Assembly (NCBI RefSeq): GCF_025147325.1
Contig: NZ_CP102262.1
Location: 2,728,001-2,792,000 of the forward strand
Origin: Bacteroides stercoris ATCC 43183
GTDB lineage: Bacteria > Bacteroidota > Bacteroidia > Bacteroidales > Bacteroidaceae
Reading direction: 5' to 3'
Length of the DNA stretch: 64,000 nucleotides
Position 1 is the stretch's first letter, and each line of letters opens with the position of its first letter. The position numbers and the translations under genes were made by a program. The notes beneath the pieces were generated by a model. It searched no databases. It was not told where the DNA came from and worked only from the letters and a program-made list of their open reading frames with translations. This document shows, in pieces, positions 1 to 64,000 of this stretch.

Positions 1-365
1 CTTCGTTTCTGTATTCCTTGCGCGATTGGATAAAGGATGACCCCGATTTCATCGAACATCACAAGACAGACCTGGCGGCATCGCTGGAAGCTACTGTTGT
101 CGATATTCTGATGGATAAGTTGCGTAAAGCGGCAAAACAGTACAAGATAAAGGATGTGGCCGTTGCAGGTGGTGTATCGGCAAACAATGGTCTGCGTAAC
201 TCATTCCGCGAACATGCTGAGAAGTATGGATGGAATATTTTCATTCCCAAGTTCAGCTATACAACGGATAATGCTGCGATGATTGCCATAACCGGATACT
301 TCAAGTATTTGGATAAGGATTTCTGTCCGATGGAAGCGCCGGCTTATTCACGTGTCACTTTATAA
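1..365 (+). CDS. tsaD: TsaD, tRNA N6-threonylcarbamoyladenosine synthesis subunit (C-terminal part)
   Basis: TsaD transfers the threonylcarbamoyl group onto A37 of tRNAs that read ANN codons, working with TsaB, TsaC and TsaE in the cytoplasm. Only the last 120 or so residues are present; the reading frame is open from base 3 and the start lies outside the window. The ASKHA-fold signature AGGVSANNGLR and the late motif TTDNAAMIA, whose Asp is a metal ligand in this family, are both visible, followed by the usual YSRVTL-type ending. The next gene, pncC, begins 32 bp downstream on the same strand, so co-transcription is possible. The identification is secure; only the N-terminal half is missing because of the window edge. 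Confidence 0.95.
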   Translation, partial: SFLYSLRDWIKDDPDFIEHHKTDLAASLEATVVDILMDKLRKAAKQYKIKDVAVAGGVSANNGLRNSFREHAEKYGWNIFIPKFSYTTDNAAMIAITGYFKYLDKDFCPMEAPAYSRVTL

Positions 366-397
366 GGAAAAAGTATATTGCATATATATAATAAGGT

Positions 398-865
398 ATG
401 AAGACGGAAGAGAAGGTAGGGGAACTGCTGAAAGCAAAGAATTTCTCCCTTTCCACCGCTGAAAGTTGTACCGGTGGTGGAATAGCTGCCTTGATAACTT
501 CGGTTCCGGGGAGCTCGGAGTATTTTAAAGGCGGAATTGTGGCGTATTCCAACGAAGTAAAGGCGGATTTGCTCCATGTTTCTGTCGAGACGCTGGCGCA
601 GTACGGTGCAGTGAGCAGGGAGACGGTTGTTGAAATGGTGAAAGGTGCGATGAAAACGTTGAAAACGGATTGCGCGGTTGCCACTTCGGGAATTGCCGGT
701 CCCGGTGGCGGTACACCGGAGAAACCGGTAGGTACTGTGTGGATAGCGGCTGCCTGCAAAAACGAAATTGTAACCATGAAGCAGGAAGGTGATCGCGGAA
801 GGGTGGAAAATGTACAGTCGGCTATTCAAAATGCGCTGTTTATGCTCTGTAGTATGCTGAAATGA
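398..865 (+). CDS. pncC: CinA-family nicotinamide-nucleotide amidohydrolase (PncC)
   Basis: A 155-residue stand-alone CinA C-terminal domain. In this family the domain deamidates nicotinamide mononucleotide to nicotinic acid mononucleotide, which recycles NMN released by the NAD-dependent DNA ligase; ligA is also in this window at 32113. Diagnostic motifs are [10 protein letters not shown] at about residues 19-28 and SGIAGPGGG in the second half. The length fits the short form lacking the N-terminal molybdopterin-binding-like domain of full CinA. It follows tsaD by 32 bp on the same strand. The family call is firm; the exact activity is inferred from characterised relatives. Confidence 0.9.
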
Positions 866-906
866 GGAAAAAATGTTTTCGTACAACGAATTATTTTAGG
901 AAAAAC

Positions 907-937
907 TTGTTTCGTAACGATAAAAGTGCTTACTTTG
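907..937 (+). promoter_or_regulatory. Bacteroides-type promoter for rpmB operon
   Basis: A TTG at 907-909 (-33 box) is separated by 20 bp from TTACTTTG at 930-937, one mismatch from the Bacteroides -7 consensus TAnnTTTG. It lies 50 bp before the rpmB start and just after the end of pncC. Confidence 0.55.
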
Positions 938-986
938 CGCTCTGTTTGAAATAAGTATAGATAAAAACTATAAAATAAAGATAGAA

Positions 987-1247
987 ATGTCGAAGATTTG
1001 TCAAATTACCGGAAAGAAAGCCATGATTGGCAACAATGTTTCACACTCAAAGAGAAGAACAAAAAGAACCTTTGATTTGAACTTGTTTAACAAGAAATTC
1101 TATTATGTAGAACAGGACTGCTGGATCAGTCTGAGCATTTGCGCCAACGGTCTGCGCATTATTAACAAAAAAGGTTTGGATGCTGCTTTGAAGGATGCAG
1201 TAGCTAAGGGTTATTGTGATTGGAAAAGCATTAAAGTAATTGGCTAA
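987..1247 (+). CDS. rpmB: 50S ribosomal protein L28
   Basis: L28 is a small basic protein of the large ribosomal subunit. The 86-residue product starts [20 protein letters not shown], the classic L28 opening with the GKK and NNVSHS signatures, and is rich in Lys and Arg (KRRTKRTF). The gene leads a tight trio, rpmB-rpmG-DUF4295, with gaps of 22 and 14 bp. This order is the usual one in Bacteroidetes. A promoter match lies at 907-937 and a strong terminator at 1673-1708 closes the unit. Confidence 0.97.
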
Positions 1248-1269
1248 AAGTAGAGGAGAATAACTGATT

Positions 1270-1458
1270 ATGGCAAAGAAAGCAAAAGGTAACAGAGTAC
1301 AGGTGATTCTGGAATGCACAGAACACAAGGATAGCGGTATGCCGGGAACTTCTCGTTATATTACAACGAAGAACAGAAAGAACACTACCGAGAGATTGGA
1401 GTTGAAGAAATACAACCCGATTCTGAAGAGAGTAACAGTACACAAGGAAATTAAATAA
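1270..1458 (+). CDS. rpmG: 50S ribosomal protein L33
   Basis: A 62-residue L33 with the signature [13 protein letters not shown] and the ending [15 protein letters not shown]. It is a component of the large ribosomal subunit near the E site. Only one cysteine remains (Cys16), so it is the zinc-free C-minus type rather than the CxxC form. It lies 22 bp after rpmB and 14 bp before the DUF4295 gene, in one transcription unit. Confidence 0.97.
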
Positions 1459-1472
1459 TAATAGTATAACCC

Positions 1473-1631
1473 ATGGCAAAGAAAACAGTAGCAAGTTTGC
1501 ACGATGGTTCTAAGGAAGGTCGTGCTTATACGAAGGTTATCAAGATGGTTAAGTCTCCGAAGACCGGTGCTTACATCTTCGATGAGCAAATGGTTCCTAA
1601 CGAAAAAGTACAGGACTTTTTCAAGAAATAA
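1473..1631 (+). CDS. DUF4295 family small basic protein
   Basis: A 52-residue basic protein (starts MAKKTVASLHDGSKEGRAYT, ends VQDFFKK). The ATG at 1473 lies 14 bp after rpmG and the TAA is at 1629-1631. I recognise it as the small Bacteroidetes protein usually found directly behind L28 and L33. Its constant ribosomal neighbourhood and many lysines suggest a ribosome-associated role, but no function is established. It was found by reading the gap between rpmG and the terminator. The coding call is confident because length, composition and synteny all agree. Confidence 0.88.
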   Translation: MAKKTVASLHDGSKEGRAYTKVIKMVKSPKTGAYIFDEQMVPNEKVQDFFKK

Positions 1632-1672
1632 GATAAATGCAGTTGCTGTAAGGCGCTGATTACTTATAAAGC

Positions 1673-1708
1673 TCCTCTCGCCGATATATCGGCGGGGGGA
1701 TTTTTTTT
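1673..1708 (+). terminator. Rho-independent terminator of rpmB operon
   Basis: A GC-rich hairpin with arms CTCGCCGAT and ATCGGCGGG around 1677-1697 is followed by eight T at 1701-1708. It ends the rpmB-rpmG-DUF4295 unit. Confidence 0.85.
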
Positions 1709-1790
1709 GCTATTAAATCGTTTCGGCTTTTATTATTTGTTAATTTTGTTATATCTTTGTGGCATAATGTATTGTACAAAAAAGTAGACT

Positions 1791-2750
1791 ATGGGATTTT
1801 TTAGTTTTTTCTCAAAAGAAAAGAAGGAAACATTAGATAAAGGATTATCTAAAACAAAAGAGAGTGTGTTTGGGAAGATTGCCCGTGCTATAGCCGGTAA
1901 ATCGAAAGTGGATGATGAGGTGCTGGATAATCTGGAAGAGGTGTTGATTACTTCGGATGTGGGCGTAGAAACTACGTTGAAGATTATAGAACGTATCGAG
2001 AAGCGTGCTGCAGACGAGAAATATATGAATGCGAAGGAGCTGAATGTGATTCTGCGCGATGAAATCGCTGCTTTGCTCACAGAGAACAACTCGGATGATG
2101 TGGACGACTTTGAAACTCCTGTTACGAAGAAGCCATACGTGATTATGGTAGTGGGAGTGAATGGTGTAGGAAAAACCACGACTATAGGCAAACTGGCTTA
2201 TCAGTTTAAGAAAGCCGGCAAATCCGTTTATCTGGGTGCTGCCGATACTTTCCGTGCGGCGGCGGTGGAGCAGCTGGTTATCTGGGGCGAACGTGTGGGA
2301 GTTCCCGTTATCAAGCAGAAAATGGGTGCTGACCCTGCTTCTGTGGCATTTGATACTTTGAGTTCAGCAGTAGCCAATAATGCTGATGTGGTGATTATAG
2401 ATACCGCCGGACGTCTGCATAATAAAGTGGGTCTGATGAACGAGCTGACCAAAATTAAGAATGTAATGAAGAAAGTTGTGCCGGATGCTCCGAATGAGGT
2501 ACTGCTTGTTTTGGACGGTTCCACCGGACAGAATGCATTTGAGCAGGCCAAACAGTTTACTTTGGCAACGGAGGTTACGGCAATGGCTGTAACCAAGCTG
2601 GACGGAACGGCTAAAGGCGGCGTTGTAATCGGAATTTCCGACCAGTTTAAGATTCCGGTAAAGTACATCGGTCTGGGAGAAGGTATAGAGGACTTGCAGG
2701 TGTTCCGTAAAAAAGAGTTTGTCGATTCGTTGTTCGGAGGGAATGCATGA
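1791..2750 (+). CDS. ftsY: Signal recognition particle receptor FtsY
   Basis: FtsY is the membrane-associated GTPase that docks the SRP-ribosome complex at the Sec translocon. The 319-residue protein has an amphipathic N-terminus (MGFFSFFSKEKKE), a helical N domain at about 20-100, and a G domain with P-loop GVNGVGKT at 122-129, the insertion region DTFRAAAVEQL, DTAGR, and TKLDGTAKGG near the C-terminus. It is the short form without the long acidic A domain of E. coli FtsY. A -7 box TATCTTTG at 1752-1759 precedes it. Its last bases overlap the rimO start (ATGA at 2747-2750), so the two genes are translationally coupled. Confidence 0.97.
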   Translation: MGFFSFFSKEKKETLDKGLSKTKESVFGKIARAIAGKSKVDDEVLDNLEEVLITSDVGVETTLKIIERIEKRAADEKYMNAKELNVILRDEIAALLTENNSDDVDDFETPVTKKPYVIMVVGVNGVGKTTTIGKLAYQFKKAGKSVYLGAADTFRAAAVEQLVIWGERVGVPVIKQKMGADPASVAFDTLSSAVANNADVVIIDTAGRLHNKVGLMNELTKIKNVMKKVVPDAPNEVLLVLDGSTGQNAFEQAKQFTLATEVTAMAVTKLDGTAKGGVVIGISDQFKIPVKYIGLGEGIEDLQVFRKKEFVDSLFGGNA

Positions 2751-4045
2751 AACGGAAAACCATTGATATCATAACATTAGGCTGCTCTAAAAATTTAGTG
2801 GACTCGGAGCATTTGATGCGCCAGTTGGAGGAAGCGGGTTTTCATGTGACGCATGATGCCGAGCGTCCGAAAGGAGAGATTGCCGTAATTAATACCTGTG
2901 GCTTCATCGGCGATGCAAAAGAGGAGTCCATTAATATGATTCTTGAATTTGCGCAGGCCAAGGAAGAAGGCGAACTGGAGAAACTCTATGTCATGGGTTG
3001 CCTTTCGGAACGTTATCTGAAGGAACTGGCAATTGAAATTCCTCAGGTGGATAAATTTTATGGTAAGTTCAATTGGAAAGAGTTGCTGCAGGACTTGGGT
3101 AAGGCATACCATGATGAACTGCACATAGAGCGTACACTGACCACTCCTCAGCATTATGCCTATCTGAAAATATCGGAAGGATGCGACCGCAAATGTTCTT
3201 ATTGTGCCATCCCTATTATTACGGGCCGACATGTGTCGCGTCCTATGGAAGAAATCCTGGACGAGGTGAAGTATCTTGTGGCCCGCGGAGTGAAAGAGTT
3301 TCAGGTTATTGCGCAGGAATTGACCTATTATGGCGTAGATTTATATAAGAGGCAGATGTTGCCCCAATTAATTGAAAAAATCTCAGAAATTCCAGGTGTG
3401 GAATGGATACGTTTGCATTATGCTTATCCGGCTCATTTCCCGATGGATTTATTCCGCGTGATGCGCGAGCGTCCCAATGTATGTAAATATATGGATATTG
3501 CCTTGCAGCATATCAGTGATAATATGTTGGAGAAAATGCGCCGTCATGTTACTAAAGAGGATACTTATCGGCTGATAGAAAAGTTTCGGGAAGAAGTTCC
3601 GGGAATTCACTTGCGCACTACGCTTATGGTGGGGCATCCTGGAGAAACGGAAGCTGACTTTGAAGAGCTGAAGGAGTTTGTCCGTAAGGTGCGCTTCGAC
3701 AGAATGGGGGCATTTGCGTATTCCGAGGAGGAAGGTACGTATGCCGCTGCCCATTACGAAGACAGCATTCCTCAAGAAGTAAAGCAAGCCCGGTTGGATG
3801 AATTGATGTCCATCCAGCAAGGTATTTCTGCCGAACTGAGCGCAGCAAAGGTAGGCAGGCAGATGAGAGTAATAATCGACCGTCTGGAAGGTGATTACTA
3901 TATCGGACGTACGGAGTTCGATTCTCCCGAAGTAGACCCGGAAGTGCTGATTGAATGTGGTGATGAACCGTTGGAGATTGGCGGCTTTTATCAGGTAGAG
4001 ATAATAAATTCCGATGATTTCGACCTTTTTGGACGGATTATTTAA
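2747..4045 (+). CDS. rimO: Ribosomal protein S12 methylthiotransferase RimO
   Basis: RimO is a radical-SAM enzyme that adds a methylthio group to a conserved aspartate of ribosomal protein S12. The 432-residue product has the N-terminal methylthiotransferase domain with cluster-ligand cysteines (TLGCSKN at about 11-17, NTCGF, MGCLSER), the radical-SAM CxxxCxxC motif in CDRKCSYCAIP, the middle VEWIRLHYAYP and LRTTLMVGHPGE segments, and a C-terminal TRAM domain. The motif set and the short LGCSKNLVDSE opening separate RimO from MiaB. It overlaps ftsY by 4 bp. About 80 bp separate it from the following HU gene. Confidence 0.96.
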   Translation: MKRKTIDIITLGCSKNLVDSEHLMRQLEEAGFHVTHDAERPKGEIAVINTCGFIGDAKEESINMILEFAQAKEEGELEKLYVMGCLSERYLKELAIEIPQVDKFYGKFNWKELLQDLGKAYHDELHIERTLTTPQHYAYLKISEGCDRKCSYCAIPIITGRHVSRPMEEILDEVKYLVARGVKEFQVIAQELTYYGVDLYKRQMLPQLIEKISEIPGVEWIRLHYAYPAHFPMDLFRVMRERPNVCKYMDIALQHISDNMLEKMRRHVTKEDTYRLIEKFREEVPGIHLRTTLMVGHPGETEADFEELKEFVRKVRFDRMGAFAYSEEEGTYAAAHYEDSIPQEVKQARLDELMSIQQGISAELSAAKVGRQMRVIIDRLEGDYYIGRTEFDSPEVDPEVLIECGDEPLEIGGFYQVEIINSDDFDLFGRII

Positions 4046-4126
4046 ATATTTCCTTTCGTACTTCTTGTGTATGTGGGGAAGATTTGCTAATATAGCACAG
4101 TAGTTCACAATTTTAAAGCTTGGATT

Positions 4127-4399
4127 TTGAATAACAAAGAATTTACTTCGGAATTGTCACGCAGGTTAGGGTATACTTTGAAGGATACTTCGGAGTTGGT
4201 TACTTCTTTACTGTCGGATATGACGCGGCAACTGGAAGAAGGGAATATGATTTCCATACAAGGTTTTGGAACATTCGAAGTGAAAAAGAAAGCGGAACGT
4301 ATATCCGTAAATCCAACAACCAAACAGCGTATGCTGGTTCCGCCTAAACTGGTGCTGACATATAAACCCAGTACCTTGCTAAAGGATAAGTTTAAGTAA
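4127..4399 (+). CDS. HU-family DNA-binding protein (TTG start)
   Basis: A 90-residue HU/IHF fold protein that bends and compacts DNA as a dimer. Visible marks are the opening helix-turn-helix-like region (SRRLGYTLKDTSELVTSLL), the core ISIQGFGTFEVKKKAERISV, and the beta-arm segment NPTTKQRMLVPPKLVLTYKPS. No ATG exists in frame after the stop at 4088-4090. The best start is TTG at 4127, with ATT at 4124 as an alternative; the first residues then match the usual HU length. It lies 25 bp before the HU-LysM gene on the same strand, so two HU domains are likely made from one transcript. Confidence 0.88.
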   Translation: MNNKEFTSELSRRLGYTLKDTSELVTSLLSDMTRQLEEGNMISIQGFGTFEVKKKAERISVNPTTKQRMLVPPKLVLTYKPSTLLKDKFK

Positions 4400-4424
4400 T
4401 CTTTCTTTTTAAATCTTCCATATT

Positions 4425-5555
4425 ATGAATGAAAAACTAAACATACAGGATCTGATTGATTTGCTGGCTGAAAAGCATGGCATGAGCAAGAAGAATGCCG
4501 ATAGTTTTGTGAAAGAGTTTTTCCAACTGATTGAAGAAGCGTTGGAAAAAGACAAGTATGTGAAGATTAAAGGTCTGGGCGCTTTTAAACTGATTGATGT
4601 GGAAAGCCGGGAGAGTGTAAATGTCAATACTGGGGAACGCTTTGAGATACAAGGCCATACCAAAGTTTCATTTACTCCGGAGCCTGCTTTGAAAGATATT
4701 ATCAATAAGCCGTTTGCGCATTTTGAAACAGTAGTGCTCAATGAAGGTACTGTTTTAGAAGATACCCCGGTAGATAGTGACAGTGAGGAGGATGAAGATA
4801 CGGAGCAGAAAGTGGAAGATGCTGTGCCGGAAGTGGTTGCCGGTAGTGCGGTTGAGACACCGGAGATTGCGGAGAAAATCGATAGTCCTGTCGAACCGGA
4901 ACCTGTAGAAGAAGCCGTTGTTCCTGTGGAGACTGTGGCTTCGGAGGAAGTTAATGAAGAGAGGGTGGAGGTTATCAAAACTGCCGGTCCGGCTGAATCT
5001 TCCGCAATGAAATACTTCATTGCCATCGTGGCTCTTGTGGTATTGCTATGTGCAGGAACCGTCGCTTATTTGTATTATCCTGATTGGTTTGACGGATTAT
5101 CGACTGAACCGCCTGTGGAGGAAACCGCTGGCAATGAAGCTGGTAATGCGGCAGGTAATACGGTTTTAATGGATAGTATCGGTGTTAAGGATAGTGTGGC
5201 GATTGCCGTAAAAGATACTGTGTCGAAGAAGCTGATTGCTGAACCTGTAATAAAACAGCAGGAAGCACCAGTTGTCGTCAAACAGACTGTAGTAGCCGCT
5301 ACATCTGCCTCCCAGCCGAAAAAGCAGAAGAAAGTTGAGTATGTACCCGATTCTACCAATTATACCATTGCAGGAACGCAGGCGACATACACGATAAAGC
5401 CGGGTGAGACATTGACCAGAGTGGCTCTTCGTTTTTATGGAACTAAAGCGTTATATCCATATATAGTAAAGCATAATCCGGACGTTATCAAAAAACCGGA
5501 TAATGTACCTGCGGGCACAACAATAAAGATACCTAAATTAGTGAAGAAGCAGTAA
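4425..5555 (+). CDS. Membrane-anchored HU domain protein with C-terminal LysM domain
   Basis: A 376-residue modular protein. Residues 1-95 are an HU-type DNA-binding domain (KIKGLGAFKLIDV core, then NVNTGERFEIQGHTKVSF). Residues about 100-190 are a very acidic, Glu/Val/Pro-rich linker. A single hydrophobic segment at about 195-217 (FIAIVALVVLLCAGTVAYLYY) follows, then a Lys/Val-rich spacer. Residues about 321-373 form a LysM domain (TYTIKPGETLTRVALRFYG to GTTIKIPKL), a fold that binds peptidoglycan. By the hydrophobic pattern the HU domain is cytoplasmic and the LysM domain periplasmic, so the protein could link DNA to the cell wall. The domains are seen in the sequence; the tethering role is inference. 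A strong terminator overlaps its stop codon. Confidence 0.85.
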   Translation: MNEKLNIQDLIDLLAEKHGMSKKNADSFVKEFFQLIEEALEKDKYVKIKGLGAFKLIDVESRESVNVNTGERFEIQGHTKVSFTPEPALKDIINKPFAHFETVVLNEGTVLEDTPVDSDSEEDEDTEQKVEDAVPEVVAGSAVETPEIAEKIDSPVEPEPVEEAVVPVETVASEEVNEERVEVIKTAGPAESSAMKYFIAIVALVVLLCAGTVAYLYYPDWFDGLSTEPPVEETAGNEAGNAAGNTVLMDSIGVKDSVAIAVKDTVSKKLIAEPVIKQQEAPVVVKQTVVAATSASQPKKQKKVEYVPDSTNYTIAGTQATYTIKPGETLTRVALRFYGTKALYPYIVKHNPDVIKKPDNVPAGTTIKIPKLVKKQ

Positions 5556-5576
5556 AAAGATACTGCTTCTTTTTTG
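5544..5576 (+). terminator. Terminator overlapping the HU-LysM stop codon
   Basis: An 11-bp perfect stem, AAGAAGCAGTA (5544-5554) against TACTGCTTCTT (5561-5571), has a 6-nt loop and a T-rich tail. The TAA stop at 5553-5555 is inside the hairpin. Confidence 0.85.
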
Positions 5577-5586
5577 TTAAATACTC

Positions 5587-5762
5587 AGAGCTTGTTTAAA
5601 TATTCTTGAAGAAGTATTTTCTTCAACTCCTTTTGAGTTTCTTCCCGGTCTGTATTCCTCTTTTTATCCGTTACATAGCCTGCTATGCTTTTAGTAAAAA
5701 CAGAAAAATATTTTCAAAGAAGAACTCTTGAAAAGAATGCTGAACAAAATTAAACAGGCTCT
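5587..5762. repeat. Dispersed inverted-repeat element, copy A
   Basis: The termini AGAGCTTGTTTA (5587-5598) and TAAACAGGCTCT (5751-5762) are inverted repeats with one mismatch. Both ends reappear in a shorter form at 54034-54104, so this looks like a small non-coding dispersed element. No open reading frame is visible inside it. The rest of the 5556-5921 gap holds the terminator on its left and a promoter on its right. Confidence 0.5.
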
Positions 5763-5820
5763 AAACTCTATGAAAGTAGTTTAATCTAAAGGTTTCACAT
5801 TGTTTTTTAATAAAAATTAG

Positions 5821-5851
5821 TTGCTATGGTTAATTTATTCCCGTACTTTTG
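5821..5851 (+). promoter_or_regulatory. Promoter of the moxR-bat operon
   Basis: TTG at 5821-5823, a 20-bp spacer and TACTTTTG at 5844-5851 match the Bacteroides -33/-7 promoter exactly. It lies 70 bp ahead of the first gene of the operon. Confidence 0.65.
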
Positions 5852-5921
5852 GAAGCGAATTATAATTACCGGTGTATGGCCGGACGAAAACGAAAAATTA
5901 AACATTAAAATACATTGATTT

Positions 5922-6917
5922 ATGGCTGAAACAATTGATATCCGCGAATTGAACGAGCGGATTGAAAGACAAAGTGCTTTCGTTACCAATCTTACTACGG
6001 GCATGGACCAGGTTATTGTAGGACAAAAGCACCTGGTAGAGTCGTTGTTAATCGGTTTGTTGTCTGACGGACATGTGTTGTTGGAAGGTGTGCCCGGTTT
6101 GGCAAAAACATTGGCTATCAAAACACTGGCTTCATTGATTGATGCACAATATAGCCGTATCCAGTTTACACCTGACTTGTTGCCGGCGGACGTTATCGGT
6201 ACGATGGTTTACAGCCAGAAAGATGAAACTTTTCAGGTAAAGAAAGGACCTGTATTTGCCAATTTTGTATTGGCCGATGAAATTAACCGTGCTCCGGCCA
6301 AGGTGCAAAGTGCTTTATTGGAAGCTATGCAGGAACGTCAGGTTACCATAGGTAAGGAAACATTCAGACTGCCTGAACCTTTTTTGGTGCTTGCAACTCA
6401 GAATCCTATCGAACAAGAGGGTACGTATCCGTTGCCTGAAGCGCAGGTAGACCGTTTCATGCTGAAGGTAGTTATCGACTATCCTAAACTGGAAGAAGAA
6501 AAATTAATTATACGCCAGAATATAAACGGAGAAAGACTGAATGTAAAGCCTATTCTGAAAGCAGATGAGATTATCGAAGCGCGTAAGGTCGTACGTCAGG
6601 TATATCTGGATGAAAAGATTGAAAAATATATTGTCGATATTGTATTTGCAACCCGTTATCCGGAGAAGTATGATTTGAAAGAACTGAAAGATATGATCGG
6701 ATTCGGCGGTTCGCCTCGTGCATCTATCAATCTGGCATTGGCGGCACGCAGTTATGCTTTCATTAAACGCCGTGGCTATGTTATCCCGGAAGATGTGCGC
6801 GCAGTGGCACATGATGTATTGCGCCACCGCATCGGTCTGACTTATGAAGCTGAAGCAAGCAATATGACTTCGGATGAAATCGTCAGCAAAATATTGAATA
6901 AGGTTGAAGTGCCCTAA
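5922..6917 (+). CDS. MoxR-family AAA+ ATPase, first gene of the bat operon
   Basis: A 331-residue AAA+ ATPase of the MoxR/RavA group, thought to act as a chaperone that matures partner proteins with von Willebrand A domains. Walker A is GVPGLAKT at 56-63; Walker B is in VLADEINRAP, followed by PAKVQSALLEAMQERQVT, the sensor-1 region LATQNPIEQEGTYPLPEAQ, and the lid domain. It opens a run of eight rightward genes to 14474 that contains DUF58 and VWA partners, the standard MoxR setting. The promoter is at 5821-5851. Confidence 0.93.
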   Translation: MAETIDIRELNERIERQSAFVTNLTTGMDQVIVGQKHLVESLLIGLLSDGHVLLEGVPGLAKTLAIKTLASLIDAQYSRIQFTPDLLPADVIGTMVYSQKDETFQVKKGPVFANFVLADEINRAPAKVQSALLEAMQERQVTIGKETFRLPEPFLVLATQNPIEQEGTYPLPEAQVDRFMLKVVIDYPKLEEEKLIIRQNINGERLNVKPILKADEIIEARKVVRQVYLDEKIEKYIVDIVFATRYPEKYDLKELKDMIGFGGSPRASINLALAARSYAFIKRRGYVIPEDVRAVAHDVLRHRIGLTYEAEASNMTSDEIVSKILNKVEVP

Positions 6918-6952
6918 TGTAAACAATTTGTTTACTATTTATGTATTACTGA

Positions 6953-7822
6953 ATGGAAACAACTGATTTATTAAAAAAAGTCCGTCAGATTGAGATAAAG
7001 ACGCGCGGATTGTCCAATAATATTTTTGCAGGCCAGTATCATTCGGCTTTCAAAGGTAGAGGTATGGCTTTTTCCGAAGTGCGTGAATATCAGTTTGGTG
7101 ACGATATACGCGACATAGACTGGAATGTAACGGCTCGTTTTCATAAACCCTTTGTGAAGGTGTTTGAAGAAGAACGTGAACTGACTGTAATGTTGCTGGT
7201 AGATGTTTCCGGTAGTCTGGAGTTCGGTACTGTGAAGCAGATGAAGAAAGATATGGTGACGGAAATAGCTGCTACATTGGCTTTTTCCGCCATTCAAAAT
7301 AATGATAAAATCGGTGTCATCTTCTTTTCAGACCGGATAGAAAAGTTTATTCCACCCAAGAAGGGACGTAAACATATACTATATATCATTCGCGAATTGC
7401 TTGATTTCCGTCCGGAAAGTCGCCGGACCAATATCCGTCTCGGCTTGGAGTATCTTACGAATGTTATGAAGCGTCGTTGTACGGCTTTTGTCTTATCGGA
7501 CTTCATCGACCAGGAGAGTTTTAAAAATGCCATGACTATTGCCAATCGGAAGCATGATGTTGTGGCTATTCAGGTATACGACCGCCGTGTAGAGGAGTTA
7601 CCTGCTGTGGGGCTGATGAAAATAAAAGATGCGGAAACGGGTCACGAACAATGGATTGATACTTCTTCGCGTGCCGTACGGCGTGCTCATCGTGATTGGT
7701 GGGTGAATAAGCAGACGGAACTGAATGATACATTTACTAAGAGCAATGTAGATAATGTGTCAGTACGTACGGACCAGGATTATGTGAAAGCATTGATGAA
7801 TTTATTTGCGAAAAGAAACTAA
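6953..7822 (+). CDS. DUF58 domain protein of the bat operon
   Basis: A 289-residue cytoplasmic protein of the DUF58 family, which has a VWA-like fold and nearly always sits beside a moxR gene. The family hallmark GDDIRDIDWNVTARFHKPF at about residues 45-65 is intact and is followed by a VWA-type segment LLVDVSGSLEFG with a partial MIDAS motif. No signal peptide or transmembrane segment is visible. It begins 35 bp after moxR and ends 7 bp before the next start. Its biochemical activity is not known; a role as MoxR client or adaptor is inferred from family context. Confidence 0.9.
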   Translation: METTDLLKKVRQIEIKTRGLSNNIFAGQYHSAFKGRGMAFSEVREYQFGDDIRDIDWNVTARFHKPFVKVFEEERELTVMLLVDVSGSLEFGTVKQMKKDMVTEIAATLAFSAIQNNDKIGVIFFSDRIEKFIPPKKGRKHILYIIRELLDFRPESRRTNIRLGLEYLTNVMKRRCTAFVLSDFIDQESFKNAMTIANRKHDVVAIQVYDRRVEELPAVGLMKIKDAETGHEQWIDTSSRAVRRAHRDWWVNKQTELNDTFTKSNVDNVSVRTDQDYVKALMNLFAKRN

Positions 7823-7829
7823 TCGGAGA

Positions 7830-8903
7830 ATGAAAAGATATTTATTTCTGATAACGCTGTTGACAGCATTGACGGGTAGGATAATAGCCCAGTCGGTGAC
7901 AGTGGATGCTACAATTGATTCCTTGCAAATCCTTATCGGGGAGCAGGCCAAGATTAAGCTTCAGGTTTCATTGGACACTGATAAGCGCGCTATTCTTCCT
8001 GCCTATACTGATACTTTGGTGCGTGGAGTGGAAATTGTTGATATAGCCAAGCCCGATACACAGATGCTGAATGACGGCAGGCGCTCGTTGATAACTCAGG
8101 AGTACACCGTAACTTCCTTTGACTCGGCATTATATTATTTGCCCCCGATGGAGGTGCTTGTTGATAATAAGGCATATCGCTCCAAAGCTTTGGCATTGAA
8201 AGTGTATTCCATGCCGGTAGATACGTTGCATCCCGATCAGTTTTTTGGTCCTAAACCCGTAATGAAAGCACCTTTTGCATGGGAAGACTGGTATACGTCT
8301 ATCGCTTGTGCTGTATTGTTTGTGCCGTTCCTGTTGCTGTTTATCTATCTTGTGAAACGTATTCGCGATAACAAACCGATAATTCGTAAGGTGAAGGTAG
8401 AACCGAAACTGCCGCCGCATCAGTTGGCTATGCAGGAAATAGAACGCATCAAAGGTGAGAAAGTATGGCAGAAAGGACAATCGAAGGAGTATTATACAGA
8501 ATTAACAGATGCTATTCGTACTTATATAAAAGACCGTTTCGGTTTCAATGCATTGGAAATGACTTCCTCTGAAATCATTGATAAACTATTGGAAATGAAT
8601 GATAAAAATGCAATATCGGATTTGCGTATCCTGTTCCAAACCGCGGATTTAGTGAAGTTTGCCAAACATAATCCACTGATGAATGAGAATGATGCAAATT
8701 TGATTAATGCGATTGACTTTATCAATGAAACAAAGGAAAAAGAAGATGAAAATGCCAAGCCGCAGCCTACTGAAATTACTATCATTGAAAAACGTTCCTT
8801 GCGTACCAAGATACTGCTTGGTGCAGGTATCGTTGCTTTAACGGCAGCACTTGCCGGTTCACTGATATATATAGGTTTGGAGCTGTATAACTATTTTGCC
8901 TGA
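7830..8903 (+). CDS. Bat-operon membrane protein with BatD-like N-terminal region
   Basis: A 357-residue protein with a signal peptide (MKRYLFLITLLTALTGRIIAQ), a predicted periplasmic region of about 130 residues, a transmembrane segment (SIACAVLFVPFLLLFIYLV), a cytoplasmic region with an AMQEIERIKGEKVWQKGQ helix and a TDAIRTYIKDRFGFNALEMT motif, and a final membrane helix near the C-terminus. The ATG at 7830 was chosen over an in-frame upstream ATG at 7806 because it directly precedes the signal peptide and follows CGGAG; the longer form would overlap DUF58. The YIKDRF-type segment resembles the end of BatD (YISDKLSIPVS). The function is unknown beyond membership of the aerotolerance operon. 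Confidence 0.85.
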   Translation: MKRYLFLITLLTALTGRIIAQSVTVDATIDSLQILIGEQAKIKLQVSLDTDKRAILPAYTDTLVRGVEIVDIAKPDTQMLNDGRRSLITQEYTVTSFDSALYYLPPMEVLVDNKAYRSKALALKVYSMPVDTLHPDQFFGPKPVMKAPFAWEDWYTSIACAVLFVPFLLLFIYLVKRIRDNKPIIRKVKVEPKLPPHQLAMQEIERIKGEKVWQKGQSKEYYTELTDAIRTYIKDRFGFNALEMTSSEIIDKLLEMNDKNAISDLRILFQTADLVKFAKHNPLMNENDANLINAIDFINETKEKEDENAKPQPTEITIIEKRSLRTKILLGAGIVALTAALAGSLIYIGLELYNYFA

Positions 8904-8963
8904 AAGTAAAAGCAGGGAGATACGCTTCAATCATAAATCATAATTTGTAAAATTGTAAATATC

Positions 8964-9947
8964 ATGGTTTTTGCCAATATTGAATATTTATTTTTGCTGC
9001 TGTTGCTTATACCTTATATAGTATGGTATATCATGAGGCGGAAGAATAGTGAAGCCACGCTTCAAATTTCAGACGCTCGTGTATATGCGCATGCTCCTAA
9101 GAGCTATAAGAATTACTTGCTGCATGCACCATTTGCATTGAGGATAATAGCTTTAGCTTTGATTATTATCGTTTTAGCCAGGCCGCAAACTACTGATAGC
9201 TGGCAGAATAGTGAAATAGAGGGTATTGATATAATGCTTGCCATAGACGTTTCCACCAGTATGTTGGCTGAAGATTTGAAGCCGAATCGCCTGGAAGCGG
9301 CCAAGGATGTGGCGGCAGAGTTTATCAATGGTCGTCCGAATGACAATGTCGGCATCACGCTATTCGCCGGAGAAAGTTTTACGCAATGTCCGTTGACGGT
9401 AGATCACGCCGTGCTTTTGAATTTGATAAAGGACGTAAAATGTGGTCTTATTGAGGATGGCACGGCAGTGGGTATGGGTATTGCCAATGCGGTTACCCGG
9501 CTGAAAGACAGCAAAGCCAAATCGAAAGTGATTATTCTTTTAACAGACGGCACGAATAATAGAGGAGATATTTCTCCGTTGACGGCTGCCGAGATAGCTA
9601 AAAGTTTCGGTATCCGTGTTTATACTATCGGTGTAGGTACTAACGGTATGGCTCCATATCCTTATCCGGTAGGTGGAACTGTGCAGTATGTCAATATGCC
9701 GGTTGAGATTGACGAAAAGACCCTGACACAAATTGCCGGAACAACGGATGGTAATTATTTTCGCGCTACGAGCAATTCGAAGTTGAAAGAGGTATACGAG
9801 GAAATAGATAAGCTGGAGAAAACGAAACTGAACGTAAAAGAATACAGCAAGCGCCAGGAAGAGTATCGCTGGTTTGCTCTGGCAGCTTTCTTATGTGTGC
9901 TGTTGGAAGTTCTGTTACGTAATTCAATATTGAAGAAGATACCGTAG
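8964..9947 (+). CDS. batA: BatA, VWA-domain membrane protein
   Basis: BatA is a membrane-anchored von Willebrand factor A protein of the Bacteroides aerotolerance operon. The 327-residue product has two N-terminal hydrophobic segments (about 5-20 and 55-75, ALRIIALALIIIVLARP), then a VWA domain with an intact MIDAS motif DVSTS at 95-99, the later metal residues in LLTDGTNNRGD, and a C-terminal membrane helix (WFALAAFLCVLLEVLL). The VWA domain should therefore be exposed between membrane anchors. It sits between the BatD-like gene and batB, with 60-80 bp AT-rich gaps that show no terminator. Confidence 0.92.
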   Translation: MVFANIEYLFLLLLLIPYIVWYIMRRKNSEATLQISDARVYAHAPKSYKNYLLHAPFALRIIALALIIIVLARPQTTDSWQNSEIEGIDIMLAIDVSTSMLAEDLKPNRLEAAKDVAAEFINGRPNDNVGITLFAGESFTQCPLTVDHAVLLNLIKDVKCGLIEDGTAVGMGIANAVTRLKDSKAKSKVIILLTDGTNNRGDISPLTAAEIAKSFGIRVYTIGVGTNGMAPYPYPVGGTVQYVNMPVEIDEKTLTQIAGTTDGNYFRATSNSKLKEVYEEIDKLEKTKLNVKEYSKRQEEYRWFALAAFLCVLLEVLLRNSILKKIP

Positions 9948-10027
9948 TATACGCATCCTTTTTCTCAGGATATTGTATCTTGTACAAGTTTAGTAAATAG
10001 TAAATCGTAAAAATAATAAATAAAGAA

Positions 10028-11056
10028 ATGTTTCGATTTGAAGAACCTGCATATTTGTACTTGTTGCTGTTGTTGCCCTTGTTAGCAGCCTTCTACTTGT
10101 ATTCCAATTATCGGCGACGGAAGAATATCCGCAAATTCGGTGATCCGGAACTGATGGCACAATTGATGCCGGACGTATCCAAGTATCGTCCGGATGTGAA
10201 GTTTTGGATGGTATTTGTTGCTATCGGTCTGTTTTCTGTATTGTTGGCGCGTCCGCAGTTTGGTTCTAAACTGGAAACAGTGAAGCGTCAGGGAGTTGAA
10301 GTGATGATTGCATTGGATATTTCCAATTCGATGCTGGCACAAGACGTACAGCCCAGTCGTTTGCAGAAGGCAAAGAGACTTGTTGCGCAGTTGGTGGATA
10401 AAATGGAGAATGATAAAGTAGGTATGATTGTTTTTGCGGGTGATGCATTTACACAGCTTCCTATTACAAGCGATTATATATCAGCCAAGATGTTTTTGGA
10501 GTCTATAGATCCTTCATTGATTTCCAAACAAGGTACAGCAATTGGGGCAGCCATTAATTTGGCCTCCCGTAGTTTTACTCCGCAAGAGGGGGTAGGGCGT
10601 GCAGTGATTGTCATTACCGATGGTGAAAATCATGAAGGTGATGCAGTGGAAGCTGCTAAAGATGCCGCAGAAAAAGGTATTCAAGTGAATGTTCTTGGTG
10701 TAGGTATGCCTGAGGGAGCTCCCATCCCGGCAGAAGGGACAAATGATTATCGTCGCGACCGTGACGGGAACGTGATTGTAACCCGTTTGAACGAACAGAT
10801 GTGTCAGGAGATAGCTAAGGCGGGCAATGGTATCTATGTGCGTGTAGATAATACAAATGGTGCTCAAAAGGCGATTAGCCGGGAAATTAATAAAATGGCG
10901 AAAGCTGATGTGGAAACACAGGTATACACAGAGTTTAATGAGCAGTTCCAGGCTGTGGCATGGATTATTCTGTTGCTTTTATTGGCAGAAATGCTGGTAT
11001 TGGAACGCAAGAATCCTCTGTTCCGTAATATTCATTTGTTTTCCAATAAGAAATGA
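10028..11056 (+). CDS. batB: BatB, VWA-domain membrane protein
   Basis: A paralogue of BatA, 342 residues. Two N-terminal hydrophobic segments (LYLLLLLPLLAAFYLY, then WMVFVAIGLFSVLLARP) precede a VWA domain with MIDAS motif DISNS at 97-101, the TxIGAAINLASRSF region and VITDGENHEGD. A last membrane helix (AWIILLLLLAEMLVLE) closes the protein. BatA and BatB probably act together in the inner membrane; a complex is inferred from work on homologous operons. Its stop overlaps the batC start (ATGATG at 11053), so translation is likely coupled. Confidence 0.92.
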   Translation: MFRFEEPAYLYLLLLLPLLAAFYLYSNYRRRKNIRKFGDPELMAQLMPDVSKYRPDVKFWMVFVAIGLFSVLLARPQFGSKLETVKRQGVEVMIALDISNSMLAQDVQPSRLQKAKRLVAQLVDKMENDKVGMIVFAGDAFTQLPITSDYISAKMFLESIDPSLISKQGTAIGAAINLASRSFTPQEGVGRAVIVITDGENHEGDAVEAAKDAAEKGIQVNVLGVGMPEGAPIPAEGTNDYRRDRDGNVIVTRLNEQMCQEIAKAGNGIYVRVDNTNGAQKAISREINKMAKADVETQVYTEFNEQFQAVAWIILLLLLAEMLVLERKNPLFRNIHLFSNKK

Positions 11057-11757
11057 TGCGTATGTTACAGAAAAAATATATAAGCTTTTTTTTATTGCTG
11101 CTAATGGCAGCTACAGCTTCGGCTCAGAAAGCCGAACGTGATTTTATCCGTAAAGGGAACCGTTTTTTTAAAGATAGCGTGTATGTGGATGCGGAGGTAA
11201 ATTATCGTAAAGCTTTGGAGACGAATCCTCAGTCTACAGTCTCAATGTTTAATTTGGGGAATACATTGGCTCAGCAGAATAAACTGCAAGAGGCTATGGA
11301 ACAATATGTTGCCGCTACAAAAATAGAAAAGGACAAGAATGATTTAGCGCAAATCTATCATAATATGGGGGTGATTTTTCAATCACAGAAAGATTATGGC
11401 AAAGCGGTAGAAGCATATAAGCAGTCATTACGTAATAACCCGAAAGATGATGAAACACGTTATAATTTGGCTTTGGCACAAAAGATGCTGAAAGACCAGC
11501 AGCAGAATCAGCAAAACCAGGACCAGAATAAACAGCAGCAACAGGACCAGCAGGAGGATAAAAAGGACCAAAATAAAGATCAACAGCAGAATAAAGACCA
11601 ACAACAACCGCCGCAACCACAGAAAAAGGACAGTGAGATGTCTAAAGAGAATGCTGAGCAGCTTTTAAATTCTGTGATGCAAGATGAAAAAGATGTGCAG
11701 GATAAAGTAAAGAAACAGCAGGTTATTCAAGGTGGTCGTTTGGAAAAAGATTGGTAA
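11053..11757 (+). CDS. batC: BatC, TPR protein with Gln/Lys/Asp-rich tail
   Basis: A 234-residue exported protein. A signal peptide (ISFFLLLLMAATASAQ) is followed by three TPR-like helical repeats at about 30-145 (for example VEAYKQSLRNNPKDDETRYN). Residues about 150-200 are a low-complexity stretch of Gln, Asn, Lys and Asp. A short conserved-looking end (ENAEQLLNSVMQDEKDVQDK) then finishes the protein. TPR units mediate protein contacts, probably with BatA, BatB or BatD in the periplasm. The ATG at 11053 overlaps batB; an in-frame ATG at 11062 is an equally plausible start. The tail is coded by a CAG/CAA/AAA/GAC-rich run that is prone to length change. Confidence 0.9.
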   Translation: MMRMLQKKYISFFLLLLMAATASAQKAERDFIRKGNRFFKDSVYVDAEVNYRKALETNPQSTVSMFNLGNTLAQQNKLQEAMEQYVAATKIEKDKNDLAQIYHNMGVIFQSQKDYGKAVEAYKQSLRNNPKDDETRYNLALAQKMLKDQQQNQQNQDQNKQQQQDQQEDKKDQNKDQQQNKDQQQPPQPQKKDSEMSKENAEQLLNSVMQDEKDVQDKVKKQQVIQGGRLEKDW

Positions 11758-11779
11758 TAAATATAACAGGAAATAATAT

Positions 11780-13621
11780 ATGAGAAAAATAATTGTCTTA
11801 TGGATGGTGCTGATGATAGTCAGTTTGCGTGCTTTTGCAGATAGCAAGGTTTCGTTTACTGCATCTGCACCTGATGTTGTGGCAGTAGGTGATCAATTCA
11901 GGCTGTCATATACAGTGACCACACAGAAAGTGAGAGATTTCCGGGCTCCTTCTATAAAAGGTTTTGATGTACTGATGGGTCCCAGTCGTTCACAACAAAA
12001 GAATGTGCAAGTTATCAATGGGCAGACAACCTCTACAAGTAGCATAACATTTACTTATATATTGATGGCTACGGCTGAAGGTAGTTTTACTATACCCGGG
12101 GCTACTATAATGGCAGAGGGCAATCAGATGGTTTCCAATTCTGTGCACGTAAAAGTACTTCCTGCTGATAGAACAAATGGAGGGGCTTCCGGAAATAGTG
12201 GAAGACAAAGTGGCTCTGCAAGTCGTGCTTCATCAGGAACGTCAGTATCGAATAACGATTTGTTTATTACAGCTACTGCCAATAAGACGAACCTGTATGA
12301 GCAAGAGGCTCTCTTGTTAACATATAAGATATATACTTTAGTAGACTTGAGAGGTTTTGACAACGTGAAACTTCCTGATTTTAAAGGGTTTCATTCTCAG
12401 GAAGTCGAATTGCCTAATGACCGTAAATGGAGTCTTGAACACTATAAAGGAAGAAACTATCAGACGACCGTATACCGCCAATTTGTATTATTTCCGCAAC
12501 AACCGGGAAAAATAACGATTGATGCGGCACGTTTTGATGCATCTATAGCCAAGGTTACTCATGTGGACGATCCTTTCGAAGCTTTCTTCAATGGAGGTTC
12601 TAATTACGTAGAAGTGAAGAAGACATTAATGACCCCTAAATTGGTTGTTGATGTAAAAGCTTTACCGGATGGTAAGCCTTCGGGATTTTCCGGAGGAGTG
12701 GGAGAATTCAGTATTTCTTCTTCTATAAATAGTACGAATGTTAAGACAAACGATGCTGTTACTGTGAGGCTTGTTATTTCGGGTACGGGTAATCTGAAAT
12801 TAATCTCTACTCCGGAAGTTAAATTCCCAGAAGACTTTGAAGTCTATGACCCGAAGGTTGATAATAAGTTCCGTTTGACAAATTCCGGACTCTCCGGCAG
12901 TCAGGTGATTGAGTATCTTGCCATTCCTCGTAATGCGGGAACATATAAGATTCCTGCTGTAAAGTTCAGCTATTTCGATATTAAATCTCGTACATACAAG
13001 ACTTTAACGACCGAGGAATACGAACTCCATGTAGAAAAGGGAAGTGGTAATGCAGCTCAGACTATTGCCAATTTTACTAATAAAGAAGATTTGAAAGTTT
13101 TGAATGAGGACATACGTTATATCAAGCAGAATAACGTAACTCTTTCCCAAAAAGGAGATTTCTTCTTCGGTTCTTTGGCTTATTGGCTGTTTTACATAGT
13201 GCCCGGCATTGCATTTGTCCTGTTCTTCATTGTTTATCGTAAACAGATTGCAGCCAATGCCAATGTTGCTAAAATGCGTACGAAGAAAGCAAATAAGGTT
13301 GCTGTGAAACGTATGAAGTTAGCGGGGAAATTGTTGGCAGATAACAAGAAAGATGCATTTTATGATGAAGTATTGAAAGCATTGTGGGGATATATTAGCG
13401 ATAAATTGAGTATTCCGGTTTCACGTTTATCTAAAGATAATGTCGAGGGAGAGCTTCTCAATTACGGTGTTGATGATGCACTGATAAAAGATTTCCTTGA
13501 TGCATTGAACAATTGTGAGTTTGCCCGTTTTGCTCCCGGAGATGATAATCAGGCTATGGATAAAGTTTATTCAGATTCTTTGGAAGTTATCAGTAAAATG
13601 GAAAACTCTATAAAACATTAA
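11780..13621 (+). CDS. batD: BatD, aerotolerance operon protein
   Basis: A 613-residue protein of the BatD family. It has a signal peptide (IIVLWMVLMIVSLRAFAD), a large periplasmic region of repeated beta-sandwich character (VSFTASAPDVVAVGDQFRLS near the start, then a second similar unit after a Ser/Gly-rich linker at about 135-155), one transmembrane helix at about 470 (LAYWLFYIVPGIAFVLFFIVY), and a cytoplasmic tail with ALWGYISDKLSIPVSRLS. This architecture and length are typical. It starts 22 bp after batC and stops 16 bp before batE. Confidence 0.92.
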   Translation: MRKIIVLWMVLMIVSLRAFADSKVSFTASAPDVVAVGDQFRLSYTVTTQKVRDFRAPSIKGFDVLMGPSRSQQKNVQVINGQTTSTSSITFTYILMATAEGSFTIPGATIMAEGNQMVSNSVHVKVLPADRTNGGASGNSGRQSGSASRASSGTSVSNNDLFITATANKTNLYEQEALLLTYKIYTLVDLRGFDNVKLPDFKGFHSQEVELPNDRKWSLEHYKGRNYQTTVYRQFVLFPQQPGKITIDAARFDASIAKVTHVDDPFEAFFNGGSNYVEVKKTLMTPKLVVDVKALPDGKPSGFSGGVGEFSISSSINSTNVKTNDAVTVRLVISGTGNLKLISTPEVKFPEDFEVYDPKVDNKFRLTNSGLSGSQVIEYLAIPRNAGTYKIPAVKFSYFDIKSRTYKTLTTEEYELHVEKGSGNAAQTIANFTNKEDLKVLNEDIRYIKQNNVTLSQKGDFFFGSLAYWLFYIVPGIAFVLFFIVYRKQIAANANVAKMRTKKANKVAVKRMKLAGKLLADNKKDAFYDEVLKALWGYISDKLSIPVSRLSKDNVEGELLNYGVDDALIKDFLDALNNCEFARFAPGDDNQAMDKVYSDSLEVISKMENSIKH

Positions 13622-13637
13622 ATTGGGAGGATGTATA

Positions 13638-14474
13638 ATGATGAAGAAAGTAATATCCTTAGTATTTGGTCTACTGATAGGATTAGCTGTTTGGGCGCAA
13701 GAAACGGCAGATACTTCGGCTTCTGCCAAAGATTCTGTGTCTATAGGTTCGCATACGGAATTTTCTGCAACTAAATCAGCTGACAATGTTACGAAAGCAC
13801 AAGGTGACAGTGCATATATGCGTAATGATTATGCTTCTGCCATTCAAATATATGAGAGCTTATTGAAAAAAGGTGAAGCTGCTGAAGTTTATTATAATTT
13901 GGGTAATAGCTATTATAAAGCAGACGATATAGCAAAGGCAATTTTAAATTATGAACGCGCTTTGTTATTGCAACCGGGTAATGCAGATATTCGCGCTAAT
14001 TTGGAAATAGCACGTTCCAAGACGATAGATAAGGTAGTTTCTGTACCTGATATATTTTTTGTAGCTTGGATTAAGTCGTTGACAAATTGTTTAAGTGTAG
14101 ATGCTTGGGCTAAATTAGGTATTGTGTTTTTTATTCTTTTGCTTATCTCGTTTTCCCTATTCTTTTTTTCCAAACAGATTATCTGGAAAAAAAGTGGGTT
14201 TATAGCAGGAATTCTATTTTTGGTATTTACTGTATTAAGTAATATTTTTGCTTCGGAGCAGAAAAGTGAATTACTGGATAGGAATGATGCAATAGTCTTG
14301 TCTCCCAGTGTTACAGTACGGAGTACTCCCAGTGAAAGTGGTACTGGTTTATTCGTTCTGCATGAAGGGCATAAAATTGAAATTAAAGATAATTCCATGC
14401 GCGAATGGAAAGAGATTCGCTTGGAAGATGGTAAGGTAGGGTGGATTCCTGCTTCTGCAATAGAAGTGATTTAA
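13638..14474 (+). CDS. batE: BatE, TPR and SH3-like protein
   Basis: The 278-residue product starts MMKKVISLVFGLLIGLAVWAQ, a clear signal peptide. The ATG at 13638 was chosen because GGGAGG lies just upstream; a TTG at 13623 would extend it by only five residues. TPR repeats occupy about 60-130 (YNLGNSYYKADDIAKAILNY). Two membrane helices follow (LGIVFFILLLISFSLFFF and SGFIAGILFLVFTVLSNIF). A C-terminal bacterial SH3-like domain (VTVRSTPSESGTGLFVLHEG to KVGWIPASAIEVI) probably lies in the periplasm. It is the last gene of the moxR-bat operon, which ends at the hairpin at 14497-14550. Confidence 0.9.
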   Translation: MMKKVISLVFGLLIGLAVWAQETADTSASAKDSVSIGSHTEFSATKSADNVTKAQGDSAYMRNDYASAIQIYESLLKKGEAAEVYYNLGNSYYKADDIAKAILNYERALLLQPGNADIRANLEIARSKTIDKVVSVPDIFFVAWIKSLTNCLSVDAWAKLGIVFFILLLISFSLFFFSKQIIWKKSGFIAGILFLVFTVLSNIFASEQKSELLDRNDAIVLSPSVTVRSTPSESGTGLFVLHEGHKIEIKDNSMREWKEIRLEDGKVGWIPASAIEVI

Positions 14475-14496
14475 GAGTATTCATTGCTGAATATAG

Positions 14497-14552
14497 AAGC
14501 CCGTATGAAATAAAGGAAACTATTTCCTTTTACTTCATACGGGTTCTTTTTG
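14497..14552 (+). terminator. Terminator of the bat operon
   Basis: A long hairpin has arms GAAGCCCGTATGAA at 14497-14510 and TTCATACGGGTTC at 14534-14546, with an inner AAAGGAAA/TTTCCTTT stem, then a T-rich tail. Confidence 0.85.
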
Positions 14553-14671
14553 TATTTATGGGAATGTTAAACATATAATGGAAAAATACAGATAAATAGT
14601 TTGTTTTATCTTTTTTTTTCCTTAAGTTTATAGCGTGATAAAGAAATAACAAAGTATTAACCATTAAATTT

Positions 14672-14953
14672 ATGAATATGAGAACGATAACATTTAATGA
14701 ACTCCGTAAGATTAAAGACTCATTACCTAGTGGTAGTATGCATAGAATAGCCGATGAACTTGGACTTAATGTTGACACTGTAAGAAATTTCTTTGGCGGT
14801 CATAACTTTAAGGAGGGTAAAAGTGTTGGAATTCACTTAGAACCCGGTCCGGATGGCGGTTTAGTAATGATTGATGATACTACCGTTCTTGATCGGGCTT
14901 TAAAAATTTTAGATGAAATGGCAGGTGAAACTGCTGAACCTGTTCAGGCTTAA
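14672..14953 (+). CDS. Small helix-turn-helix DNA-binding protein
   Basis: A 93-residue protein whose central part, MHRIADELGLNVDTVRNFFG at about 31-50, reads as a helix-turn-helix. The remainder (GIHLEPGPDGGLVMIDDTTV, then ALKILDEMAG) is acidic and compact. Similar short proteins are common in Bacteroides and are annotated only as DNA-binding. ATG codons at 14672 and 14678 are both possible. It is bounded by the bat terminator upstream and its own terminator at 14973-15007, so it is probably a single-gene unit. Its target is unknown. Confidence 0.75.
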   Translation: MNMRTITFNELRKIKDSLPSGSMHRIADELGLNVDTVRNFFGGHNFKEGKSVGIHLEPGPDGGLVMIDDTTVLDRALKILDEMAGETAEPVQA

Positions 14954-14972
14954 GAAAAGAAAGTAAAGAAGG

Positions 14973-15007
14973 ATCCCAATTGTTTCTCAGCAATTGGGAT
15001 TTCTTGT
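14973..15007 (+). terminator. Terminator after the small DNA-binding protein
   Basis: A perfect 10-bp stem ATCCCAATTG (14973-14982) against CAATTGGGAT (14991-15000), loop TTTCTCAG, then a T-rich tail. Confidence 0.85.
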
Positions 15008-15038
15008 TTGTTTTGTAAATAAATATAATAGACGACTT

Positions 15039-16169
15039 ATGGAAGATAAATTAGTAACATTAGCGATTCTTACGTATGCTAAGGCACAAATACTAAAGAA
15101 TGTTCTCGAAAATGAAGGTATTGAGACTTACATTCATAATGTAAATCAAATACAGCCGGTTGTATCTTCCGGTGTGCGTGTTCGTATAAAAGAAAGCGAC
15201 TTACCGCATGCTTTGAAAATTACGGAAAGCTCGGCATGGTTGTCCGAAGAAGTAGTGGGAGAGAAGATGCCCCAAATAGAGAAAGGCAGTAATAAGGTCT
15301 TGATTCCTGTCGATTTTTCAAGTTATTCATTGAAAGCATGTGAGTTCGGTTTTAATTTTGCAAAAAACATAGATGCTGAAGTAGTTTTGCTTCATGTATA
15401 TTTTACACCTATCTATGCGACTTCATTGCCATACGGTGATGTTTTTAACTATCAGTTGAGTGATGAAGAGAATGTCCGGAATATATTGCAGAAAGTACAT
15501 TCGGATTTGAATGCTTTGTCCGATAAAGTAAAAGCTAAAGTTACATCCGGAGAGTTTCCTGATATAAAATACACTTGCGTATTGAGAGAAGGCATTCCAG
15601 AAGAAGAGATATTACGCTATTCTAAAGAAAATCGTCCGAGAATTATCATCATGGGAACGCGTGGTAAGAATCAGAAAGATATTGATTTGATTGGTAGTGT
15701 AACCGCTGAAGTTATCGAGCGTAGTCGCGTACCGGTTTTAGCCATTCCGGAGAATACACCGTTCAAAGAATTTAACGCTGTAAAACGTATTGCATTTATT
15801 ACGAATTTTGACCAGCGCGATTTGATAGCTTTTGATTCATTAATTAATAGTTTAAAGCCATTTTGCTTCTCTGTTTCTTTAATACACTTAGCTGATGTAA
15901 AAGACACTTGGAATGAGATAAAGTTGGGTGGCATTAAAGAGTATTTCCAAAAACAGTATCCGCAATTGGAAATTCATTATGATGTAGTGAAGAATGATGA
16001 TTTCCTTAATAGCTTGGATGAATATATTAAAACTAATCACATAGATATTATTACATTGACATCATATAAGCGAAATATATTTTCTCGTTTGTTTAATCCA
16101 GGAATTGCCAGAAAAATGATTTTCCATTCTGATACACCATTGCTGGTTATCTATGGGCGGCCTAATTGA
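15039..16169 (+). CDS. Universal stress protein with N-terminal DUF2007-like domain and two USP domains
   Basis: A 376-residue fusion. Residues about 1-65 (VTLAILTYAKAQILKNVLEN, then SSGVRVRIKESDLPHALKI) resemble the DUF2007 small sensory domain. Residues about 85-230 form a complete UspA domain with the nucleotide-binding pattern MGTRGKNQKDIDLIGSV followed by AEVIERSRVPVLAIPE. Residues about 245-376 are a second, more degenerate USP unit ending in FHSDTPLLVIYGRP. USPs bind ATP or AMP and raise stress survival; the partner here is unknown. The ATG at 15039 was preferred to the in-frame 14994 start, which lies within the upstream terminator. A hairpin at 16201-16250 ends it. Confidence 0.85.
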   Translation: MEDKLVTLAILTYAKAQILKNVLENEGIETYIHNVNQIQPVVSSGVRVRIKESDLPHALKITESSAWLSEEVVGEKMPQIEKGSNKVLIPVDFSSYSLKACEFGFNFAKNIDAEVVLLHVYFTPIYATSLPYGDVFNYQLSDEENVRNILQKVHSDLNALSDKVKAKVTSGEFPDIKYTCVLREGIPEEEILRYSKENRPRIIIMGTRGKNQKDIDLIGSVTAEVIERSRVPVLAIPENTPFKEFNAVKRIAFITNFDQRDLIAFDSLINSLKPFCFSVSLIHLADVKDTWNEIKLGGIKEYFQKQYPQLEIHYDVVKNDDFLNSLDEYIKTNHIDIITLTSYKRNIFSRLFNPGIARKMIFHSDTPLLVIYGRPN

Positions 16170-16200
16170 AATGATAATTTTAATCTGTCTAGGTAAGGAC

Positions 16201-16250
16201 GTGGGCTACCGCTAAATGCTGAATTAGTTTTAGTGGAGTCCACTTATTTT
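16201..16250 (+). terminator. Probable terminator of the stress-protein gene
   Basis: Imperfect hairpin: GTGGGCTACCGCTAAA (16201-16216) pairs with TTTAGTGGAGTCCAC (16229-16243) with G-T pairs and a bulge, followed by TTATTTTTT. Confidence 0.55.
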
Positions 16251-16381
16251 TTATCTTTTCATGGTTATACTATTACATGTCCCATTTCCTATGTTTGTGA
16301 TGTAATATCAATATTATGTTTAATATATAACACCATAAACTAAAATAAACCTTTATTCTTCTCTAATTTGGAAGAAAATTA

Positions 16382-16419
16382 TACCAAAGATAGCTTACAT
16401 ATTCAAGCTATCTTTGGTA
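16382..16419 (-). terminator. Convergent hairpin downstream of the TPR gene
   Basis: A perfect 15-bp stem, TACCAAAGATAGCTT (16382-16396) against AAGCTATCTTTGGTA (16405-16419). It lies 16 bp past the stop of the leftward TPR gene; on the minus strand the run after it is T-rich (TATAATTTTCTTCC). Confidence 0.7.
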
Positions 16420-16434
16420 ATAGTAGCAATTCAA

Positions 16435-17649
16435 TTATTGCATCAATTTTTCTATTTCATCAAATTCAGGACCCATTTGTAAGTTATAATAAACTCTGTA
16501 TAATCCATTTAGCCACAAATCTTTCTGTTCAGGTTTCAGTTCTCTTGCTTTTTCATAATTAGGTCTTGCCTTTTCATAGAAAACTTTCAGTGTAGCTTGG
16601 TCTTCTTTGTATTTTGGATTATTGACATCAGTAGTAGCTTTTTCAGAGAAATCCTGAGCTTGCAGGCAATAGATTAAGCCCAAGTTGGAATATGCTTCTG
16701 CATAGTTAGGATCTACTTCAATGGTTTTGTTGTAGAATTCAATGGCTTTTTCATAATCTTTCATGTTATGATAAAGGTATCCTTTTACGTACAAATAGAA
16801 TGTGTTATTAGGATCTTTAGCCAACATATCATCTGCAAACTGCATTGCTTCGTCAAACTTATTATTATTGCTATAATAATCAATCAGATGTCCAAAGAAG
16901 AATGAATGTTCAGGATACTTTTGGATACCATCTTTTAAGGAAGCGATCCACTTGACAGTATCACCTTGAGCTTTCAATGCTGTAGAAATAAATTCCATGG
17001 CATATTTACCCACTTCTTTGTCCTCCTTTGCATAAGGTGCATATTTCAACACGCTTGGATAATCTTCCATTTTGGCTGCAGCTAAGCTTGCATAATAAGC
17101 AATTTGGGGCAATACAGTATCTGTTTGAAGCAGATTCTCCTTTTCAAACATAGGATTGATGGCAATGTCTACATAAGTTGCGAAGAAATCCAAAGCCTCT
17201 TTATTCTTATCTAAATTAAAGAACTGGATACCACCGTTAATCAGGTTGGGACGCGCAGCTAATATAGCAGCACTGTTCGATCTTCTGAACTTATTTTTGA
17301 TTTTACCTTTTTCGTTAGGAATCTGTGCAAGTTCATCGCATTTAAAGTAGTATTTGCACATATTCAGTGCGCTGTTATACACTTTAAGAGTATCATAAGG
17401 CTTTCTTAAATAAGCATTCTCCATTTCCTTTTCATTGATTCTCTTTTGAATAAAGCCGGCTACATCCCATGTTTCGGCGTTGTCTTTGGTTTCAGCATTG
17501 TTCAGAGCTTCATTGATGAGCTTCTCTGCTTGTGCAAAATCCGGTTTTACGTCGTTAGCGATGCTTTTTGCCTCTTTCACGCTCTTTTCCTGAGCGAAGG
17601 TAAAGCCTGCCGCAAGTAGTAAAACCATTGAAAATAATACTCTTTTCAT
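16435..17649 (-). CDS. Exported TPR-repeat protein
   Basis: A 404-residue protein with a signal peptide (MKRVLFSMVLLLAAGFTFAQ) and several tetratricopeptide repeats, the clearest being NTFYLYVKGYLYHNMKDYEK followed by YNKTIEVDPNYAEAYSNLGL. It is predicted to be periplasmic or outer-membrane associated and to act through protein contacts; no catalytic motif is visible. The start at 17649 was chosen because it opens the signal peptide; a longer in-frame ORF to 17697 would overlap gyrA. It lies 31 bp downstream of the gyrA stop on the same strand and may be co-transcribed with it. Confidence 0.88.
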   Translation of the reverse strand: MKRVLFSMVLLLAAGFTFAQEKSVKEAKSIANDVKPDFAQAEKLINEALNNAETKDNAETWDVAGFIQKRINEKEMENAYLRKPYDTLKVYNSALNMCKYYFKCDELAQIPNEKGKIKNKFRRSNSAAILAARPNLINGGIQFFNLDKNKEALDFFATYVDIAINPMFEKENLLQTDTVLPQIAYYASLAAAKMEDYPSVLKYAPYAKEDKEVGKYAMEFISTALKAQGDTVKWIASLKDGIQKYPEHSFFFGHLIDYYSNNNKFDEAMQFADDMLAKDPNNTFYLYVKGYLYHNMKDYEKAIEFYNKTIEVDPNYAEAYSNLGLIYCLQAQDFSEKATTDVNNPKYKEDQATLKVFYEKARPNYEKARELKPEQKDLWLNGLYRVYYNLQMGPEFDEIEKLMQ

Positions 17650-17680
17650 GATTGTAGAAAATTTTAAATTAATATTGTGT

Positions 17681-20212
17681 CTATTCTTCATTTTCATTGT
17701 TTACTATATCGTTCTGAGTTTTTTCTGATGCATCGCTATCCTCTTCTGCAATGATATCCTCTTCGGTTTCCGAGGTAACTTTACATACGGATCCAATTTC
17801 ATCATTACGTTTTTCAAGATTAATCAGTCGTACTCCCTGCGTAGCACGTCCCATTATACGAACATCTGCTACTTTCAGACGGATGGTGATACCCGATTTA
17901 TTGATAATCATTAAATCATTCTCGTCTGTTACAGACTTGATTGTTACCAGTTTGCCGGTTTTATCGGTGATATTCATAGTTTTTACACCTTTACCGCCAC
18001 GGTTTGTCTTACGATAATCCTCAATATCAGAACGTTTACCGTATCCTTGTTCTGACACAACCATGATTGTCTCAGTTTCAGGGTCTTTGATGCAAATCAT
18101 TCCGACAACTTCGTCTTGCCCGTCTTCATCGAGCGTCATGCCGCGTACACCGGTAGCTGTACGTCCCATTACGCGTACGGCACTTTCGTGGAAACGGATA
18201 GCACGTCCGTTGCGATTGGCAATGATAATCTCATTGTCACCGTTAGTCATGCGCACCTCGATTACGCGGTCATCTTCGCGGATTGTAATGGCATTGACAC
18301 CATTTTGGCGAGGACGGGAATATTGTTCGAGCAATGTTTTCTTAATGACGCCATTCTTTGTGCAGAACAGTACATAATGACTGTTAATGAAATCCTGGTC
18401 GTTCAGGTTCTTCACGCGCAGGTATGCATTTACGGCGTCATCAGAGTCTATATTCAATAGGTTCTGAATGGCGCGTCCCTTAGAATTTTTGGTTCCTTCG
18501 GGTATCTCATATACTTTCAGCCAATAGCACTTACCTTTTTGAGTGAAGAACATCATGGTATTGTGCATTGTTGCAGGATATATATGTTCTACAAAGTCCT
18601 CATCGCGTGTCTCTGTTCCCTTAGAACCTACCCCACCGCGGTTTTGGGCACGGAATTCGCTTAACGGCGTACGCTTGATATATCCCATATGAGAAATGGT
18701 AATAATCATTTCATCGTCTGCATAGAAATCTTCCGGGTTGAATTCTTCCGACGAATAAACTATTTCAGAGCGGCGTTCATCACCGTATTTAGTTTTAATC
18801 TCGATTAATTCATCTTTGATAACCTTGCGGCAGAGTTCGTCGTTAACAAGGATTTCTTCCAGATAAGCAATCTGCTTTTGGATTTCCTCATACTCGGCAT
18901 GGAGTTGGTCCTGCATGAGTCCGGTTAACTGGCGCAGACGCATCTCTACGATGGCGCGCGATTGGATTTCAGTTAATTCAAAACGCTCCATCAAACCGCT
19001 GATTGCGTCATTCGGAGTTTTGGCGGCACGGATGATTTTGATTACCTCGTCAATATTGTCCGATGCGATAATCAAACCTTCTAAGATATGGGCACGTTCT
19101 TTAGCTTTACGCAAATCATATTGTGTACGGCGGATAACTACGTCGTGACGATGCTCTACGAAATACTTGATGAGGTCTTTCAGGTTCAGCAATCGAGGAC
19201 GCCCGTGTACCAATGCCACGTTGTTTACGCCGAAAGAAGTCTGCAACAATGTCATCTTGTAGAGCTTGTTCAGCACTACACTGGCGTTGGCATCGCGTTT
19301 TACGTCGATGACGATGCGCATACCTTCGCGGTCAGACTCGTCGTTGGCATTGGAAATGCCCTCTATCTTTTTTTCGTTGGCTAAATCGGCGATGGATTTG
19401 ATTAATTCGGCCTTATTTACTCCGTAAGGAATTTCGGTTACGACGATTTTGTCATGCGTGGAAGATGTTTCAATCTCAGCCTTGGCGCGCATTACGACAC
19501 GTCCGCGACCAGTCATGTAGGCTTCGCGCACACCGCTCATACCATATATATAACCGCCTGTCGGGAAGTCGGGAGCTTTGACGTAAGTCATCAAATCTTC
19601 GATGTCGATATCATTATTGTCGATATATGCGACGCAGGCATCTATCACTTCGGACAGATTATGGGTCGGCATATTCGTGGCCATACCTACGGCGATACCG
19701 GAAGCACCGTTAACAAGAAGGTTCGGAATGCGGGTCGGCATTACGGTAGGTTCCAGCAACGAGTCATCGAAGTTGGTTTGCATGTCTACAGTCTCTTTAT
19801 CAAGATCCTGCATCATTTCTTCTCCAATCTTTTGCAAGCGGCATTCCGTGTAACGCATGGCGGCTGCGCTGTCACCGTCCACAGAACCGTAGTTGCCTTG
19901 TCCGTCTACAAGCATGTAGCGCATAGCCCACGGCTGTGCCATACGGACGAGAGCGCCATATACGGATGAGTCACCGTGCGGGTGATATTTACCTAATACC
20001 TCACCGACAACTCTCGCAGATTTCTTATAGGGTTTATCCGACGTATTTCCCAGTCCCATCATACCGAAAAGAATTCTTCGGTGAACAGGTTTAAAACCAT
20101 CTCTAACATCCGGAAGGGCACGTGAAACAATGACCGACATGGAGTAGTCAATGTACGAAGACTTCATTTCCTCCTCGATGTTAATCTTTATAATTCTGTC
20201 TTGTTCAAGCAT
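17681..20212 (-). CDS. gyrA: DNA gyrase subunit A
   Basis: The 843-residue subunit cuts and rejoins DNA during negative supercoiling. The N-terminal breakage-reunion domain has the catalytic tyrosine at 121 in AAAMRYTE. The C-terminal domain carries the wrapping blades with repeated GxxG-type turns ([36 protein letters not shown]) and a GyrA-box-like ENRGG segment ([10 protein letters not shown]). The quinolone-determining stretch is [17 protein letters not shown]: Ser82 is kept, but the position equal to E. coli Asp87 is Gly86. The tail is short and acidic. The start region [20 protein letters not shown] matches the family. Confidence 0.96.
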
Positions 20213-20395
20213 TTAAAAAGATTATTAATTATACATTTGCGGGTTTGTGAAAAACCACGCTAAAGTACTGCTTTTTTACGATATACAAAAGTTTTCCCTC
20301 ATAAACTTTGTTGCAGATTTCCATGCTTGAAACCCCGTTTGGATGTATGGTTTTTCGTTTGATGTATAATCGGTTAAAAATAAGACAGATACAAG

Positions 20396-20527
20396 TACCA
20401 GAAAGATACCTCCCTTTGGTACTCGGTGTACCTTACTAAGGTACGAGCCGTACCAAGCTTAGGTATATGAAGTTTCTTAGGTTGGTACATCGAATACCAA
20501 CCGTTGGTACGGATGAAATTCCCACGT
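20396..20527. repeat. 22-bp periodic array of GGTAC-N5-GTACC palindromes
   Basis: Units begin at 20418, 20440, 20462, 20484 and 20506, exactly 22 bp apart, each opening GGTAC or GGTAT. Units 1 and 2 are perfect 5+5 palindromes with 5-bp centres (GGTACTCGGTGTACC and GGTACGAGCCGTACC); unit 4 is GGTACATCGAATACC. A weaker unit ending ATACC precedes them at 20396-20410. No spacer sequence lies between units. Confidence 0.75.
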
Positions 20528-20628
20528 ATTATAATATAATGTGTAGGGCGAACCGGAAAGATGTGATTTATGGCACGGGATTTGTATATTATTAATCCAG
20601 TTTATGGTATGCAATATAAAGAAATGCG

Positions 20629-20636
20629 TATCTTTG
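20629..20636 (+). promoter_or_regulatory. -7 box for clpC
   Basis: TATCTTTG matches TAnnTTTG and lies 37 bp before the clpC start. No clear TTG -33 box is seen at 19-21 bp, which may point to activator dependence. Confidence 0.45.
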
Positions 20637-20672
20637 TCAGTCAAAACCTTTAATTAAGGAGATAAAAATTAT

Positions 20673-23201
20673 ATGAACAATCAATTTTCACAAAGAGTTT
20701 CTGATATTATAACTTATAGCAAGGAAGAAGCCAATCGACTGAGAAATAGATATATTGGCCCGGAGCATCTTCTGCTCGGCATGCTACGTGACGGTGGAGG
20801 AAAAGCTATCGAGATATTGATGAAACTCGATATAGACTTGAAGCAAGTAAAAAAGCGCATTGAAAGCTTCTTGAGAGATGCCGAAGACGACACCCTATTA
20901 CCCGATGCGGATGTGCCATTGTCGCCAATGGCCGCTAAGATATTGAAGATGTGCATTCTGGAAGCGCGCATTTTAAAGAGTTCAACAGCCGATGCCGAAC
21001 ATGTGCTGTTGGCTATACTGAAGGATGGCGACAACCTGGCTGCCACCGTCCTGGAAGAGAACCAGGTGAATTATCAAGCTGTATTTGAACAGCTTACAAT
21101 GCAATCCACCAACCCGAATGCTGGTATGGGATTTCCGGAAGAAGAGGAAGAAGAGGATGAAGACATGAACATGTCCCACTCTTCTCGCAATGCAGGACAA
21201 GGAGCGGCTTCTTCTGCACAGACTGCCTCGAAGAAGTCTTCCAATGATACTCCGGTCCTGGATAACTTCGGTACGGACATGACCCGTGCGGCAGAAGAAG
21301 GCAAGCTCGATCCGGTTGTAGGGCGTGAGCGTGAGATAGAACGCTTGGCGCAGATATTGAGTCGTCGTAAGAAAAACAATCCGGTGCTGATTGGTGAGCC
21401 GGGTGTCGGCAAGTCGGCTATTGTAGAGGGGTTGGCACTGCGTATCGTTCAAAAGAAAGTATCCCGTATCTTGTTTGACAAGCGGGTGATAATGCTCGAT
21501 ATGGCCTCTGTTGTAGCCGGAACCAAATACCGCGGACAGTTTGAAGAGCGCATTCGCTCCATTATCAATGAGTTGCAGAAGAATCCGAACGTAATCTTGT
21601 TCATAGACGAGATTCATACTATTGTAGGCGCCGGTGCAGCTGCCGGTTCTATGGATGCAGCCAATATGTTGAAGCCGGCTTTGGCTCGCGGCGAAATACA
21701 ATGTATCGGTGCTACCACGCTTGACGAATACAGAAAGAATATCGAGAAAGACGGTGCTTTGGAGCGTCGTTTTCAGAAAGTTATAGTAGAACCCACTACT
21801 CCGGAAGAAACGCTCCAGATACTGAGAAACATAAAAGAGAAGTACGAAGACCATCATAATGTGAGCTATACGGACGAAGCGTTAGAGGCATGTGTCAAGT
21901 TGGCAGAGCGTTATATAACCGACCGTAACTTCCCGGATAAAGCCATTGATGCTTTGGACGAAGCCGGTTCGCGTGTGCATCTGACGAACATTAATGTTCC
22001 CAAAGAGATTGAAGAGCAAGAAAAGCTGATAGAAGACGCACGTGTTTTGAAGGCTGAAGCCGTAAAGTCGCAGAACTTTGAACTGGCCGCCAGTTATCGG
22101 GATAGAGAGAAAGAACTTTCCGCTCGCCTGGATGAAATGAAAGAGGAATGGGAAGTACGTCTCAAAGACGACCGTCAGCTCGTTGGAGAGGAAGAAATAG
22201 CCAATGTCATATCGATGATGTCCGGTATTCCGGTGCAACGTATGGCTCAGGCGGAAAGCCTTAAGCTTGCAGGTATGAAAGAAGATTTGCAGGCAAAAGT
22301 TGTGGCTCAGGATGCTGCGATAGAAAAACTTACCAAAGCCATCCTGCGCAGCCGTGTAGGCTTGAAAGACCCTAACCGCCCTATCGGAACGTTTATGTTT
22401 CTCGGTCCTACCGGCGTGGGTAAAACGCATTTGGCCAAGCAGTTGGCTAAATATATGTTTGGTTCCAGCGATGCGCTGATACGCATTGATATGAGCGAAT
22501 ATATGGAGAAATATACGGTGTCCCGTATGATTGGAGCGGCCCCGGGGTATGTCGGTTATGAGGAAGGCGGACAGTTGACTGAGAAGGTACGCCGGAAACC
22601 TTATTCCATAGTGCTGTTGGACGAAATTGAAAAAGCTCACCCGGATGTGTTCAATATCTTGTTGCAGGTGTTGGATGAGGGACGTCTTACTGACAATTAT
22701 GGCAGAACGATTGACTTTAAGAATACAGTCATCATCATGACCTCCAATATCGGTACCCGCCAGTTGAAAGAGTTCGGTCGTGGCGTAGGTTTTGCGGCAC
22801 AGGCACGTACGGATGATAACGAGTACTCGCGCAGTGTGATTCAGAAAGCATTGAACAAGACCTTTGCTCCTGAGTTCCTGAACCGTCTGGATGAAATCAT
22901 AACGTTTGACCAGCTTTCGCTGGATGCCATTACGAAGATTGTGGACATAGAGCTGAAAGGTTTGTATGAACGGATTGAAGCCATTGGCTATAAGATGGTT
23001 GTAGATGATGAAGCCAAGAGATTCCTTGCTGCCAAAGGCTACGATGTGCAGTTTGGCGCCCGTCCGTTGAAGCGTGCCATTCAGAATTATCTGGAAGACG
23101 GACTTTCGGAGCTGATTGTGTCTGCCGGATTACAGCCCGGTGATACGGTTAATGTTTCTGTCGATAAGGAAAAAGATGAGTTGAGTATAACCAAAGCCTA
23201 A
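20673..23201 (+). CDS. clpC: ClpC-type AAA+ unfoldase, ATP-binding subunit of Clp protease
   Basis: An 842-residue HSP100 protein that unfolds substrates and feeds them to ClpP. The N-terminal Clp repeat domain covers about 1-150, followed by an acidic, Ser-rich linker ([11 protein letters not shown]). AAA-1 has Walker A GEPGVGKS at about 241. A middle region has UVR-like character ([20 protein letters not shown]), as in ClpC. AAA-2 has Walker A GPTGVGKT at about 578. The ClpP-docking tripeptide VGF is present in GRGVGFAAQ, which argues for ClpC and against ClpB. The ATG at 20673 follows AAGGAG. The 22-bp repeat array lies upstream. Confidence 0.94.
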
Positions 23202-23225
23202 CAAGCCTTTATAATAAAACAGTCA

Positions 23226-23259
23226 AAATGTCAGTTCTCCGGGACTGGCATTTTTTTTG
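23226..23259 (+). terminator. Terminator of clpC
   Basis: Hairpin AATGTCAGT (23227-23235) against ACTGGCATT (23244-23252), one G-T pair, followed by a run of T. Confidence 0.8.
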
Positions 23260-23311
23260 TGTTCAGTTTGCCAAAACAATAAAAATACAAATCTAAAAAT
23301 ATAAACTTAGT

Positions 23312-25360
23312 ATGCAAAAAGGAAATATTGGGGTAACTACAGAGAATATCTTCCCCGTTATCAAAAAGTTTTTGTACAGTGACCATGAAATCTTCCTTCG
23401 TGAGTTAGTCTCTAATGCCGTCGATGCTACCCAGAAACTTAAAACACTGGCTTCTATCGGTGAGTTTAAGGGTGAACTCGGTGATTTGACCGTGCATGTG
23501 TCCTTAGGCAAGGATACGATTACCGTATCCGATCGTGGTATCGGCCTGACGGCAGAAGAAATAGATAAATACATCAATCAGATTGCATTCTCGGGAGCCA
23601 ACGACTTCCTGGAGAAATATAAGAATGATGCCAATGCCATTATCGGTCATTTCGGACTTGGCTTTTACTCGGCTTTTATGGTTGCCAAGAAGGTCGAAAT
23701 CATCACCAAATCCTATCAGGATGGTGCTAAAGCCGTGAAATGGACTTGCGACGGTAGTCCGGAGTTTACCATCGAAGATACGGACAAGGCAGAACGCGGA
23801 ACGGATATCGTTCTTTATATAGACGACGATTGCAAGGAATTCCTTGAAGAAGCGCGCATCTCTTCTCTTTTGAAGAAGTATTGCAGCTTCCTTCCTGTTC
23901 CCGTTGCATTCGGCAAGAAAAAAGAATGGAAAGACGGCAAGCAGGTTGAAACATCCGAAGATAACATCATCAACAACGCTAATCCATTGTGGACGCTGAA
24001 GCCCAGCGAATTAAAAGACGAGGATTACAAGAAGTTCTATCGCGACCTCTATCCGATGTCCGATGAACCCTTGTTCTGGATACATCTGAACGTGGATTAT
24101 CCGTTCCATCTTACTGGTATTCTGTACTTCCCGAAGGTAAAGAGCAATATAGAGTTGAACAAGAACAAAATCCAGCTTTATTGCAATCAGGTCTATGTAA
24201 CGGACTCTGTAGAGGGTATTGTTCCAGACTTTCTGACATTGCTGCACGGTGTACTCGATTCGCCGGATATTCCGCTGAACGTATCCCGTTCCTATTTGCA
24301 AAGTGACTCCAATGTGAAGAAAATCTCTACATATATTACGAAGAAAGTATCCGACCGCTTGCAATCCATATTCAAGAACGACCGTAAGCAATTTGAAGAG
24401 AAGTGGAACGATTTGAAAATCTTCATCAACTACGGAATGCTCACACAAGAGGATTTCTATGATAGGGCAAAGGATTTCGCCTTTCTCTCCGATACGGATG
24501 ACAAGTATTATACCTTCGAAGAGTATAAGACCTTGATAAAGGATAGCCAGACGGATAAGGATGGTAATCTGATTTATCTGTATGCCAACAACAAAGACGA
24601 GCAATACAGCTATATCGAGGCTGCCAAGAATAAGGGATATAATGTGCTGTTGATGGGCGGCCAGCTTGATGTTGCCATGGTAAGCATGCTGGAGCAAAAG
24701 TTTGAGAAAGTGCGTTTCACCCGTGTAGACAGTGATGTCGTTGACAATCTGATAGTGAAGGAAGACAAGGCGAAAGATGCCTTGGAAGCCGATAAACAGG
24801 AGGTTCTCTCTGTTATCTTCAAGAGCCAGTTGCCGCAGATAGAAAAAACAGAGTTCAATGTAATGGCTCAAGCCTTGGGTGAAAATGCTTCACCGGTCAT
24901 GATTACTCAAAGCGAGTACATGCGTCGTATGAAAGAAATGGCTAATATCCAGGCAGGAATGAGTTTCTATGGCGAAATGCCGGACATGTTCAACCTGGTA
25001 TTGAATGCCGACCATAAACTGGTAAAGGAGATTCTGGCTGATGAAGACAAGGAATGTGCGGCTGCCGTTGCTCCGATTCAAAAAGAAATGGACGATGTAA
25101 ATACTCGTCGTAATGAATTGAAAAAGAAGCAGGAGGGCAAGAAAGACGAGGACATTCCTACAGCCGAAAAGGATGAGGTAAATGATTTGGATAAGAAGTG
25201 GGAAGATTTGAAAAACCGGAAAAATGGATTGTTTGCCGACTATGCCGCTCAGAATAAGGTTGTCCGTCAACTTATTGATTTGGCATTGCTTCAAAATGGC
25301 ATGTTGAAAGGTGAAGCTTTGAATAATTTTGTAAAGAGAAGCATCGATTTGATTAAATAA
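23312..25360 (+). CDS. htpG: Molecular chaperone HtpG (Hsp90)
   Basis: A 682-residue Hsp90 homologue that remodels client proteins with ATP. The N-terminal GHKL ATPase domain carries the motifs FLRELVSNAVDA, VSDRGIGLT and IGHFGLGFYSAFMVA. The middle domain follows, with the catalytic arginine loop (LPLNVSRSYLQSD-like: IPLNVSRSYLQ). The C-terminal dimerisation domain contains a charged Lys/Glu stretch (RRNELKKKQEGKKDEDIPTA) that is longer than in E. coli. It lies 110 bp after clpC on the same strand but behind a terminator, so it is its own unit; the adjacency of two stress chaperones is notable. Confidence 0.96.
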   Translation: MQKGNIGVTTENIFPVIKKFLYSDHEIFLRELVSNAVDATQKLKTLASIGEFKGELGDLTVHVSLGKDTITVSDRGIGLTAEEIDKYINQIAFSGANDFLEKYKNDANAIIGHFGLGFYSAFMVAKKVEIITKSYQDGAKAVKWTCDGSPEFTIEDTDKAERGTDIVLYIDDDCKEFLEEARISSLLKKYCSFLPVPVAFGKKKEWKDGKQVETSEDNIINNANPLWTLKPSELKDEDYKKFYRDLYPMSDEPLFWIHLNVDYPFHLTGILYFPKVKSNIELNKNKIQLYCNQVYVTDSVEGIVPDFLTLLHGVLDSPDIPLNVSRSYLQSDSNVKKISTYITKKVSDRLQSIFKNDRKQFEEKWNDLKIFINYGMLTQEDFYDRAKDFAFLSDTDDKYYTFEEYKTLIKDSQTDKDGNLIYLYANNKDEQYSYIEAAKNKGYNVLLMGGQLDVAMVSMLEQKFEKVRFTRVDSDVVDNLIVKEDKAKDALEADKQEVLSVIFKSQLPQIEKTEFNVMAQALGENASPVMITQSEYMRRMKEMANIQAGMSFYGEMPDMFNLVLNADHKLVKEILADEDKECAAAVAPIQKEMDDVNTRRNELKKKQEGKKDEDIPTAEKDEVNDLDKKWEDLKNRKNGLFADYAAQNKVVRQLIDLALLQNGMLKGEALNNFVKRSIDLIK

Positions 25361-25384
25361 GCCCCTTTAGATTTCTATTATAAC

Positions 25385-25425
25385 AGGGCATTGCAGCTAA
25401 TATGAGTTGTAATGCCCTTTTTTTG
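25385..25425 (+). terminator. Terminator of htpG
   Basis: Hairpin AGGGCATTGCAGCT (25385-25398) against AGTTGTAATGCCCT (25405-25418) with a T7 tail. Confidence 0.85.
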
Positions 25426-25488
25426 TCTGTTTTTTCGTAATAGGTCTGTTTTTTTTCGTTGGATACGAGGTTTTTGGAAACAATTGTC

Positions 25489-25496
25489 TATATTTG
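25489..25496 (+). promoter_or_regulatory. -7 box for the patatin-barrel gene
   Basis: TATATTTG fits TAnnTTTG and lies 41 bp before the ATG at 25538; no good -33 box is visible. Confidence 0.4.
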
Positions 25497-25537
25497 AGCA
25501 TTGAATAAATTAGTATATTTCACTCGAAACCGTATTC

Positions 25538-27835
25538 ATGAAAAGATTTTTTTTGTTTTTGTCAGTCTGTTTATTGCTTCTGCCGTTTGTGCAAGCTCAG
25601 AAAGTAGGACTTGTTTTGAGTGGCGGAGGTGCGAAAGGCATGACCCATATCGGTATCATTCGCGCTTTGGAGGAAAACAATATTCCTATCGACTACATTA
25701 CGGGTACTTCTATGGGAGCTATCATAGGTTCACTCTATGCTATGGGATACTCTCCCGATGATATGGAGGCTTTATTGCGTTCCGAAGACTTCAAACGCTG
25801 GTATTCAGGACAGGTAGAACCCGAATACGGGTATTATTTTAAACAGAACCGGCCGACCCCGGAGTTTTTCAATATCCGTTTCTCCTTTAAGGACTCGCTG
25901 CATATCAAGCCTCAGATACTGCCTACAAGCATGGTAAATCCCATTCAGATGAATCTGGTCTTTGTGGAGCTATTTGCACGGGCTACGGCTGCATGCAGCG
26001 GCGATTTTAACCGCCTGTTTGTGCCTTTCCGGTGTATTGCCTCCGATGTATATAACAAGAAACCGTTGATTATGCGTAGAGGAGATTTGGGAGATGCGGT
26101 ACGCGCTTCCATGAGTTTTCCGTTTGTTTTCAAACCGATAGAGATTGATAGCGTTTTAGCTTATGACGGTGGAATTTATAATAATTTCCCCACAGATATT
26201 ATGCGTGAGGACTTTAAACCGGAAGTCATCATAGGTAGCGTGGTAGCCGCCAACCCCGGTAAGCCGAAAGAGAATGATTTGATGAGCCAGCTTGAAAATA
26301 TGATTATGCAGAAGACGGATTATACTCTTCCGGATTCTTTAGGCATTATTATGACATTCAAGTATGACGATGTAAGCCTTTTGGACTTTGACCGTTTGCA
26401 GGAGTTGCACGATATCGGCTATAACCGGACTATCAGTTTAATGGATTCTATAAAAGGCCGTATTCATCGGAGGGTAAGTGCGGAAAATGTTCGTTTAAGG
26501 CGGTTGGTCTACCGCAGTAATTTGCCTCAATTCCGCTTTAGGGACATCTATATAGAGGGCGCCAATCCACAACAGCAGGCGTATATCAAAAAAGAATTTC
26601 ATGACGAAGACCATGAGGTGTTTACATATGAAGATTTGAAACGTGGATATTTCCGTTTGCTGTCTGATAATATGATATCGGAGATTATACCTCATGCTGT
26701 ATATGACTCTGAAAACGATTTGTATTCGCTGCATCTGAAAGTGAAAATGGAAGATAATTTTTCTGTAAGGATGGGTGGAAGTGTATCGACAACCAGCTCT
26801 AATCAGATTTATTTGGGGTTGGGTTATCAGGACTTGAATTATTATTCCAAAGAAATAACCCTTGACGGCCAGATTGGCAAGGTATATAATAATGCGCAGC
26901 TTATGGCCAAGATAGACCTTCCTACCCGTATTCCAACCTCCTACCGCCTTATTGCTTCTTTAAGTACGTTCGATTATTATAAAAAGGACAAACTCTTTTC
27001 TAAGAATGATAAGCCCTCTTTTAACTCTAAAGATGAACGTTTTGTCAAGTTGATGGTAGCCTTGCCTTTTTTGGCCAATAAACGGGCGGAAATAAGCATC
27101 GGATATGGGAAACTTCAAGACAATTACTTTCAGTCCAGCGTGATTAATTTTGACAAGGACCGTTCGGATAGGAGTACCTACAACCTTTTGGGAGGGGCTA
27201 TCGGCTTTTATGGGAGTACGCTGAATGCACGACAGTATGCCACTAAAGGGTATTTTGAAAAACTGGTGGCACAGGTCTTTAGCGGAAAGGAGAAATTTGT
27301 ACCGGGAAATCCGACGGAAACGAGTGTTACGACTAAAGAAAGGCAATCTTGGCTGCAAATTTCTTATATGAAATATGCCTATCATACTATGAGTCCCAAA
27401 TTTACTTTGGGATGGATGGCAGAGATGCTGTATTCATCGAAGAACTTTTCGGAGAATTATACGGCAACCATGTTGCAGGCGGCAGATTTTTCTCCTACTC
27501 CTCATAGTAAGCTGATGTATAATGAAGCATTCCGGGCCAACCAATTCTTGGCAGCGGGTATCAAGCCTATTTTTGTTTTCAATGATATGTTCCAATTCCG
27601 TTCTGAATTTTATGGTTTCGTACCGATATTTCCTATTAAAAAGAATGCATTGAACAAAGCTTATTATGGAAAAGCGTTTTCGCGCTTTGAATATATAGGA
27701 GAAATTTCTGTAATATGCCAATTGCCCTTTGGAGCAATATCTGCATATGTAAATCATTATAGCTCACCGAAAAAGGAGTGGAATGTGGGGTTGACACTCG
27801 GCTGGCAGCTGTTTAATTATCGGTTCATCGAGTAA
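25538..27835 (+). CDS. Patatin-like phospholipase fused to a POTRA domain and BamA-type barrel
   Basis: A 765-residue outer-membrane protein. A signal peptide (FFLFLSVCLLLLPFVQAQ) precedes a patatin domain with the oxyanion motif GGGAKG at 29-34, the nucleophile serine in GTSMG (Ser58), and the dyad aspartate in YDGGIYNNFP (about 210). Residues about 335-400 look like a POTRA unit (FRFRDIYIEGANPQQQAYIK). The remaining 365 residues have alternating beta-strand character and an aromatic end, like BamA/TpsB barrels. The layout matches type Vd secretion proteins such as PlpD. Whether the patatin domain is released or stays periplasmic cannot be told. It is a single gene ahead of the tRNAs. Confidence 0.9.
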   Translation: MKRFFLFLSVCLLLLPFVQAQKVGLVLSGGGAKGMTHIGIIRALEENNIPIDYITGTSMGAIIGSLYAMGYSPDDMEALLRSEDFKRWYSGQVEPEYGYYFKQNRPTPEFFNIRFSFKDSLHIKPQILPTSMVNPIQMNLVFVELFARATAACSGDFNRLFVPFRCIASDVYNKKPLIMRRGDLGDAVRASMSFPFVFKPIEIDSVLAYDGGIYNNFPTDIMREDFKPEVIIGSVVAANPGKPKENDLMSQLENMIMQKTDYTLPDSLGIIMTFKYDDVSLLDFDRLQELHDIGYNRTISLMDSIKGRIHRRVSAENVRLRRLVYRSNLPQFRFRDIYIEGANPQQQAYIKKEFHDEDHEVFTYEDLKRGYFRLLSDNMISEIIPHAVYDSENDLYSLHLKVKMEDNFSVRMGGSVSTTSSNQIYLGLGYQDLNYYSKEITLDGQIGKVYNNAQLMAKIDLPTRIPTSYRLIASLSTFDYYKKDKLFSKNDKPSFNSKDERFVKLMVALPFLANKRAEISIGYGKLQDNYFQSSVINFDKDRSDRSTYNLLGGAIGFYGSTLNARQYATKGYFEKLVAQVFSGKEKFVPGNPTETSVTTKERQSWLQISYMKYAYHTMSPKFTLGWMAEMLYSSKNFSENYTATMLQAADFSPTPHSKLMYNEAFRANQFLAAGIKPIFVFNDMFQFRSEFYGFVPIFPIKKNALNKAYYGKAFSRFEYIGEISVICQLPFGAISAYVNHYSSPKKEWNVGLTLGWQLFNYRFIE

Positions 27836-27862
27836 TTTTTTTCAAAAAAGTTTGCGTATCTC

Positions 27863-27892
27863 TTGCTAATTCAAAAAAAGTACGTATCTTTG
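27863..27892 (+). promoter_or_regulatory. Promoter of the tRNA-Arg pair
   Basis: TTG at 27863-27865, a 19-bp spacer and TATCTTTG at 27885-27892 match the Bacteroides promoter, 18 bp before the first tRNA. Confidence 0.7.
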
Positions 27893-27910
27893 CACCCGTA
27901 AAACAAACAA

Positions 27911-27984
27911 GGCCGCGTAGCTCAACTGAATAGAGTAGCTGACTACGGATCAGCCGGTTACAGGTTTGAATCCTGTCGCGGTCA
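27911..27984 (+). tRNA. tRNA-Arg (ACG), copy 1
   Basis: A 74-nt cloverleaf. The acceptor arms GGCCGCG and CGCGGTC pair with one G-T, the anticodon stem GCTGA/TCAGC holds loop CTACGGA (anticodon ACG), and the T loop TTTGAAT follows. CCA is not encoded. It is nearly identical to the copy at 28003. Confidence 0.95.
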
Positions 27985-28002
27985 CAAATTGTTAATAATA
28001 AA

Positions 28003-28076
28003 GGTCGCGTAGCTCAACTGAATAGAGTAGCTGACTACGGATCAGCCGGTTACAGGTTTGAATCCTGTCGCGATCA
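28003..28076 (+). tRNA. tRNA-Arg (ACG), copy 2
   Basis: A tandem duplicate of the previous gene after an 18-bp spacer. It differs only at acceptor pair 3-70, which is C-G in copy 1 and T-A here, so pairing is kept by two matching changes. Confidence 0.95.
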
Positions 28077-28081
28077 CAGAG

Positions 28082-28117
28082 ATCCTCTACAAATATATTT
28101 TGTAGAGGATTTTTGTT
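28082..28117 (+). terminator. Terminator of the tRNA-Arg operon
   Basis: A perfect 12-bp stem ATCCTCTACAAA (28082-28093) against TTTGTAGAGGAT (28099-28110) with a T-rich tail. Confidence 0.88.
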
Positions 28118-28227
28118 TTTTGCACAGAAACTTCGGGTCAACTTCGGGTCAACGTAAAAACCTGAGGGATTCATAGCTTATGCATAAATTTTGGGTCAGC
28201 GGATTTCCCCGGTTGGCAAGCTTTCTT

Positions 28228-29232
28228 TTAAGCGTATAGCCTAGCCAGTCTGAACATGAAGAATTTCAGATCAGCCACCCCTCTTAACTGGCTTCGAAAA
28301 GCTTTGATTTTAGCATTGAACGACTCCGCTGAAGCATTTGTCAATCGTTCTTCAAAATAATTTATGATGGTCGTACTATGGTTTGAAAACGTATCAAGTA
28401 CCTTGTTGAACTCCATATAGTCAAACTTTTCCACTTCATTGTACCATCTTGCGAGATTTAGCCTTGCTTCATCGAGACCTGACTTCTTGTTGAAGATGTC
28501 TGTCAGTTTCATGCTAAGGCTGTATCCTTCCAGAAGCTTGGGGAATTTATCAAAGAGAATGGCAGCCCTGGTCTTTTGCTGTTCATTCCATTTGCTCCAG
28601 TGTTTCAGTATAATGTGCTTGCTTCTGCTTACTATCTGTGACAGGGTTTCTCCGTTCTCCATTCTTTCAGGTTCCCATTTCCCTATTCTTTCCCTTTCCG
28701 CCTTACTCTTTGTTTCTTTCTTCTTTTGGCGATGCTCCCTGATAGCCTGATTTTCCGCATCAAGTACTTTCCACCGATAGCGTATTCTTAACTGGTCAAC
28801 AGCTTCAGACATGAGCTGCTGTACATGAAAACGGTCATTGATCAGCTTTGCGGCAGGAAACACCTTTCTGACTGTCAGCATCATGGCTGAAGATAAATCT
28901 GTAGTGACAGTCTTGACAGACAGCCGTTTCCGGTGCGGAAGCCTGCGCAAGATTCCGCTTACCGCATCTGTGGCCACTCCACGAACTATTGCAACTAAAG
29001 CACCCTTACGACCTTTAGCTGCTTTATTGGTCAGAATCGTATAAACATCTCCATTGCTCAGGCAAGTTTCATCCAAAGAAAGCTTTTCTCCAATATTTTC
29101 AGGATAAAGGAGATAGTCATGCGCATGTTCGAGCTGATCCCAGTTCCGGTAATCACTGATTTTCTCCTTGTATTGTTTACGAAGAGTCTGCCCTTTTACG
29201 CCATAACGTTCCGCAAGCACACTGATGCTCAC
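28228..29232 (-). CDS. Insertion sequence A transposase, catalytic part (orfB)
   Basis: A 334-residue DDE transposase fragment related to the ISL3/ISAon1 group. The first Asp is in KLSLDETCLS, the second in TTDLSSAMMLTV, with a NDRFHVQQL segment typical of ISL3-like enzymes; the Glu is in NASAESFNAKIKAFRSQLRG. The only start candidate is a GTG at 29232, 10 bp after the orfA stop. The frame stays open upstream through orfA's stop as far as the TAA in the slippery run, and those upstream codons (STPVSISVLAERYGVKG) match the other two copies, so the active enzyme is probably an orfA-orfB fusion. Confidence 0.85.
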   Translation of the reverse strand: MSISVLAERYGVKGQTLRKQYKEKISDYRNWDQLEHAHDYLLYPENIGEKLSLDETCLSNGDVYTILTNKAAKGRKGALVAIVRGVATDAVSGILRRLPHRKRLSVKTVTTDLSSAMMLTVRKVFPAAKLINDRFHVQQLMSEAVDQLRIRYRWKVLDAENQAIREHRQKKKETKSKAERERIGKWEPERMENGETLSQIVSRSKHIILKHWSKWNEQQKTRAAILFDKFPKLLEGYSLSMKLTDIFNKKSGLDEARLNLARWYNEVEKFDYMEFNKVLDTFSNHSTTIINYFEERLTNASAESFNAKIKAFRSQLRGVADLKFFMFRLARLYA

Positions 29233-29242
29233 AGGAGTAGAT

Positions 29243-29593
29243 TCAATCTCCTTCTTTTAAAAAAGAGACGAACTCAGAATTGAGCCGTGTACCGTCAAAT
29301 TCGGATAAATCCCAGTCATAACTGAAGATTTCATTGGAAGATTTGTCAAGCCATTTACGTTTACGAACATGGAGATAAGTGGCGCGACCACGAATAGGAT
29401 AGTCTTGGATTGTACGATACTCACCAAAACCATAGGATATGATATCCGGATTGATCTTATCTTCTTTTAGTTGAACTTTTTTTTCATCAAGATAAATATC
29501 AAAACGGTCAGCACTCTTGTCGAAATTGACAATATCAAAGTTGTCTATAAGCACATCCGGAAGGATGGCACGAAGGAGTTGTGCGGGTTTCAT
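29243..29593 (-). CDS. Insertion sequence A N-terminal transposase part (orfA)
   Basis: A 116-residue protein with a basic stretch (GRATYLHVRKRKWLDK), probably the DNA-binding N-terminal part of the transposase. It is homologous to the orfA of the other two elements, which share the F-x(3)-YL-x(2)-RKRKW-like region. It ends in VSFLKEGD with the run TCTTTTTTAAAAGAA at its 3' end. OrfB lies in the +1 frame relative to it. Confidence 0.82.
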   Translation of the reverse strand: MKPAQLLRAILPDVLIDNFDIVNFDKSADRFDIYLDEKKVQLKEDKINPDIISYGFGEYRTIQDYPIRGRATYLHVRKRKWLDKSSNEIFSYDWDLSEFDGTRLNSEFVSFLKEGD

Positions 29594-29655
29594 AAAACAA
29601 AGGTAAGCAAAGATAGCTAATTTTAAAACTTACCAACCAGATATTTCCGCTGAGC

Positions 29656-30618
29656 CTAAATTTTCGCCAGTCTGAACAGGAAGAAAGCTCTGTCCTTTAC
29701 TCCTCTGAATTGTGTGCGGAACTCCTTTATTTTTGCATTGAACGATTCGGAAGCAGCGTTTGTTGAACGTCTGTCAAAGAAGTTGATTATTTCCCGGTAA
29801 TGCATCTGTACGGAACGTGCCACTCTTCCGAAAGCAAGAAACCCTGATTTTTCCACCTCGTCATACCAGCGGGCAAGATGCGTCAATGCCGCATCCTTGT
29901 ACCTGCATTGGTGGTATATCAGTCCGAGCCTCATGGAGAGGTAGTATGCTTTCTTAATATCGGGATACTCCCGGAACAGGATGCCGGCGCGTACGCGCTG
30001 TGATTCCGTCCACAAGGATTCCTTCTTATATAACAGGTAAATGCTTCTCGAAAGAAGCTGTTTGCGTGAATCACCGTTTTCAAAGACCGGCGCATGATAT
30101 ATCTTCCCGCAGGCTTTGGCATGGGCGATCTGAACAGATTCTTCGTCCAAAGCCTCCCAACGTGCTTTAACGCGCATATCCTGAACCGCCTCATAAGCGA
30201 GTTTCTGCACATGGAAACGGTCTGTGACGCGGCGTGCGGCGGGAAAACAGAGGCGGGCGATCTGCTCCATGTTCGGAGCCATATCCATGGTTATCTCCCT
30301 GACCTGAAAGCGTCTGCGGCGGGAAAGACGGAGCAGTACGGAGGTCACGGTCTTTACATCTGTTCCTTTCACAACGGCGATAAGACTGCCCGAACGGCCT
30401 TTTCTCTCCTTGTTTATCAACACGGTATATAATTCTCCGCGGGAAAGGCAGACTTCATCCAGTCCCACATAAACACCGATGTTCTTCTCGAAAAGAAGCC
30501 ATTCTTCGGCATGAGGAAGCTGCTCCCAACAGAGATAACCGCTCAGGTGATTCCGGTATTGCCGCTCGAGCAGTTCCCCGTCGACCCCGAACAGCGTTCC
30601 CAACAGCCTGCAGCCCAC
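29656..30618 (-). CDS. Insertion sequence B transposase orfB, C-terminus altered by nested insertion
   Basis: A 320-residue DDE transposase part with Asp in YVGLDEVCLSRGE, Asp in TMDMAPNMEQIARLCFPAAR, the TDRFHVQKLAYEAV segment, and Glu in ASESFNAKIKEFRTQFRG. It is close to the 61657 copy over its whole length. The intact end would be RLAK-hydrophobic-YA; here the frame ends RLAKI and the TAG stop is made of two bases of the target duplication plus the terminal G of element A. Only two residues are lost, so activity may survive. Confidence 0.85.
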   Translation of the reverse strand: MGCRLLGTLFGVDGELLERQYRNHLSGYLCWEQLPHAEEWLLFEKNIGVYVGLDEVCLSRGELYTVLINKERKGRSGSLIAVVKGTDVKTVTSVLLRLSRRRRFQVREITMDMAPNMEQIARLCFPAARRVTDRFHVQKLAYEAVQDMRVKARWEALDEESVQIAHAKACGKIYHAPVFENGDSRKQLLSRSIYLLYKKESLWTESQRVRAGILFREYPDIKKAYYLSMRLGLIYHQCRYKDAALTHLARWYDEVEKSGFLAFGRVARSVQMHYREIINFFDRRSTNAASESFNAKIKEFRTQFRGVKDRAFFLFRLAKI

Positions 30619-30628
30619 CGGCAGCTTA

Positions 30629-30970
30629 TCAATATAATTCTTTTAAAAAAGACGCAAATTCATGCGTCATACGGCTACCACCGGCAACCAGTTTCCAGTC
30701 ACGGCTCACGTAACGGTTCTCATCCTTGACAACCCACCTGCGCCGGCGCACGTTCAGAAAAAGCTTCTTGCCGCGTATGGGGAAATCCTGAACCACAACA
30801 GGTTCGTAAAAACCCTTGCTCTCAACTTTCATTCCTGCGTATTCTTTAGGAACTTCATTCTTTTCTTCTAAATAAATCACTATTTCCGATGCGCTTTCCT
30901 TTACGTCCGAGATGATGAAATAATCCAATGTCCCTTCAGGAAGAAGGAGACGGTAGCCGTTGTTGTCCAT
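30629..30970 (-). CDS. Insertion sequence B N-terminal transposase part (orfA)
   Basis: A 113-residue N-terminal transposase segment (YRLLPEGTLDYFIISDVKE-type opening after NNG, then LFLNVRRRRWVVKDE). It is homologous to 62636-62977 over its full length. It ends SFLKELY at the conserved TCTTTTTTAAAAGAA run, with orfB starting in the +1 frame 10 bp downstream. The high arginine content of the RRRRW region suggests DNA binding to the element ends. Confidence 0.82.
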   Translation of the reverse strand: MDNNGYRLLLPEGTLDYFIISDVKESASEIVIYLEEKNEVPKEYAGMKVESKGFYEPVVVQDFPIRGKKLFLNVRRRRWVVKDENRYVSRDWKLVAGGSRMTHEFASFLKELY

Positions 30971-31060
30971 AAGATTTCTGAGTTAGTTTTATGCAAAGAT
31001 AGGATTTTTACAAATATTACCCCTCAGGTTTTTACATTGACCCGAACTTTACATAAAAAA

Positions 31061-31088
31061 AGAGATGTGTCAATTTTGACACATCTCT
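31061..31088 (-). terminator. Terminator of dapA
   Basis: Stem AGAGATGTGTCAA (31061-31073) against TTGACACATCTCT (31076-31088); on the minus strand it is followed by a T7 run. It lies 28 bp past the dapA stop. Confidence 0.85.
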
Positions 31089-31115
31089 TCCATATATACT
31101 AAATAAGATTTGTAC

Positions 31116-32009
31116 TCAGCATTTAATATTCAATTCATCCAATATCTTCCGCATTGCTTCAAAAGTCGTGATTCTGGTAGGCACTAATGGTAGGCGAAGT
31201 TTGTTCTCAATCATTCCCATTGCATTCAACATGGCTTTTACTCCGGCTGGATTACCGTCTACAAAGAGTAATTTGAATAATTCTGCAAATTTGTGGTGGA
31301 TGGTCAGCGCATTTGAGTAATCTCCTTGCAATGCCAGACGTACCATACGACTAAATTCACGCGGAAAGGCATTTCCTATGACCGAGATGATACCAACGGC
31401 TCCTAAGGTAATCAGAGGGAAGGTAATGCCGTCATCGCCTGAAATAACGTCAAAATTGGCGGGTTTATTTTTTATGATGTCATCCATCTGGCTGATATCT
31501 CCCGATGCTTCTTTAATTGCTATTACATTCTTAAAGTCGCGTGCGATGCGCAAGGTTGTTTCGGCTTTCATATTTACTCCGGTACGTCCCGGTACATTAT
31601 AAAGTACAATCGGAAGGTCGGTAGCCTCGGAAATCGCTTTATAATGCTGATAAATCCCTTCTTGGGAAGGCTTGTTATAATAAGGAACAACAGAAAGAAT
31701 GGCATCCACTCCGGTAAAATCGTCATTCTTCAGAGTTTCTACTATAGCGCGAGTGTTATTTCCACCTACTCCAAGCAGAATAGGTATTTTCCCATTCACG
31801 CGCTCGATAACCATTTTCTTGATTTTCTTTTTTTCTTCTTCAGTCAGCGTCGGAGTTTCTGCTGTAGTGCCAAGTACGCATAAAAAATCAGTGTTGTTTT
31901 GGAGCTGATAGTCTACTAAACGCATCAATGCATCGTAATCAACGCTTTCATCCTCTTTAAATGGAGTAATCAGCGCTACCCCCATTCCTTTCAATCTAGT
32001 CTGTATCAT
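31116..32009 (-). CDS. dapA: 4-hydroxy-tetrahydrodipicolinate synthase
   Basis: DapA condenses pyruvate with aspartate semialdehyde in the lysine and diaminopimelate pathway, which also supplies the cell wall. The 297-residue TIM-barrel protein has the GTTAETPTL substrate motif near residue 48, the tyrosine of VLYNVPGRTG, and the Schiff-base lysine in VIAIKEASGD. The length is normal. A -7 box (CAAAAGTA on the plus strand, 32045-32052) lies 36 bp upstream of the start, with CAAA about 22 bp further. It is transcribed alone, separated from ligA by about 100 bp. Confidence 0.96.
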   Translation of the reverse strand: MIQTRLKGMGVALITPFKEDESVDYDALMRLVDYQLQNNTDFLCVLGTTAETPTLTEEEKKKIKKMVIERVNGKIPILLGVGGNNTRAIVETLKNDDFTGVDAILSVVPYYNKPSQEGIYQHYKAISEATDLPIVLYNVPGRTGVNMKAETTLRIARDFKNVIAIKEASGDISQMDDIIKNKPANFDVISGDDGITFPLITLGAVGIISVIGNAFPREFSRMVRLALQGDYSNALTIHHKFAELFKLLFVDGNPAGVKAMLNAMGMIENKLRLPLVPTRITTFEAMRKILDELNIKC

Positions 32010-32112
32010 GAGTATTATAAAGTAATCTCTAATTAAACGACTCGCAAAAGTACGATTTTTTTCAATTTACCATACAAATATAAGCCATAAAAAAGCTTTT
32101 TGTAGAAATTTG

Positions 32113-34191
<2,079 letters not shown>

Positions 34192-34208
34192 CGGAAAAAA
34201 TAAAATAT

Positions 34209-34886
34209 ATGCGTATTGATATCATTACTGTTCTGCCGGAAATGATTGAAGGCTTCTTCAATTGCTCTATAATGAAACGTGCTCAAAATAAAGGGCTTGC
34301 AGAAATACATATTCATAACCTTCGTGATTATACTGAAGATAAATACCGTCGGGTGGATGATTATCCTTTTGGTGGTTTTGCCGGAATGGTTATGAAGATA
34401 GAACCTATAGAGCGCTGCATCAATGCTTTGAAAGCCGAACGGGAGTATGATGAGGTCATTTTCACGACTCCGGATGGTGAACAGTTTAACCAGCCTATGG
34501 CTAATACGCTGTCTCTCGCTAAAAATCTTATAATTCTTTGCGGGCATTTTAAGGGAATTGATTACCGTATCCGCGAACATCTCATAACGAAGGAAATCAG
34601 TATCGGAGACTATGTATTGACTGGTGGCGAACTGGCGGCGGCCGTTATGGCTGATGCTATTGTACGTATTATTCCCGGAGTTATCTCTGACGAGCAATCG
34701 GCCCTTTCCGATTCTTTTCAGGATAATCTGTTAGCTGCTCCCGTTTATACGCGCCCGGCTGATTACAAAGGATGGAAAGTTCCGGAAATTTTACTATCCG
34801 GTCATGAGGCTAAAATTAAGGAATGGGAGCTGCAACAGTCATTGGAAAGAACTCGGAAATTACGTCCGGATTTGTTAGGTGAGTAA
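34209..34886 (+). CDS. trmD: tRNA (guanine37-N1)-methyltransferase TrmD
   Basis: TrmD methylates N1 of G37 in tRNAs with G36, preventing +1 frameshifting. The 225-residue SPOUT enzyme starts [20 protein letters not shown] and carries [29 protein letters not shown] and [20 protein letters not shown], which form the knotted SAM site, and [20 protein letters not shown] near the end. A longer in-frame ORF from 34125 was rejected because the promoter at 34161-34191 lies inside it. It is divergent from ligA and ends at a terminator at 34911-34940. Confidence 0.96.
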
Positions 34887-34910
34887 TCTGTAAGATGTAA
34901 ATAAAAATAA

Positions 34911-34940
34911 AAAGGGCATTCAGTTTGAATGTCCTTTTTT
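34911..34940 (+). terminator. Terminator of trmD
   Basis: Hairpin AAGGGCATT (34912-34920) against AATGTCCTT (34928-34936) followed by T6. Confidence 0.82.
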
Positions 34941-34978
34941 ATGAAAATAGTTTGCGAATGGCTATGCTTTGTTATTCG

Positions 34979-35890
34979 TCATACCTCAAGTGCACCGATT
35001 ATTTCTTTAACTGACTTATATCCGTGTCTGTTCAGATAGTCATCAATACCTTCTGCAACTTTCACGGTGATTGCCGGATCAATAAAGTTTGCAGTACCGA
35101 TTTGAATGGCAGAGGCACCTGCGAGCATAAATTCCACAGCATCTTTCCAATTCATGATGCCCCCTAAACCTATGACCGGTATTTTTACTGCCTTAGCAAC
35201 CTGCCATACCATACGGAGTGCAATAGGTTTCACTGCTGCTCCGGACATGCCGCCTGTTACCGTGGAAAGGATGGGACGTCTGCGTTCTGCATCTACAGCC
35301 ATTCCTAACAAGGTATTGATGAGTGATACGCTGTCTGCACCGCCATTTTCAGCAGCACGTGCTATTTCTGTGATGTCTGTAACATTGGGTGACAGTTTTA
35401 CGATAAGTGTCTTTTTGTAAACTGAGCGTACGGCTTTTACCACTTCCTCCGCTCCTTTGGCTGTGACACCAAATGCCATTCCACCTTGCTTTACATTAGG
35501 GCAGGATATGTTTAATTCTATGGCAGGAATATTTACAAGTTCATTAATGATTGCAGCCGTTTCCATATAATCTTCGATAGCAGAGCCTGAAACATTCACA
35601 ATCATATTGGTTTTTATATCCTTGATACGCGGATAGATATGTTCAACAAAGTAATGTACACCCTTATTTTGCAGTCCCACAGCGTTTAACATACCTGATG
35701 GAGTCTCTGCCATACGCGGATACGGATTACCTTCACGTTTGTGAAGAGTAGTTCCCTTTACAATTATACCACCTATTCGCGATATATCGATGAAATCGGC
35801 GAATTCTTCACCATATCCAAAAGTTCCGGATGCTGTCATCACCGGATTTTTCATTTGCAATTCACCAATGTTTACACTTAAATCTGCCAT
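34979..35890 (-). CDS. pyrD: Dihydroorotate dehydrogenase B, catalytic subunit
   Basis: The FMN subunit of class 1B dihydroorotate dehydrogenase, which oxidises dihydroorotate to orotate in pyrimidine synthesis. The 303-residue TIM barrel has [15 protein letters not shown], the active-site loop [13 protein letters not shown] with the catalytic cysteine of class 1[10 protein letters not shown], and the FMN phosphate site [19 protein letters not shown]. Its first 13 bases overlap the end of pyrK, so the two subunits are translationally coupled. Confidence 0.95.
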
Positions 35891-36654
35891 AATAGTTTGT
35901 TTATATTAAAAACCGGACCTTCTTTACATACGCATAAATGACCTTCTGTGGTATTTTCCACACAACATAAGCAAGCGCCTATGCCGCATGCCATCATGTT
36001 TTCTAAAGACACTTCACAATTAGTGCCTTTACTTTTGGCATATTTGGCTACAGCCATCATCATTGGTTTAGGACCGCAGGTATATATTTGTTCGAAGTTC
36101 ACCTTGCTCAATATAGAATGTTGGGTGACATATCCTTTTTCGCCATGACTGCCGTCTTCCGTGGTGGTATATACATCTCCATAGGCAGCAAAATCTTCTA
36201 ATTGCAACAAGTCTTTATCGCTTCTGGCACCTAATAAGAAGGTGGGTTTGCTTCCGTTTTTCGCCAATTGCTCGCCTAAATACAACATCGGTGCTGTACC
36301 TACGCCGCCACCTACTAATAAGAGCTTATCCGAGGGCTTTTCAGGCATTGTGAAGCTGTTTCCTAATGGAAGTACCACATTGATTATATCTCCTTGTTTT
36401 GCCGCTCCTAATCGCTTGGTTCCATCTCCTACAAGTTGGATTAGAAACCACACCTCATTCCGTTGTTTGTCTACATAATTAATAGAGATAGGGCGTCGCA
36501 GGAAAGTAGTGGGTGAACCGTCTACGCGAATTTCGGCAAATTGTCCCGGAAGCATTTCCGGGAGCAGGGACGGGGAAGTCAATTTCAGCAGCGCATAATT
36601 GGCATGCAGTCGGACGTTCTCGGTCACTGTCAGATCTAAAATATATTTTTTCAT
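35878..36654 (-). CDS. pyrK: Dihydroorotate dehydrogenase B, electron transfer subunit
   Basis: PyrK passes electrons from PyrD to NAD through FAD and a 2Fe-2S cluster. The 258-residue protein has an N-terminal FAD-binding domain ([12 protein letters not shown]), a nucleotide-binding segment ([20 protein letters not shown]), and a C-terminal cluster-binding region, [19 protein letters not shown] followed by CVCKEGPVF, with the four cysteine ligands. It heads the pyrK-pyrD operon. A -7 box (CAAAGATA on the plus strand, 36687-36694) lies 33 bp upstream of the start. Confidence 0.95.
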
Positions 36655-36726
36655 ATTATCTATAAAGAAGGATTATCTTTTGACTGCAAAGATACGGGAA
36701 TTTGTGCAAATAGCCGTAGTTGCCTC

Positions 36727-37185
36727 TTAATTTTCCGGTTTGAATGTTTCATAAGTATTATCATCAAAGAAAATTCTTATTTCTGTTATTTTTTTAGGTG
36801 GTCTTTCTTTATAGATAATCTCTTGTTTTACAATCTCTTTAGGCGTATTTACTGGAGCTTCTAACGCGATTTCCTTGCGATTTTCCGGAGTGCTTGGCTC
36901 ATTGGACGGATTTTCCGGATTGTCAGCAAATAAAGGATAGTCGAATCCGTTGTTTTCAACGGATGGAGAATTATTGCTCATGTTTCCTTTTCCTGTTAGC
37001 AGCCATTCAAGGTTGATGTCATTATACCGCTTGTGAAGTTTCAGAATAACTTCTGTACTTGGATTATTACGGGAGGCTAATATATGGGAAATAGTGGCTT
37101 GAGCTACTTCTATACTTTCGGCAAATGCTCCAGCAGTTAACTGCTCCCTGTCCATTATCATCTTAAATCTATCCTTTATACTCAT
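36727..37185 (-). CDS. XRE-type helix-turn-helix regulator
   Basis: A 152-residue protein with an N-terminal Cro/C1-type helix-turn-helix (QLTAGAFAESIEVAQATISH, then ILASRNNPSTEVILKLHKRY). The typical NLEWLLTGKG ending of this domain follows at about 57-66, and then a Pro/Asn/Glu-rich tail with KITEIRIFFDDNTYETF. It is probably a DNA-binding repressor or activator; its target is unknown. Its own promoter is covered by two direct repeats of TTACAAAAG 22 bp apart, so self-regulation is plausible. A gene-free region of about 880 bp lies upstream. It lies 72 bp downstream of pyrK's start side and is transcribed in the same direction as pyrK. Confidence 0.85.
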   Translation of the reverse strand: MSIKDRFKMIMDREQLTAGAFAESIEVAQATISHILASRNNPSTEVILKLHKRYNDINLEWLLTGKGNMSNNSPSVENNGFDYPLFADNPENPSNEPSTPENRKEIALEAPVNTPKEIVKQEIIYKERPPKKITEIRIFFDDNTYETFKPEN

Positions 37186-37229
37186 GGCGTAGATATTATT
37201 ACAATTGTATAAGTCTTTAAATCCGATTA

Positions 37230-37261
37230 CAAAAGTAAATAATAGGATTTACAAAAGCAAA
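37230..37261 (-). promoter_or_regulatory. Promoter and candidate operators of the XRE gene
   Basis: Read on the minus strand, TTTG (37258-37261), 20 bp and TACTTTTG (37230-37237) form a full Bacteroides promoter. The sequence TTACAAAAG occurs on the plus strand at 37227 and 37249, 22 bp apart, covering the two boxes. Confidence 0.6.
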
Positions 37262-37346
37262 TTATGAGTGTAATATTTTAAAATTTACAATCGTACTCGG
37301 CAAATTTACTTATGTCAAGCTTATATTTGTAAAGAGGTTATTTTTC

Positions 37347-37490
37347 ATGAAAAACATCTCTAATATTAGCTTTAATAAAATACATTATTATGCTGATTTA
37401 CAGTTTAATATATTGTATTGTAATAGGAGTATTACAGAGATTACAAATGTTTTGACGTCTATTTCTTATATTTATAATTTAAAAGTCTAA
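37347..37490 (+). CDS. Candidate small ORF, 47 codons, unknown
   Basis: ATG at 37347 is preceded by AAAGAGG at 37331-37337 and by a -7-like TATATTTG at 37322-37329. The product would begin MKNISNISFNKIHYYADLQF and end YIYNLKV. Composition is Asn/Ile/Tyr-rich, as expected for translated AT-rich non-coding DNA, so this may be chance. No homology is recognised. Confidence 0.15.
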   Translation: MKNISNISFNKIHYYADLQFNILYCNRSITEITNVLTSISYIYNLKV

Positions 37491-37968
37491 TAAATAGTTA
37501 TATATATCAGATTTATAATGATATATACTATGATTAATATGTTGTTAACTGCTCACGGGATAAAGATGTAATAATGTATATAATAGACGTAAACACCCCT
37601 ATTTACAAAAGTGTTAATCATCTATTATGTATACATGTAATATGTTTAGCTTTGTAATATATACATTTGTGAATACTGTGTATTACATTGGTAATGCTTC
37701 ATAGTTGTATAGTACAACTATTCCTCTATCCGGTTTATAAATCCTGGTAAAGTAATACTCGATTCTAAAAGAAAATTGGTGACAAAATTGGGAAGCGACT
37801 CTATGTTATCAGTTTTATGAAGGTCAACAATAAATTCTTTGCTTTATTTCAATATAAATACCCGAATGATTGAAAAGAAACGATTCTCAGAGGCTTATTT
37901 TGAATGTATTATACTGTATTATAGTATATTATGTGTATATTTAATTGCCGGATAAATCATGATAATAG

Positions 37969-37990
37969 AAAAAAAGGGGGAAAATCCCCC
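37969..37990 (-). terminator. Terminator of the AMP nucleosidase-holA operon
   Basis: GGGGG (37976-37980) and CCCCC (37986-37990) form a stem around AAAAT; on the minus strand a T7 run follows. It lies 77 bp past the holA stop. Confidence 0.75.
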
Positions 37991-38067
37991 TAAATATGAT
38001 AAAATGACACATAAATGAATCATTTTCGTATTTTCTTCTTTTATTAAAAAGATATGGAATGAGAAAA

Positions 38068-39087
38068 TCAATGCAGGATTTTAAAGACCAATTCCCGTAA
38101 AAGGTCGCTATCGTTTAAGGAAGGGTTTCCTACTCCTTTAGACTTGGCATCTGTATATCGTATCTCTCCGATGATCTGCATGGTTTTTATTCCATTGTAC
38201 ATCCTCATGGCATTTAGATATTCGCGGGACTGCCACGGGCTCTTCAGACCTAAGAATGCTGCGATGCCTTGCTCTGATTTTTCGGGGGCATAATAGGCTA
38301 GCATCAGATTGGAAAAGAATCCGAAAAGTAAAGATAAAGTCATTTGAATCGGATTGGTTTTCGGATTTTCTTCAAAATATTTTATTATTCTGTTAGCCTT
38401 TAGAACATCCTTTTCCACGATGGCGCTGCGGAGTTCAAAGTTATTATAATCCTTGCTGATTCCTATGTTGCGTTCTATCTGTTCGGGGGTGACACGTGTC
38501 TGACCTTTTGGAAGTGTAATAATCAGTTTTTCCAGTTCTCCGGTAAGGCGGCTGAGGTCTGTCCCTACGAAGTCGGCAAGCATGGAAGTGGCTTTCGGTT
38601 CAAGGTCTATTCCTTTACGTTTCATATAGGATGTGATGAATACCGGCAGTTGGGATTCTTTCACTTTCCTGGACTCAAACAGTATGCCCGACTTCTCTAT
38701 TTCAGCTGCGAGTTTTTTCCTTTTATCCAATACGCCATGTTTGTGGCATATTACCAATATTGTAGATAGCAAGGGTTTTTGAAGGTAGTAGGAAAGCTCT
38801 TCTATATTGCGTATGTTCTGTGCTTCCTTCACTACTACCACTTGGTGCTCGGACATCATGGGATAGCGTTTGGCTGCATTGATAATTGCAGCCACGTCCA
38901 CATCTGCGCCATATACAACGGTGAGGTTGAATTCTTTTTCAGTTTCATTCAGTACGTTGTCCGTTATATAATCCGAGATGAGGTCGATGTAATACGGTTC
39001 TTCGCCCATCAGGTAATAGATGGGACGATATTGCCCAGCTTTCAGTTCTCTTAGGATATCATCGCACGTAATTTCTTGCTTGGCCAT
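38068..39087 (-). CDS. holA: DNA polymerase III subunit delta
   Basis: The delta subunit opens the sliding clamp as part of the clamp-loader complex. The 339-residue protein has the family opening YYLMGEEPYYIDLISDYI, a segment KRYPMMSEHQVVVVKEAQNI, and the region TDLSRLTGELEKLIITLPKG with the later ITPEQIERNIG-like motif (RVTPEQIERNIGISKDYNNF). The length is normal for HolA. It lies 11 bp after the AMP nucleosidase gene, so the two form one leftward operon ending at 37969-37990. The divergent gene on the other side of the nucleosidase is the PD-(D/E)XK orphan. Confidence 0.93.
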   Translation of the reverse strand: MAKQEITCDDILRELKAGQYRPIYYLMGEEPYYIDLISDYITDNVLNETEKEFNLTVVYGADVDVAAIINAAKRYPMMSEHQVVVVKEAQNIRNIEELSYYLQKPLLSTILVICHKHGVLDKRKKLAAEIEKSGILFESRKVKESQLPVFITSYMKRKGIDLEPKATSMLADFVGTDLSRLTGELEKLIITLPKGQTRVTPEQIERNIGISKDYNNFELRSAIVEKDVLKANRIIKYFEENPKTNPIQMTLSLLFGFFSNLMLAYYAPEKSEQGIAAFLGLKSPWQSREYLNAMRMYNGIKTMQIIGEIRYTDAKSKGVGNPSLNDSDLLRELVFKILH

Positions 39088-39098
39088 ATTTCTTGGTT

Positions 39099-39875
39099 TT
39101 ACCAGTCGAATTTCAGATGTTTTACGGTTTTCTTCGCATCAATAATCATGCGCAGAGATGCAATGCCGATTTCAACATGTTCCTTTACATAGTTTTGGGT
39201 TACTATGTTATCGCTTTTATCGGTTTTGACGCCTTCCGGAATCATCGGTTGGTCGGACACCAGCAACAAAGCTCCGGTGGGGATATGATTGGCAAAGCCG
39301 CAACTGAACAAGGTTGCCGTTTCCATATCGACTGCCATGGCACGGGTTTTTTTGAGATACTCCTTAAAGTCCTCATCGTGTTCCCAAATACGGCGGTTGG
39401 TGGTATATACAGTACCGGTCCAGTAATCGCGGGCATGGTCGCGAATGGCGGAAGAAACGGCACGTTGCAGCATAAAAGCCGGCAGTGAAGGAACTTCCGG
39501 CGGGAAGTAGTCGTTTGAAGTACCCTCACCGCGGATAGCGGCGATTGGAAGGATAAGATCCCCTATCCTGTTTTTCTTGTCGATGCCTCCGCACTTGCCC
39601 AAAAACAGGCATGCTTTGGGCTGAATGGCACTTAATAAGTCCATGATGATGGCGGCGTTGGGGCTTCCCATTCCGAAGTTTACGATCGTTATTCCTTCCG
39701 CACTGGCCGAAATCATATTAGCGTCCCTGCCTAGTATGGGAACATTGAATTTTTCGGCAAAAATTTCGACATACTTGTTGAAGTTGGTCAACAGAATATA
39801 CTCTTCAAAATCCTCCAGGTTACGTTTTGTGTAACGGGGCAGCCAATTAGCTACGATTTCTTCTTTTGTTTTCAT
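39099..39875 (-). CDS. AMP nucleosidase
   Basis: A 258-residue phosphorylase-fold protein of the type annotated as AMP nucleosidase in Bacteroidetes, which cleaves AMP to adenine and ribose 5-phosphate. Visible motifs are VNFGMGSPNAAIIMDLLSAI, the glycine-rich LFLGKCGGIDKK, and the substrate site AMAVDMETATLFSCGFANH in which the Glu binds the ribose. It is much shorter than E. coli Amn, which has an extra N-terminal regulatory domain. A -7 box (CAAAAATA, plus strand 39930-39937) lies 55 bp upstream. It heads the operon with holA. Confidence 0.88.
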   Translation of the reverse strand: MKTKEEIVANWLPRYTKRNLEDFEEYILLTNFNKYVEIFAEKFNVPILGRDANMISASAEGITIVNFGMGSPNAAIIMDLLSAIQPKACLFLGKCGGIDKKNRIGDLILPIAAIRGEGTSNDYFPPEVPSLPAFMLQRAVSSAIRDHARDYWTGTVYTTNRRIWEHDEDFKEYLKKTRAMAVDMETATLFSCGFANHIPTGALLLVSDQPMIPEGVKTDKSDNIVTQNYVKEHVEIGIASLRMIIDAKKTVKHLKFDW

Positions 39876-39971
39876 AAGATTTCATTAAATTTGTTCCGTA
39901 AAACCGTTAGGGAACGATTATTTAACTCACAAAAATACAATAAAAAAGTAAAAACAAGAAATTAAAATAGA

Positions 39972-40421
39972 ATGTTCTCACTGAACCTGCCGGCGTTTGA
40001 AGCCAAGATTATTACAAGGGATGGAAAAAGAAGTATTTTCGATGTTATCCGCCGCCGATATGTTGCCTTGACCCCGGAAGAATGGGTGCGGCAGCATTTC
40101 GTACATTTTCTCATGACGCATAAGGGCTATCCGCAGGCACTGATGGCAAATGAGGTGCAGGTGCAGTTGAACGGTACTAAAAAGCGCTGCGATACAGTTC
40201 TTTACAGGCGTGACCTTACGGCACGCATGATTGTGGAATATAAGGCTCCCGAGGTGGAAATCACTCAGAAGGTCTTCGACCAGATTACCCGTTACAACAT
40301 GGTGTTGAAAGTGGACTATCTGATAGTAAGTAACGGTATCCGGCATTATTGCTGCCGTATGGATTACGAACAGAACAGTTATACTTTTTTACAAGATATT
40401 CCAGACTACGCAAGCCTCTGA
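39972..40421 (+). CDS. Orphan PD-(D/E)XK protein resembling the HsdR N-terminal domain
   Basis: A 149-residue protein matching the nuclease-like N-terminal domain of type I restriction subunit R. The putative active site is seen as Asp in KKRCDTVLYRR and the E-x-K pair in MIVEYKAPEV, followed by a Gln-containing helix (VFDQITRYNMVLKVDYLIVS). No helicase domain, HsdM or HsdS lies near, so it is not part of a restriction system here. I recall the same protein beside holA in other Bacteroides, which suggests a housekeeping role in DNA repair or replication; this is inference. It is divergent from the nucleosidase-holA operon. Confidence 0.8.
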   Translation: MFSLNLPAFEAKIITRDGKRSIFDVIRRRYVALTPEEWVRQHFVHFLMTHKGYPQALMANEVQVQLNGTKKRCDTVLYRRDLTARMIVEYKAPEVEITQKVFDQITRYNMVLKVDYLIVSNGIRHYCCRMDYEQNSYTFLQDIPDYASL

Positions 40422-40428
40422 TTTTACC

Positions 40429-40516
40429 GGCTGAATGAACCGTAATGAATCAGGGAATGAAAGGCAATGAGGCAGGGAGTGAATGCCTTTCATTCCCTAA
40501 CTCATTACATCCCCTT
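40429..40516. repeat. 22-bp periodic array with a 15-bp perfect inverted repeat
   Basis: CAGGGAATGAA at 40451 and CAGGGAGTGAA at 40473 are 22 bp apart, and a related unit (CTGAATGAACCGTAATGAAT) precedes them at 40431. AGGGAATGAAAGGCA (40452-40466) is the exact reverse complement of 40484-40498, with GTAATGA/TCATTAC extending the arms outward (40442-40448 and 40502-40508). It lies between the convergent HsdR-like and beta-lactamase genes. Confidence 0.65.
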
Positions 40517-40600
40517 TCAGAACACCTTCCTGAGGGGATTGAAAAGAACGGCAACCATGTAAACACGATAGCAAAAAAGATGCACTTCCCCCACTCTTTC

Positions 40601-41485
40601 CTACTTCATTTCATCGTATACCATCCGGGAAATGTGTGCGATGATAGCGGCATCCTCTTCGTCCGTTTCACTTGAGTCCGTTACGAAGACAGCGATATAA
40701 TACTTCTTGCCACCGGGCATGATTACTATTCCGGCATCATTATCCGCCATCTTCACGCCTTTCAAATTACGATCGGAAGAACCGGTTTTATGCCCCACAA
40801 CCGTATTGGAAGGCAATAAGCCTTTTAGTTTGTTGCTTCCTGTGGCTGTTTCTGTCATAGTTTTCCAAAGGAAATCCCGGTACACGGGGGCGAATAAATT
40901 TTTCTCATCGGCCATTTTCAGTAACCGTACCATTTCAGAAGGGGTGCTCCAATTGGCGTATGCCTTTTGGGGATTCCGGTGCATGGAATCTTCCGTTTCG
41001 GACAAATTGAAATCATTGATGCCCAATTTCCTGATGTACTGATGAATATGCCCTATTCCACCGGCATATTCTATGAGGATGTCGCAGGCATTGTTATCGC
41101 TTAGCGAGATGCTGTATTGTAAAAGCTCTCCCAATGATATATCCAGGTCTTGACCGGAATGCTTTTGCTGCAGCGGACTGTAGGTATTTGGCTGTAATTG
41201 GGAAGCTTTTACATGAACAATATGTTTCAATGGGATTTCCTCTCTGTTCATTTTATCCAATACGGCCAGGGCTACATGGAATTTGAATACGCTCAGAAGC
41301 GGATAGTGCACCTTGTTGTTGTGCAGTATGGTTTCGTCTTTGTCTGTCAGTACGGCTACGCCGACCGTGGCTTTCTTCCCTTTAAGGAAACCGGCAATTT
41401 TGCCTTCCAATGCCTGCTGTTGTGCTTGTAGAACGATGTTTATGCTGAAACACAACACGCCTATCAAAGTATATCTAAGCTTCAT
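40601..41485 (-). CDS. Class A beta-lactamase, CblA-like
   Basis: A 294-residue serine beta-lactamase. A signal peptide (about 1-22, ending VLQAQ) is followed by the catalytic SVFK at 65-68, SDN at 129-131, the omega-loop glutamate region NLSETEDSMH, and KTG at 233-235. From memory it resembles CblA of B. uniformis most closely (PLLSVFKFHVALAVLDKM, CDILIEYAGGI and RNWSTPS-like segments), a subclass A2 enzyme active mainly on cephalosporins; the spectrum here is inferred. The ATG at 41485 begins the signal peptide. A 19-bp inverted repeat ends 4 bp from this start. It follows the RND pump genes on the same strand. Confidence 0.93.
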   Translation of the reverse strand: MKLRYTLIGVLCFSINIVLQAQQQALEGKIAGFLKGKKATVGVAVLTDKDETILHNNKVHYPLLSVFKFHVALAVLDKMNREEIPLKHIVHVKASQLQPNTYSPLQQKHSGQDLDISLGELLQYSISLSDNNACDILIEYAGGIGHIHQYIRKLGINDFNLSETEDSMHRNPQKAYANWSTPSEMVRLLKMADEKNLFAPVYRDFLWKTMTETATGSNKLKGLLPSNTVVGHKTGSSDRNLKGVKMADNDAGIVIMPGGKKYYIAVFVTDSSETDEEDAAIIAHISRMVYDEMK

Positions 41486-41489
41486 ATTA

Positions 41490-41533
41490 TTAATTTCATA
41501 CATTTGTTCGAGTCAACAAATGTATGAAATTAA
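41490..41533 (-). promoter_or_regulatory. 19-bp perfect inverted repeat at the beta-lactamase start
   Basis: TTAATTTCATACATTTGTT (41490-41508) is the exact reverse complement of 41515-41533, with a 6-base centre. It lies between the RND permease stop (41558) and the ATG (41483-41485). No T-run follows on the minus strand, so it does not look like a terminator; an operator or an mRNA hairpin over the ribosome site fits better. Confidence 0.65.
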
Positions 41534-41557
41534 TTTAAAGAGAAAAACTGCATTTCC

Positions 41558-44500
41558 TTATTTGCCCTTATTCTTTCCGAATTTTTCCTGCAGCTTTTGC
41601 ATCAGCTCATAGAAGTTGGGAATATAGACCGTTGCCAGCAATGTATTCAGCGCCATACCGAATACTACTGCCGCTCCAAGGGCGACGCGGCTTCCCGCTC
41701 CCGCCCCTGTGGCGAACAGAAGCGGCATAACTCCCAATACAAACGCCAATGAGGTCATCAGAATGGGACGAAGCCGGATATGTCCTGCCTGGAACGCGGC
41801 GTCACGGATACTGTTGCCCTGTGCACGGAAGTCGCGTGCAAACTCCACAATCAGGATACCGTTTTTGGCGGATAGCGCCACTAACAGGATTATACCGATT
41901 TGCGTATAGATGCTGACCGGAGTTCCCATCACATAGCAACCCAGCATTGCGCCGAGTAATGCCACCGGAATTCCCATTACTGCTGCCACCGGACTTGTCC
42001 AGCTTTCATACTGTGCGGCAAGTACAAGGAAGGCCACTAACAACGCCATGATAAAGACTACGGTAGTGGTGGTTCCTGCCTGCGTTTCCTGGTAGGCAAC
42101 GGAAGTCCATTCATAGCCGAATTCATTGCCGAGTTGGGTCTTTATCAAGTTTTCCGCTTGCTTGATGGCTTCTCCGGAACTGCTTCCCGGGGCTGCATTG
42201 CAGGTGACGGATGCGGTAGAGTACATATTATACCGGTTGATTTGGTCCATACCCAGTTGCTCGTCTATCTGTGTGAAGGAAGAGAAAGGAACCATTTCTC
42301 CCGAAGCATTGGGTACGCCTAACTTGAGGACGTCGTCGATAATACGTTGGGCACGGTCGCCAGCACCCAGCTTCACCTGATATATACGTCCGAACTGTAC
42401 ATAATCATTAATGTAGGCTTCTCCCATATAATACCCTAAAGCCGTGAAAACACTGTTCAACTGTATGCCCATCAATTGCACTTTGTCGCGGTCTATATTC
42501 AGGAAATATTGGGGGACATTGGCCTGATACTGGCTGCTGACGGATGCCAAAGCCGGATAATTGCGGTAATTTTCCATTAAAGTTTCCACGGCACGCTGCA
42601 TTTCGGTGGCGCCGAGATTGTTACGGTCTTCCAATTGCAGTTGCAGTCCGCCGGTAGCGCCCAGCCCCGGAATGGCAGGCGGAACCATTGCAAAGACCTC
42701 AGCTTCCTGAATGCCATAGGCTTCCATGTTGAAACGATCGACAATGGCCGCTGCCGTGTGTTTTTTCCCCTTACGCTCATCCCAGTTTTTCAGGACTACG
42801 AAGTAGGTAGCGGCATTACTCTGCTCTCCGCCACCCATAACGGAAAAGCCGGATATGCCGATGTAATCCTTTACTTCGGGATAGGTGTCGAGCAGAGCGT
42901 TTATTTGTTTCCCCACCTCTTGCGTGCGCTCCAGGCTCGATGCAGGTGGAAGTTGCACAACAGCGAGGAAATATCCGTCGTCTTCTTCCGGTATGAAAGT
43001 AGAGGGCCACTTAACGAACAGCAACACAGCGATTATCGTAAATGCAGCGTATGAAATCACTGCGGCAAAAGGTCTTTGCAGCAGATAGCCCACTGTTTTG
43101 TCATACATTCCTTGTGTCTTGTCATACAGACGGTTGAAGCCTTTATACAGAGGGAATTTCGAGGGTTTGGTGGGCTGGAGCATCAATGCGCAGAGTGCGG
43201 GCGTCAGCGTCAGTGAGTTGATGCCGCTTAGCACGGTACTGGCAGCAATGGTCAAGGCAAACTGCTTGTACAATTGTCCCGAAATCCCGCTGACAAGCAT
43301 GGTAGGGATAAATACGGCAAGCAACACCAGCACTACTCCCACAATGGGGCCTGTAATCTCTCCCATTGCTTCGGTTACGGCTTGCCGGGCGGTGTACCGT
43401 CCCGTATCCAACAGACGTGTGGAGTTTTCCACGACCACAATGGCGTCGTCCACCACGATGGCAACCGCCAATATCAGCCCGAACAACGTTAAAGTATTGA
43501 TAGAGAAACCGAATAATGACATGATTGCCAACGTACCGATCAGTGAAACGGGAATTGTGATACAAGGAATGATGACAGCCCGCCAATTCTGCAGAAAAAG
43601 GAAGATTACAAGCACTACCAATAGCGTTGTTTCAAAGAAAGTTACCATTACTTCATCGATGGATGCATGGATAACGTCTGTTGTATCGAGCGTTACATTA
43701 TATTGTACACCTGCCGGAAAATTCTGCGATAATTCCTGCATCTTCGCTTTGACGCCCGTCGATACATCCAGTGAATTACTGCCCGGTTGTTGGTAGATGG
43801 CGATGGCAGCCGTAGGCTTTCCGTCCAGTTGGGAAACAACGCTGTAAGATGCCGATCCCAGGTCTATATGGGCTACGTCACGCAGACGGAGAATCCGCCC
43901 GCCGCTTTCCGTACGGAGGATAATGTTACCGAACTCTTCGGGTGAAGTGAGCCGCCCCTTTACAGTCAGGCTGTATTGATAGGCATTCTTGTTCTCATTT
44001 CCGATGGGTTGTCCTACGTTGCCGGCACTGACCTCTACGTTCTGCGTCTGAATGGCTTGATACACATCAGCCGGTGAGAGATTGCGGATGCGCATGGCGG
44101 CAGGGTCGAGCCAGATACGCATGGAATAGTCCCCTGCTCCCATTACGTTGACTGCACCCACACCGGGCACGCGGGTCAGTTGGTCTACGAGGTTCAGTTT
44201 GGCATAGTTGCTGAGGTAAAGACCGTCGTAATCTTTGTTGTCGGACTTCATGGTCAGGAACATAACGATATTGCTGGACTGCTTCTGCACCGTAACCCCC
44301 TGCACTACTACGGGAGTAGGCAGCGATGACTGTGCTACGCTGACGCGGTTCTGTACCTGTACGGTGGCCATGTCGATATCTGTGCCTACTGCAAAAGTGA
44401 CAGTGAGCGAATACGCCCCCGATGAGGATGAGTTGGACGACATATAAAGCATTCCGTCCACTCCGTTGACCTGCTGTTCGATAGGAATGCCGACGGTTTG

Positions 44501-44677
44501 AGCTACCGTCTGCGCATTGGCTCCGGGATAAACGGCGCTCACCTGCACCGTAGGAGGTGTTATGTCCGGATATTGCGCAATGGGCAGAATACCCAGTGTG
44601 ACCAGTCCCGCTACGACGATGAGCAGTGCCAGTACGGTTGCGAATATGGGACGGTCTATGAAGAATTTTGAAAACAT
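41558..44677 (-). CDS. RND-family efflux pump inner-membrane permease (AcrB-like)
   Basis: A 1039-residue proton-driven drug exporter of the HAE-1 group. The protein starts [20 protein letters not shown]. It shows twelve membrane segments in two halves, large periplasmic loops, and the proton-relay aspartates in [14 protein letters not shown]. The second-half motif [20 protein letters not shown] and [20 protein letters not shown] are typical. It is the middle gene of a leftward trio with the outer-membrane factor (45893) and adaptor (44716), only 38 bp after the adaptor. Substrates cannot be predicted. No TetR-type regulator is adjacent. Confidence 0.95.
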
Positions 44678-44715
44678 GATTCTTTGGTTTTGAATGGTTA
44701 TATATACAGTGTGGA

Positions 44716-45813
44716 TTATTGAACGGGATTTATCCGCATGCCGTTTCTGACTTTCATCAGGGCTTTCGTCACATACCGCTCCTGCGGGGAAAGTCCTTGT
44801 TTTATCTGGCGCAGACTGTCACCTATCAGTTGTCCTGTTTCGATGTGACGGTAGTGTACGATGTCCGAGTCGTTGACTACGTACACGTATTTACCCAACT
44901 GGTCTGTGCCGATAGAAGCATCGGGTATCAGGATTGCGTTTTTCTGTTTTCCGTAAGGCAGCGTGATGCTGACATAAAGCCCGCTCTTCAAGATTCCTTT
45001 GGGATTATCCAGCCGGGCACGGATATTCAGCGTCCCGGTGTTCAAGTCTACATTGGGCGACAGATAATCCAACTGTGCCGGGTAATTCAGTATGCCGTCT
45101 TTCCCCAGGCTGACGTTAACCTGTTTGGGAATGCTGTCTCCTTGCTGCAATAACATGGCAAGCCATTGATTGTCGGCTACATTAAAATAAGAGTACAGAT
45201 GATCGTCTTTATAGACAGTGGCCAAAGTTACAGGTTGTACGCTGCCGTTTATATAGCTTCCTGCATCTGCAAGGTTGCGGCTGATTGTTCCGTTGAACGG
45301 GGCACGTACCGTACAGTAGCTCAAATTGGTCCGTGCCGTATTTAATGCAGCTTCGGCATTGCTTACCGCTGCCAGCGAAGTAGCTACATCCGACTTGGAT
45401 TGCAATACCTGTATCTGGCTGACGGCATCTGTTTTTGCTGCTTCCTGCATACGCGCATAATTACTCTGTGCATATTCAAGATTGGCACGTGCCGTATTCA
45501 AAGCGGCTTCCGCTTGCCTCACATTATCCTGATAAACAGTAGGCTCAATCTGGAAGAGCACCTGCCCCTGGCGTACCCGGCTGCCGGGTGCATAGGCTAT
45601 GGTCTGCAACGTTCCGCTGACTCTGCCCACTAAATCCACTGTTTTTTCAGAAGTCAGATAGCCGGGATAGTTTTTGGTAAGCGTAATGTTTTGCACACTT
45701 GGGCGGGCTACACTGATTTCCGGTACGGGCATTGCATGCGACGTTTCTTTTTTATTCCCGCATCCTGCCAACAAAGGTAGGGCAAGCAGGGCGATGTACA
45801 TTTGATTTTTCAT
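44716..45813 (-). CDS. RND efflux pump periplasmic adaptor lipoprotein (AcrA-like)
   Basis: A 365-residue membrane-fusion protein linking the RND permease to the outer-membrane channel. A lipoprotein signal ends in [10 protein letters not shown] with the cysteine at about 18. The barrel-sandwich (lipoyl) halves flank an alpha-hairpin rich in Ala, Asn and Gln ([20 protein letters not shown]), with repeated AALNTAR heptads. The beta-barrel segment [19 protein letters not shown] follows. The length matches the family. It lies between the TolC-like gene and the permease gene in the same orientation. Confidence 0.94.
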
Positions 45814-45892
45814 ATATGGTTCAGTTTAAATTCAGTTGAGTATGTATATATTATATATGTTTATTTATGATTTGCGGCTGATGTACCTAAAA

Positions 45893-47332
45893 TCATAATC
45901 CTGAAATGATGTTTCCGTACCCTCCCCCTAATGCTTTATAGAGAGAGATGAGTTCCTGCAGTGAGTTTCCTTGTGCTTGCGTCAGTTGGTTTTGATAAGC
46001 CAGCAATGAACGAAGGGCATCCAGAACATTTTGAAAAGGGGTTAGCCCCTGCTTATAGAGGTCTAATGACAGCTTCAACGTCTCCTCTCCCTGATTGCAT
46101 ACTTCGCGCAGGGCTACAATCTGCTTGATGGAATTGCGGTAGCCGTTCATGGCATTGTCTGTTTCCTGTACGGCTGTGAGCACGGTTTGGTTAAACTGAT
46201 GGATAGACTCGTCCAATTGCGCACGTGCCAGCCGGGTGGCATTAACCAGTTTTGTACCGTTGAAGAGTGTCCAACTGAGGCTTGGCGCTATTTCAAACGT
46301 CATACTGTTCCGTTTGGTGAAATCTTTCAGGTCATGGGAAGAATATCCTACGGAACCTTTTAGGAAAACCTGCGGCAGCCAATCGCTTTTAGAGGCACCG
46401 AGCAGGGCTGCCTGTGCGTTGATTTGCCGTTCGGCCTGCCGGATATCCGGACGACGGAGCAGTAAGTCGGCAGGAATACCTATGCCTACAGGTTCCATAT
46501 AGTCGGGAAGTTTGCCGTTCTGTTCCAATGTGGGACGAAGGTCTTGGGGATAAGTTCCGAGCAGAATGGCCAGAGTGGTGATGTATTGATTGATACCTGC
46601 CTCCAGTTGGGGAACAGACGCTTTGGTACTGTAATATACAGACTTGGCTTGAGACACATCCAGTTTGGAAACCAATCCGGTCTTGTAGCGCACTTGGGTA
46701 ATCTCAAGCACTGCGGCTTGCGTATTGCAATTGCGGATGACCACTTTTAATTCCTGCTGTAATTCACGCAGCCCGATGTAGGCCGATGCTACCTGCGCGC
46801 ATAGCGATATCATGACAGAGGTATATTCTTCCTTGCTGGCGGCAAAATTTTCACGTTGCGCTTTTACCCGTTGCCGGATACTGCCGAATATATCCAGTTC
46901 CCAGCTTGCATTGAGCGAGGCGCTGTATGCCCCGGTTATGGATTGCGGTGCTTCACTTACATTGCCGCTGCTTTGTTGGCGTGCCCATCCGCCATTCAGG
47001 GAAACGGAAGGGAAGAAACTCCCCCGCTCTATCCGCCAATTGGCTTTAGCCATATCCATACGGTCTATGGCTGAAAGCACCGAAAAATTCCCGGCGGATG
47101 CCGTTGCTATCAGCGAATCGAGCATCGGATCGCCAAAGGCTTTCCACCATTTATCGTCTACCGGCTGTATTTGGCTGCCGAACAGATTATCGTCTCCGGG
47201 AATGGTATGGGCAGTGCCGGTTCCCCAGCCTTGCGGAAGCGGCTTTTCCAAGTAGCTATTGCCTTTTTGCGCCCATGCCGCAAAAGAGAAACATAGAATG
47301 AGCAATGTACTGCTCCAAGCTTTTAGAGTCAT
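45893..47332 (-). CDS. Outer-membrane efflux channel (TolC/OprM family)
   Basis: A 479-residue outer-membrane factor with a signal peptide (WSSTLLILCFSFAAWAQ), no lipobox, and two OEP repeats. Characteristic features are NASWELDIFGSIRQRVKAQR, LLRRPDIRQAERQINAQAAL (the hallmark of the NodT/OprM subgroup), and a second unit ending KLSLDLYKQGLTPFQNVLDA. It is the first gene of the pump operon, 80 bp ahead of the adaptor, and forms the trimeric exit duct. A terminator of the neighbouring cluster lies directly before its start. Confidence 0.94.
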   Translation of the reverse strand: MTLKAWSSTLLILCFSFAAWAQKGNSYLEKPLPQGWGTGTAHTIPGDDNLFGSQIQPVDDKWWKAFGDPMLDSLIATASAGNFSVLSAIDRMDMAKANWRIERGSFFPSVSLNGGWARQQSSGNVSEAPQSITGAYSASLNASWELDIFGSIRQRVKAQRENFAASKEEYTSVMISLCAQVASAYIGLRELQQELKVVIRNCNTQAAVLEITQVRYKTGLVSKLDVSQAKSVYYSTKASVPQLEAGINQYITTLAILLGTYPQDLRPTLEQNGKLPDYMEPVGIGIPADLLLRRPDIRQAERQINAQAALLGASKSDWLPQVFLKGSVGYSSHDLKDFTKRNSMTFEIAPSLSWTLFNGTKLVNATRLARAQLDESIHQFNQTVLTAVQETDNAMNGYRNSIKQIVALREVCNQGEETLKLSLDLYKQGLTPFQNVLDALRSLLAYQNQLTQAQGNSLQELISLYKALGGGYGNIISGL

Positions 47333-47336
47333 AAAA

Positions 47337-47384
47337 AAAGGTTTAAGTTGTTATTTTATGGGATTGATAACAACCTAAACCTTT
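47337..47384 (-). terminator. Terminator of the zinc-ribbon/Nif3/FetAB cluster
   Basis: Arms AAAGGTTTAAGTTGTTAT (47337-47354) and ATAACAACCTAAACCTTT (47367-47384) pair with one G-T; on the minus strand a T-run follows. It lies 28 bp past the zinc-ribbon stop and directly in front of the efflux channel gene. Confidence 0.8.
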
Positions 47385-47411
47385 ATTTGTTTATCGCGAT
47401 TCTTGCGGAAT

Positions 47412-48242
47412 TTATTCAGCGTCTGCTGCTTTCTTTCTGCTCCTTGTTGTCTTTTCCTTTACCGGTTCCTCTTTCACTTCCGGAGCAATACCTGCCAGTT
47501 CCGGGTCAATCATGATACGTCCGCAGTACTCGCAAACGATGATTTTCTTACGTGAACGGATGTCCAGTTGTCTTTGGGGCGGGATCTTGTTGAAACAGCC
47601 GCCGCAAGCATCGCGCTGTACGTAAACGATACCCAGACCGTTGCGTGAGTTCTTGCGGATACGCTTGAAGGATTGAAGCAGACGCGGCTCTATTTTAGTT
47701 TCGAGTTCTTTGGCTTTGTCTCTCAGCTTTTCTTCTTCCTGTTTGGTTTCGGAGATGATTTCGTCCAGCTCATTCTTCTTTACTTCAAGGTCTTTTTGTC
47801 TTTCTTCCAAGGCAGCGGTGCTGTCTGCGGCTTCCTGAGACTTTACTTCTTCATCGGCAGAGAACTCTTTGATTCTCTTTTCGCAGAGTTCGATTTCCAA
47901 GGTCTGGAACTCGATTTCTTTGCTCAGGAAGTCATACTCGCGGTTATTGCGCACATTTTCCTGCTGCTCTTTATATTTGGCTACAGAAGCCTTTGCGGTT
48001 TCGATTTCCACTTTCTTCGTTGCGATAGCAGATTTCAAATCGGCAACTTCCGACTGGATTCTTTCGATGCGGGTGCTCAGACCGGCAATTTCATCTTCCA
48101 AGTCTTGCACTTCCAAAGGAAGCTCGCCTCTCAACGTCTTGATTTCATCAATTTTAGACAACATGGTCTGTAGCTGGAACAAGGCTTTCAATTTCTGTTC
48201 CACTGTCAATTCCTGGGGATCTTTTTTTGCTTCTTTAGCCAT
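47412..48242 (-). CDS. Coiled-coil protein with C-terminal C4 zinc ribbon
   Basis: A 276-residue cytoplasmic protein. Residues about 15-190 form a long antiparallel coiled coil rich in Glu, Lys and Leu (LEDEIAGLSTRIERIQSEVA). A zinc ribbon follows, with CGGCFNKIPPQRQLD and CEYCGRIMIDPEL supplying four cysteines, and a Lys/Glu-rich tail (EEPVKEKTTRSRKKA). It belongs to the CT398-like family, which has been linked to nucleic acid or sigma-factor binding but is not well characterised. It starts 5 bp after the Nif3-like gene, so the two are surely co-transcribed; this pairing is common in bacteria. Confidence 0.85.
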   Translation of the reverse strand: MAKEAKKDPQELTVEQKLKALFQLQTMLSKIDEIKTLRGELPLEVQDLEDEIAGLSTRIERIQSEVADLKSAIATKKVEIETAKASVAKYKEQQENVRNNREYDFLSKEIEFQTLEIELCEKRIKEFSADEEVKSQEAADSTAALEERQKDLEVKKNELDEIISETKQEEEKLRDKAKELETKIEPRLLQSFKRIRKNSRNGLGIVYVQRDACGGCFNKIPPQRQLDIRSRKKIIVCEYCGRIMIDPELAGIAPEVKEEPVKEKTTRSRKKAADAE

Positions 48243-48247
48243 TTTAA

Positions 48248-49342
48248 TTACATGTATTTTATGGGATTTGTATTTATCTTGCTTTGTTGTACTTCAACAT
48301 TAGGAAATAAATCCCGGATTATTGTATAAAATATTTCTTTTGTATATTGTTCGCTTTCATAATGCCCTATCTCTGCCAGCAGGATATCCGTGTCATGGCC
48401 GAAATAATCGTGATACTTTATTTCACCCGTGATGAAAACGTCTGCACGGTTGCGTATGGCAAGCGGCATGAGAAAAGCTCCTGCACCGCCACACAAGGCA
48501 ACGGTCTGTATCTCCCGCCCGGTGAGCTTGTTGTGTTTCAGACAACCCACTTCAAAGGTTTTCTTGATACGCTTTAGGAACTCCAACTCGGTTTCCGGAG
48601 TTTCCAATTCGCCGATAACGCCTGCTCCGGCTTGTTGCCAGGAGTTCTGCAACGGATATAAATCAAATGCAGGTTCTTCGTACGGATGTGCGGCAAGTAA
48701 CGCTTTGATAACTTCTGCTTTCCGGTAAGTCGGCAGAATGGTTTCGATGCGCGTCTCCTTTTCCACATGCAGCTCGCCGATTTTTCCGCAATAAGGATTG
48801 GCGCTTTCAAGAGCACGGAACATCCCCTCGCCTTCCACATTGTAGCTGCACGAATCATAATTGCCGATACATCCGCATCCGGCAGATGCCAATGCTGTGC
48901 GTACTTCTTCCGCCCGGGTTGCGGAAACAAATGTTACCAATTTCAGCAAAGCGTTTTCCTTAGCTTCCAGTACACGTACATTCTTCAATCCGATTTTTTC
49001 GGCAATCTTGAAATTCACTCCTTCCGGCGCATTATCCAGATTAGTGTGGGCGGAATAGATAACAATGTCGTTCTTGATAGCTTTCAAGATACAACGCTCC
49101 ACGTAATCTTTTCCCGTAATGGATTTATAACCCTTAAAAATAAGCGGATGATGCGATATCACAAGATTATATCCTAACGCAATCGCTTCATCCAGCACGG
49201 CTTCAGTAACGTCAAGACACAACAAAGCCCCTGTTGCTTCCGCATCTGTCAATCCGATTTGCAGGCCGGCATTATCAAATCCGTCTTGCAATGGCAGAGG
49301 CGCGAACCGTTCAAGGGCGCTTACTATCTCCTTAATTTTCAT
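48248..49342 (-). CDS. Nif3-like dinuclear metal centre protein
   Basis: A 364-residue member of the NIF3/DUF34 family, which forms a hexameric ring with a two-metal site and may act as a GTP cyclohydrolase I-type enzyme. Metal ligands are in NLVISHHPLIF and SAHTNLDNAPEGVN at the N-terminal half, and TGEIKYHDYFG and IGHYESEQ near the end. A central insertion of about 120 residues (IETILPTYRKAEVIKALLAA, HPYEEPAFDLYPLQN) is the PII-like domain of the long form. The ATG at 49342 was chosen over 49366 since it opens the family motif MKIKEIVSALE. A -7 box (plus strand 49364-49371) lies just upstream. Confidence 0.9.
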   Translation of the reverse strand: MKIKEIVSALERFAPLPLQDGFDNAGLQIGLTDAEATGALLCLDVTEAVLDEAIALGYNLVISHHPLIFKGYKSITGKDYVERCILKAIKNDIVIYSAHTNLDNAPEGVNFKIAEKIGLKNVRVLEAKENALLKLVTFVSATRAEEVRTALASAGCGCIGNYDSCSYNVEGEGMFRALESANPYCGKIGELHVEKETRIETILPTYRKAEVIKALLAAHPYEEPAFDLYPLQNSWQQAGAGVIGELETPETELEFLKRIKKTFEVGCLKHNKLTGREIQTVALCGGAGAFLMPLAIRNRADVFITGEIKYHDYFGHDTDILLAEIGHYESEQYTKEIFYTIIRDLFPNVEVQQSKINTNPIKYM

Positions 49343-49386
49343 TATCAGTAGAAAATTTGGTTGCAAAGATATGAAAAAGTAGCGAA

Positions 49387-50193
49387 TTACGGCTTACTTT
49401 TACCTTTTTTTTCTACCATGACCGGCCGTAGCTTTCCATAAGCGTCGAAAGACTTACGCGAAGCCAGTGAAATGGTTATCATCAGCGAAAGCATGGATGC
49501 CGTAAATGTGATAACCATAATCATCATCTGATATTTGATGGCGACATTCGGACTGCTTCCCCCTAATATCTGTCCGATCATTGTTCCGGGAAACGCCACC
49601 AAGCCCATGACGGAGATATTGGCGATGAGCGGACTGAATGCCTTGATAATAGCCTGACGGATAAACGGTGCCTGCGCTTCTGTACGGGTAGCCCCGTTGC
49701 CAAGCAGATAGCGGTAAAGCTGTTGCTCGCGTTTCAATCCGCTATAATAGGTATTCAGGGCTATAACATTGCTGGATAGCATGTTTCCCATCAGTATGCC
49801 GAAAATAGGAATGAAGTATTGAGCGCTGAATACATTTTCAAGACGCAACACGATTCCTATAAAATACATCCCCACGCATACTACGCTACATAGGAAACCT
49901 ACGGATATAGGTATCAGCAGTATCTTGCGCTTCAGTTGTGTACGCGCCAGTGCCGTTTGCGAAGCTACGAGTATCATGACGATTACCCACAGGAAATTAA
50001 TCCACGGATTATTCCAAAGAAAAAGGTATTTCAGATAAATGCCGATGAAGAAAAGCTGCACAATCATGCGTGCCGTACCGATAAGGGTTGCACGTAGCAG
50101 GCCGGTCTTGAATTTCCATATATAGAATAATGGGACTGACAACAAGAGCAGTCCGATACCCAGGCTGAGGTATGATATGTCGATAGTTCCCAT
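49387..50193 (-). CDS. fetB: FetB-like ABC transporter permease (UPF0014)
   Basis: A 268-residue membrane protein with seven or so helices, matching the FetB/YbbM family; in E. coli FetAB exports iron and protects from oxidative stress. Motifs include GTARMIVQLFFIGIYLKYLF near the start, LGNGATRTEAQAPFIRQAI, and VAFPGTMIGQILGGSSPNVA. It pairs with the ATPase gene at 50507, with a 92-residue membrane protein gene between the two. Gaps are 12 and 22 bp, so all three form an operon. The substrate is inferred, not shown. Confidence 0.9.
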   Translation of the reverse strand: MGTIDISYLSLGIGLLLLSVPLFYIWKFKTGLLRATLIGTARMIVQLFFIGIYLKYLFLWNNPWINFLWVIVMILVASQTALARTQLKRKILLIPISVGFLCSVVCVGMYFIGIVLRLENVFSAQYFIPIFGILMGNMLSSNVIALNTYYSGLKREQQLYRYLLGNGATRTEAQAPFIRQAIIKAFSPLIANISVMGLVAFPGTMIGQILGGSSPNVAIKYQMMIMVITFTASMLSLMITISLASRKSFDAYGKLRPVMVEKKGKSKP

Positions 50194-50205
50194 GAATACT
50201 TTGAA

Positions 50206-50484
50206 TTAGCGGGTAAATAGGAAAACCAATACAGATGCAATAATAATGCAAACTCCCATAACAATCAGCATCATGCGTACAGTATGTTTCTGTTCGGAAC
50301 ATTCCTTTTGCCGGGTAAGTCTGGTTATTTTCTCCATATCTTCTGCGGTTGTGTTGTGGGGCATGCCGCACCCTTTGTGCATTTTATCCAAACGCTCGTT
50401 GAGACGTTCCCGGCGAAGAAGGCGTAAATTACGGTTCTCCTTATCACGGCGTATCATATCAAAAACAAATCCGGCAAAACTCAT
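50206..50484 (-). CDS. Small membrane protein between fetA-like and fetB-like genes
   Basis: A 92-residue protein of unknown function. The N-terminal two thirds are highly charged (MIRRDKENRNLRLLRRERLN), the middle has HKGCGMPHNTTAEDMEKITR, and a single C-terminal helix (MMLIVMGVCIIIASVLVFLF) would anchor it with the charged part in the cytoplasm. It sits within the FetAB-like operon, which suggests a link to the exporter, but no family is recognised. The frame has normal codon use and tight spacing (12 bp and 22 bp), so it is very probably real. Confidence 0.75.
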   Translation of the reverse strand: MSFAGFVFDMIRRDKENRNLRLLRRERLNERLDKMHKGCGMPHNTTAEDMEKITRLTRQKECSEQKHTVRMMLIVMGVCIIIASVLVFLFTR

Positions 50485-50506
50485 GGCTTTATTTTTATCA
50501 GGTTTA

Positions 50507-51127
50507 TTACATTATTATATGTCTGTCGCATCCTTTGGCGAAACCCATGTCGTGCGATACCGCCAGTATGGCGGTTCCCTTTCGGGTTTGATGCCGTAAA
50601 AAGGCAAGAACTCTTTCCGTAGAGCCCGAATCGAGTGCCGAAGTTGGCTCGTCCACAATGATTAACGGCTTGTTGGTCATGGAAGCTACAGCTATCATCA
50701 TACGTTGGCGTTGGCCGCCGGATATCTCATTTACACGTTTATAATATAGCTCTCTTTCCAAACCTAATTCTTCAAAGCAATTGAATAATTGCCTTTCGGA
50801 GAACGGTGTGGCTCGATTGGCTTTCAGGCTGAAAGGCAGTTGTATCATGTCTTTTACCCATTCTAACGGTAGTGCCAATTCTTGTGGAATCCAGGCTATT
50901 TGTTTGCGAATAAGGTCTATGCTGTTTTTATCCGATACGATGTCATTGACCGTAATACGTCCTTCTTTTAATGGAGTAAATCCCAGTATGGCATTGAGAA
51001 GAGATGTTTTTCCACACCCCGACGAGCCGGAAATGCTGGCAATCTCTCCCCTCTCCAATTGCAGGTTGAAGTTGGAGAATAGCACATCATTACCGTATGC
51101 AATACTGGCATCCTCTATTTGTAGCAT
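50507..51127 (-). CDS. fetA: FetA-like ABC transporter ATP-binding protein
   Basis: A 206-residue ATPase with Walker A GSSGCGKTS at about 34-42, Q-loop in WIPQELALPLEWV, signature ISGGQRQRMMIA, Walker B PLIIVDEPTSALD, and H-loop AVSHDMGF. It is short, as FetA/YbbL proteins are. It heads the operon with the 92-residue protein and the FetB-like permease. A -7 box (CAAAGGTA on the plus strand, 51153-51160) lies 25 bp upstream of the start, back to back with the promoter of the DUF2148 gene. Confidence 0.9.
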   Translation of the reverse strand: MLQIEDASIAYGNDVLFSNFNLQLERGEIASISGSSGCGKTSLLNAILGFTPLKEGRITVNDIVSDKNSIDLIRKQIAWIPQELALPLEWVKDMIQLPFSLKANRATPFSERQLFNCFEELGLERELYYKRVNEISGGQRQRMMIAVASMTNKPLIIVDEPTSALDSGSTERVLAFLRHQTRKGTAILAVSHDMGFAKGCDRHIIM

Positions 51128-51172
51128 AAATAAATTCTTTAGTCGTTAGTTGCAAAGGTAAGGAAAAAAGAT

Positions 51173-51203
51173 TTGCATACATAACTTTATACTTTTATCT
51201 TTG
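51173..51203 (+). promoter_or_regulatory. Promoter of the DUF2148 gene
   Basis: TTG at 51173-51175, a 20-bp spacer and TATCTTTG at 51196-51203, 28 bp before the ATG. Confidence 0.68.
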
Positions 51204-51231
51204 TGTCACTAATTAATTCGGGAGAAAAAGT

Positions 51232-51771
51232 ATGATACAGAACGAACGGGATTGCCGCCATGAACATGTGCTGGGCGTGGCAAGGCAAATGATGACTGCC
51301 GCACGCACAGCTCCTAAAGGGAAAGGTGTAGATGTAATAGAAGCAGCACTGGTTACAGGAGAAGACCTGAAAAAGCTTTCAGAAAAAATGAATGCTATGG
51401 CAGAAGAACTGGGTATGAAGTTCTTTCTGCGTGATGCGGCAAATGTCCTGCAGGCAGAATGTGTCGTTATAATAGGTACGCGCGAGCAGGCGCAGGGATT
51501 GAACTGCGGTCATTGTGGCTTTCCTACTTGTGCCGGGCGTACGGAGGGTGTGCCATGTGCCTTGAATACGGTTGATGTGGGGATTGCCGTCGGCTCCGCT
51601 TGTGCCACGGCTGCCGACATGCGGGTAGATACCCGGGTAATGTTCTCTGCCGGACTGGCCGCACAGCGAATGAACTGGCTGAAAGATTGCAAGACTGTAT
51701 TCGCCATTCCGGTCAGTGCCTCTTCCAAGAACCCGTTCTTTGACAGGAAGCCTAAGGAAGAAAAGAAATAA
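51232..51771 (+). CDS. DUF2148 ferredoxin-like domain protein
   Basis: A 179-residue protein with four cysteines arranged as an iron-sulfur type motif: GLNCGHCGFPTCAGRTEGVP, with a further Cys in CALNTVDVGIAVGSACATAA. The N-terminal half starts with MTAARTAPKGKGVDVIEAAL, typical of the family. The function is unknown; the CxxCxxxxC spacing suggests a cluster-binding redox protein related to the CODH gamma-type Fe-S domain. It is a single-gene unit with a good promoter, divergent from the FetAB-like operon. The 21-bp repeat array lies just downstream. Confidence 0.87.
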   Translation: MIQNERDCRHEHVLGVARQMMTAARTAPKGKGVDVIEAALVTGEDLKKLSEKMNAMAEELGMKFFLRDAANVLQAECVVIIGTREQAQGLNCGHCGFPTCAGRTEGVPCALNTVDVGIAVGSACATAADMRVDTRVMFSAGLAAQRMNWLKDCKTVFAIPVSASSKNPFFDRKPKEEKK

Positions 51772-51787
51772 AATGCATTGCCGAATC

Positions 51788-51892
51788 TGAAGTTGAGAAC
51801 GGGAAACGTAAAGTTGAACTTTAGCGGCGTAGAGTTGAACTTCAGAACTCTAAAGTGGCACTTTAGAAATGCAGAATAGAACTTTGCGTAAA
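51788..51892. repeat. 21-bp periodic array of TAAAGT-N3-ACTTTA palindromes
   Basis: Five contiguous units start at 51788, 51809, 51830, 51851 and 51872, exactly 21 bp apart. The best units are TAAAGTTGAACTTTA (51809-51823) and TAAAGTGGCACTTTA (51851-51865); TAGAGTTGAACTTCA lies between them, and the outer units keep one half (TGAAGTTGA and ACTTTG). It fills most of the gap before aguA. Confidence 0.78.
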
Positions 51893-52034
51893 TTAAGATT
51901 AGGGAGCATCGGTATTCAGGCTTCATTATCTTACTTGACGAATTAAATAACTTAGAATTGATATGGGATATTTTGTTGGAATTCCATTGGGCGGAGCTGC
52001 CGAAAAGGACTGTCAGGTGCGTTTCGGTAAGAAC

Positions 52035-53078
52035 ATGACCTTTCAAGTGGAAACGCGCGCTCCTCACCTGCCGGCGGAGTGGGCATTGCAGAGTGGCGTA
52101 CAGCTTACATGGCCTCATGCGGATACGGATTGGGCCTATATGCTTGAAGAAGTGCAGCAATGTTTTATTGCCATTGCTTCCGAGATAGCCAAGCGGGAGT
52201 TGCTGTTGATTGTAACTCCGGAACCTGAAGAGGTAAGAAAGCAAATTTCCGCGACAGTGGATATGGATAATGTTCGCTTCCTGAAATGTGAAACGAATGA
52301 TACCTGGGCACGCGACCATGGAGCTGTCACTATGGTAGATACGGACGGTCCGTCTCTGCTTGATTTTACTTTTAATGGCTGGGGACTGAAGTTTGCTTCG
52401 GATAAAGATAATCAAATTACACGTCGGGCTGTTGAAGCCGAAATCTTAAAAGGCCGGTATATAAACCGTTTGGGCTTTGTGCTGGAAGGCGGCTCCATTG
52501 AGAGTGACGGCATGGGAACATTGCTTACCACTTCAGAATGCCTGTTGTCGCCTAACCGTAACGGCCAGTTGAATAAGGTGGAGATTGAGGAGTATCTTCG
52601 GTCTACATTCCATCTTGAACGGGTACTTTGGCTGGATTACGGTTATCTGGCCGGAGATGATACGGACAGTCATATAGATACGCTTGCCCGTTTTTGTTCG
52701 CCGGATACGATTGCCTATGTGCAGTGCAGGGACGTGAATGACGAGCATTATGAGGAGCTGCACCGAATGGAAGAACAGCTTAAAACGTTCCGGACACTTG
52801 CCGGAGAACCTTATAGACTGTTGGCATTGCCGATGGCCGATAAGATAGAAGCGGAGGGCGAAAGGCTGCCGGCTACGTATGCCAACTTCTTGATAATGAA
52901 TGATGCAGTGTTATATCCCACATATAACCAGCCGGAGAATGATATGCATGCCAAAGAGGTGTTGCAAATGGCTTTTCCCAAGCATGAAATTGTAGGTGTA
53001 GACTGCCGTGCTTTGATAAAACAACATGGCTCGCTGCATTGTGTCACGATGCAATATCCGATAGGAGTAATCAGATAA
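52035..53078 (+). CDS. aguA: Agmatine deiminase
   Basis: AguA hydrolyses agmatine to N-carbamoylputrescine and ammonia, the first step of arginine-derived putrescine synthesis. The protein belongs to the guanidino-group-modifying superfamily (the Porphyromonas-type deiminase family). Motifs seen are PAEWALQSGVQLTWPHADTDW, ETNDTWARDHGA, GLKFASDKDNQ, VLEGGSIESDGMGTLLTT, DDTDSHIDTLARF, and the catalytic cysteine in GSLHCVTMQYP near the C-terminus. ATG at 52035 (347 residues) gives a family-like start; an in-frame ATG at 51963 would add 24 residues that resemble no homologue. AguB follows after 69 bp. Confidence 0.92.
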   Translation: MTFQVETRAPHLPAEWALQSGVQLTWPHADTDWAYMLEEVQQCFIAIASEIAKRELLLIVTPEPEEVRKQISATVDMDNVRFLKCETNDTWARDHGAVTMVDTDGPSLLDFTFNGWGLKFASDKDNQITRRAVEAEILKGRYINRLGFVLEGGSIESDGMGTLLTTSECLLSPNRNGQLNKVEIEEYLRSTFHLERVLWLDYGYLAGDDTDSHIDTLARFCSPDTIAYVQCRDVNDEHYEELHRMEEQLKTFRTLAGEPYRLLALPMADKIEAEGERLPATYANFLIMNDAVLYPTYNQPENDMHAKEVLQMAFPKHEIVGVDCRALIKQHGSLHCVTMQYPIGVIR

Positions 53079-53147
53079 AGGTATGAAAGTTATCAATTTC
53101 GTTTTTTGTGGGATATTTATAAAAAACATTTAAAAGAAATATAGATT

Positions 53148-54032
53148 ATGAGAAAAATAAAAGTCGGTATTATTCAGCAGGCCAATGTGGCGGATATGCG
53201 CATTAATCTGATGAATCTGGCCAAGAGTATCGAATCGTGTGCTGCTCATGGTGCACAATTAGTGGTGTTGCAGGAGTTGCATAACTCACTCTATTTTTGC
53301 CAGACGGAGAATACACAACTGTTTGATTTGGCAGAACCTATTCCCGGACCATCGACCGGTTTCTATTCGGAGTTGGCGGCTGCCAACAACATAGTATTGG
53401 TAACTTCATTGTTCGAAAAGCGTGCTCCGGGACTGTATCATAATACGGCCGTTGTGTTTGAGCGTGACGGTAGCATTGCCGGGAAATACCGCAAGATGCA
53501 CATCCCTGATGATCCGGCCTATTATGAGAAGTTTTATTTCACTCCCGGAGATTTGGGCTTCGAACCTATCCAAACGTCTTTGGGAAAATTGGGCGTTTTG
53601 GTTTGTTGGGACCAGTGGTATCCCGAAGCAGCACGTCTCATGGCGCTGAAAGGAGCTGAATTATTGATTTATCCTACCGCCATCGGTTGGGAAAGCAGCG
53701 ATACTGATGATGAGAAAGTCCGCCAACTCAACGCATGGATAATCTCGCAACGCGGACATGCCGTAGCAAACGGACTCCCGGTTATTTCGGTAAATCGTGT
53801 GGGACACGAGCCAGATCCTTCTATGCAAACAAATGGCATCCAATTTTGGGGGAACAGTTTTGTTGTTGGACCGCAAGGTGAGTTTTTGGCACAGGCAGGC
53901 AATGAGCAGCCGGAAAATATTGTGGTGGAAGTGGATTTGGAACGTTCGGAGAATGTCCGCCGTTGGTGGCCATTCCTGCGCGATCGCAGAATTGACGCCT
54001 ATGAGGGATTGACAAAACGTTTTTTAGACTGA
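53148..54032 (+). CDS. aguB: N-carbamoylputrescine amidohydrolase
   Basis: AguB splits N-carbamoylputrescine into putrescine, CO2 and ammonia. The 294-residue nitrilase-fold enzyme has the catalytic triad Glu in LVVLQELHNSLYF, Lys in GKYRKMHIPDDPAY, and Cys in LGVLVCWDQWYPEAARLMAL. The end RRWWPFLRDRRIDAY is typical of this subfamily. Together with aguA it gives a two-gene agmatine-to-putrescine pathway. Its stop is followed by a small dispersed repeat at 54034. Confidence 0.95.
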   Translation: MRKIKVGIIQQANVADMRINLMNLAKSIESCAAHGAQLVVLQELHNSLYFCQTENTQLFDLAEPIPGPSTGFYSELAAANNIVLVTSLFEKRAPGLYHNTAVVFERDGSIAGKYRKMHIPDDPAYYEKFYFTPGDLGFEPIQTSLGKLGVLVCWDQWYPEAARLMALKGAELLIYPTAIGWESSDTDDEKVRQLNAWIISQRGHAVANGLPVISVNRVGHEPDPSMQTNGIQFWGNSFVVGPQGEFLAQAGNEQPENIVVEVDLERSENVRRWWPFLRDRRIDAYEGLTKRFLD

Positions 54033-54033
54033 G

Positions 54034-54104
54034 GGTTTGTTTGAATTCTATAAGAAAAGAATTCTCAAAAGCATGCTGAATAAAAATCAGGCAAGTTCCG
54101 AAGA
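54034..54104. repeat. Dispersed inverted-repeat element, copy B (short)
   Basis: GGGTTTGTTTGAATTCT on the left and AAGAATTCTCAAAAGCATGC continuing to CAGGC on the right resemble the two ends of the element at 5587-5762, with the middle missing. The right ends share about 30 of 38 positions by eye. It lies between aguB and the gtrA stop. Confidence 0.45.
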
Positions 54105-54115
54105 AAGGAGCGCTT

Positions 54116-54496
54116 CTATTTAAATGTAACTTTTTTGTTCATCAGGAAGTTGACTCCGCCATATACAAATAATCCTAAGAACTGGGCGAGGTATTCATTA
54201 CAGTTCAATCCCTCTACCAAGCCGATGAGGAAAAGGAATTGCGCACAATAAGCCATTCCGAAAGCTATGGAAAAGAGCAACACTTGCCGCCAAGTGTTGC
54301 TCTTCTTTTCTGTTGGGAATACCCAATACTTGCACCAGATAAAATTATGAGTCTGTGCCAGTATATATGCAGTGACATTGGAGAGCATGTAATTAATGTC
54401 CAACTCATCCATCATTACCCAGATGGTGATTGCTGTTATCAAGGCGTTTAATGTACCGATTACTGCAAAACGGCAAATACGTGTGGACTCTTTCAC
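54116..54496 (-). CDS. GtrA-family membrane protein
   Basis: A 126-residue protein with four membrane helices of the GtrA family, proposed to move polyprenyl-linked sugars across the inner membrane. Seen are FAVIGTLNALITAITIWVMM, YILAQTHNFIWCKYWVFP, which is the family's NF-W-x-K-Y-W-x-F signature, and FLGLFVYGGVNFLMNKKVTF at the end. It starts 20 bp after aspS on the same strand. A perfect 14-bp inverted repeat (54273-54286 and 54291-54304) lies inside the coding region. Confidence 0.9.
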   Translation of the reverse strand: MKESTRICRFAVIGTLNALITAITIWVMMDELDINYMLSNVTAYILAQTHNFIWCKYWVFPTEKKSNTWRQVLLFSIAFGMAYCAQFLFLIGLVEGLNCNEYLAQFLGLFVYGGVNFLMNKKVTFK

Positions 54497-54516
54497 TCTC
54501 TCCTATTCTCTTGTTT

Positions 54517-56274
54517 TTATTCTTTTACCTCTACAATAAGGTTAAGCTCGTCCAATTGTTTTTGGTCGATAACCGAAGGTGCATCCAGCATAACATCGCG
54601 ACCGGAATTATTCTTCGGGAACGCAATGCAGTCACGAATACTGTCAAGACCGGCAAAGATACTTACCCAACGGTCGAGACCGTAAGCCAAACCACCATGA
54701 GGAGGTGCGCCGAACTTGAAGGCATTCATCAGGAAACCGAATTGTTCTTCAGCCTTTTCCGGTGTGAATCCCAATATCTCAAACATCTTGGCCTGCAATT
54801 GAGCGTCATGGATACGGATCGAACCGCCACCGACTTCAATACCGTTACATACCATATCATAAGCATCGGCACGAACGGCTGCAGGATCTGTGTCCAACAA
54901 AGGAATATCTTCATCCTTCGGATGGGTAAACGGATGATGCATAGCCATCAGGCGGCCTTCTTCTTCGCTCCATTCAAACATCGGGAAGTCAACTATCCAA
55001 AGCAATGCAAACTTATTCTTGTCGCGTAAGCCTAATTGGTTACCCATTTCAAGGCGAAGCTCATTCAGTTGCTTGCGGGTCTTCATTACGTCATCGCCGC
55101 TCAAAATAAGAATCAAATCGCCCGGTTTTGCACCGAAAGCGGCTTTCATCTCTTGCAGCACCTCTTGCGTGTAGAATTTATCGACACTTGATTTCACAGT
55201 GCCGTCAGCTTCTACACGGGCATATACCATTCCTTTGGCTCCGATTTGCGGTTTCTTTACGAACTCGGTCAAGGCATCCAGTTGCTTGCGGGTGTAGCTT
55301 GCAGCGCCTTCCGCACAGATACCGCCGATGTATGCGGCATTGTCAAATACAGAGAAGCCATGACCTTTCATGATATCCATTAACTCTACGAACTTCATGC
55401 CGAAGCGCAAATCAGGTTTGTCGCTACCGTAATATTTCATAGCATCTGCCCATGGCATACGTTGGAACGGTTCGGTCAACTCAACACCGCGCAGTTCTTT
55501 GAAGAGGTATTTTGCCATACCTTCGAAAAGTTCGATTACATCGTCCTGCTGTACGAAAGACATTTCACAGTCGATCTGTGTAAATTCCGGTTGACGGTCG
55601 GCACGGAGGTCCTCATCGCGGAAGCATTTTGCGATTTGGAAGTAACGGTCAAAACCCGAAACCATCAGCAACTGTTTCAATGTTTGAGGGCTTTGCGGCA
55701 ATGCGTAGAATTGTCCCGGATTCATGCGTGAAGGAACGACAAAGTCGCGTGCACCTTCCGGTGTAGAACCGATGAGAAGAGGAGTCTCTACTTCAATGAA
55801 TCCTTTGCTGTCCAGGTATTTACGCACTTCAATAGTCATCTTATGGCGTAATTCCAAATTCTTGCGTACTGCTGCACGGCGTAAATCCAGATAACGGTAT
55901 TTCATACGGATATCGTCACCGCCGTCTGTATTGTCTTCAATTGTAAAAGGAGGAGTTAAGGCTGAATTCAGCACATTCAATTCCGATACGATGATTTCGA
56001 TATCTCCCGTAGGAATATTTTTGTTTTTGCTGAAACGTTCGTTGACCGTTCCTACTATTTGAATTACGAACTCACGGCCCAAGCGGTTGGCCTGTTCGCA
56101 AAGTTCGGCATCTACTTCTTCATTAAACACTAATTGGGTAATTCCGTAACGGTCGCGGAGGTCTACGAATGTCATGCCGCCCATTTTACGGCTGCGCTGT
56201 ACCCAACCTGCCAGCGTCACTTGCTTATTAACGTCGGAGATACGCAATTCTCCACAGGTGTGTGATCTATACAT
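54517..56274 (-). CDS. aspS: Aspartyl-tRNA synthetase
   Basis: A 585-residue class II synthetase. It has an N-terminal OB-fold anticodon domain ([20 protein letters not shown]), motif 2 in [20 protein letters not shown] followed by [10 protein letters not shown], the bacterial GAD insertion (about 300-420), and motif 3 [16 protein letters not shown] near the C-terminus. The length matches the bacterial type rather than the archaeal one. It is followed closely by gtrA; the divergent upstream side faces a 219-bp gap to the lipid kinase. Confidence 0.97.
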
Positions 56275-56493
56275 CTTATTATTTACTATTTTACAATTTA
56301 CTGTTTACTGTTTGGCGATGCAACATCAGAGATGTACCATTGCTAAAAACGGATAAATATCGTGCAAAAATACATAAAACATATTACAGACGTATCAAAA
56401 CAGATAAGTTTATTTTTAAAAAGCGACTTTATATAATAGCCGGACAGAAAAATACCAATCTTCCATACTGTTCCGGCTCTCTTGCAGAAGGCG

Positions 56494-57537
56494 TTAGTTC
56501 TTTCTAAGTTTTTTAATCTGTTCTTTGCCTTTATCCAATATCATTCTGTTTGTATGGGTAATATCTTCCAGAATGGCTTCGTTTATTTGTTTCAAGCCAT
56601 TGATGTAGTCCTGGGCACGCTGCAATACATTCGAGGAATCTTTTTCCACATTCTTGGGCACAATGACCTGCAATCCTCTTTTGATTATGTTTACGTCGAT
56701 GTTCTCTCCCATTATCATCGGATCTCCATCGAAATGTATAACCCCCTGTTTGGAACGATGGATGCGGAGCGTCTTACAGCGGAAAGTCTTTATACGGCTA
56801 TTCTGGTCGATAGTCTTGTTGAACAACTGGAATGATAATGCCGGTACATCCAATACGGTAAAAGGCTCCAGAATTGTAACGTCCAGCAATCCGTCATTTA
56901 ATGTGGCTTGCGGAGTGATATAAGCATTATTCCCATACTGTGAGGCATTGCCGCATGCTATCAGGAAAGCCTTGTATCGCAGTGTGCTGCCATCCATTTC
57001 CAATTCGTATGTCTCCGGTTTATATTTTAGGCTTTCAAGCAATGTCTTCTCCAGATATATGAGCGGACCTCTCCTGCCGGCTTTGGAAAACTGTAGGCTG
57101 ACAAATGCGTCGAACCCTACCCCGCAGGTACAGAAGAAAGGAACATCATTGATTTTGCCATAGTCAATAATGTCTATCAATCCTTCGTTAATGATGTTGA
57201 TTGCTTTTTTGGCATCCATAGGGATTTGCAGATGGCGTGCAAGCCCGTTTCCCGAACCGCATGGAATGATTCCCAATGCAGTTTTGGTATGTACCAGTGA
57301 ACGTGCTATTTCATTAATAGTTCCGTCTCCGCCGATAGCAACAACGGCAAAAGCTTCTTCTTTAGCTTTTAGGGCGGCTATTTCAACTGCGTGCCCCGCC
57401 CGTTCCGTATAGATTACTTCCGGTATATACCGGCTTTTATCCAACTTTTCATCAAGCCATTTCAATATTTGCTCCTTACCCTGAGTACCGGATATGGGGT
57501 TTATTATAAATGATATTTTCTTTTTACTATCGTCCAT
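56494..57537 (-). CDS. Lipid kinase of the diacylglycerol kinase family (YegS-like)
   Basis: A 347-residue kinase with the catalytic-domain motif VAIGGDGTINEIARSLV and the lipid-kinase segment LGIIPCGSGNGLARHL, followed by the beta-sandwich domain with VTILEPFTVLDVP and VIHFDGDPM. Such enzymes phosphorylate diacylglycerol, sphingosine or ceramide. It is divergent from the serine palmitoyltransferase gene, sharing a 205-bp intergenic region, so a sphingolipid substrate is an attractive but unproven idea. A -7 box (plus strand 57572-57579) lies 35 bp upstream. Confidence 0.9.
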   Translation of the reverse strand: MDDSKKKISFIINPISGTQGKEQILKWLDEKLDKSRYIPEVIYTERAGHAVEIAALKAKEEAFAVVAIGGDGTINEIARSLVHTKTALGIIPCGSGNGLARHLQIPMDAKKAINIINEGLIDIIDYGKINDVPFFCTCGVGFDAFVSLQFSKAGRRGPLIYLEKTLLESLKYKPETYELEMDGSTLRYKAFLIACGNASQYGNNAYITPQATLNDGLLDVTILEPFTVLDVPALSFQLFNKTIDQNSRIKTFRCKTLRIHRSKQGVIHFDGDPMIMGENIDVNIIKRGLQVIVPKNVEKDSSNVLQRAQDYINGLKQINEAILEDITHTNRMILDKGKEQIKKLRKN

Positions 57538-57673
57538 TTAAACGGATATTACTATAGGAAATTTCTTCATGCAAAAGTAATATAAATCCTTTAAATTTTA
57601 ACCATATGAATCTCTTAAAACGAGTTAGGGCAGATTTTTTAGAGTAAATGAAACAGATAACAACATATTTTGC

Positions 57674-57681
57674 TATCTTTG
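57674..57681 (+). promoter_or_regulatory. -7 box for spt
   Basis: TATCTTTG fits TAnnTTTG, 61 bp before the spt start. No TTG is seen at 19-21 bp upstream. Confidence 0.4.
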
Positions 57682-57742
57682 CCCCCTGTTTTTAAGAACT
57701 TGTTTTTAATAGGATTAATATTCATTATATAAAAGACATTTC

Positions 57743-58930
57743 ATGGGTTTACTGCAAGACAAATTCGCGAAATATGATTTGCCGCAACAATTTATGGCAA
57801 AAGGGGTATACCCGTATTTCCGCACGATTAACAGCCATCAGGATACAGAGGTAATGATGGATGGCAAAAAAGTTCTGATGTTCGGTTCAAATGCATATAT
57901 GGGACTGACATATGACAAGCGAATCATTGACGCTTCGATAGCTGCCACTGAAAAATATGGTACAGGGTGTGCCGGTTCCCGCTTTTTGAATGGTACTCTT
58001 GATATACATGTTGAACTGGAAAAAGAATTGGCCGAGTTCGTAGGAAAAGACGAAGCGCTCTGTTTTTCTACCGGTTTTACTGTGAACGAGGGCATTATTC
58101 CCGCAGTGGTAGGACGTGGTGACTATATCATCTGCGATGACCGCGACCACGCTTCTATTGTAGACGGACGCCGCCTTTCGTTCGCCACACAGTTAAAGTA
58201 TAAGCACAATGACATGGAAGACCTTGAAAAAGAGCTTCAGAAGTGCGAACCGGATGCGGTGAAACTGATTATTGTAGATGGTGTATTCTCAATGGAAGGC
58301 GATTTGGCCAACCTGCCGGAAATCGTTCGTCTGAAAAAGAAATATAATGCCAGCATTTATGTGGATGAAGCTCACGGATTAGGTGTATTCGGTAAGCAAG
58401 GCCGCGGTGTATGCGATCATTTCGGAGTAACCGAAGATATTGACTTGATAATGGGAACATTCAGCAAGTCATTGGCTTCTATCGGTGGTTTTATTGCTGG
58501 CGACAAGGAGGTTATCAACTGGTTGCGCCACAATGCCCGCTCTTATATATTCCAGGCAAGTAGTACGCCGGCGGCAACGGCAGCGGCTCGTGAAGCACTG
58601 CACATTATTAAATCCGAACCGGAACGTATCCAACGTCTGTGGGATATCACTAACTATGCATTGAAGAGTTTCCGTGATGCAGGTTTTGAGATTGGTGAAA
58701 CAGAGTCGCCCATTATACCTTTGTATGTGCGTGATACGGAAAAGACCTTTGTCGTAACGAAGATGGCTTTTGATGAAGGCATCTTTATCAATCCGGTTAT
58801 ACCGCCTGCATGCGCTCCTCAGGATACATTGGTACGTGTGGCATTAATGGCTACCCATACTAAAGAACAAGTGGATTATGCAGTTGAGAAGTTGACAAAA
58901 TGCTTTAGGGAATTGGGGATAATCAAGTAA
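57743..58930 (+). CDS. spt: Serine palmitoyltransferase-like alpha-oxoamine synthase
   Basis: A 395-residue PLP enzyme that condenses serine with an acyl-CoA, the first step of sphingolipid synthesis in Bacteroides. The opening MGLLQDKFAKYDLPQQFMAK is recognisable from the B. thetaiotaomicron enzyme. Seen are MFGSNAYMGLTYDKRIIDAS, GTGCAGSRFLNGT, the cofactor site VDEAHGLGVFG, and the PLP lysine in GTFSKSLAS (Lys242). It could formally be a biotin-pathway KAPA synthase or glycine acetyltransferase, but the N-terminus and divergent lipid kinase favour the sphingolipid role. A terminator lies at 58954-58994. Confidence 0.9.
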   Translation: MGLLQDKFAKYDLPQQFMAKGVYPYFRTINSHQDTEVMMDGKKVLMFGSNAYMGLTYDKRIIDASIAATEKYGTGCAGSRFLNGTLDIHVELEKELAEFVGKDEALCFSTGFTVNEGIIPAVVGRGDYIICDDRDHASIVDGRRLSFATQLKYKHNDMEDLEKELQKCEPDAVKLIIVDGVFSMEGDLANLPEIVRLKKKYNASIYVDEAHGLGVFGKQGRGVCDHFGVTEDIDLIMGTFSKSLASIGGFIAGDKEVINWLRHNARSYIFQASSTPAATAAAREALHIIKSEPERIQRLWDITNYALKSFRDAGFEIGETESPIIPLYVRDTEKTFVVTKMAFDEGIFINPVIPPACAPQDTLVRVALMATHTKEQVDYAVEKLTKCFRELGIIK

Positions 58931-58953
58931 AGGAACAATTTGAAGCAAAGATA

Positions 58954-58994
58954 AAAGCCGTTTAATCGTGAATCGGTTAAACGGCTTTCTTTTT
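58954..58994 (+). terminator. Terminator of spt
   Basis: AAAGCCGTTTAA (58954-58965) pairs exactly with TTAAACGGCTTT (58977-58988), followed by CTTTTTAT. Confidence 0.85.
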
Positions 58995-59022
58995 ATAAAC
59001 CCATTTAAACTAACCAAACAAC

Positions 59023-59829
59023 ATGAAAAAACAAATTCTGATTTTTACTGCTGTTGTATGTGGAATGACTTGTACTACAACTGCTTATGCGCAATTTAAA
59101 ATTGGTGGTAAGAAAATAAATGTAGGTAAGGTTGTTCAAGCCGGTACGGATGCTGCTAAAGCTATAACTCTTTCGGATGCTGATATTGCAGCTATGAGCA
59201 GGGAGTATATGCAATGGATGGATACTCACAATCCTTTGACGAAGCCTGATACGGAATATGGCAAGCGTCTGGAGAAACTGACCGGACATATCAAAGAAGT
59301 GGATGGTTTGAAAGTGAATTTTGGGGTTTATGAAGTGGTTGACGTAAACGCTTTTGCCTGCGGTGACGGCAGCGTACGTATTTGCGCCGGATTAATGGAT
59401 ATTATGACGGATGATGAAGTAATGGCTGTAGTAGGCCATGAGATAGGTCACGTAATTCATACGGACTCCAAAGATGCAATGAAGAGCGCATATCTTCGTT
59501 CTGCCGTGAAGAATGCTGCGGGTGCTGCGAGTTCTACCGTGTCAAAGCTGACCGACTCCGAGTTGGGAGCTATGGCGGAAGCCTTGGCTGGTGCGCAATA
59601 TTCGCAGAAGCAGGAAACGGAAGCGGACGATTACGGTTTTGAATTTTCTATAAAGCATAATTTGGATCCTTATGCCATGTATAATGCATTGAATAAACTG
59701 CTGGAACTTTCAGCGGACGCTCCCAAAGAATCTAAATTCCAAAAGATGTTTTCATCTCATCCGGATACGGCAAAACGAGTAGCCCGTGCTAAGGAGAAAG
59801 CTGATGAATATATGAAAAACAAGCAATAA
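59023..59829 (+). CDS. Exported M48-family metalloprotease
   Basis: A 268-residue zinc protease of the M48 (LoiP/YggG-like) family. A signal peptide of about 24 residues (ending TTTAYAQ) precedes the catalytic domain with the HExxH motif HEIGH at 139-143 and the third ligand in QKQETEADDYGFEF. The ending KMFSSHPDTAKRVARAKEKA is typical of the group. It is predicted to be periplasmic and to take part in envelope quality control. It has no lipobox, unlike E. coli LoiP. A hairpin at 59851-59893 follows. Confidence 0.92.
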   Translation: MKKQILIFTAVVCGMTCTTTAYAQFKIGGKKINVGKVVQAGTDAAKAITLSDADIAAMSREYMQWMDTHNPLTKPDTEYGKRLEKLTGHIKEVDGLKVNFGVYEVVDVNAFACGDGSVRICAGLMDIMTDDEVMAVVGHEIGHVIHTDSKDAMKSAYLRSAVKNAAGAASSTVSKLTDSELGAMAEALAGAQYSQKQETEADDYGFEFSIKHNLDPYAMYNALNKLLELSADAPKESKFQKMFSSHPDTAKRVARAKEKADEYMKNKQ

Positions 59830-59850
59830 GAGGTTGCATTTCCAAATTAC

Positions 59851-59893
59851 AGAAAGAGGCGGGATTCCATTTGAATTCTGCCTCTTTTCTTTA
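59851..59893 (+). terminator. Terminator of the M48 protease gene
   Basis: GAAAGAGGCGGGATT (59852-59866) pairs with AATTCTGCCTCTTTTC (59874-59889), with small mismatches and a T-rich tail. Confidence 0.7.
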
Positions 59894-60013
59894 TAATAAA
59901 AGAATAAAATGTACTTTTGCTTCAAATTATTGACTTTACTTATCCGATTGCTTTGATATTGGTTTTATTTTAGTATGTTTGCTGTTATTATTAATGAAAA
60001 GCATAACATTTGA

Positions 60014-60700
60014 ATGAAAAAGCAAGATTTCCTTTTCGTTTTCATCCTAATCGTAATCTTCTTACCTTTTTTCGTGAGTGATGCAGTTTACGGCTGGTAT
60101 AAGTCTTTCAATGCCGCACATGGTATGGTAATGAGTTTCTTGAAATTCGGAGTGCTTGCTACTTTAGGTGAGATGCTGGGGCTTCGCATCAGTGCCGGAG
60201 TATATAACAGAAAAGGATTTGGAGTGCTTTCCCGTGCGGTCGTATGGGGTATCTTAGGCATGGGAATCAATATGGCGATGATTGTATTTTCTAAAGGTGT
60301 GCCGCAGTTCATGGAGTATATGGGGATGGCGGATGCTTCGGCGATAATTAACGGCGATTGCTGTTTGGACAAGTTATGGATTGCTTTGGCTGTATCTGTT
60401 GCCATGAACACAATCTTTGCTCCTGTATTTATGACATTTCATAAGATAACGGATACACACATTCTGGATTGTGACGGTTCGCTCCGCAGCCTTATTACCC
60501 CTATTCCGATGGCGCGTATCATTACGCATCTTAATTGGGATACGCAATGGAATTTTGTTTTTAAGAAAACGATTCCTTTTTTCTGGTATCCGGCTCATAC
60601 CATTACTTTCTTGTTGCCGGATGAGGTAAGAGTTTTGTTTGCCGCTATCTTGGGCGTTGCGCTCGGGGTACTGCTGGCTATTGCTGCAAGGATGAAATAA
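60014..60700 (+). CDS. Polytopic membrane protein, Mpv17/PMP22-like
   Basis: A 228-residue integral membrane protein with about five hydrophobic segments (FVFILIVIFLPFFVSDAVYG, LSRAVVWGILGMGINMAMIV, DKLWIALAVSVAMNTIFAPV and the last near LFAAILGVALGVLLAIAARM). The late segment WNFVFKKTIPFFWYPAHTIT followed by FLLPDEVRVLFAA recalls the W-x-x-P and N-F-x(n)-P-x-x-R signature of the Mpv17/PMP22 family, but I would not insist on it. The function is unknown. The start follows directly on TTTGA; the 3' end is overlapped by the antisense remnant of a lipoprotein gene. Confidence 0.7.
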   Translation: MKKQDFLFVFILIVIFLPFFVSDAVYGWYKSFNAAHGMVMSFLKFGVLATLGEMLGLRISAGVYNRKGFGVLSRAVVWGILGMGINMAMIVFSKGVPQFMEYMGMADASAIINGDCCLDKLWIALAVSVAMNTIFAPVFMTFHKITDTHILDCDGSLRSLITPIPMARIITHLNWDTQWNFVFKKTIPFFWYPAHTITFLLPDEVRVLFAAILGVALGVLLAIAARMK

Positions 60701-60966
60701 TGGTTCTCTATTTCCATACCGTTGCCAATGCTTTTTACTGTGAGATAAAGTTCATCTCCCCGTTGCTCCCAATATTTGTATACCAGTGTAGCCATATTAA
60801 TGGAAGAGGCATCTCCACCCTCTTCCAGTTTGATACTCTGCATTTTTCCCGGTTGCCCTTCGATAGGCATTATCCATGAGTCAATGATAGAGTCCTTGCT
60901 TTTCTTTTCATTACAAGCAGACATTGCAATAACCAATACGGCGGTTGCCAATAAAAGTCTTTTTAT
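60595..60966 (-). pseudogene. Remnant of a lipocalin-like lipoprotein gene
   Basis: The frame encodes a lipoprotein signal (KRLLLATAVLVIAMSAC, lipobox Cys) and a lipocalin-like core with EGGDASSINMATLVYKYW and LTVKSIGNGMEIEN. Two defects are visible. First, the codon at the expected start position (60964-60966), just before AAA AGA CTT, is ATA instead of ATG. Second, family similarity stops after SIGNGMEIEN at about 60706 and the frame then runs for over 100 bases antisense to the neighbouring gene. A TTG at 60951 could be used, but would cut the signal peptide. Most probably a decayed gene. Confidence 0.65.
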
Positions 60967-60988
60967 ACTATATATTTTTAAAAGTGAG

Positions 60989-61263
60989 TCAATGTATTTT
61001 CGTTATGGCAGATGCAATATTAATGCCAGGCTCATCTTCGGTGATCGTGTATGAAACCTCTAATGTATCTCCTATTAATAGTCCTTTGTAAACCCATTCA
61101 TGGCAGCATCCATGACTATGCCTTGTGCTTGATGTACGGAATCGTTAATCTCTTCTGTGCCGAGCTCGGCATTTTCTTGTTCCATAGTTCCGGCTTTATT
61201 TTTGCAGGAAGCACATCCCAACAAGATAATGGAAACAAATAAAAAAGGTTTAGTCAACTTCAT
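60989..61263 (-). pseudogene. Frameshifted small lipoprotein gene
   Basis: The start MKLTKPFLFVSIILLGCASC is an intact lipoprotein signal peptide. The frame then reads VHQAQGIVMDAAMNGFTKDY and stops at 61075. A different frame continues at once with YKGLLIGDTLEVSYTITEDE followed by PGINIASAITKIH and a TGA at 60989-60991. This looks like the missing second half of the same domain, so an indel or internal deletion has broken the gene. In relatives I recall the region after AMN is about 20 residues longer, which favours a deletion. Confidence 0.65.
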
Positions 61264-61403
61264 ATTCTCTGATCTTATTAAGATTATTTCTACAAAAATA
61301 GATATAAAAGAGAATGTATCAAAGAGGCAGAGAATAATTAACCGTTCCTGTATATTGTATTTCAGATATTTATAATTTTATTTCAGATAAAGTTATAAAA
61401 ATA

Positions 61404-61435
61404 TTTGGTCTATATCAAAAAAGATTTTACCTTTG
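61404..61435 (+). promoter_or_regulatory. Promoter of tRNA-Pro
   Basis: TTTG at 61404-61407, a 20-bp spacer and TACCTTTG at 61428-61435, 26 bp before the tRNA. Confidence 0.7.
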
Positions 61436-61461
61436 CACTCGCTTTTAAGAAGTAAAGCACT

Positions 61462-61536
61462 CGGGGTGTAGCGCAGTCCGGTTAGCGCACCTGCTTTGGG
61501 AGCAGGGGGTCGTGGGTTCGAATCCCGCTACCCCGA
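61462..61536 (+). tRNA. tRNA-Pro (TGG)
   Basis: A 75-nt cloverleaf with acceptor arms CGGGGTG and TACCCCG, anticodon stem CCTGC/GCAGG and loop TTTGGGA (anticodon TGG), then T loop TTCGAAT. CCA is not encoded. Confidence 0.96.
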
Positions 61537-61550
61537 CTGATAAGAATCAA

Positions 61551-61580
61551 GGAGTTACAGTAAAATGTAGCTCCTTTTTT
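61551..61580 (+). terminator. Terminator of tRNA-Pro
   Basis: GGAGTTACA (61551-61559) pairs with TGTAGCTCC (61566-61574), one G-T pair, followed by T6. Confidence 0.82.
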
Positions 61581-61656
61581 GTTGCTCGATTGGGCGGTTG
61601 TATTGACGGCTTAACGTAGAAATGGGGTCAACGTAACAATCTGAGGGATTTTATAT

Positions 61657-62577
61657 TTAAGCATATAATTTAGCAAGTCTATATAAGAAAAAAGCTCTAT
61701 CTCTTACTCCTCTGAACTGTGCTCTAAATGCTTTGATTTTAGCATTGAATGACTCTGCTGCGGCATTGGTTGCCCTCCTTTCAAAGAAATTGATTATATC
61801 CAGATAATGTGTTTGTATAGAACGTGCGACCCTTCCAAAGGTGAGGAACCCTGATTTATCTACTTCATCATACCACCTTGCCAGCCTTGTCAAAGCAATA
61901 TCCTTAAACTTACACTGATGATAGATTAAGCCTAACTGCATAGACAGATAATATCCTTTCTTTATATCGGGATATTCCTTGAAAAGAATTTCAGCCCGTA
62001 TTCTTTGAGACTGAGTCCATAAGGATTCCTTCTTGTAAAGCAGATAAATACTTCTCGCTAACAACTGCTTTCTTGTATCTCCATTAGCGAAAACAGGTGC
62101 ATGATACATCTTTCCACAGGCCTTTGCATAAGCAATCTGAGTGGACTCTTCATCCAAAGCCTCCCAGCGAGCTTTTACACGCATCTCCTGCACAGCTTCA
62201 TAAGCTAACTTCTGTACGTGAAAGCGATCGGTAACACGTTTGGCCGCAGGAAAGCAGATGCGTGCAATCTGCTCCATGTTAGGAGCCATATCCAAGGTTA
62301 TCTCGCGCACTTGGTAACGGCGGCGACGGGATAGCTTAAGCAGGACAGAAGTGACCGTATGAACGTCCGTACCTTTAATGATGGCAATCATACTGCCTTT
62401 ACCACCGTGAGCTTCTTTATTGGTCAGTACAGTATAGAGTTCCCCACGCGAGAGGGCTACCTCATCAATACAGATATAAGCACCGATATTCTTTTCGAAT
62501 AGTAGCCAATCCTCTGCATGAACAAGTTGGTCCCAATGGAGATAACCACTTAGATGGTTACGGTATTGACGCTCCAA
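61657..62577 (-). CDS. Insertion sequence C transposase orfB
   Basis: A 306-residue DDE transposase part with Asp in YICIDEVALSRGE, Asp in TLDMAPNMEQIARICFPAAK, the TDRFHVQKLAYEAVQEM segment, and Glu in AAAESFNAKIKAFRAQFRG; it ends RLAKLYA, the intact terminus of this family. No ATG exists near the 5' end; the first candidate is TTG at 62577, yet the frame stays open and conserved upstream (KLLGVLYGVDGDLLERQYRN) up to the slippery run in orfA. This strongly suggests that the enzyme is made as an orfA-orfB fusion by recoding. Confidence 0.87.
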   Translation of the reverse strand: MERQYRNHLSGYLHWDQLVHAEDWLLFEKNIGAYICIDEVALSRGELYTVLTNKEAHGGKGSMIAIIKGTDVHTVTSVLLKLSRRRRYQVREITLDMAPNMEQIARICFPAAKRVTDRFHVQKLAYEAVQEMRVKARWEALDEESTQIAYAKACGKMYHAPVFANGDTRKQLLARSIYLLYKKESLWTQSQRIRAEILFKEYPDIKKGYYLSMQLGLIYHQCKFKDIALTRLARWYDEVDKSGFLTFGRVARSIQTHYLDIINFFERRATNAAAESFNAKIKAFRAQFRGVRDRAFFLYRLAKLYA

Positions 62578-62635
62578 TAAATCCCCGTCAACTCCATATA
62601 AAACACCTAAGAGCTTGCAACTGATCGGATAGTTA

Positions 62636-62977
62636 TCAATACAGTTCTTTTAAAAAAGACGCAAAATCCTGCGTCATACGAGTACCTTCAGCCACCATAC
62701 GCCAGTTACGGGAGATATACTCATTATGCTTCTTTAAGAGCCAGCGACGACGACGAATATTAAGGAAGACCTTCTTGCCACGAAGAGGAAAATCCTGAAC
62801 AATAACAGGAGCATAAAAGCCTTTACTCTCAGTATCCTGAGCTGTATACTTCTCAGGAACGATATTTTTCTCCTCAAGGTAGATCACAACTTCATTTACG
62901 CTTTCCTTCACATCAACAAGATCAAAGTAATCTAAAGTGCCTTCAGGAAGAAGAAGGCGATAACCGTTTAATTCCAT
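62636..62977 (-). CDS. Insertion sequence C orfA, N-terminal transposase part
   Basis: A 113-residue protein starting MELNGYRLLLPEGTLDYFDL with the basic region VFLNIRRRRWLLKKHNEY and the end FASFLKELY. It is homologous to 30629-30970 over its full length. It carries the conserved run TCTTTTTTAAAAGAA 12 codons or fewer before its stop, and orfB follows in the +1 frame. Confidence 0.84.
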   Translation of the reverse strand: MELNGYRLLLPEGTLDYFDLVDVKESVNEVVIYLEEKNIVPEKYTAQDTESKGFYAPVIVQDFPLRGKKVFLNIRRRRWLLKKHNEYISRNWRMVAEGTRMTQDFASFLKELY

Positions 62978-63043
62978 AAGCTATGAATTTGGAGACAAAG
63001 ATAACAATTTATAAATTTACCCCTCAGGTTTTTACATTGACCC

Positions 63044-63370
63044 GTAGAAATCCGATTCGACTATAATTTTCGTGGTTCAGGGGATGTTTAACCCTAAGGG
63101 GTTCTTGTTGCTATGTATAAATTATGGCGGGTTACAATAATCCATTAGACCTTATTTCGCATTTATTACTGCCTTTGACTGCAAATAATAATTCGTCAGA
63201 CATCTGTTGCCCTTTCGTTAAACAACCGTCTAACGCAAGAGTAACAGATGTCTGACGCAAGGGCAATAACTGTTTAACGAATTAAGAATAGTAGCCGGAC
63301 TATTTGTTGGCAATACATTTTCCTACTATCCATAGAGACTTTCTTTATTCTTTATGAGTTATCAAGAACA
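63044..63370. other. Gene-free region between insertion sequence C and trmN6
   Basis: Contains the target duplication at its left end, the 22-bp array at 63189-63298 and otherwise unremarkable AT-rich sequence. No ORF or RNA gene is seen. Confidence 0.6.
63189..63298. repeat. 22-bp periodic array with crossed inverted repeats
   Basis: ACGCAAG occurs at 63233 and 63255 and ACGAATT at 63277, steps of 22 bp; TTCGTCAGACA (63193) and TTCGTTAAACA (63215) are also 22 bp apart. The 15-base CGTCAGACATCTGTT (63194-63208) is the exact reverse complement of 63243-63257, and TCGTTAAACA (63215-63224) of 63271-63280, so the paired segments cross each other. It lies downstream of trmN6. Confidence 0.68.
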
Positions 63371-64000
63371 TTACATCTTTAAATAAAAGTCTTTGGTCAG
63401 CGCAATGTACTCCGGGGTAAATTGTTCGTGTTTCTCTCCTTCTATGTAAAGACTGTCCTCAATACATGATATGCTTTGCCGGCCGAAAGTCAGCAACACG
63501 CGCCGGCAAGGTTTTCCGGGTTTGGTAAAAACATGCAAACGGCGATGTGGATGAAAATTATATTTCCAGGCCGTATCAATCACTGTTCTTTCAACTTCGG
63601 CCGGAATGATAATGCTTATAACTCCCTGTTCCGATAATAAGTGCGCCGAATGCCCAAAAAGAAGTTCATAGTTCAGCTCACTCGTGTGCCGTGCCATGCA
63701 GCGCTGATTGTCAGGGCATCTCAGGGCGTCAACAAAATAAGGCGGGTTGGAAACGATCAGGTCGAATTTATCTTCCGGGTGATACTTGCGGAAGTCGCAG
63801 CATACAACTTCCATCCGATTGCTCCAGGGGGACGATTGAATATTCTCTTGGGCTTGTGCCGCCGCTGCCGGATCTATCTCGACAGAGGTAATTACCGCTT
63901 CCGGATTACGCTGTGCTAATTGTAAGGATATTAAGCCACTACCCGCTCCTACATCAAGAATCCGTTTAACATCTTGAACCGGAGCCCACGCTCCTAATAA
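63371..64000 (-). CDS. trmN6: tRNA1(Val) (adenine37-N6)-methyltransferase, 5' end outside the window
   Basis: A SAM-dependent methyltransferase of the YfiC/TrmN6 family, which methylates A37 of tRNA-Val. About 209 residues are present and the frame is open to the window edge, so the N-terminus is missing. SAM motif I is ILDVGAGSGLISLQLAQR, the acidic motif II is TSVEIDPAAA, and the catalytic N-P-P-Y of N6-adenine methylases is in LIVSNPPYFVDALRC. The ending TPEYIALTKDFYLKM is typical. An internal ATG at 63814 is not the real start because motif I lies upstream of it. Confidence 0.92.
   Translation of the reverse strand, partial: LLGAWAPVQDVKRILDVGAGSGLISLQLAQRNPEAVITSVEIDPAAAAQAQENIQSSPWSNRMEVVCCDFRKYHPEDKFDLIVSNPPYFVDALRCPDNQRCMARHTSELNYELLFGHSAHLLSEQGVISIIIPAEVERTVIDTAWKYNFHPHRRLHVFTKPGKPCRRVLLTFGRQSISCIEDSLYIEGEKHEQFTPEYIALTKDFYLKM

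Follow-up and report, generated by a model that had tools for sequence, protein, structure and literature searches.

Four intergenic arrays of short repeats in a 64,000-nucleotide window of the Bacteroides stercoris ATCC 43183 genome (G000; other G numbers label the genomes of relatives) belong to a genus-wide class in gut Bacteroides. Since copies of the arrays adjoin genes for DNA-binding proteins, they are read here as docking strips for the protein families concerned: the arrays are probably operators of dedicated, sequence-specific DNA-binding proteins, each linked to its own array.

Arrays in the window

All four arrays were confirmed where the original prediction had placed them (Table 1). 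The periods given for them, 22, 22, 21 and 22 bp, were the strongest autocorrelation lags, and in A1, A3 and A4 lags of 44, 42 and 44 came second or close to it. These intergenic repeats now have a probable explanation; a standard tandem-repeat scan (Tandem Repeats Finder, minimum score 30) lists only one of the four, A2. The single units had been described as close to palindromes, which is true of A1 and A3. In A2 and A4 no centre with 7/8 pairs was present; their units are directional, and the orientation switches within the array.

Table 1. Position, make-up and surroundings of the four arrays (coordinates of the window)
Array	Position	Strand	Units	Autocorrelation lags	Surroundings
A1	20396..20527	.	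GTACC family; half-sites TACC/GGTA at 11-bp spacing; period 22	22, 44	Between gyrA (17681-20212, -) and clpC (20673-23201, +)
A2	40433..40516	.	Directional 22-bp units (AATGAATCAGGG type), final unit inverted	22	
A3	51788..51892	.	TAAAGT-N3-ACTTTA cells, period 21	21, 42	Behind DUF2148 gene (51232-51771, +)
A4	63190..63283, about 94 bp	.	Directional 22-bp units, second part inverted; ends AATTCGT...ACGAATT	22, 44	

Each site had been thought to possess a motif of its own. A1, A3 and A4 are instead members of dispersed families: full further arrays of the A1 motif occur elsewhere in G000, and the relatives of A4 carry the same ends. Some units of the A4 type start with CGTC or CGTT. For A2, a single weak relative was found in G000, at 1033863 (E 0.009). 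A1 is also present in G031, in which A2 has diverged and the place syntenic to A4 has no such array. Orthologues of A3 exist in G018 and G031, the latter copy with one gap of 21 columns.

Period, spread and conservation

The comparison with shuffled sequence, proposed along with the original prediction, was run on G000 and its relatives, and the arrays were not reproduced by chance. An 864-kb sample of G000, consisting of the window and 40 stretches of 20 kb each, gave 16 intergenic autocorrelation matches at lag 22, 6 each at lags 21 and 44, and no more than 4 at each of the other lags; when every stretch was dinucleotide-shuffled once, none appeared. When four equally spaced palindrome centres were sought (at least 23/32 pairs), 10 cases were found at period 22, 6 at 33 and 1 at 21, with none at the remaining periods between 12 and 40 and a mean of at most 0.4 per period in five shuffles. 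A period of 33 is 1.5 times 22. The half-sites alternate in orientation, one every 11 bp. In the genus comparison, comprising G000 and six relatives, periods of 21-23 bp prevail between genes, both in G000 and in five of the relatives, and are absent from shuffles; G022 was the sole relative in which this intergenic scan detected no arrays.

Two orthologous arrays, followed over four and five species, had mismatch values of 0.07 and 0.06 in their half-sites and of 0.31 and 0.39 in the remaining columns. Comparison between relatives also revealed the predicted turnover, one exact unit having been gained or lost between species. A common generating process, which had been put forward to account for the shared period, is not needed for an explanation, though exact units do come and go.

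Linkage to HU-HIG and DUF6078 genes

The proteins adjoining many of the arrays are members of the HU-HIG family (PF18291) of the HU/IHF superfamily. This family was reportedly first described by the Aravind group in about 2017, and no binding site for it was found in the literature searched. An array was counted as linked when it lay at most 400 b from the gene. HU-HIG genes encoding at least 185 aa have an array upstream in 34 of 36 cases and downstream in none of the 36. For all 86 HU-HIG genes examined the numbers are 49 and 5; most of the shorter genes are without an upstream array (15/50 have one). Control ORFs, among which HU-HIG and DUF6078 genes were left in, had arrays upstream in 57 and downstream in 60 of 1278 cases, size-matched controls (185-260 aa) in 6 of 253 and shuffles in 0 of 720. 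The HU-HIG sets of eight other genomes were those among the matches listed and are incomplete. Six PF18291 rows of G000 (L382-L387) and four of G040 (L396-L399) were left out because of stops or a score near or below the cut-off. With general HU proteins counted in, each of ten genomes has 14-34 PF18291 matches.

The eight array-linked proteins that were scored all exceed the curated PF18291 cut-off of 26.2 bits (L346, 130.3; L355, 128.8; L364, 127.1; L372, 123.5; L374, 106.8; L373, 106.2; L378, 62.9; L381, 42.1). A set of 35 relatives of L372 matches winged-helix families in part; no solved structure was found for L372 itself. Four of five proteins had no match in PHROGs, the match of L378 being weak, and no HU-HIG protein was found in viral contigs with one single protein as query.

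Array and protein vary together. The best period in a 12-40 scan was 21-23 in 35 of the 36 HU-HIG genes of at least 185 aa, and when the proteins were clustered at 60 % identity, 16 of the 17 groups included an array. On the HU-HIG protein tree the array period changes 4 times against a shuffled mean of 15.1, with none of 200 shuffles as low, a result inflated by near-copies. The more alike two proteins are, the better their array motifs correlate (0.28 rising to 0.79), the top of this range being inflated by orthology of the upstream DNA. Palindromy was below 0.5 in 9 of the 49 HU-HIG arrays, at least one of which (that of L370) is a low-complexity repeat.

Five of 26 G000 arrays are gene-linked, and 11 of the 21 others match a gene-linked array, compared with none when the targets were shuffled; the 10 without a gene-linked match include A2. 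Arrays with the motifs of A3 and A4, and none with those of A1 and A2, stand beside a HU-HIG gene in G000. A4 matches the upstream array of the HU-HIG gene L372 (G000:542372, -) with an E value of 1.8e-20, while A3 matches that of the HU-HIG cassette L381 (G000:3053290; E 1.9e-10 and 3e-11), and these two proteins are their predicted partners. The match of A1 (E 1.6e-8) is an array that follows the DUF6078 gene at 2807 kb of G000, and A1 probably pairs, judging from this similarity, with a DUF6078 protein. The suggestion that such arrays serve related regulators is thus supported for A3 and A4, since motif and period go with the protein, and does not extend to A1, whose match sits behind a gene of another family, or to the partnerless A2.

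In all 10 DUF6078 rows (nine genes), eight rows having been reached through the arrays, the stop codon is followed by an array at a distance of no more than about 100 b. Both genes in an unbiased DUF6078 sample had an array behind them, as had one more in G000. DUF6078 was also the best protein cluster among the neighbours of TACC arrays, at 6 of 128 loci. No HU-HIG gene adjoined an array at these 128 loci (flanks of at most 8 kb), the one present lying at 6.2 kb. Nine viral contigs contain the TACC pattern; as an ORF of at least 60 aa overlaps it in seven of them, these phage patterns were set aside as iteron-like or due to chance.

Proposed mode of action and alternatives

Each motif family would belong to a gene bearing its own copy of the array, placed just upstream of the start codon in HU-HIG genes, or else beyond the DUF4248 gene in a DUF4248/HU-HIG/amidase cassette, and just downstream of the stop codon in DUF6078 genes. 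One dimer may occupy each cell of 21-23 bp, each subunit reading one half-site of 4-6 bp. Adjacent dimers would lie two helical turns apart, from which cooperative stacking on one DNA face is proposed. Binding to its own array would let a gene regulate itself, and the dispersed arrays that share its motif, which frequently lie near the 3' ends of genes, could be further targets, either regulon sites or nucleoid anchors.

Some of these observations could also stem from selfish gene-plus-array systems, in which the protein mainly serves to maintain or spread its array, the dispersed ones being non-autonomous copies like the REPs of RAYT genes. Gene and array travel together, whole arrays are present or absent between relatives (G131), and the arrays avoid divergent gaps (5 of 54 vs 145 of 518). 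MITEs are marked by terminal inverted repeats that match those of an IS and by a target-site duplication; the relatives of A4 are constant in length and share AATTCG...CGAATT ends, and inspection by eye revealed no target-site duplication. The Pfam results show neither a transposase nor a nuclease domain in the linked proteins, half-sites are kept at fixed places across species, and we regard such an origin as unlikely. RAYT-driven REP elements, likewise intergenic and palindromic with species-specific motif families, are hardly conceivable: the RAYT domain Y1_Tnp (PF01797) occurs in two of eight genomes and is absent from G000, for which mobilisation by RAYT was rejected.

Were stem-loops rather than protein binding to count, as in terminators or mRNA stabilisers, an excess of arrays in convergent gaps would fit (15 of 54 vs 86 of 518; TACC arrays, 28 of 85 vs 33 of 177), as would the strong folding of A2 and A4. 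Weak covariation of inner pairs was seen in GTACC units (27 of 48 vs 17.4 expected), and in 135 TACC arrays two of six pairs reached z values of 2.1 and 3.1. In 49 arrays, however, pairing within units did not exceed that between units at the main centre (z 2.1 at 1 of 22 distances) and lower at the other centre, and no Rfam match fell on arrays in five sources; for these reasons RNA or DNA hairpins were set aside, the weak signals in GTACC units notwithstanding. The conservation of half-sites and not of spacers also speaks against hairpins, which are very improbable. Very improbable, too, are neutral minisatellites produced by template switching or slippage; the gain and loss of exact units and the near-identical units of some arrays (L198) agree with them, whereas the phase-specific conservation, the linkage to particular genes and the variation of the period with protein subtype do not.

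On the operator reading, HU-HIG, an expanded family with an obscure role, and DUF6078 gain a concrete and readable candidate DNA target beside each gene, which makes specificity, autoregulation and target genes directly testable. Pairs of DNA-binding protein and array are possible tools for gut Bacteroides. A bolder and tentative extension is that Bacteroidales chromosomes might carry dozens of parallel address codes, each HU-HIG or DUF6078 paralogue reading its own array, marking its own gene and looping, anchoring or silencing DNA through the dispersed copies. Two unrelated families would have converged on the two-turn geometry, and paralogues and motifs would still be diversifying in the manner of an arms race or of self-recognition.

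Comparison with known systems

The original prediction knew of no named element class of this kind. In the literature searched the class as a whole is unnamed, but a single case does have a name: BrickBuilt of Porphyromonas gingivalis, the closest precedent, a MITE/minisatellite forming intergenic tandem arrays with a 23-nt period (PMC4596501). The paper presents it as a MITE whose terminal repeats are IS5-like and which has promoter activity. Like the Bacteroides arrays, BrickBuilt is intergenic, tandem and palindromic as an array, its published consensus (R as A, Y as C) giving a palindromy of 0.79 against 0.52 in shuffles (0 of 2000 as high); unlike them, it is a single motif of one species. 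BrickBuilt_14 is flanked by PGN_0871 and by PGN_0872, which encodes a DNA-binding protein of PF00216; if the last table column is taken as strand, the array precedes this HU-type gene (PMC4596501). The text of that paper does not contain the string "palindrom", and in the passages covered here no link to an HU-type protein is drawn.

REP/BIME sequences with RAYT transposases resemble the arrays in being intergenic and palindromic, with alternating orientation and family-specific motifs, in the portions of the reports covered (PMC2817692; PMC3733652). They differ in their RAYT partner gene, which G000 lacks. REPs mobilised by RAYT are marked by a GTAG or CGTC tag at the base of the hairpin. We also know of no fixed cell of 21-23 bp in REP/BIME sequences. 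The iterons of the lambda origin and the ArgR boxes are palindromic sites of about 18 bp, spaced at about two helical turns and bound by dimers or hexamers. Among the Bacteroides arrays, by comparison, a genus has dozens of motifs, every one of them linked with a paralogue and accompanied by dispersed copies.

Arrays in the window and across genomes

The four intergenic arrays of the original prediction (A1-A4) were recovered by autocorrelation at the coordinates claimed. That their units are near-palindromic proved right for A1 and A3; the units of A2 and A4 are directional and switch orientation within the array.

The source genome (G000, a single contig of 4,007,931 bases, with the window at 2728001-2792000) was sampled as the window plus 40 stretches of 20 kb, one per 100 kb (864 kb; 98,772 intergenic bases). 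Intergenic lag matches numbered 16 at lag 22, six each at lags 21 and 44, and at most four at any other lag, versus none after shuffling each stretch once, the control that the prediction had called for. Evenly spaced palindrome centres were found at period 22 (10), 33 (six) and 21 (one), and at none of the remaining periods of 12-40. In 200-kb samples of six relatives, periods 21-23 predominated in five; that of G022 gave no matches at any period, and neither did the shuffles. Lags 14 and 21 are also produced by non-palindromic repeats of a 7-bp type, several immediately 5' of a gene; these low-palindromy repeats are a separate class from the palindromic arrays.

Coordinates of arrays and associated features
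Feature	Location	Period or lag (bp)	Remarks
A1	window 20396..20527	22	pairs with DUF6078 array at 2807 kb, E 1.6e-8
A2	window 40433..40516	22	
A3	window 51788..51892	21	pairs with L381 cassette, E 3e-11
A4	window 63190..63283	22	pairs with HU-HIG L372, E 1.8e-20
Short repeats	window 56270-56313, 61358-61406	22, 23	~2 copies each
Tandem duplication	window 27909-28078	92	one tRNA gene per copy
Two HU-type genes	window 4124-4396, 4425-4709		PF18291 21.6 and 19.4 bits, under cut-off; no array found 5' of either
Cassette	L381:859-2542		array, DUF4248 gene (-), HU-HIG gene (+), N-acetylmuramoyl-L-alanine amidase gene
7-bp-type repeats (e.g. TAATCAC)	G000 L096:4719-4802, L116:3555-3638, L106:11384-11467; G040 L139:4575-4658	14, 21	low palindromy
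Psychrobacter sp. UBA3480 MAG array	L212:7116-7262		units almost identical
Viral contig arrays	L300:2482-2529, L301:8761-8808, L304:6900-6958	11-bp steps	TACC/GGTA, within ORFs
Related phage contig arrays	L296:980-1038, L297:918-976, L303:744-802	11-bp steps	TACC/GGTA half-sites kept, other bases vary
Rfam FopS small RNA	L079:11893-11964		some hundred bases off period-23 array of HU-HIG L378 family

Arrays upstream of HU-HIG genes

Profile PF18291 (HU-HIG) matched 14-34 proteins per genome in ten genomes at E 1e-3, general HU proteins counted, and 104 of 118 genomes in a phylum draw (16 in G000, 1-6 in the other matching genomes). At least one array was present at 28 of 30 HU-HIG loci. Among 86 genes (13 from G000, 11 from G040, the rest from incomplete lists of eight other genomes), an array lay within 400 b upstream of 49 and downstream of five. 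For genes of at least 185 aa the figures were 34/36 upstream and 0/36 downstream, and for shorter ones 15/50 and 5/50. Control ORFs of at least 150 aa had arrays upstream in 57/1278 cases and downstream in 60, those of 185-260 aa upstream in 6/253, and shuffled upstream DNA in 0/720. One of the two long genes lacking an array, L362, has one slightly below threshold. The best period, tested over 12-40, was 21-23 for 35 of the 36 long genes. Clustering at 60 % identity gave 17 groups; arrays accompanied one or more members in 16 of them and every member in 15.

When array period (21, eight rows; 22, 33 rows; 23, eight rows) was mapped onto a tree built from 49 HU-HIG proteins, four changes were required versus a mean of 15.1 in shuffles, none of 200 being as low, a result favoured by near-copies; the exception, L392, has an additional period-21 array farther upstream. 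Median motif correlation rose with protein identity from 0.28 (below 35 %) through 0.34, 0.44 and 0.57 to 0.79 (above 75 %). Of 35 relatives of L372, some matched winged-helix families towards the C terminus with E no higher than 0.01 (PF22168, 18; AbiEi_4, seven; HTH_Crp_2, five; SelB-wing_3, three). Some shorter genes lie in a cassette with DUF4248 and amidase genes, with the array beyond DUF4248. L380 has a similar array/DUF4248 (-)/HU-HIG (+) cassette, the amidase gene being noted in L381; this HU-HIG type occurs in two G000 copies.

Arrays downstream of DUF6078 genes and dispersed families

DUF6078 (PF19555) was the commonest recurring neighbour of TACC arrays. In all ten rows (nine genes, L250 and L331 being the same) an array was located near the stop codon, at positions ranging from 15 b inside it to 91 b past it. 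Eight rows had been reached through TACC/GTACC arrays; the other two, L085 and L114, came from the unbiased sample of G000 and carry other motifs. The 2807-kb GTACC array of G000 is also 3' of a DUF6078-like ORF. In DUF6078 relatives C24, C30 and C59 are kept and C19 nearly always, and these conserved cysteines suggest a zinc site.

With A1 as query and an E cut-off of 10, G000 gave 29 matches, A1 itself counted; eight further A1-type arrays among the matches listed all had top lags of 22 and 44. At E 1e-3 or better, A3 matched three other sites in G000, with two more in G031 and a single one in G018. For A4 the corresponding numbers were four elsewhere in G000, seven in G031 and six in G018, plus a partial match in G022. 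An A4-type array immediately precedes the G000 HU-HIG gene at 542372. A2 had a single weak relative in G000 (E 0.009) and matched no gene-linked array there. A search for five TACC/GGTA half-sites at 11-bp steps found at least 119 stretches in a species-level genome collection; of 80 titles among the matches listed, 79 were Bacteroidota. The other was the Psychrobacter MAG contig, which could be foreign or misbinned.

Among 59 arrays from seven genomes, five were themselves HU-HIG-linked, six others matched HU-HIG upstream DNA of their own genome and three only that of another. Counting DUF6078, five of 26 G000 arrays were gene-linked, and 11 of the remaining 21 matched a gene-linked array (E 1e-3 or better). 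Shuffled DNA gave no matches in either comparison.

Anatomy, placement and conservation

Palindromy reached at least 0.5 in 49 of 59 arrays of period 21-23. In these 49, within-unit pairing was no better than between-unit pairing at the main centre (z 2.1 at one of 22 distances) and below it at the other; the symmetry is therefore attributed to the shared motif. The innermost pairs of G000 GTACC units, for which TACC and GGTA cores were a search requirement, covaried weakly (27/48 versus 17.4 expected), as did, across 135 TACC arrays, two of the six pairs (z 2.1 and 3.1). Arrays under-used divergent gaps (5/54 classified arrays versus 145/518 gaps) and over-used convergent ones (15/54 versus 86/518). 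For TACC arrays the convergent excess recurred (28/85 versus 33/177, p 0.013), while the divergent deficit was not significant (17/85 versus 55/177, p 0.076); among 119 loci, the array fell within an ORF call in 12 and at an edge in 22.

Two GTACC arrays were aligned to orthologues through conserved flanks. Mismatches amounted to 22/320 comparisons in half-site columns versus 171/548 in remaining array columns at the 334.5-kb locus (four species), and 28/440 versus 276/710 at the 2807-kb locus (five species); p values are overstated, the comparisons being pairwise and half-sites defined in G000. Folded at 11 bp, mismatch rates were 0-0.11 in four adjacent phases and 0.23-0.55 in the remaining seven. 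For A1 in G031 (1/32 versus 5/63) divergence is too small to tell, and the array is better kept than adjoining intergenic DNA. Turnover between relatives was observed: in G018 and G138 the 334.5-kb array is shorter by one 22-bp unit, and G131 lacks the array with both flanks retained. In G031, A3 shows a single 21-column gap, A2 is diverged and a different 22-bp array family occupies the place of A4.

Proposed mechanism and comparison with known systems

The arrays are probably operators that would be occupied cooperatively by DNA-binding proteins whose own genes carry such an array; binding itself, the geometry of the dimers, autoregulation and the function of the dispersed arrays are inferred. 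In the literature searched, which covered few subscription papers, neither the array class nor a binding site for HU-HIG or DUF6078 was described. Lambda iterons and ArgR boxes are analogues of the proposed operators. The iterons sit within the lambda O gene, and the arrays of viral contigs L300, L301 and L304 likewise lie within ORFs, which, judged by eye, look like phage replication genes. Two related phage contigs, L297 and L303, share one short ORF call over the array.

The nearest known case is BrickBuilt, a MITE/minisatellite of Porphyromonas gingivalis, whose published 23-nt consensus (PMC4596501) is, as computed here, palindromic when read as an array. BrickBuilt_14 is located between PGN_0871 (-) and PGN_0872 (+), the latter a PF00216 DNA-binding protein (PMC4596501); its placement before PGN_0872 is the arrangement expected of HU-HIG-type arrays.
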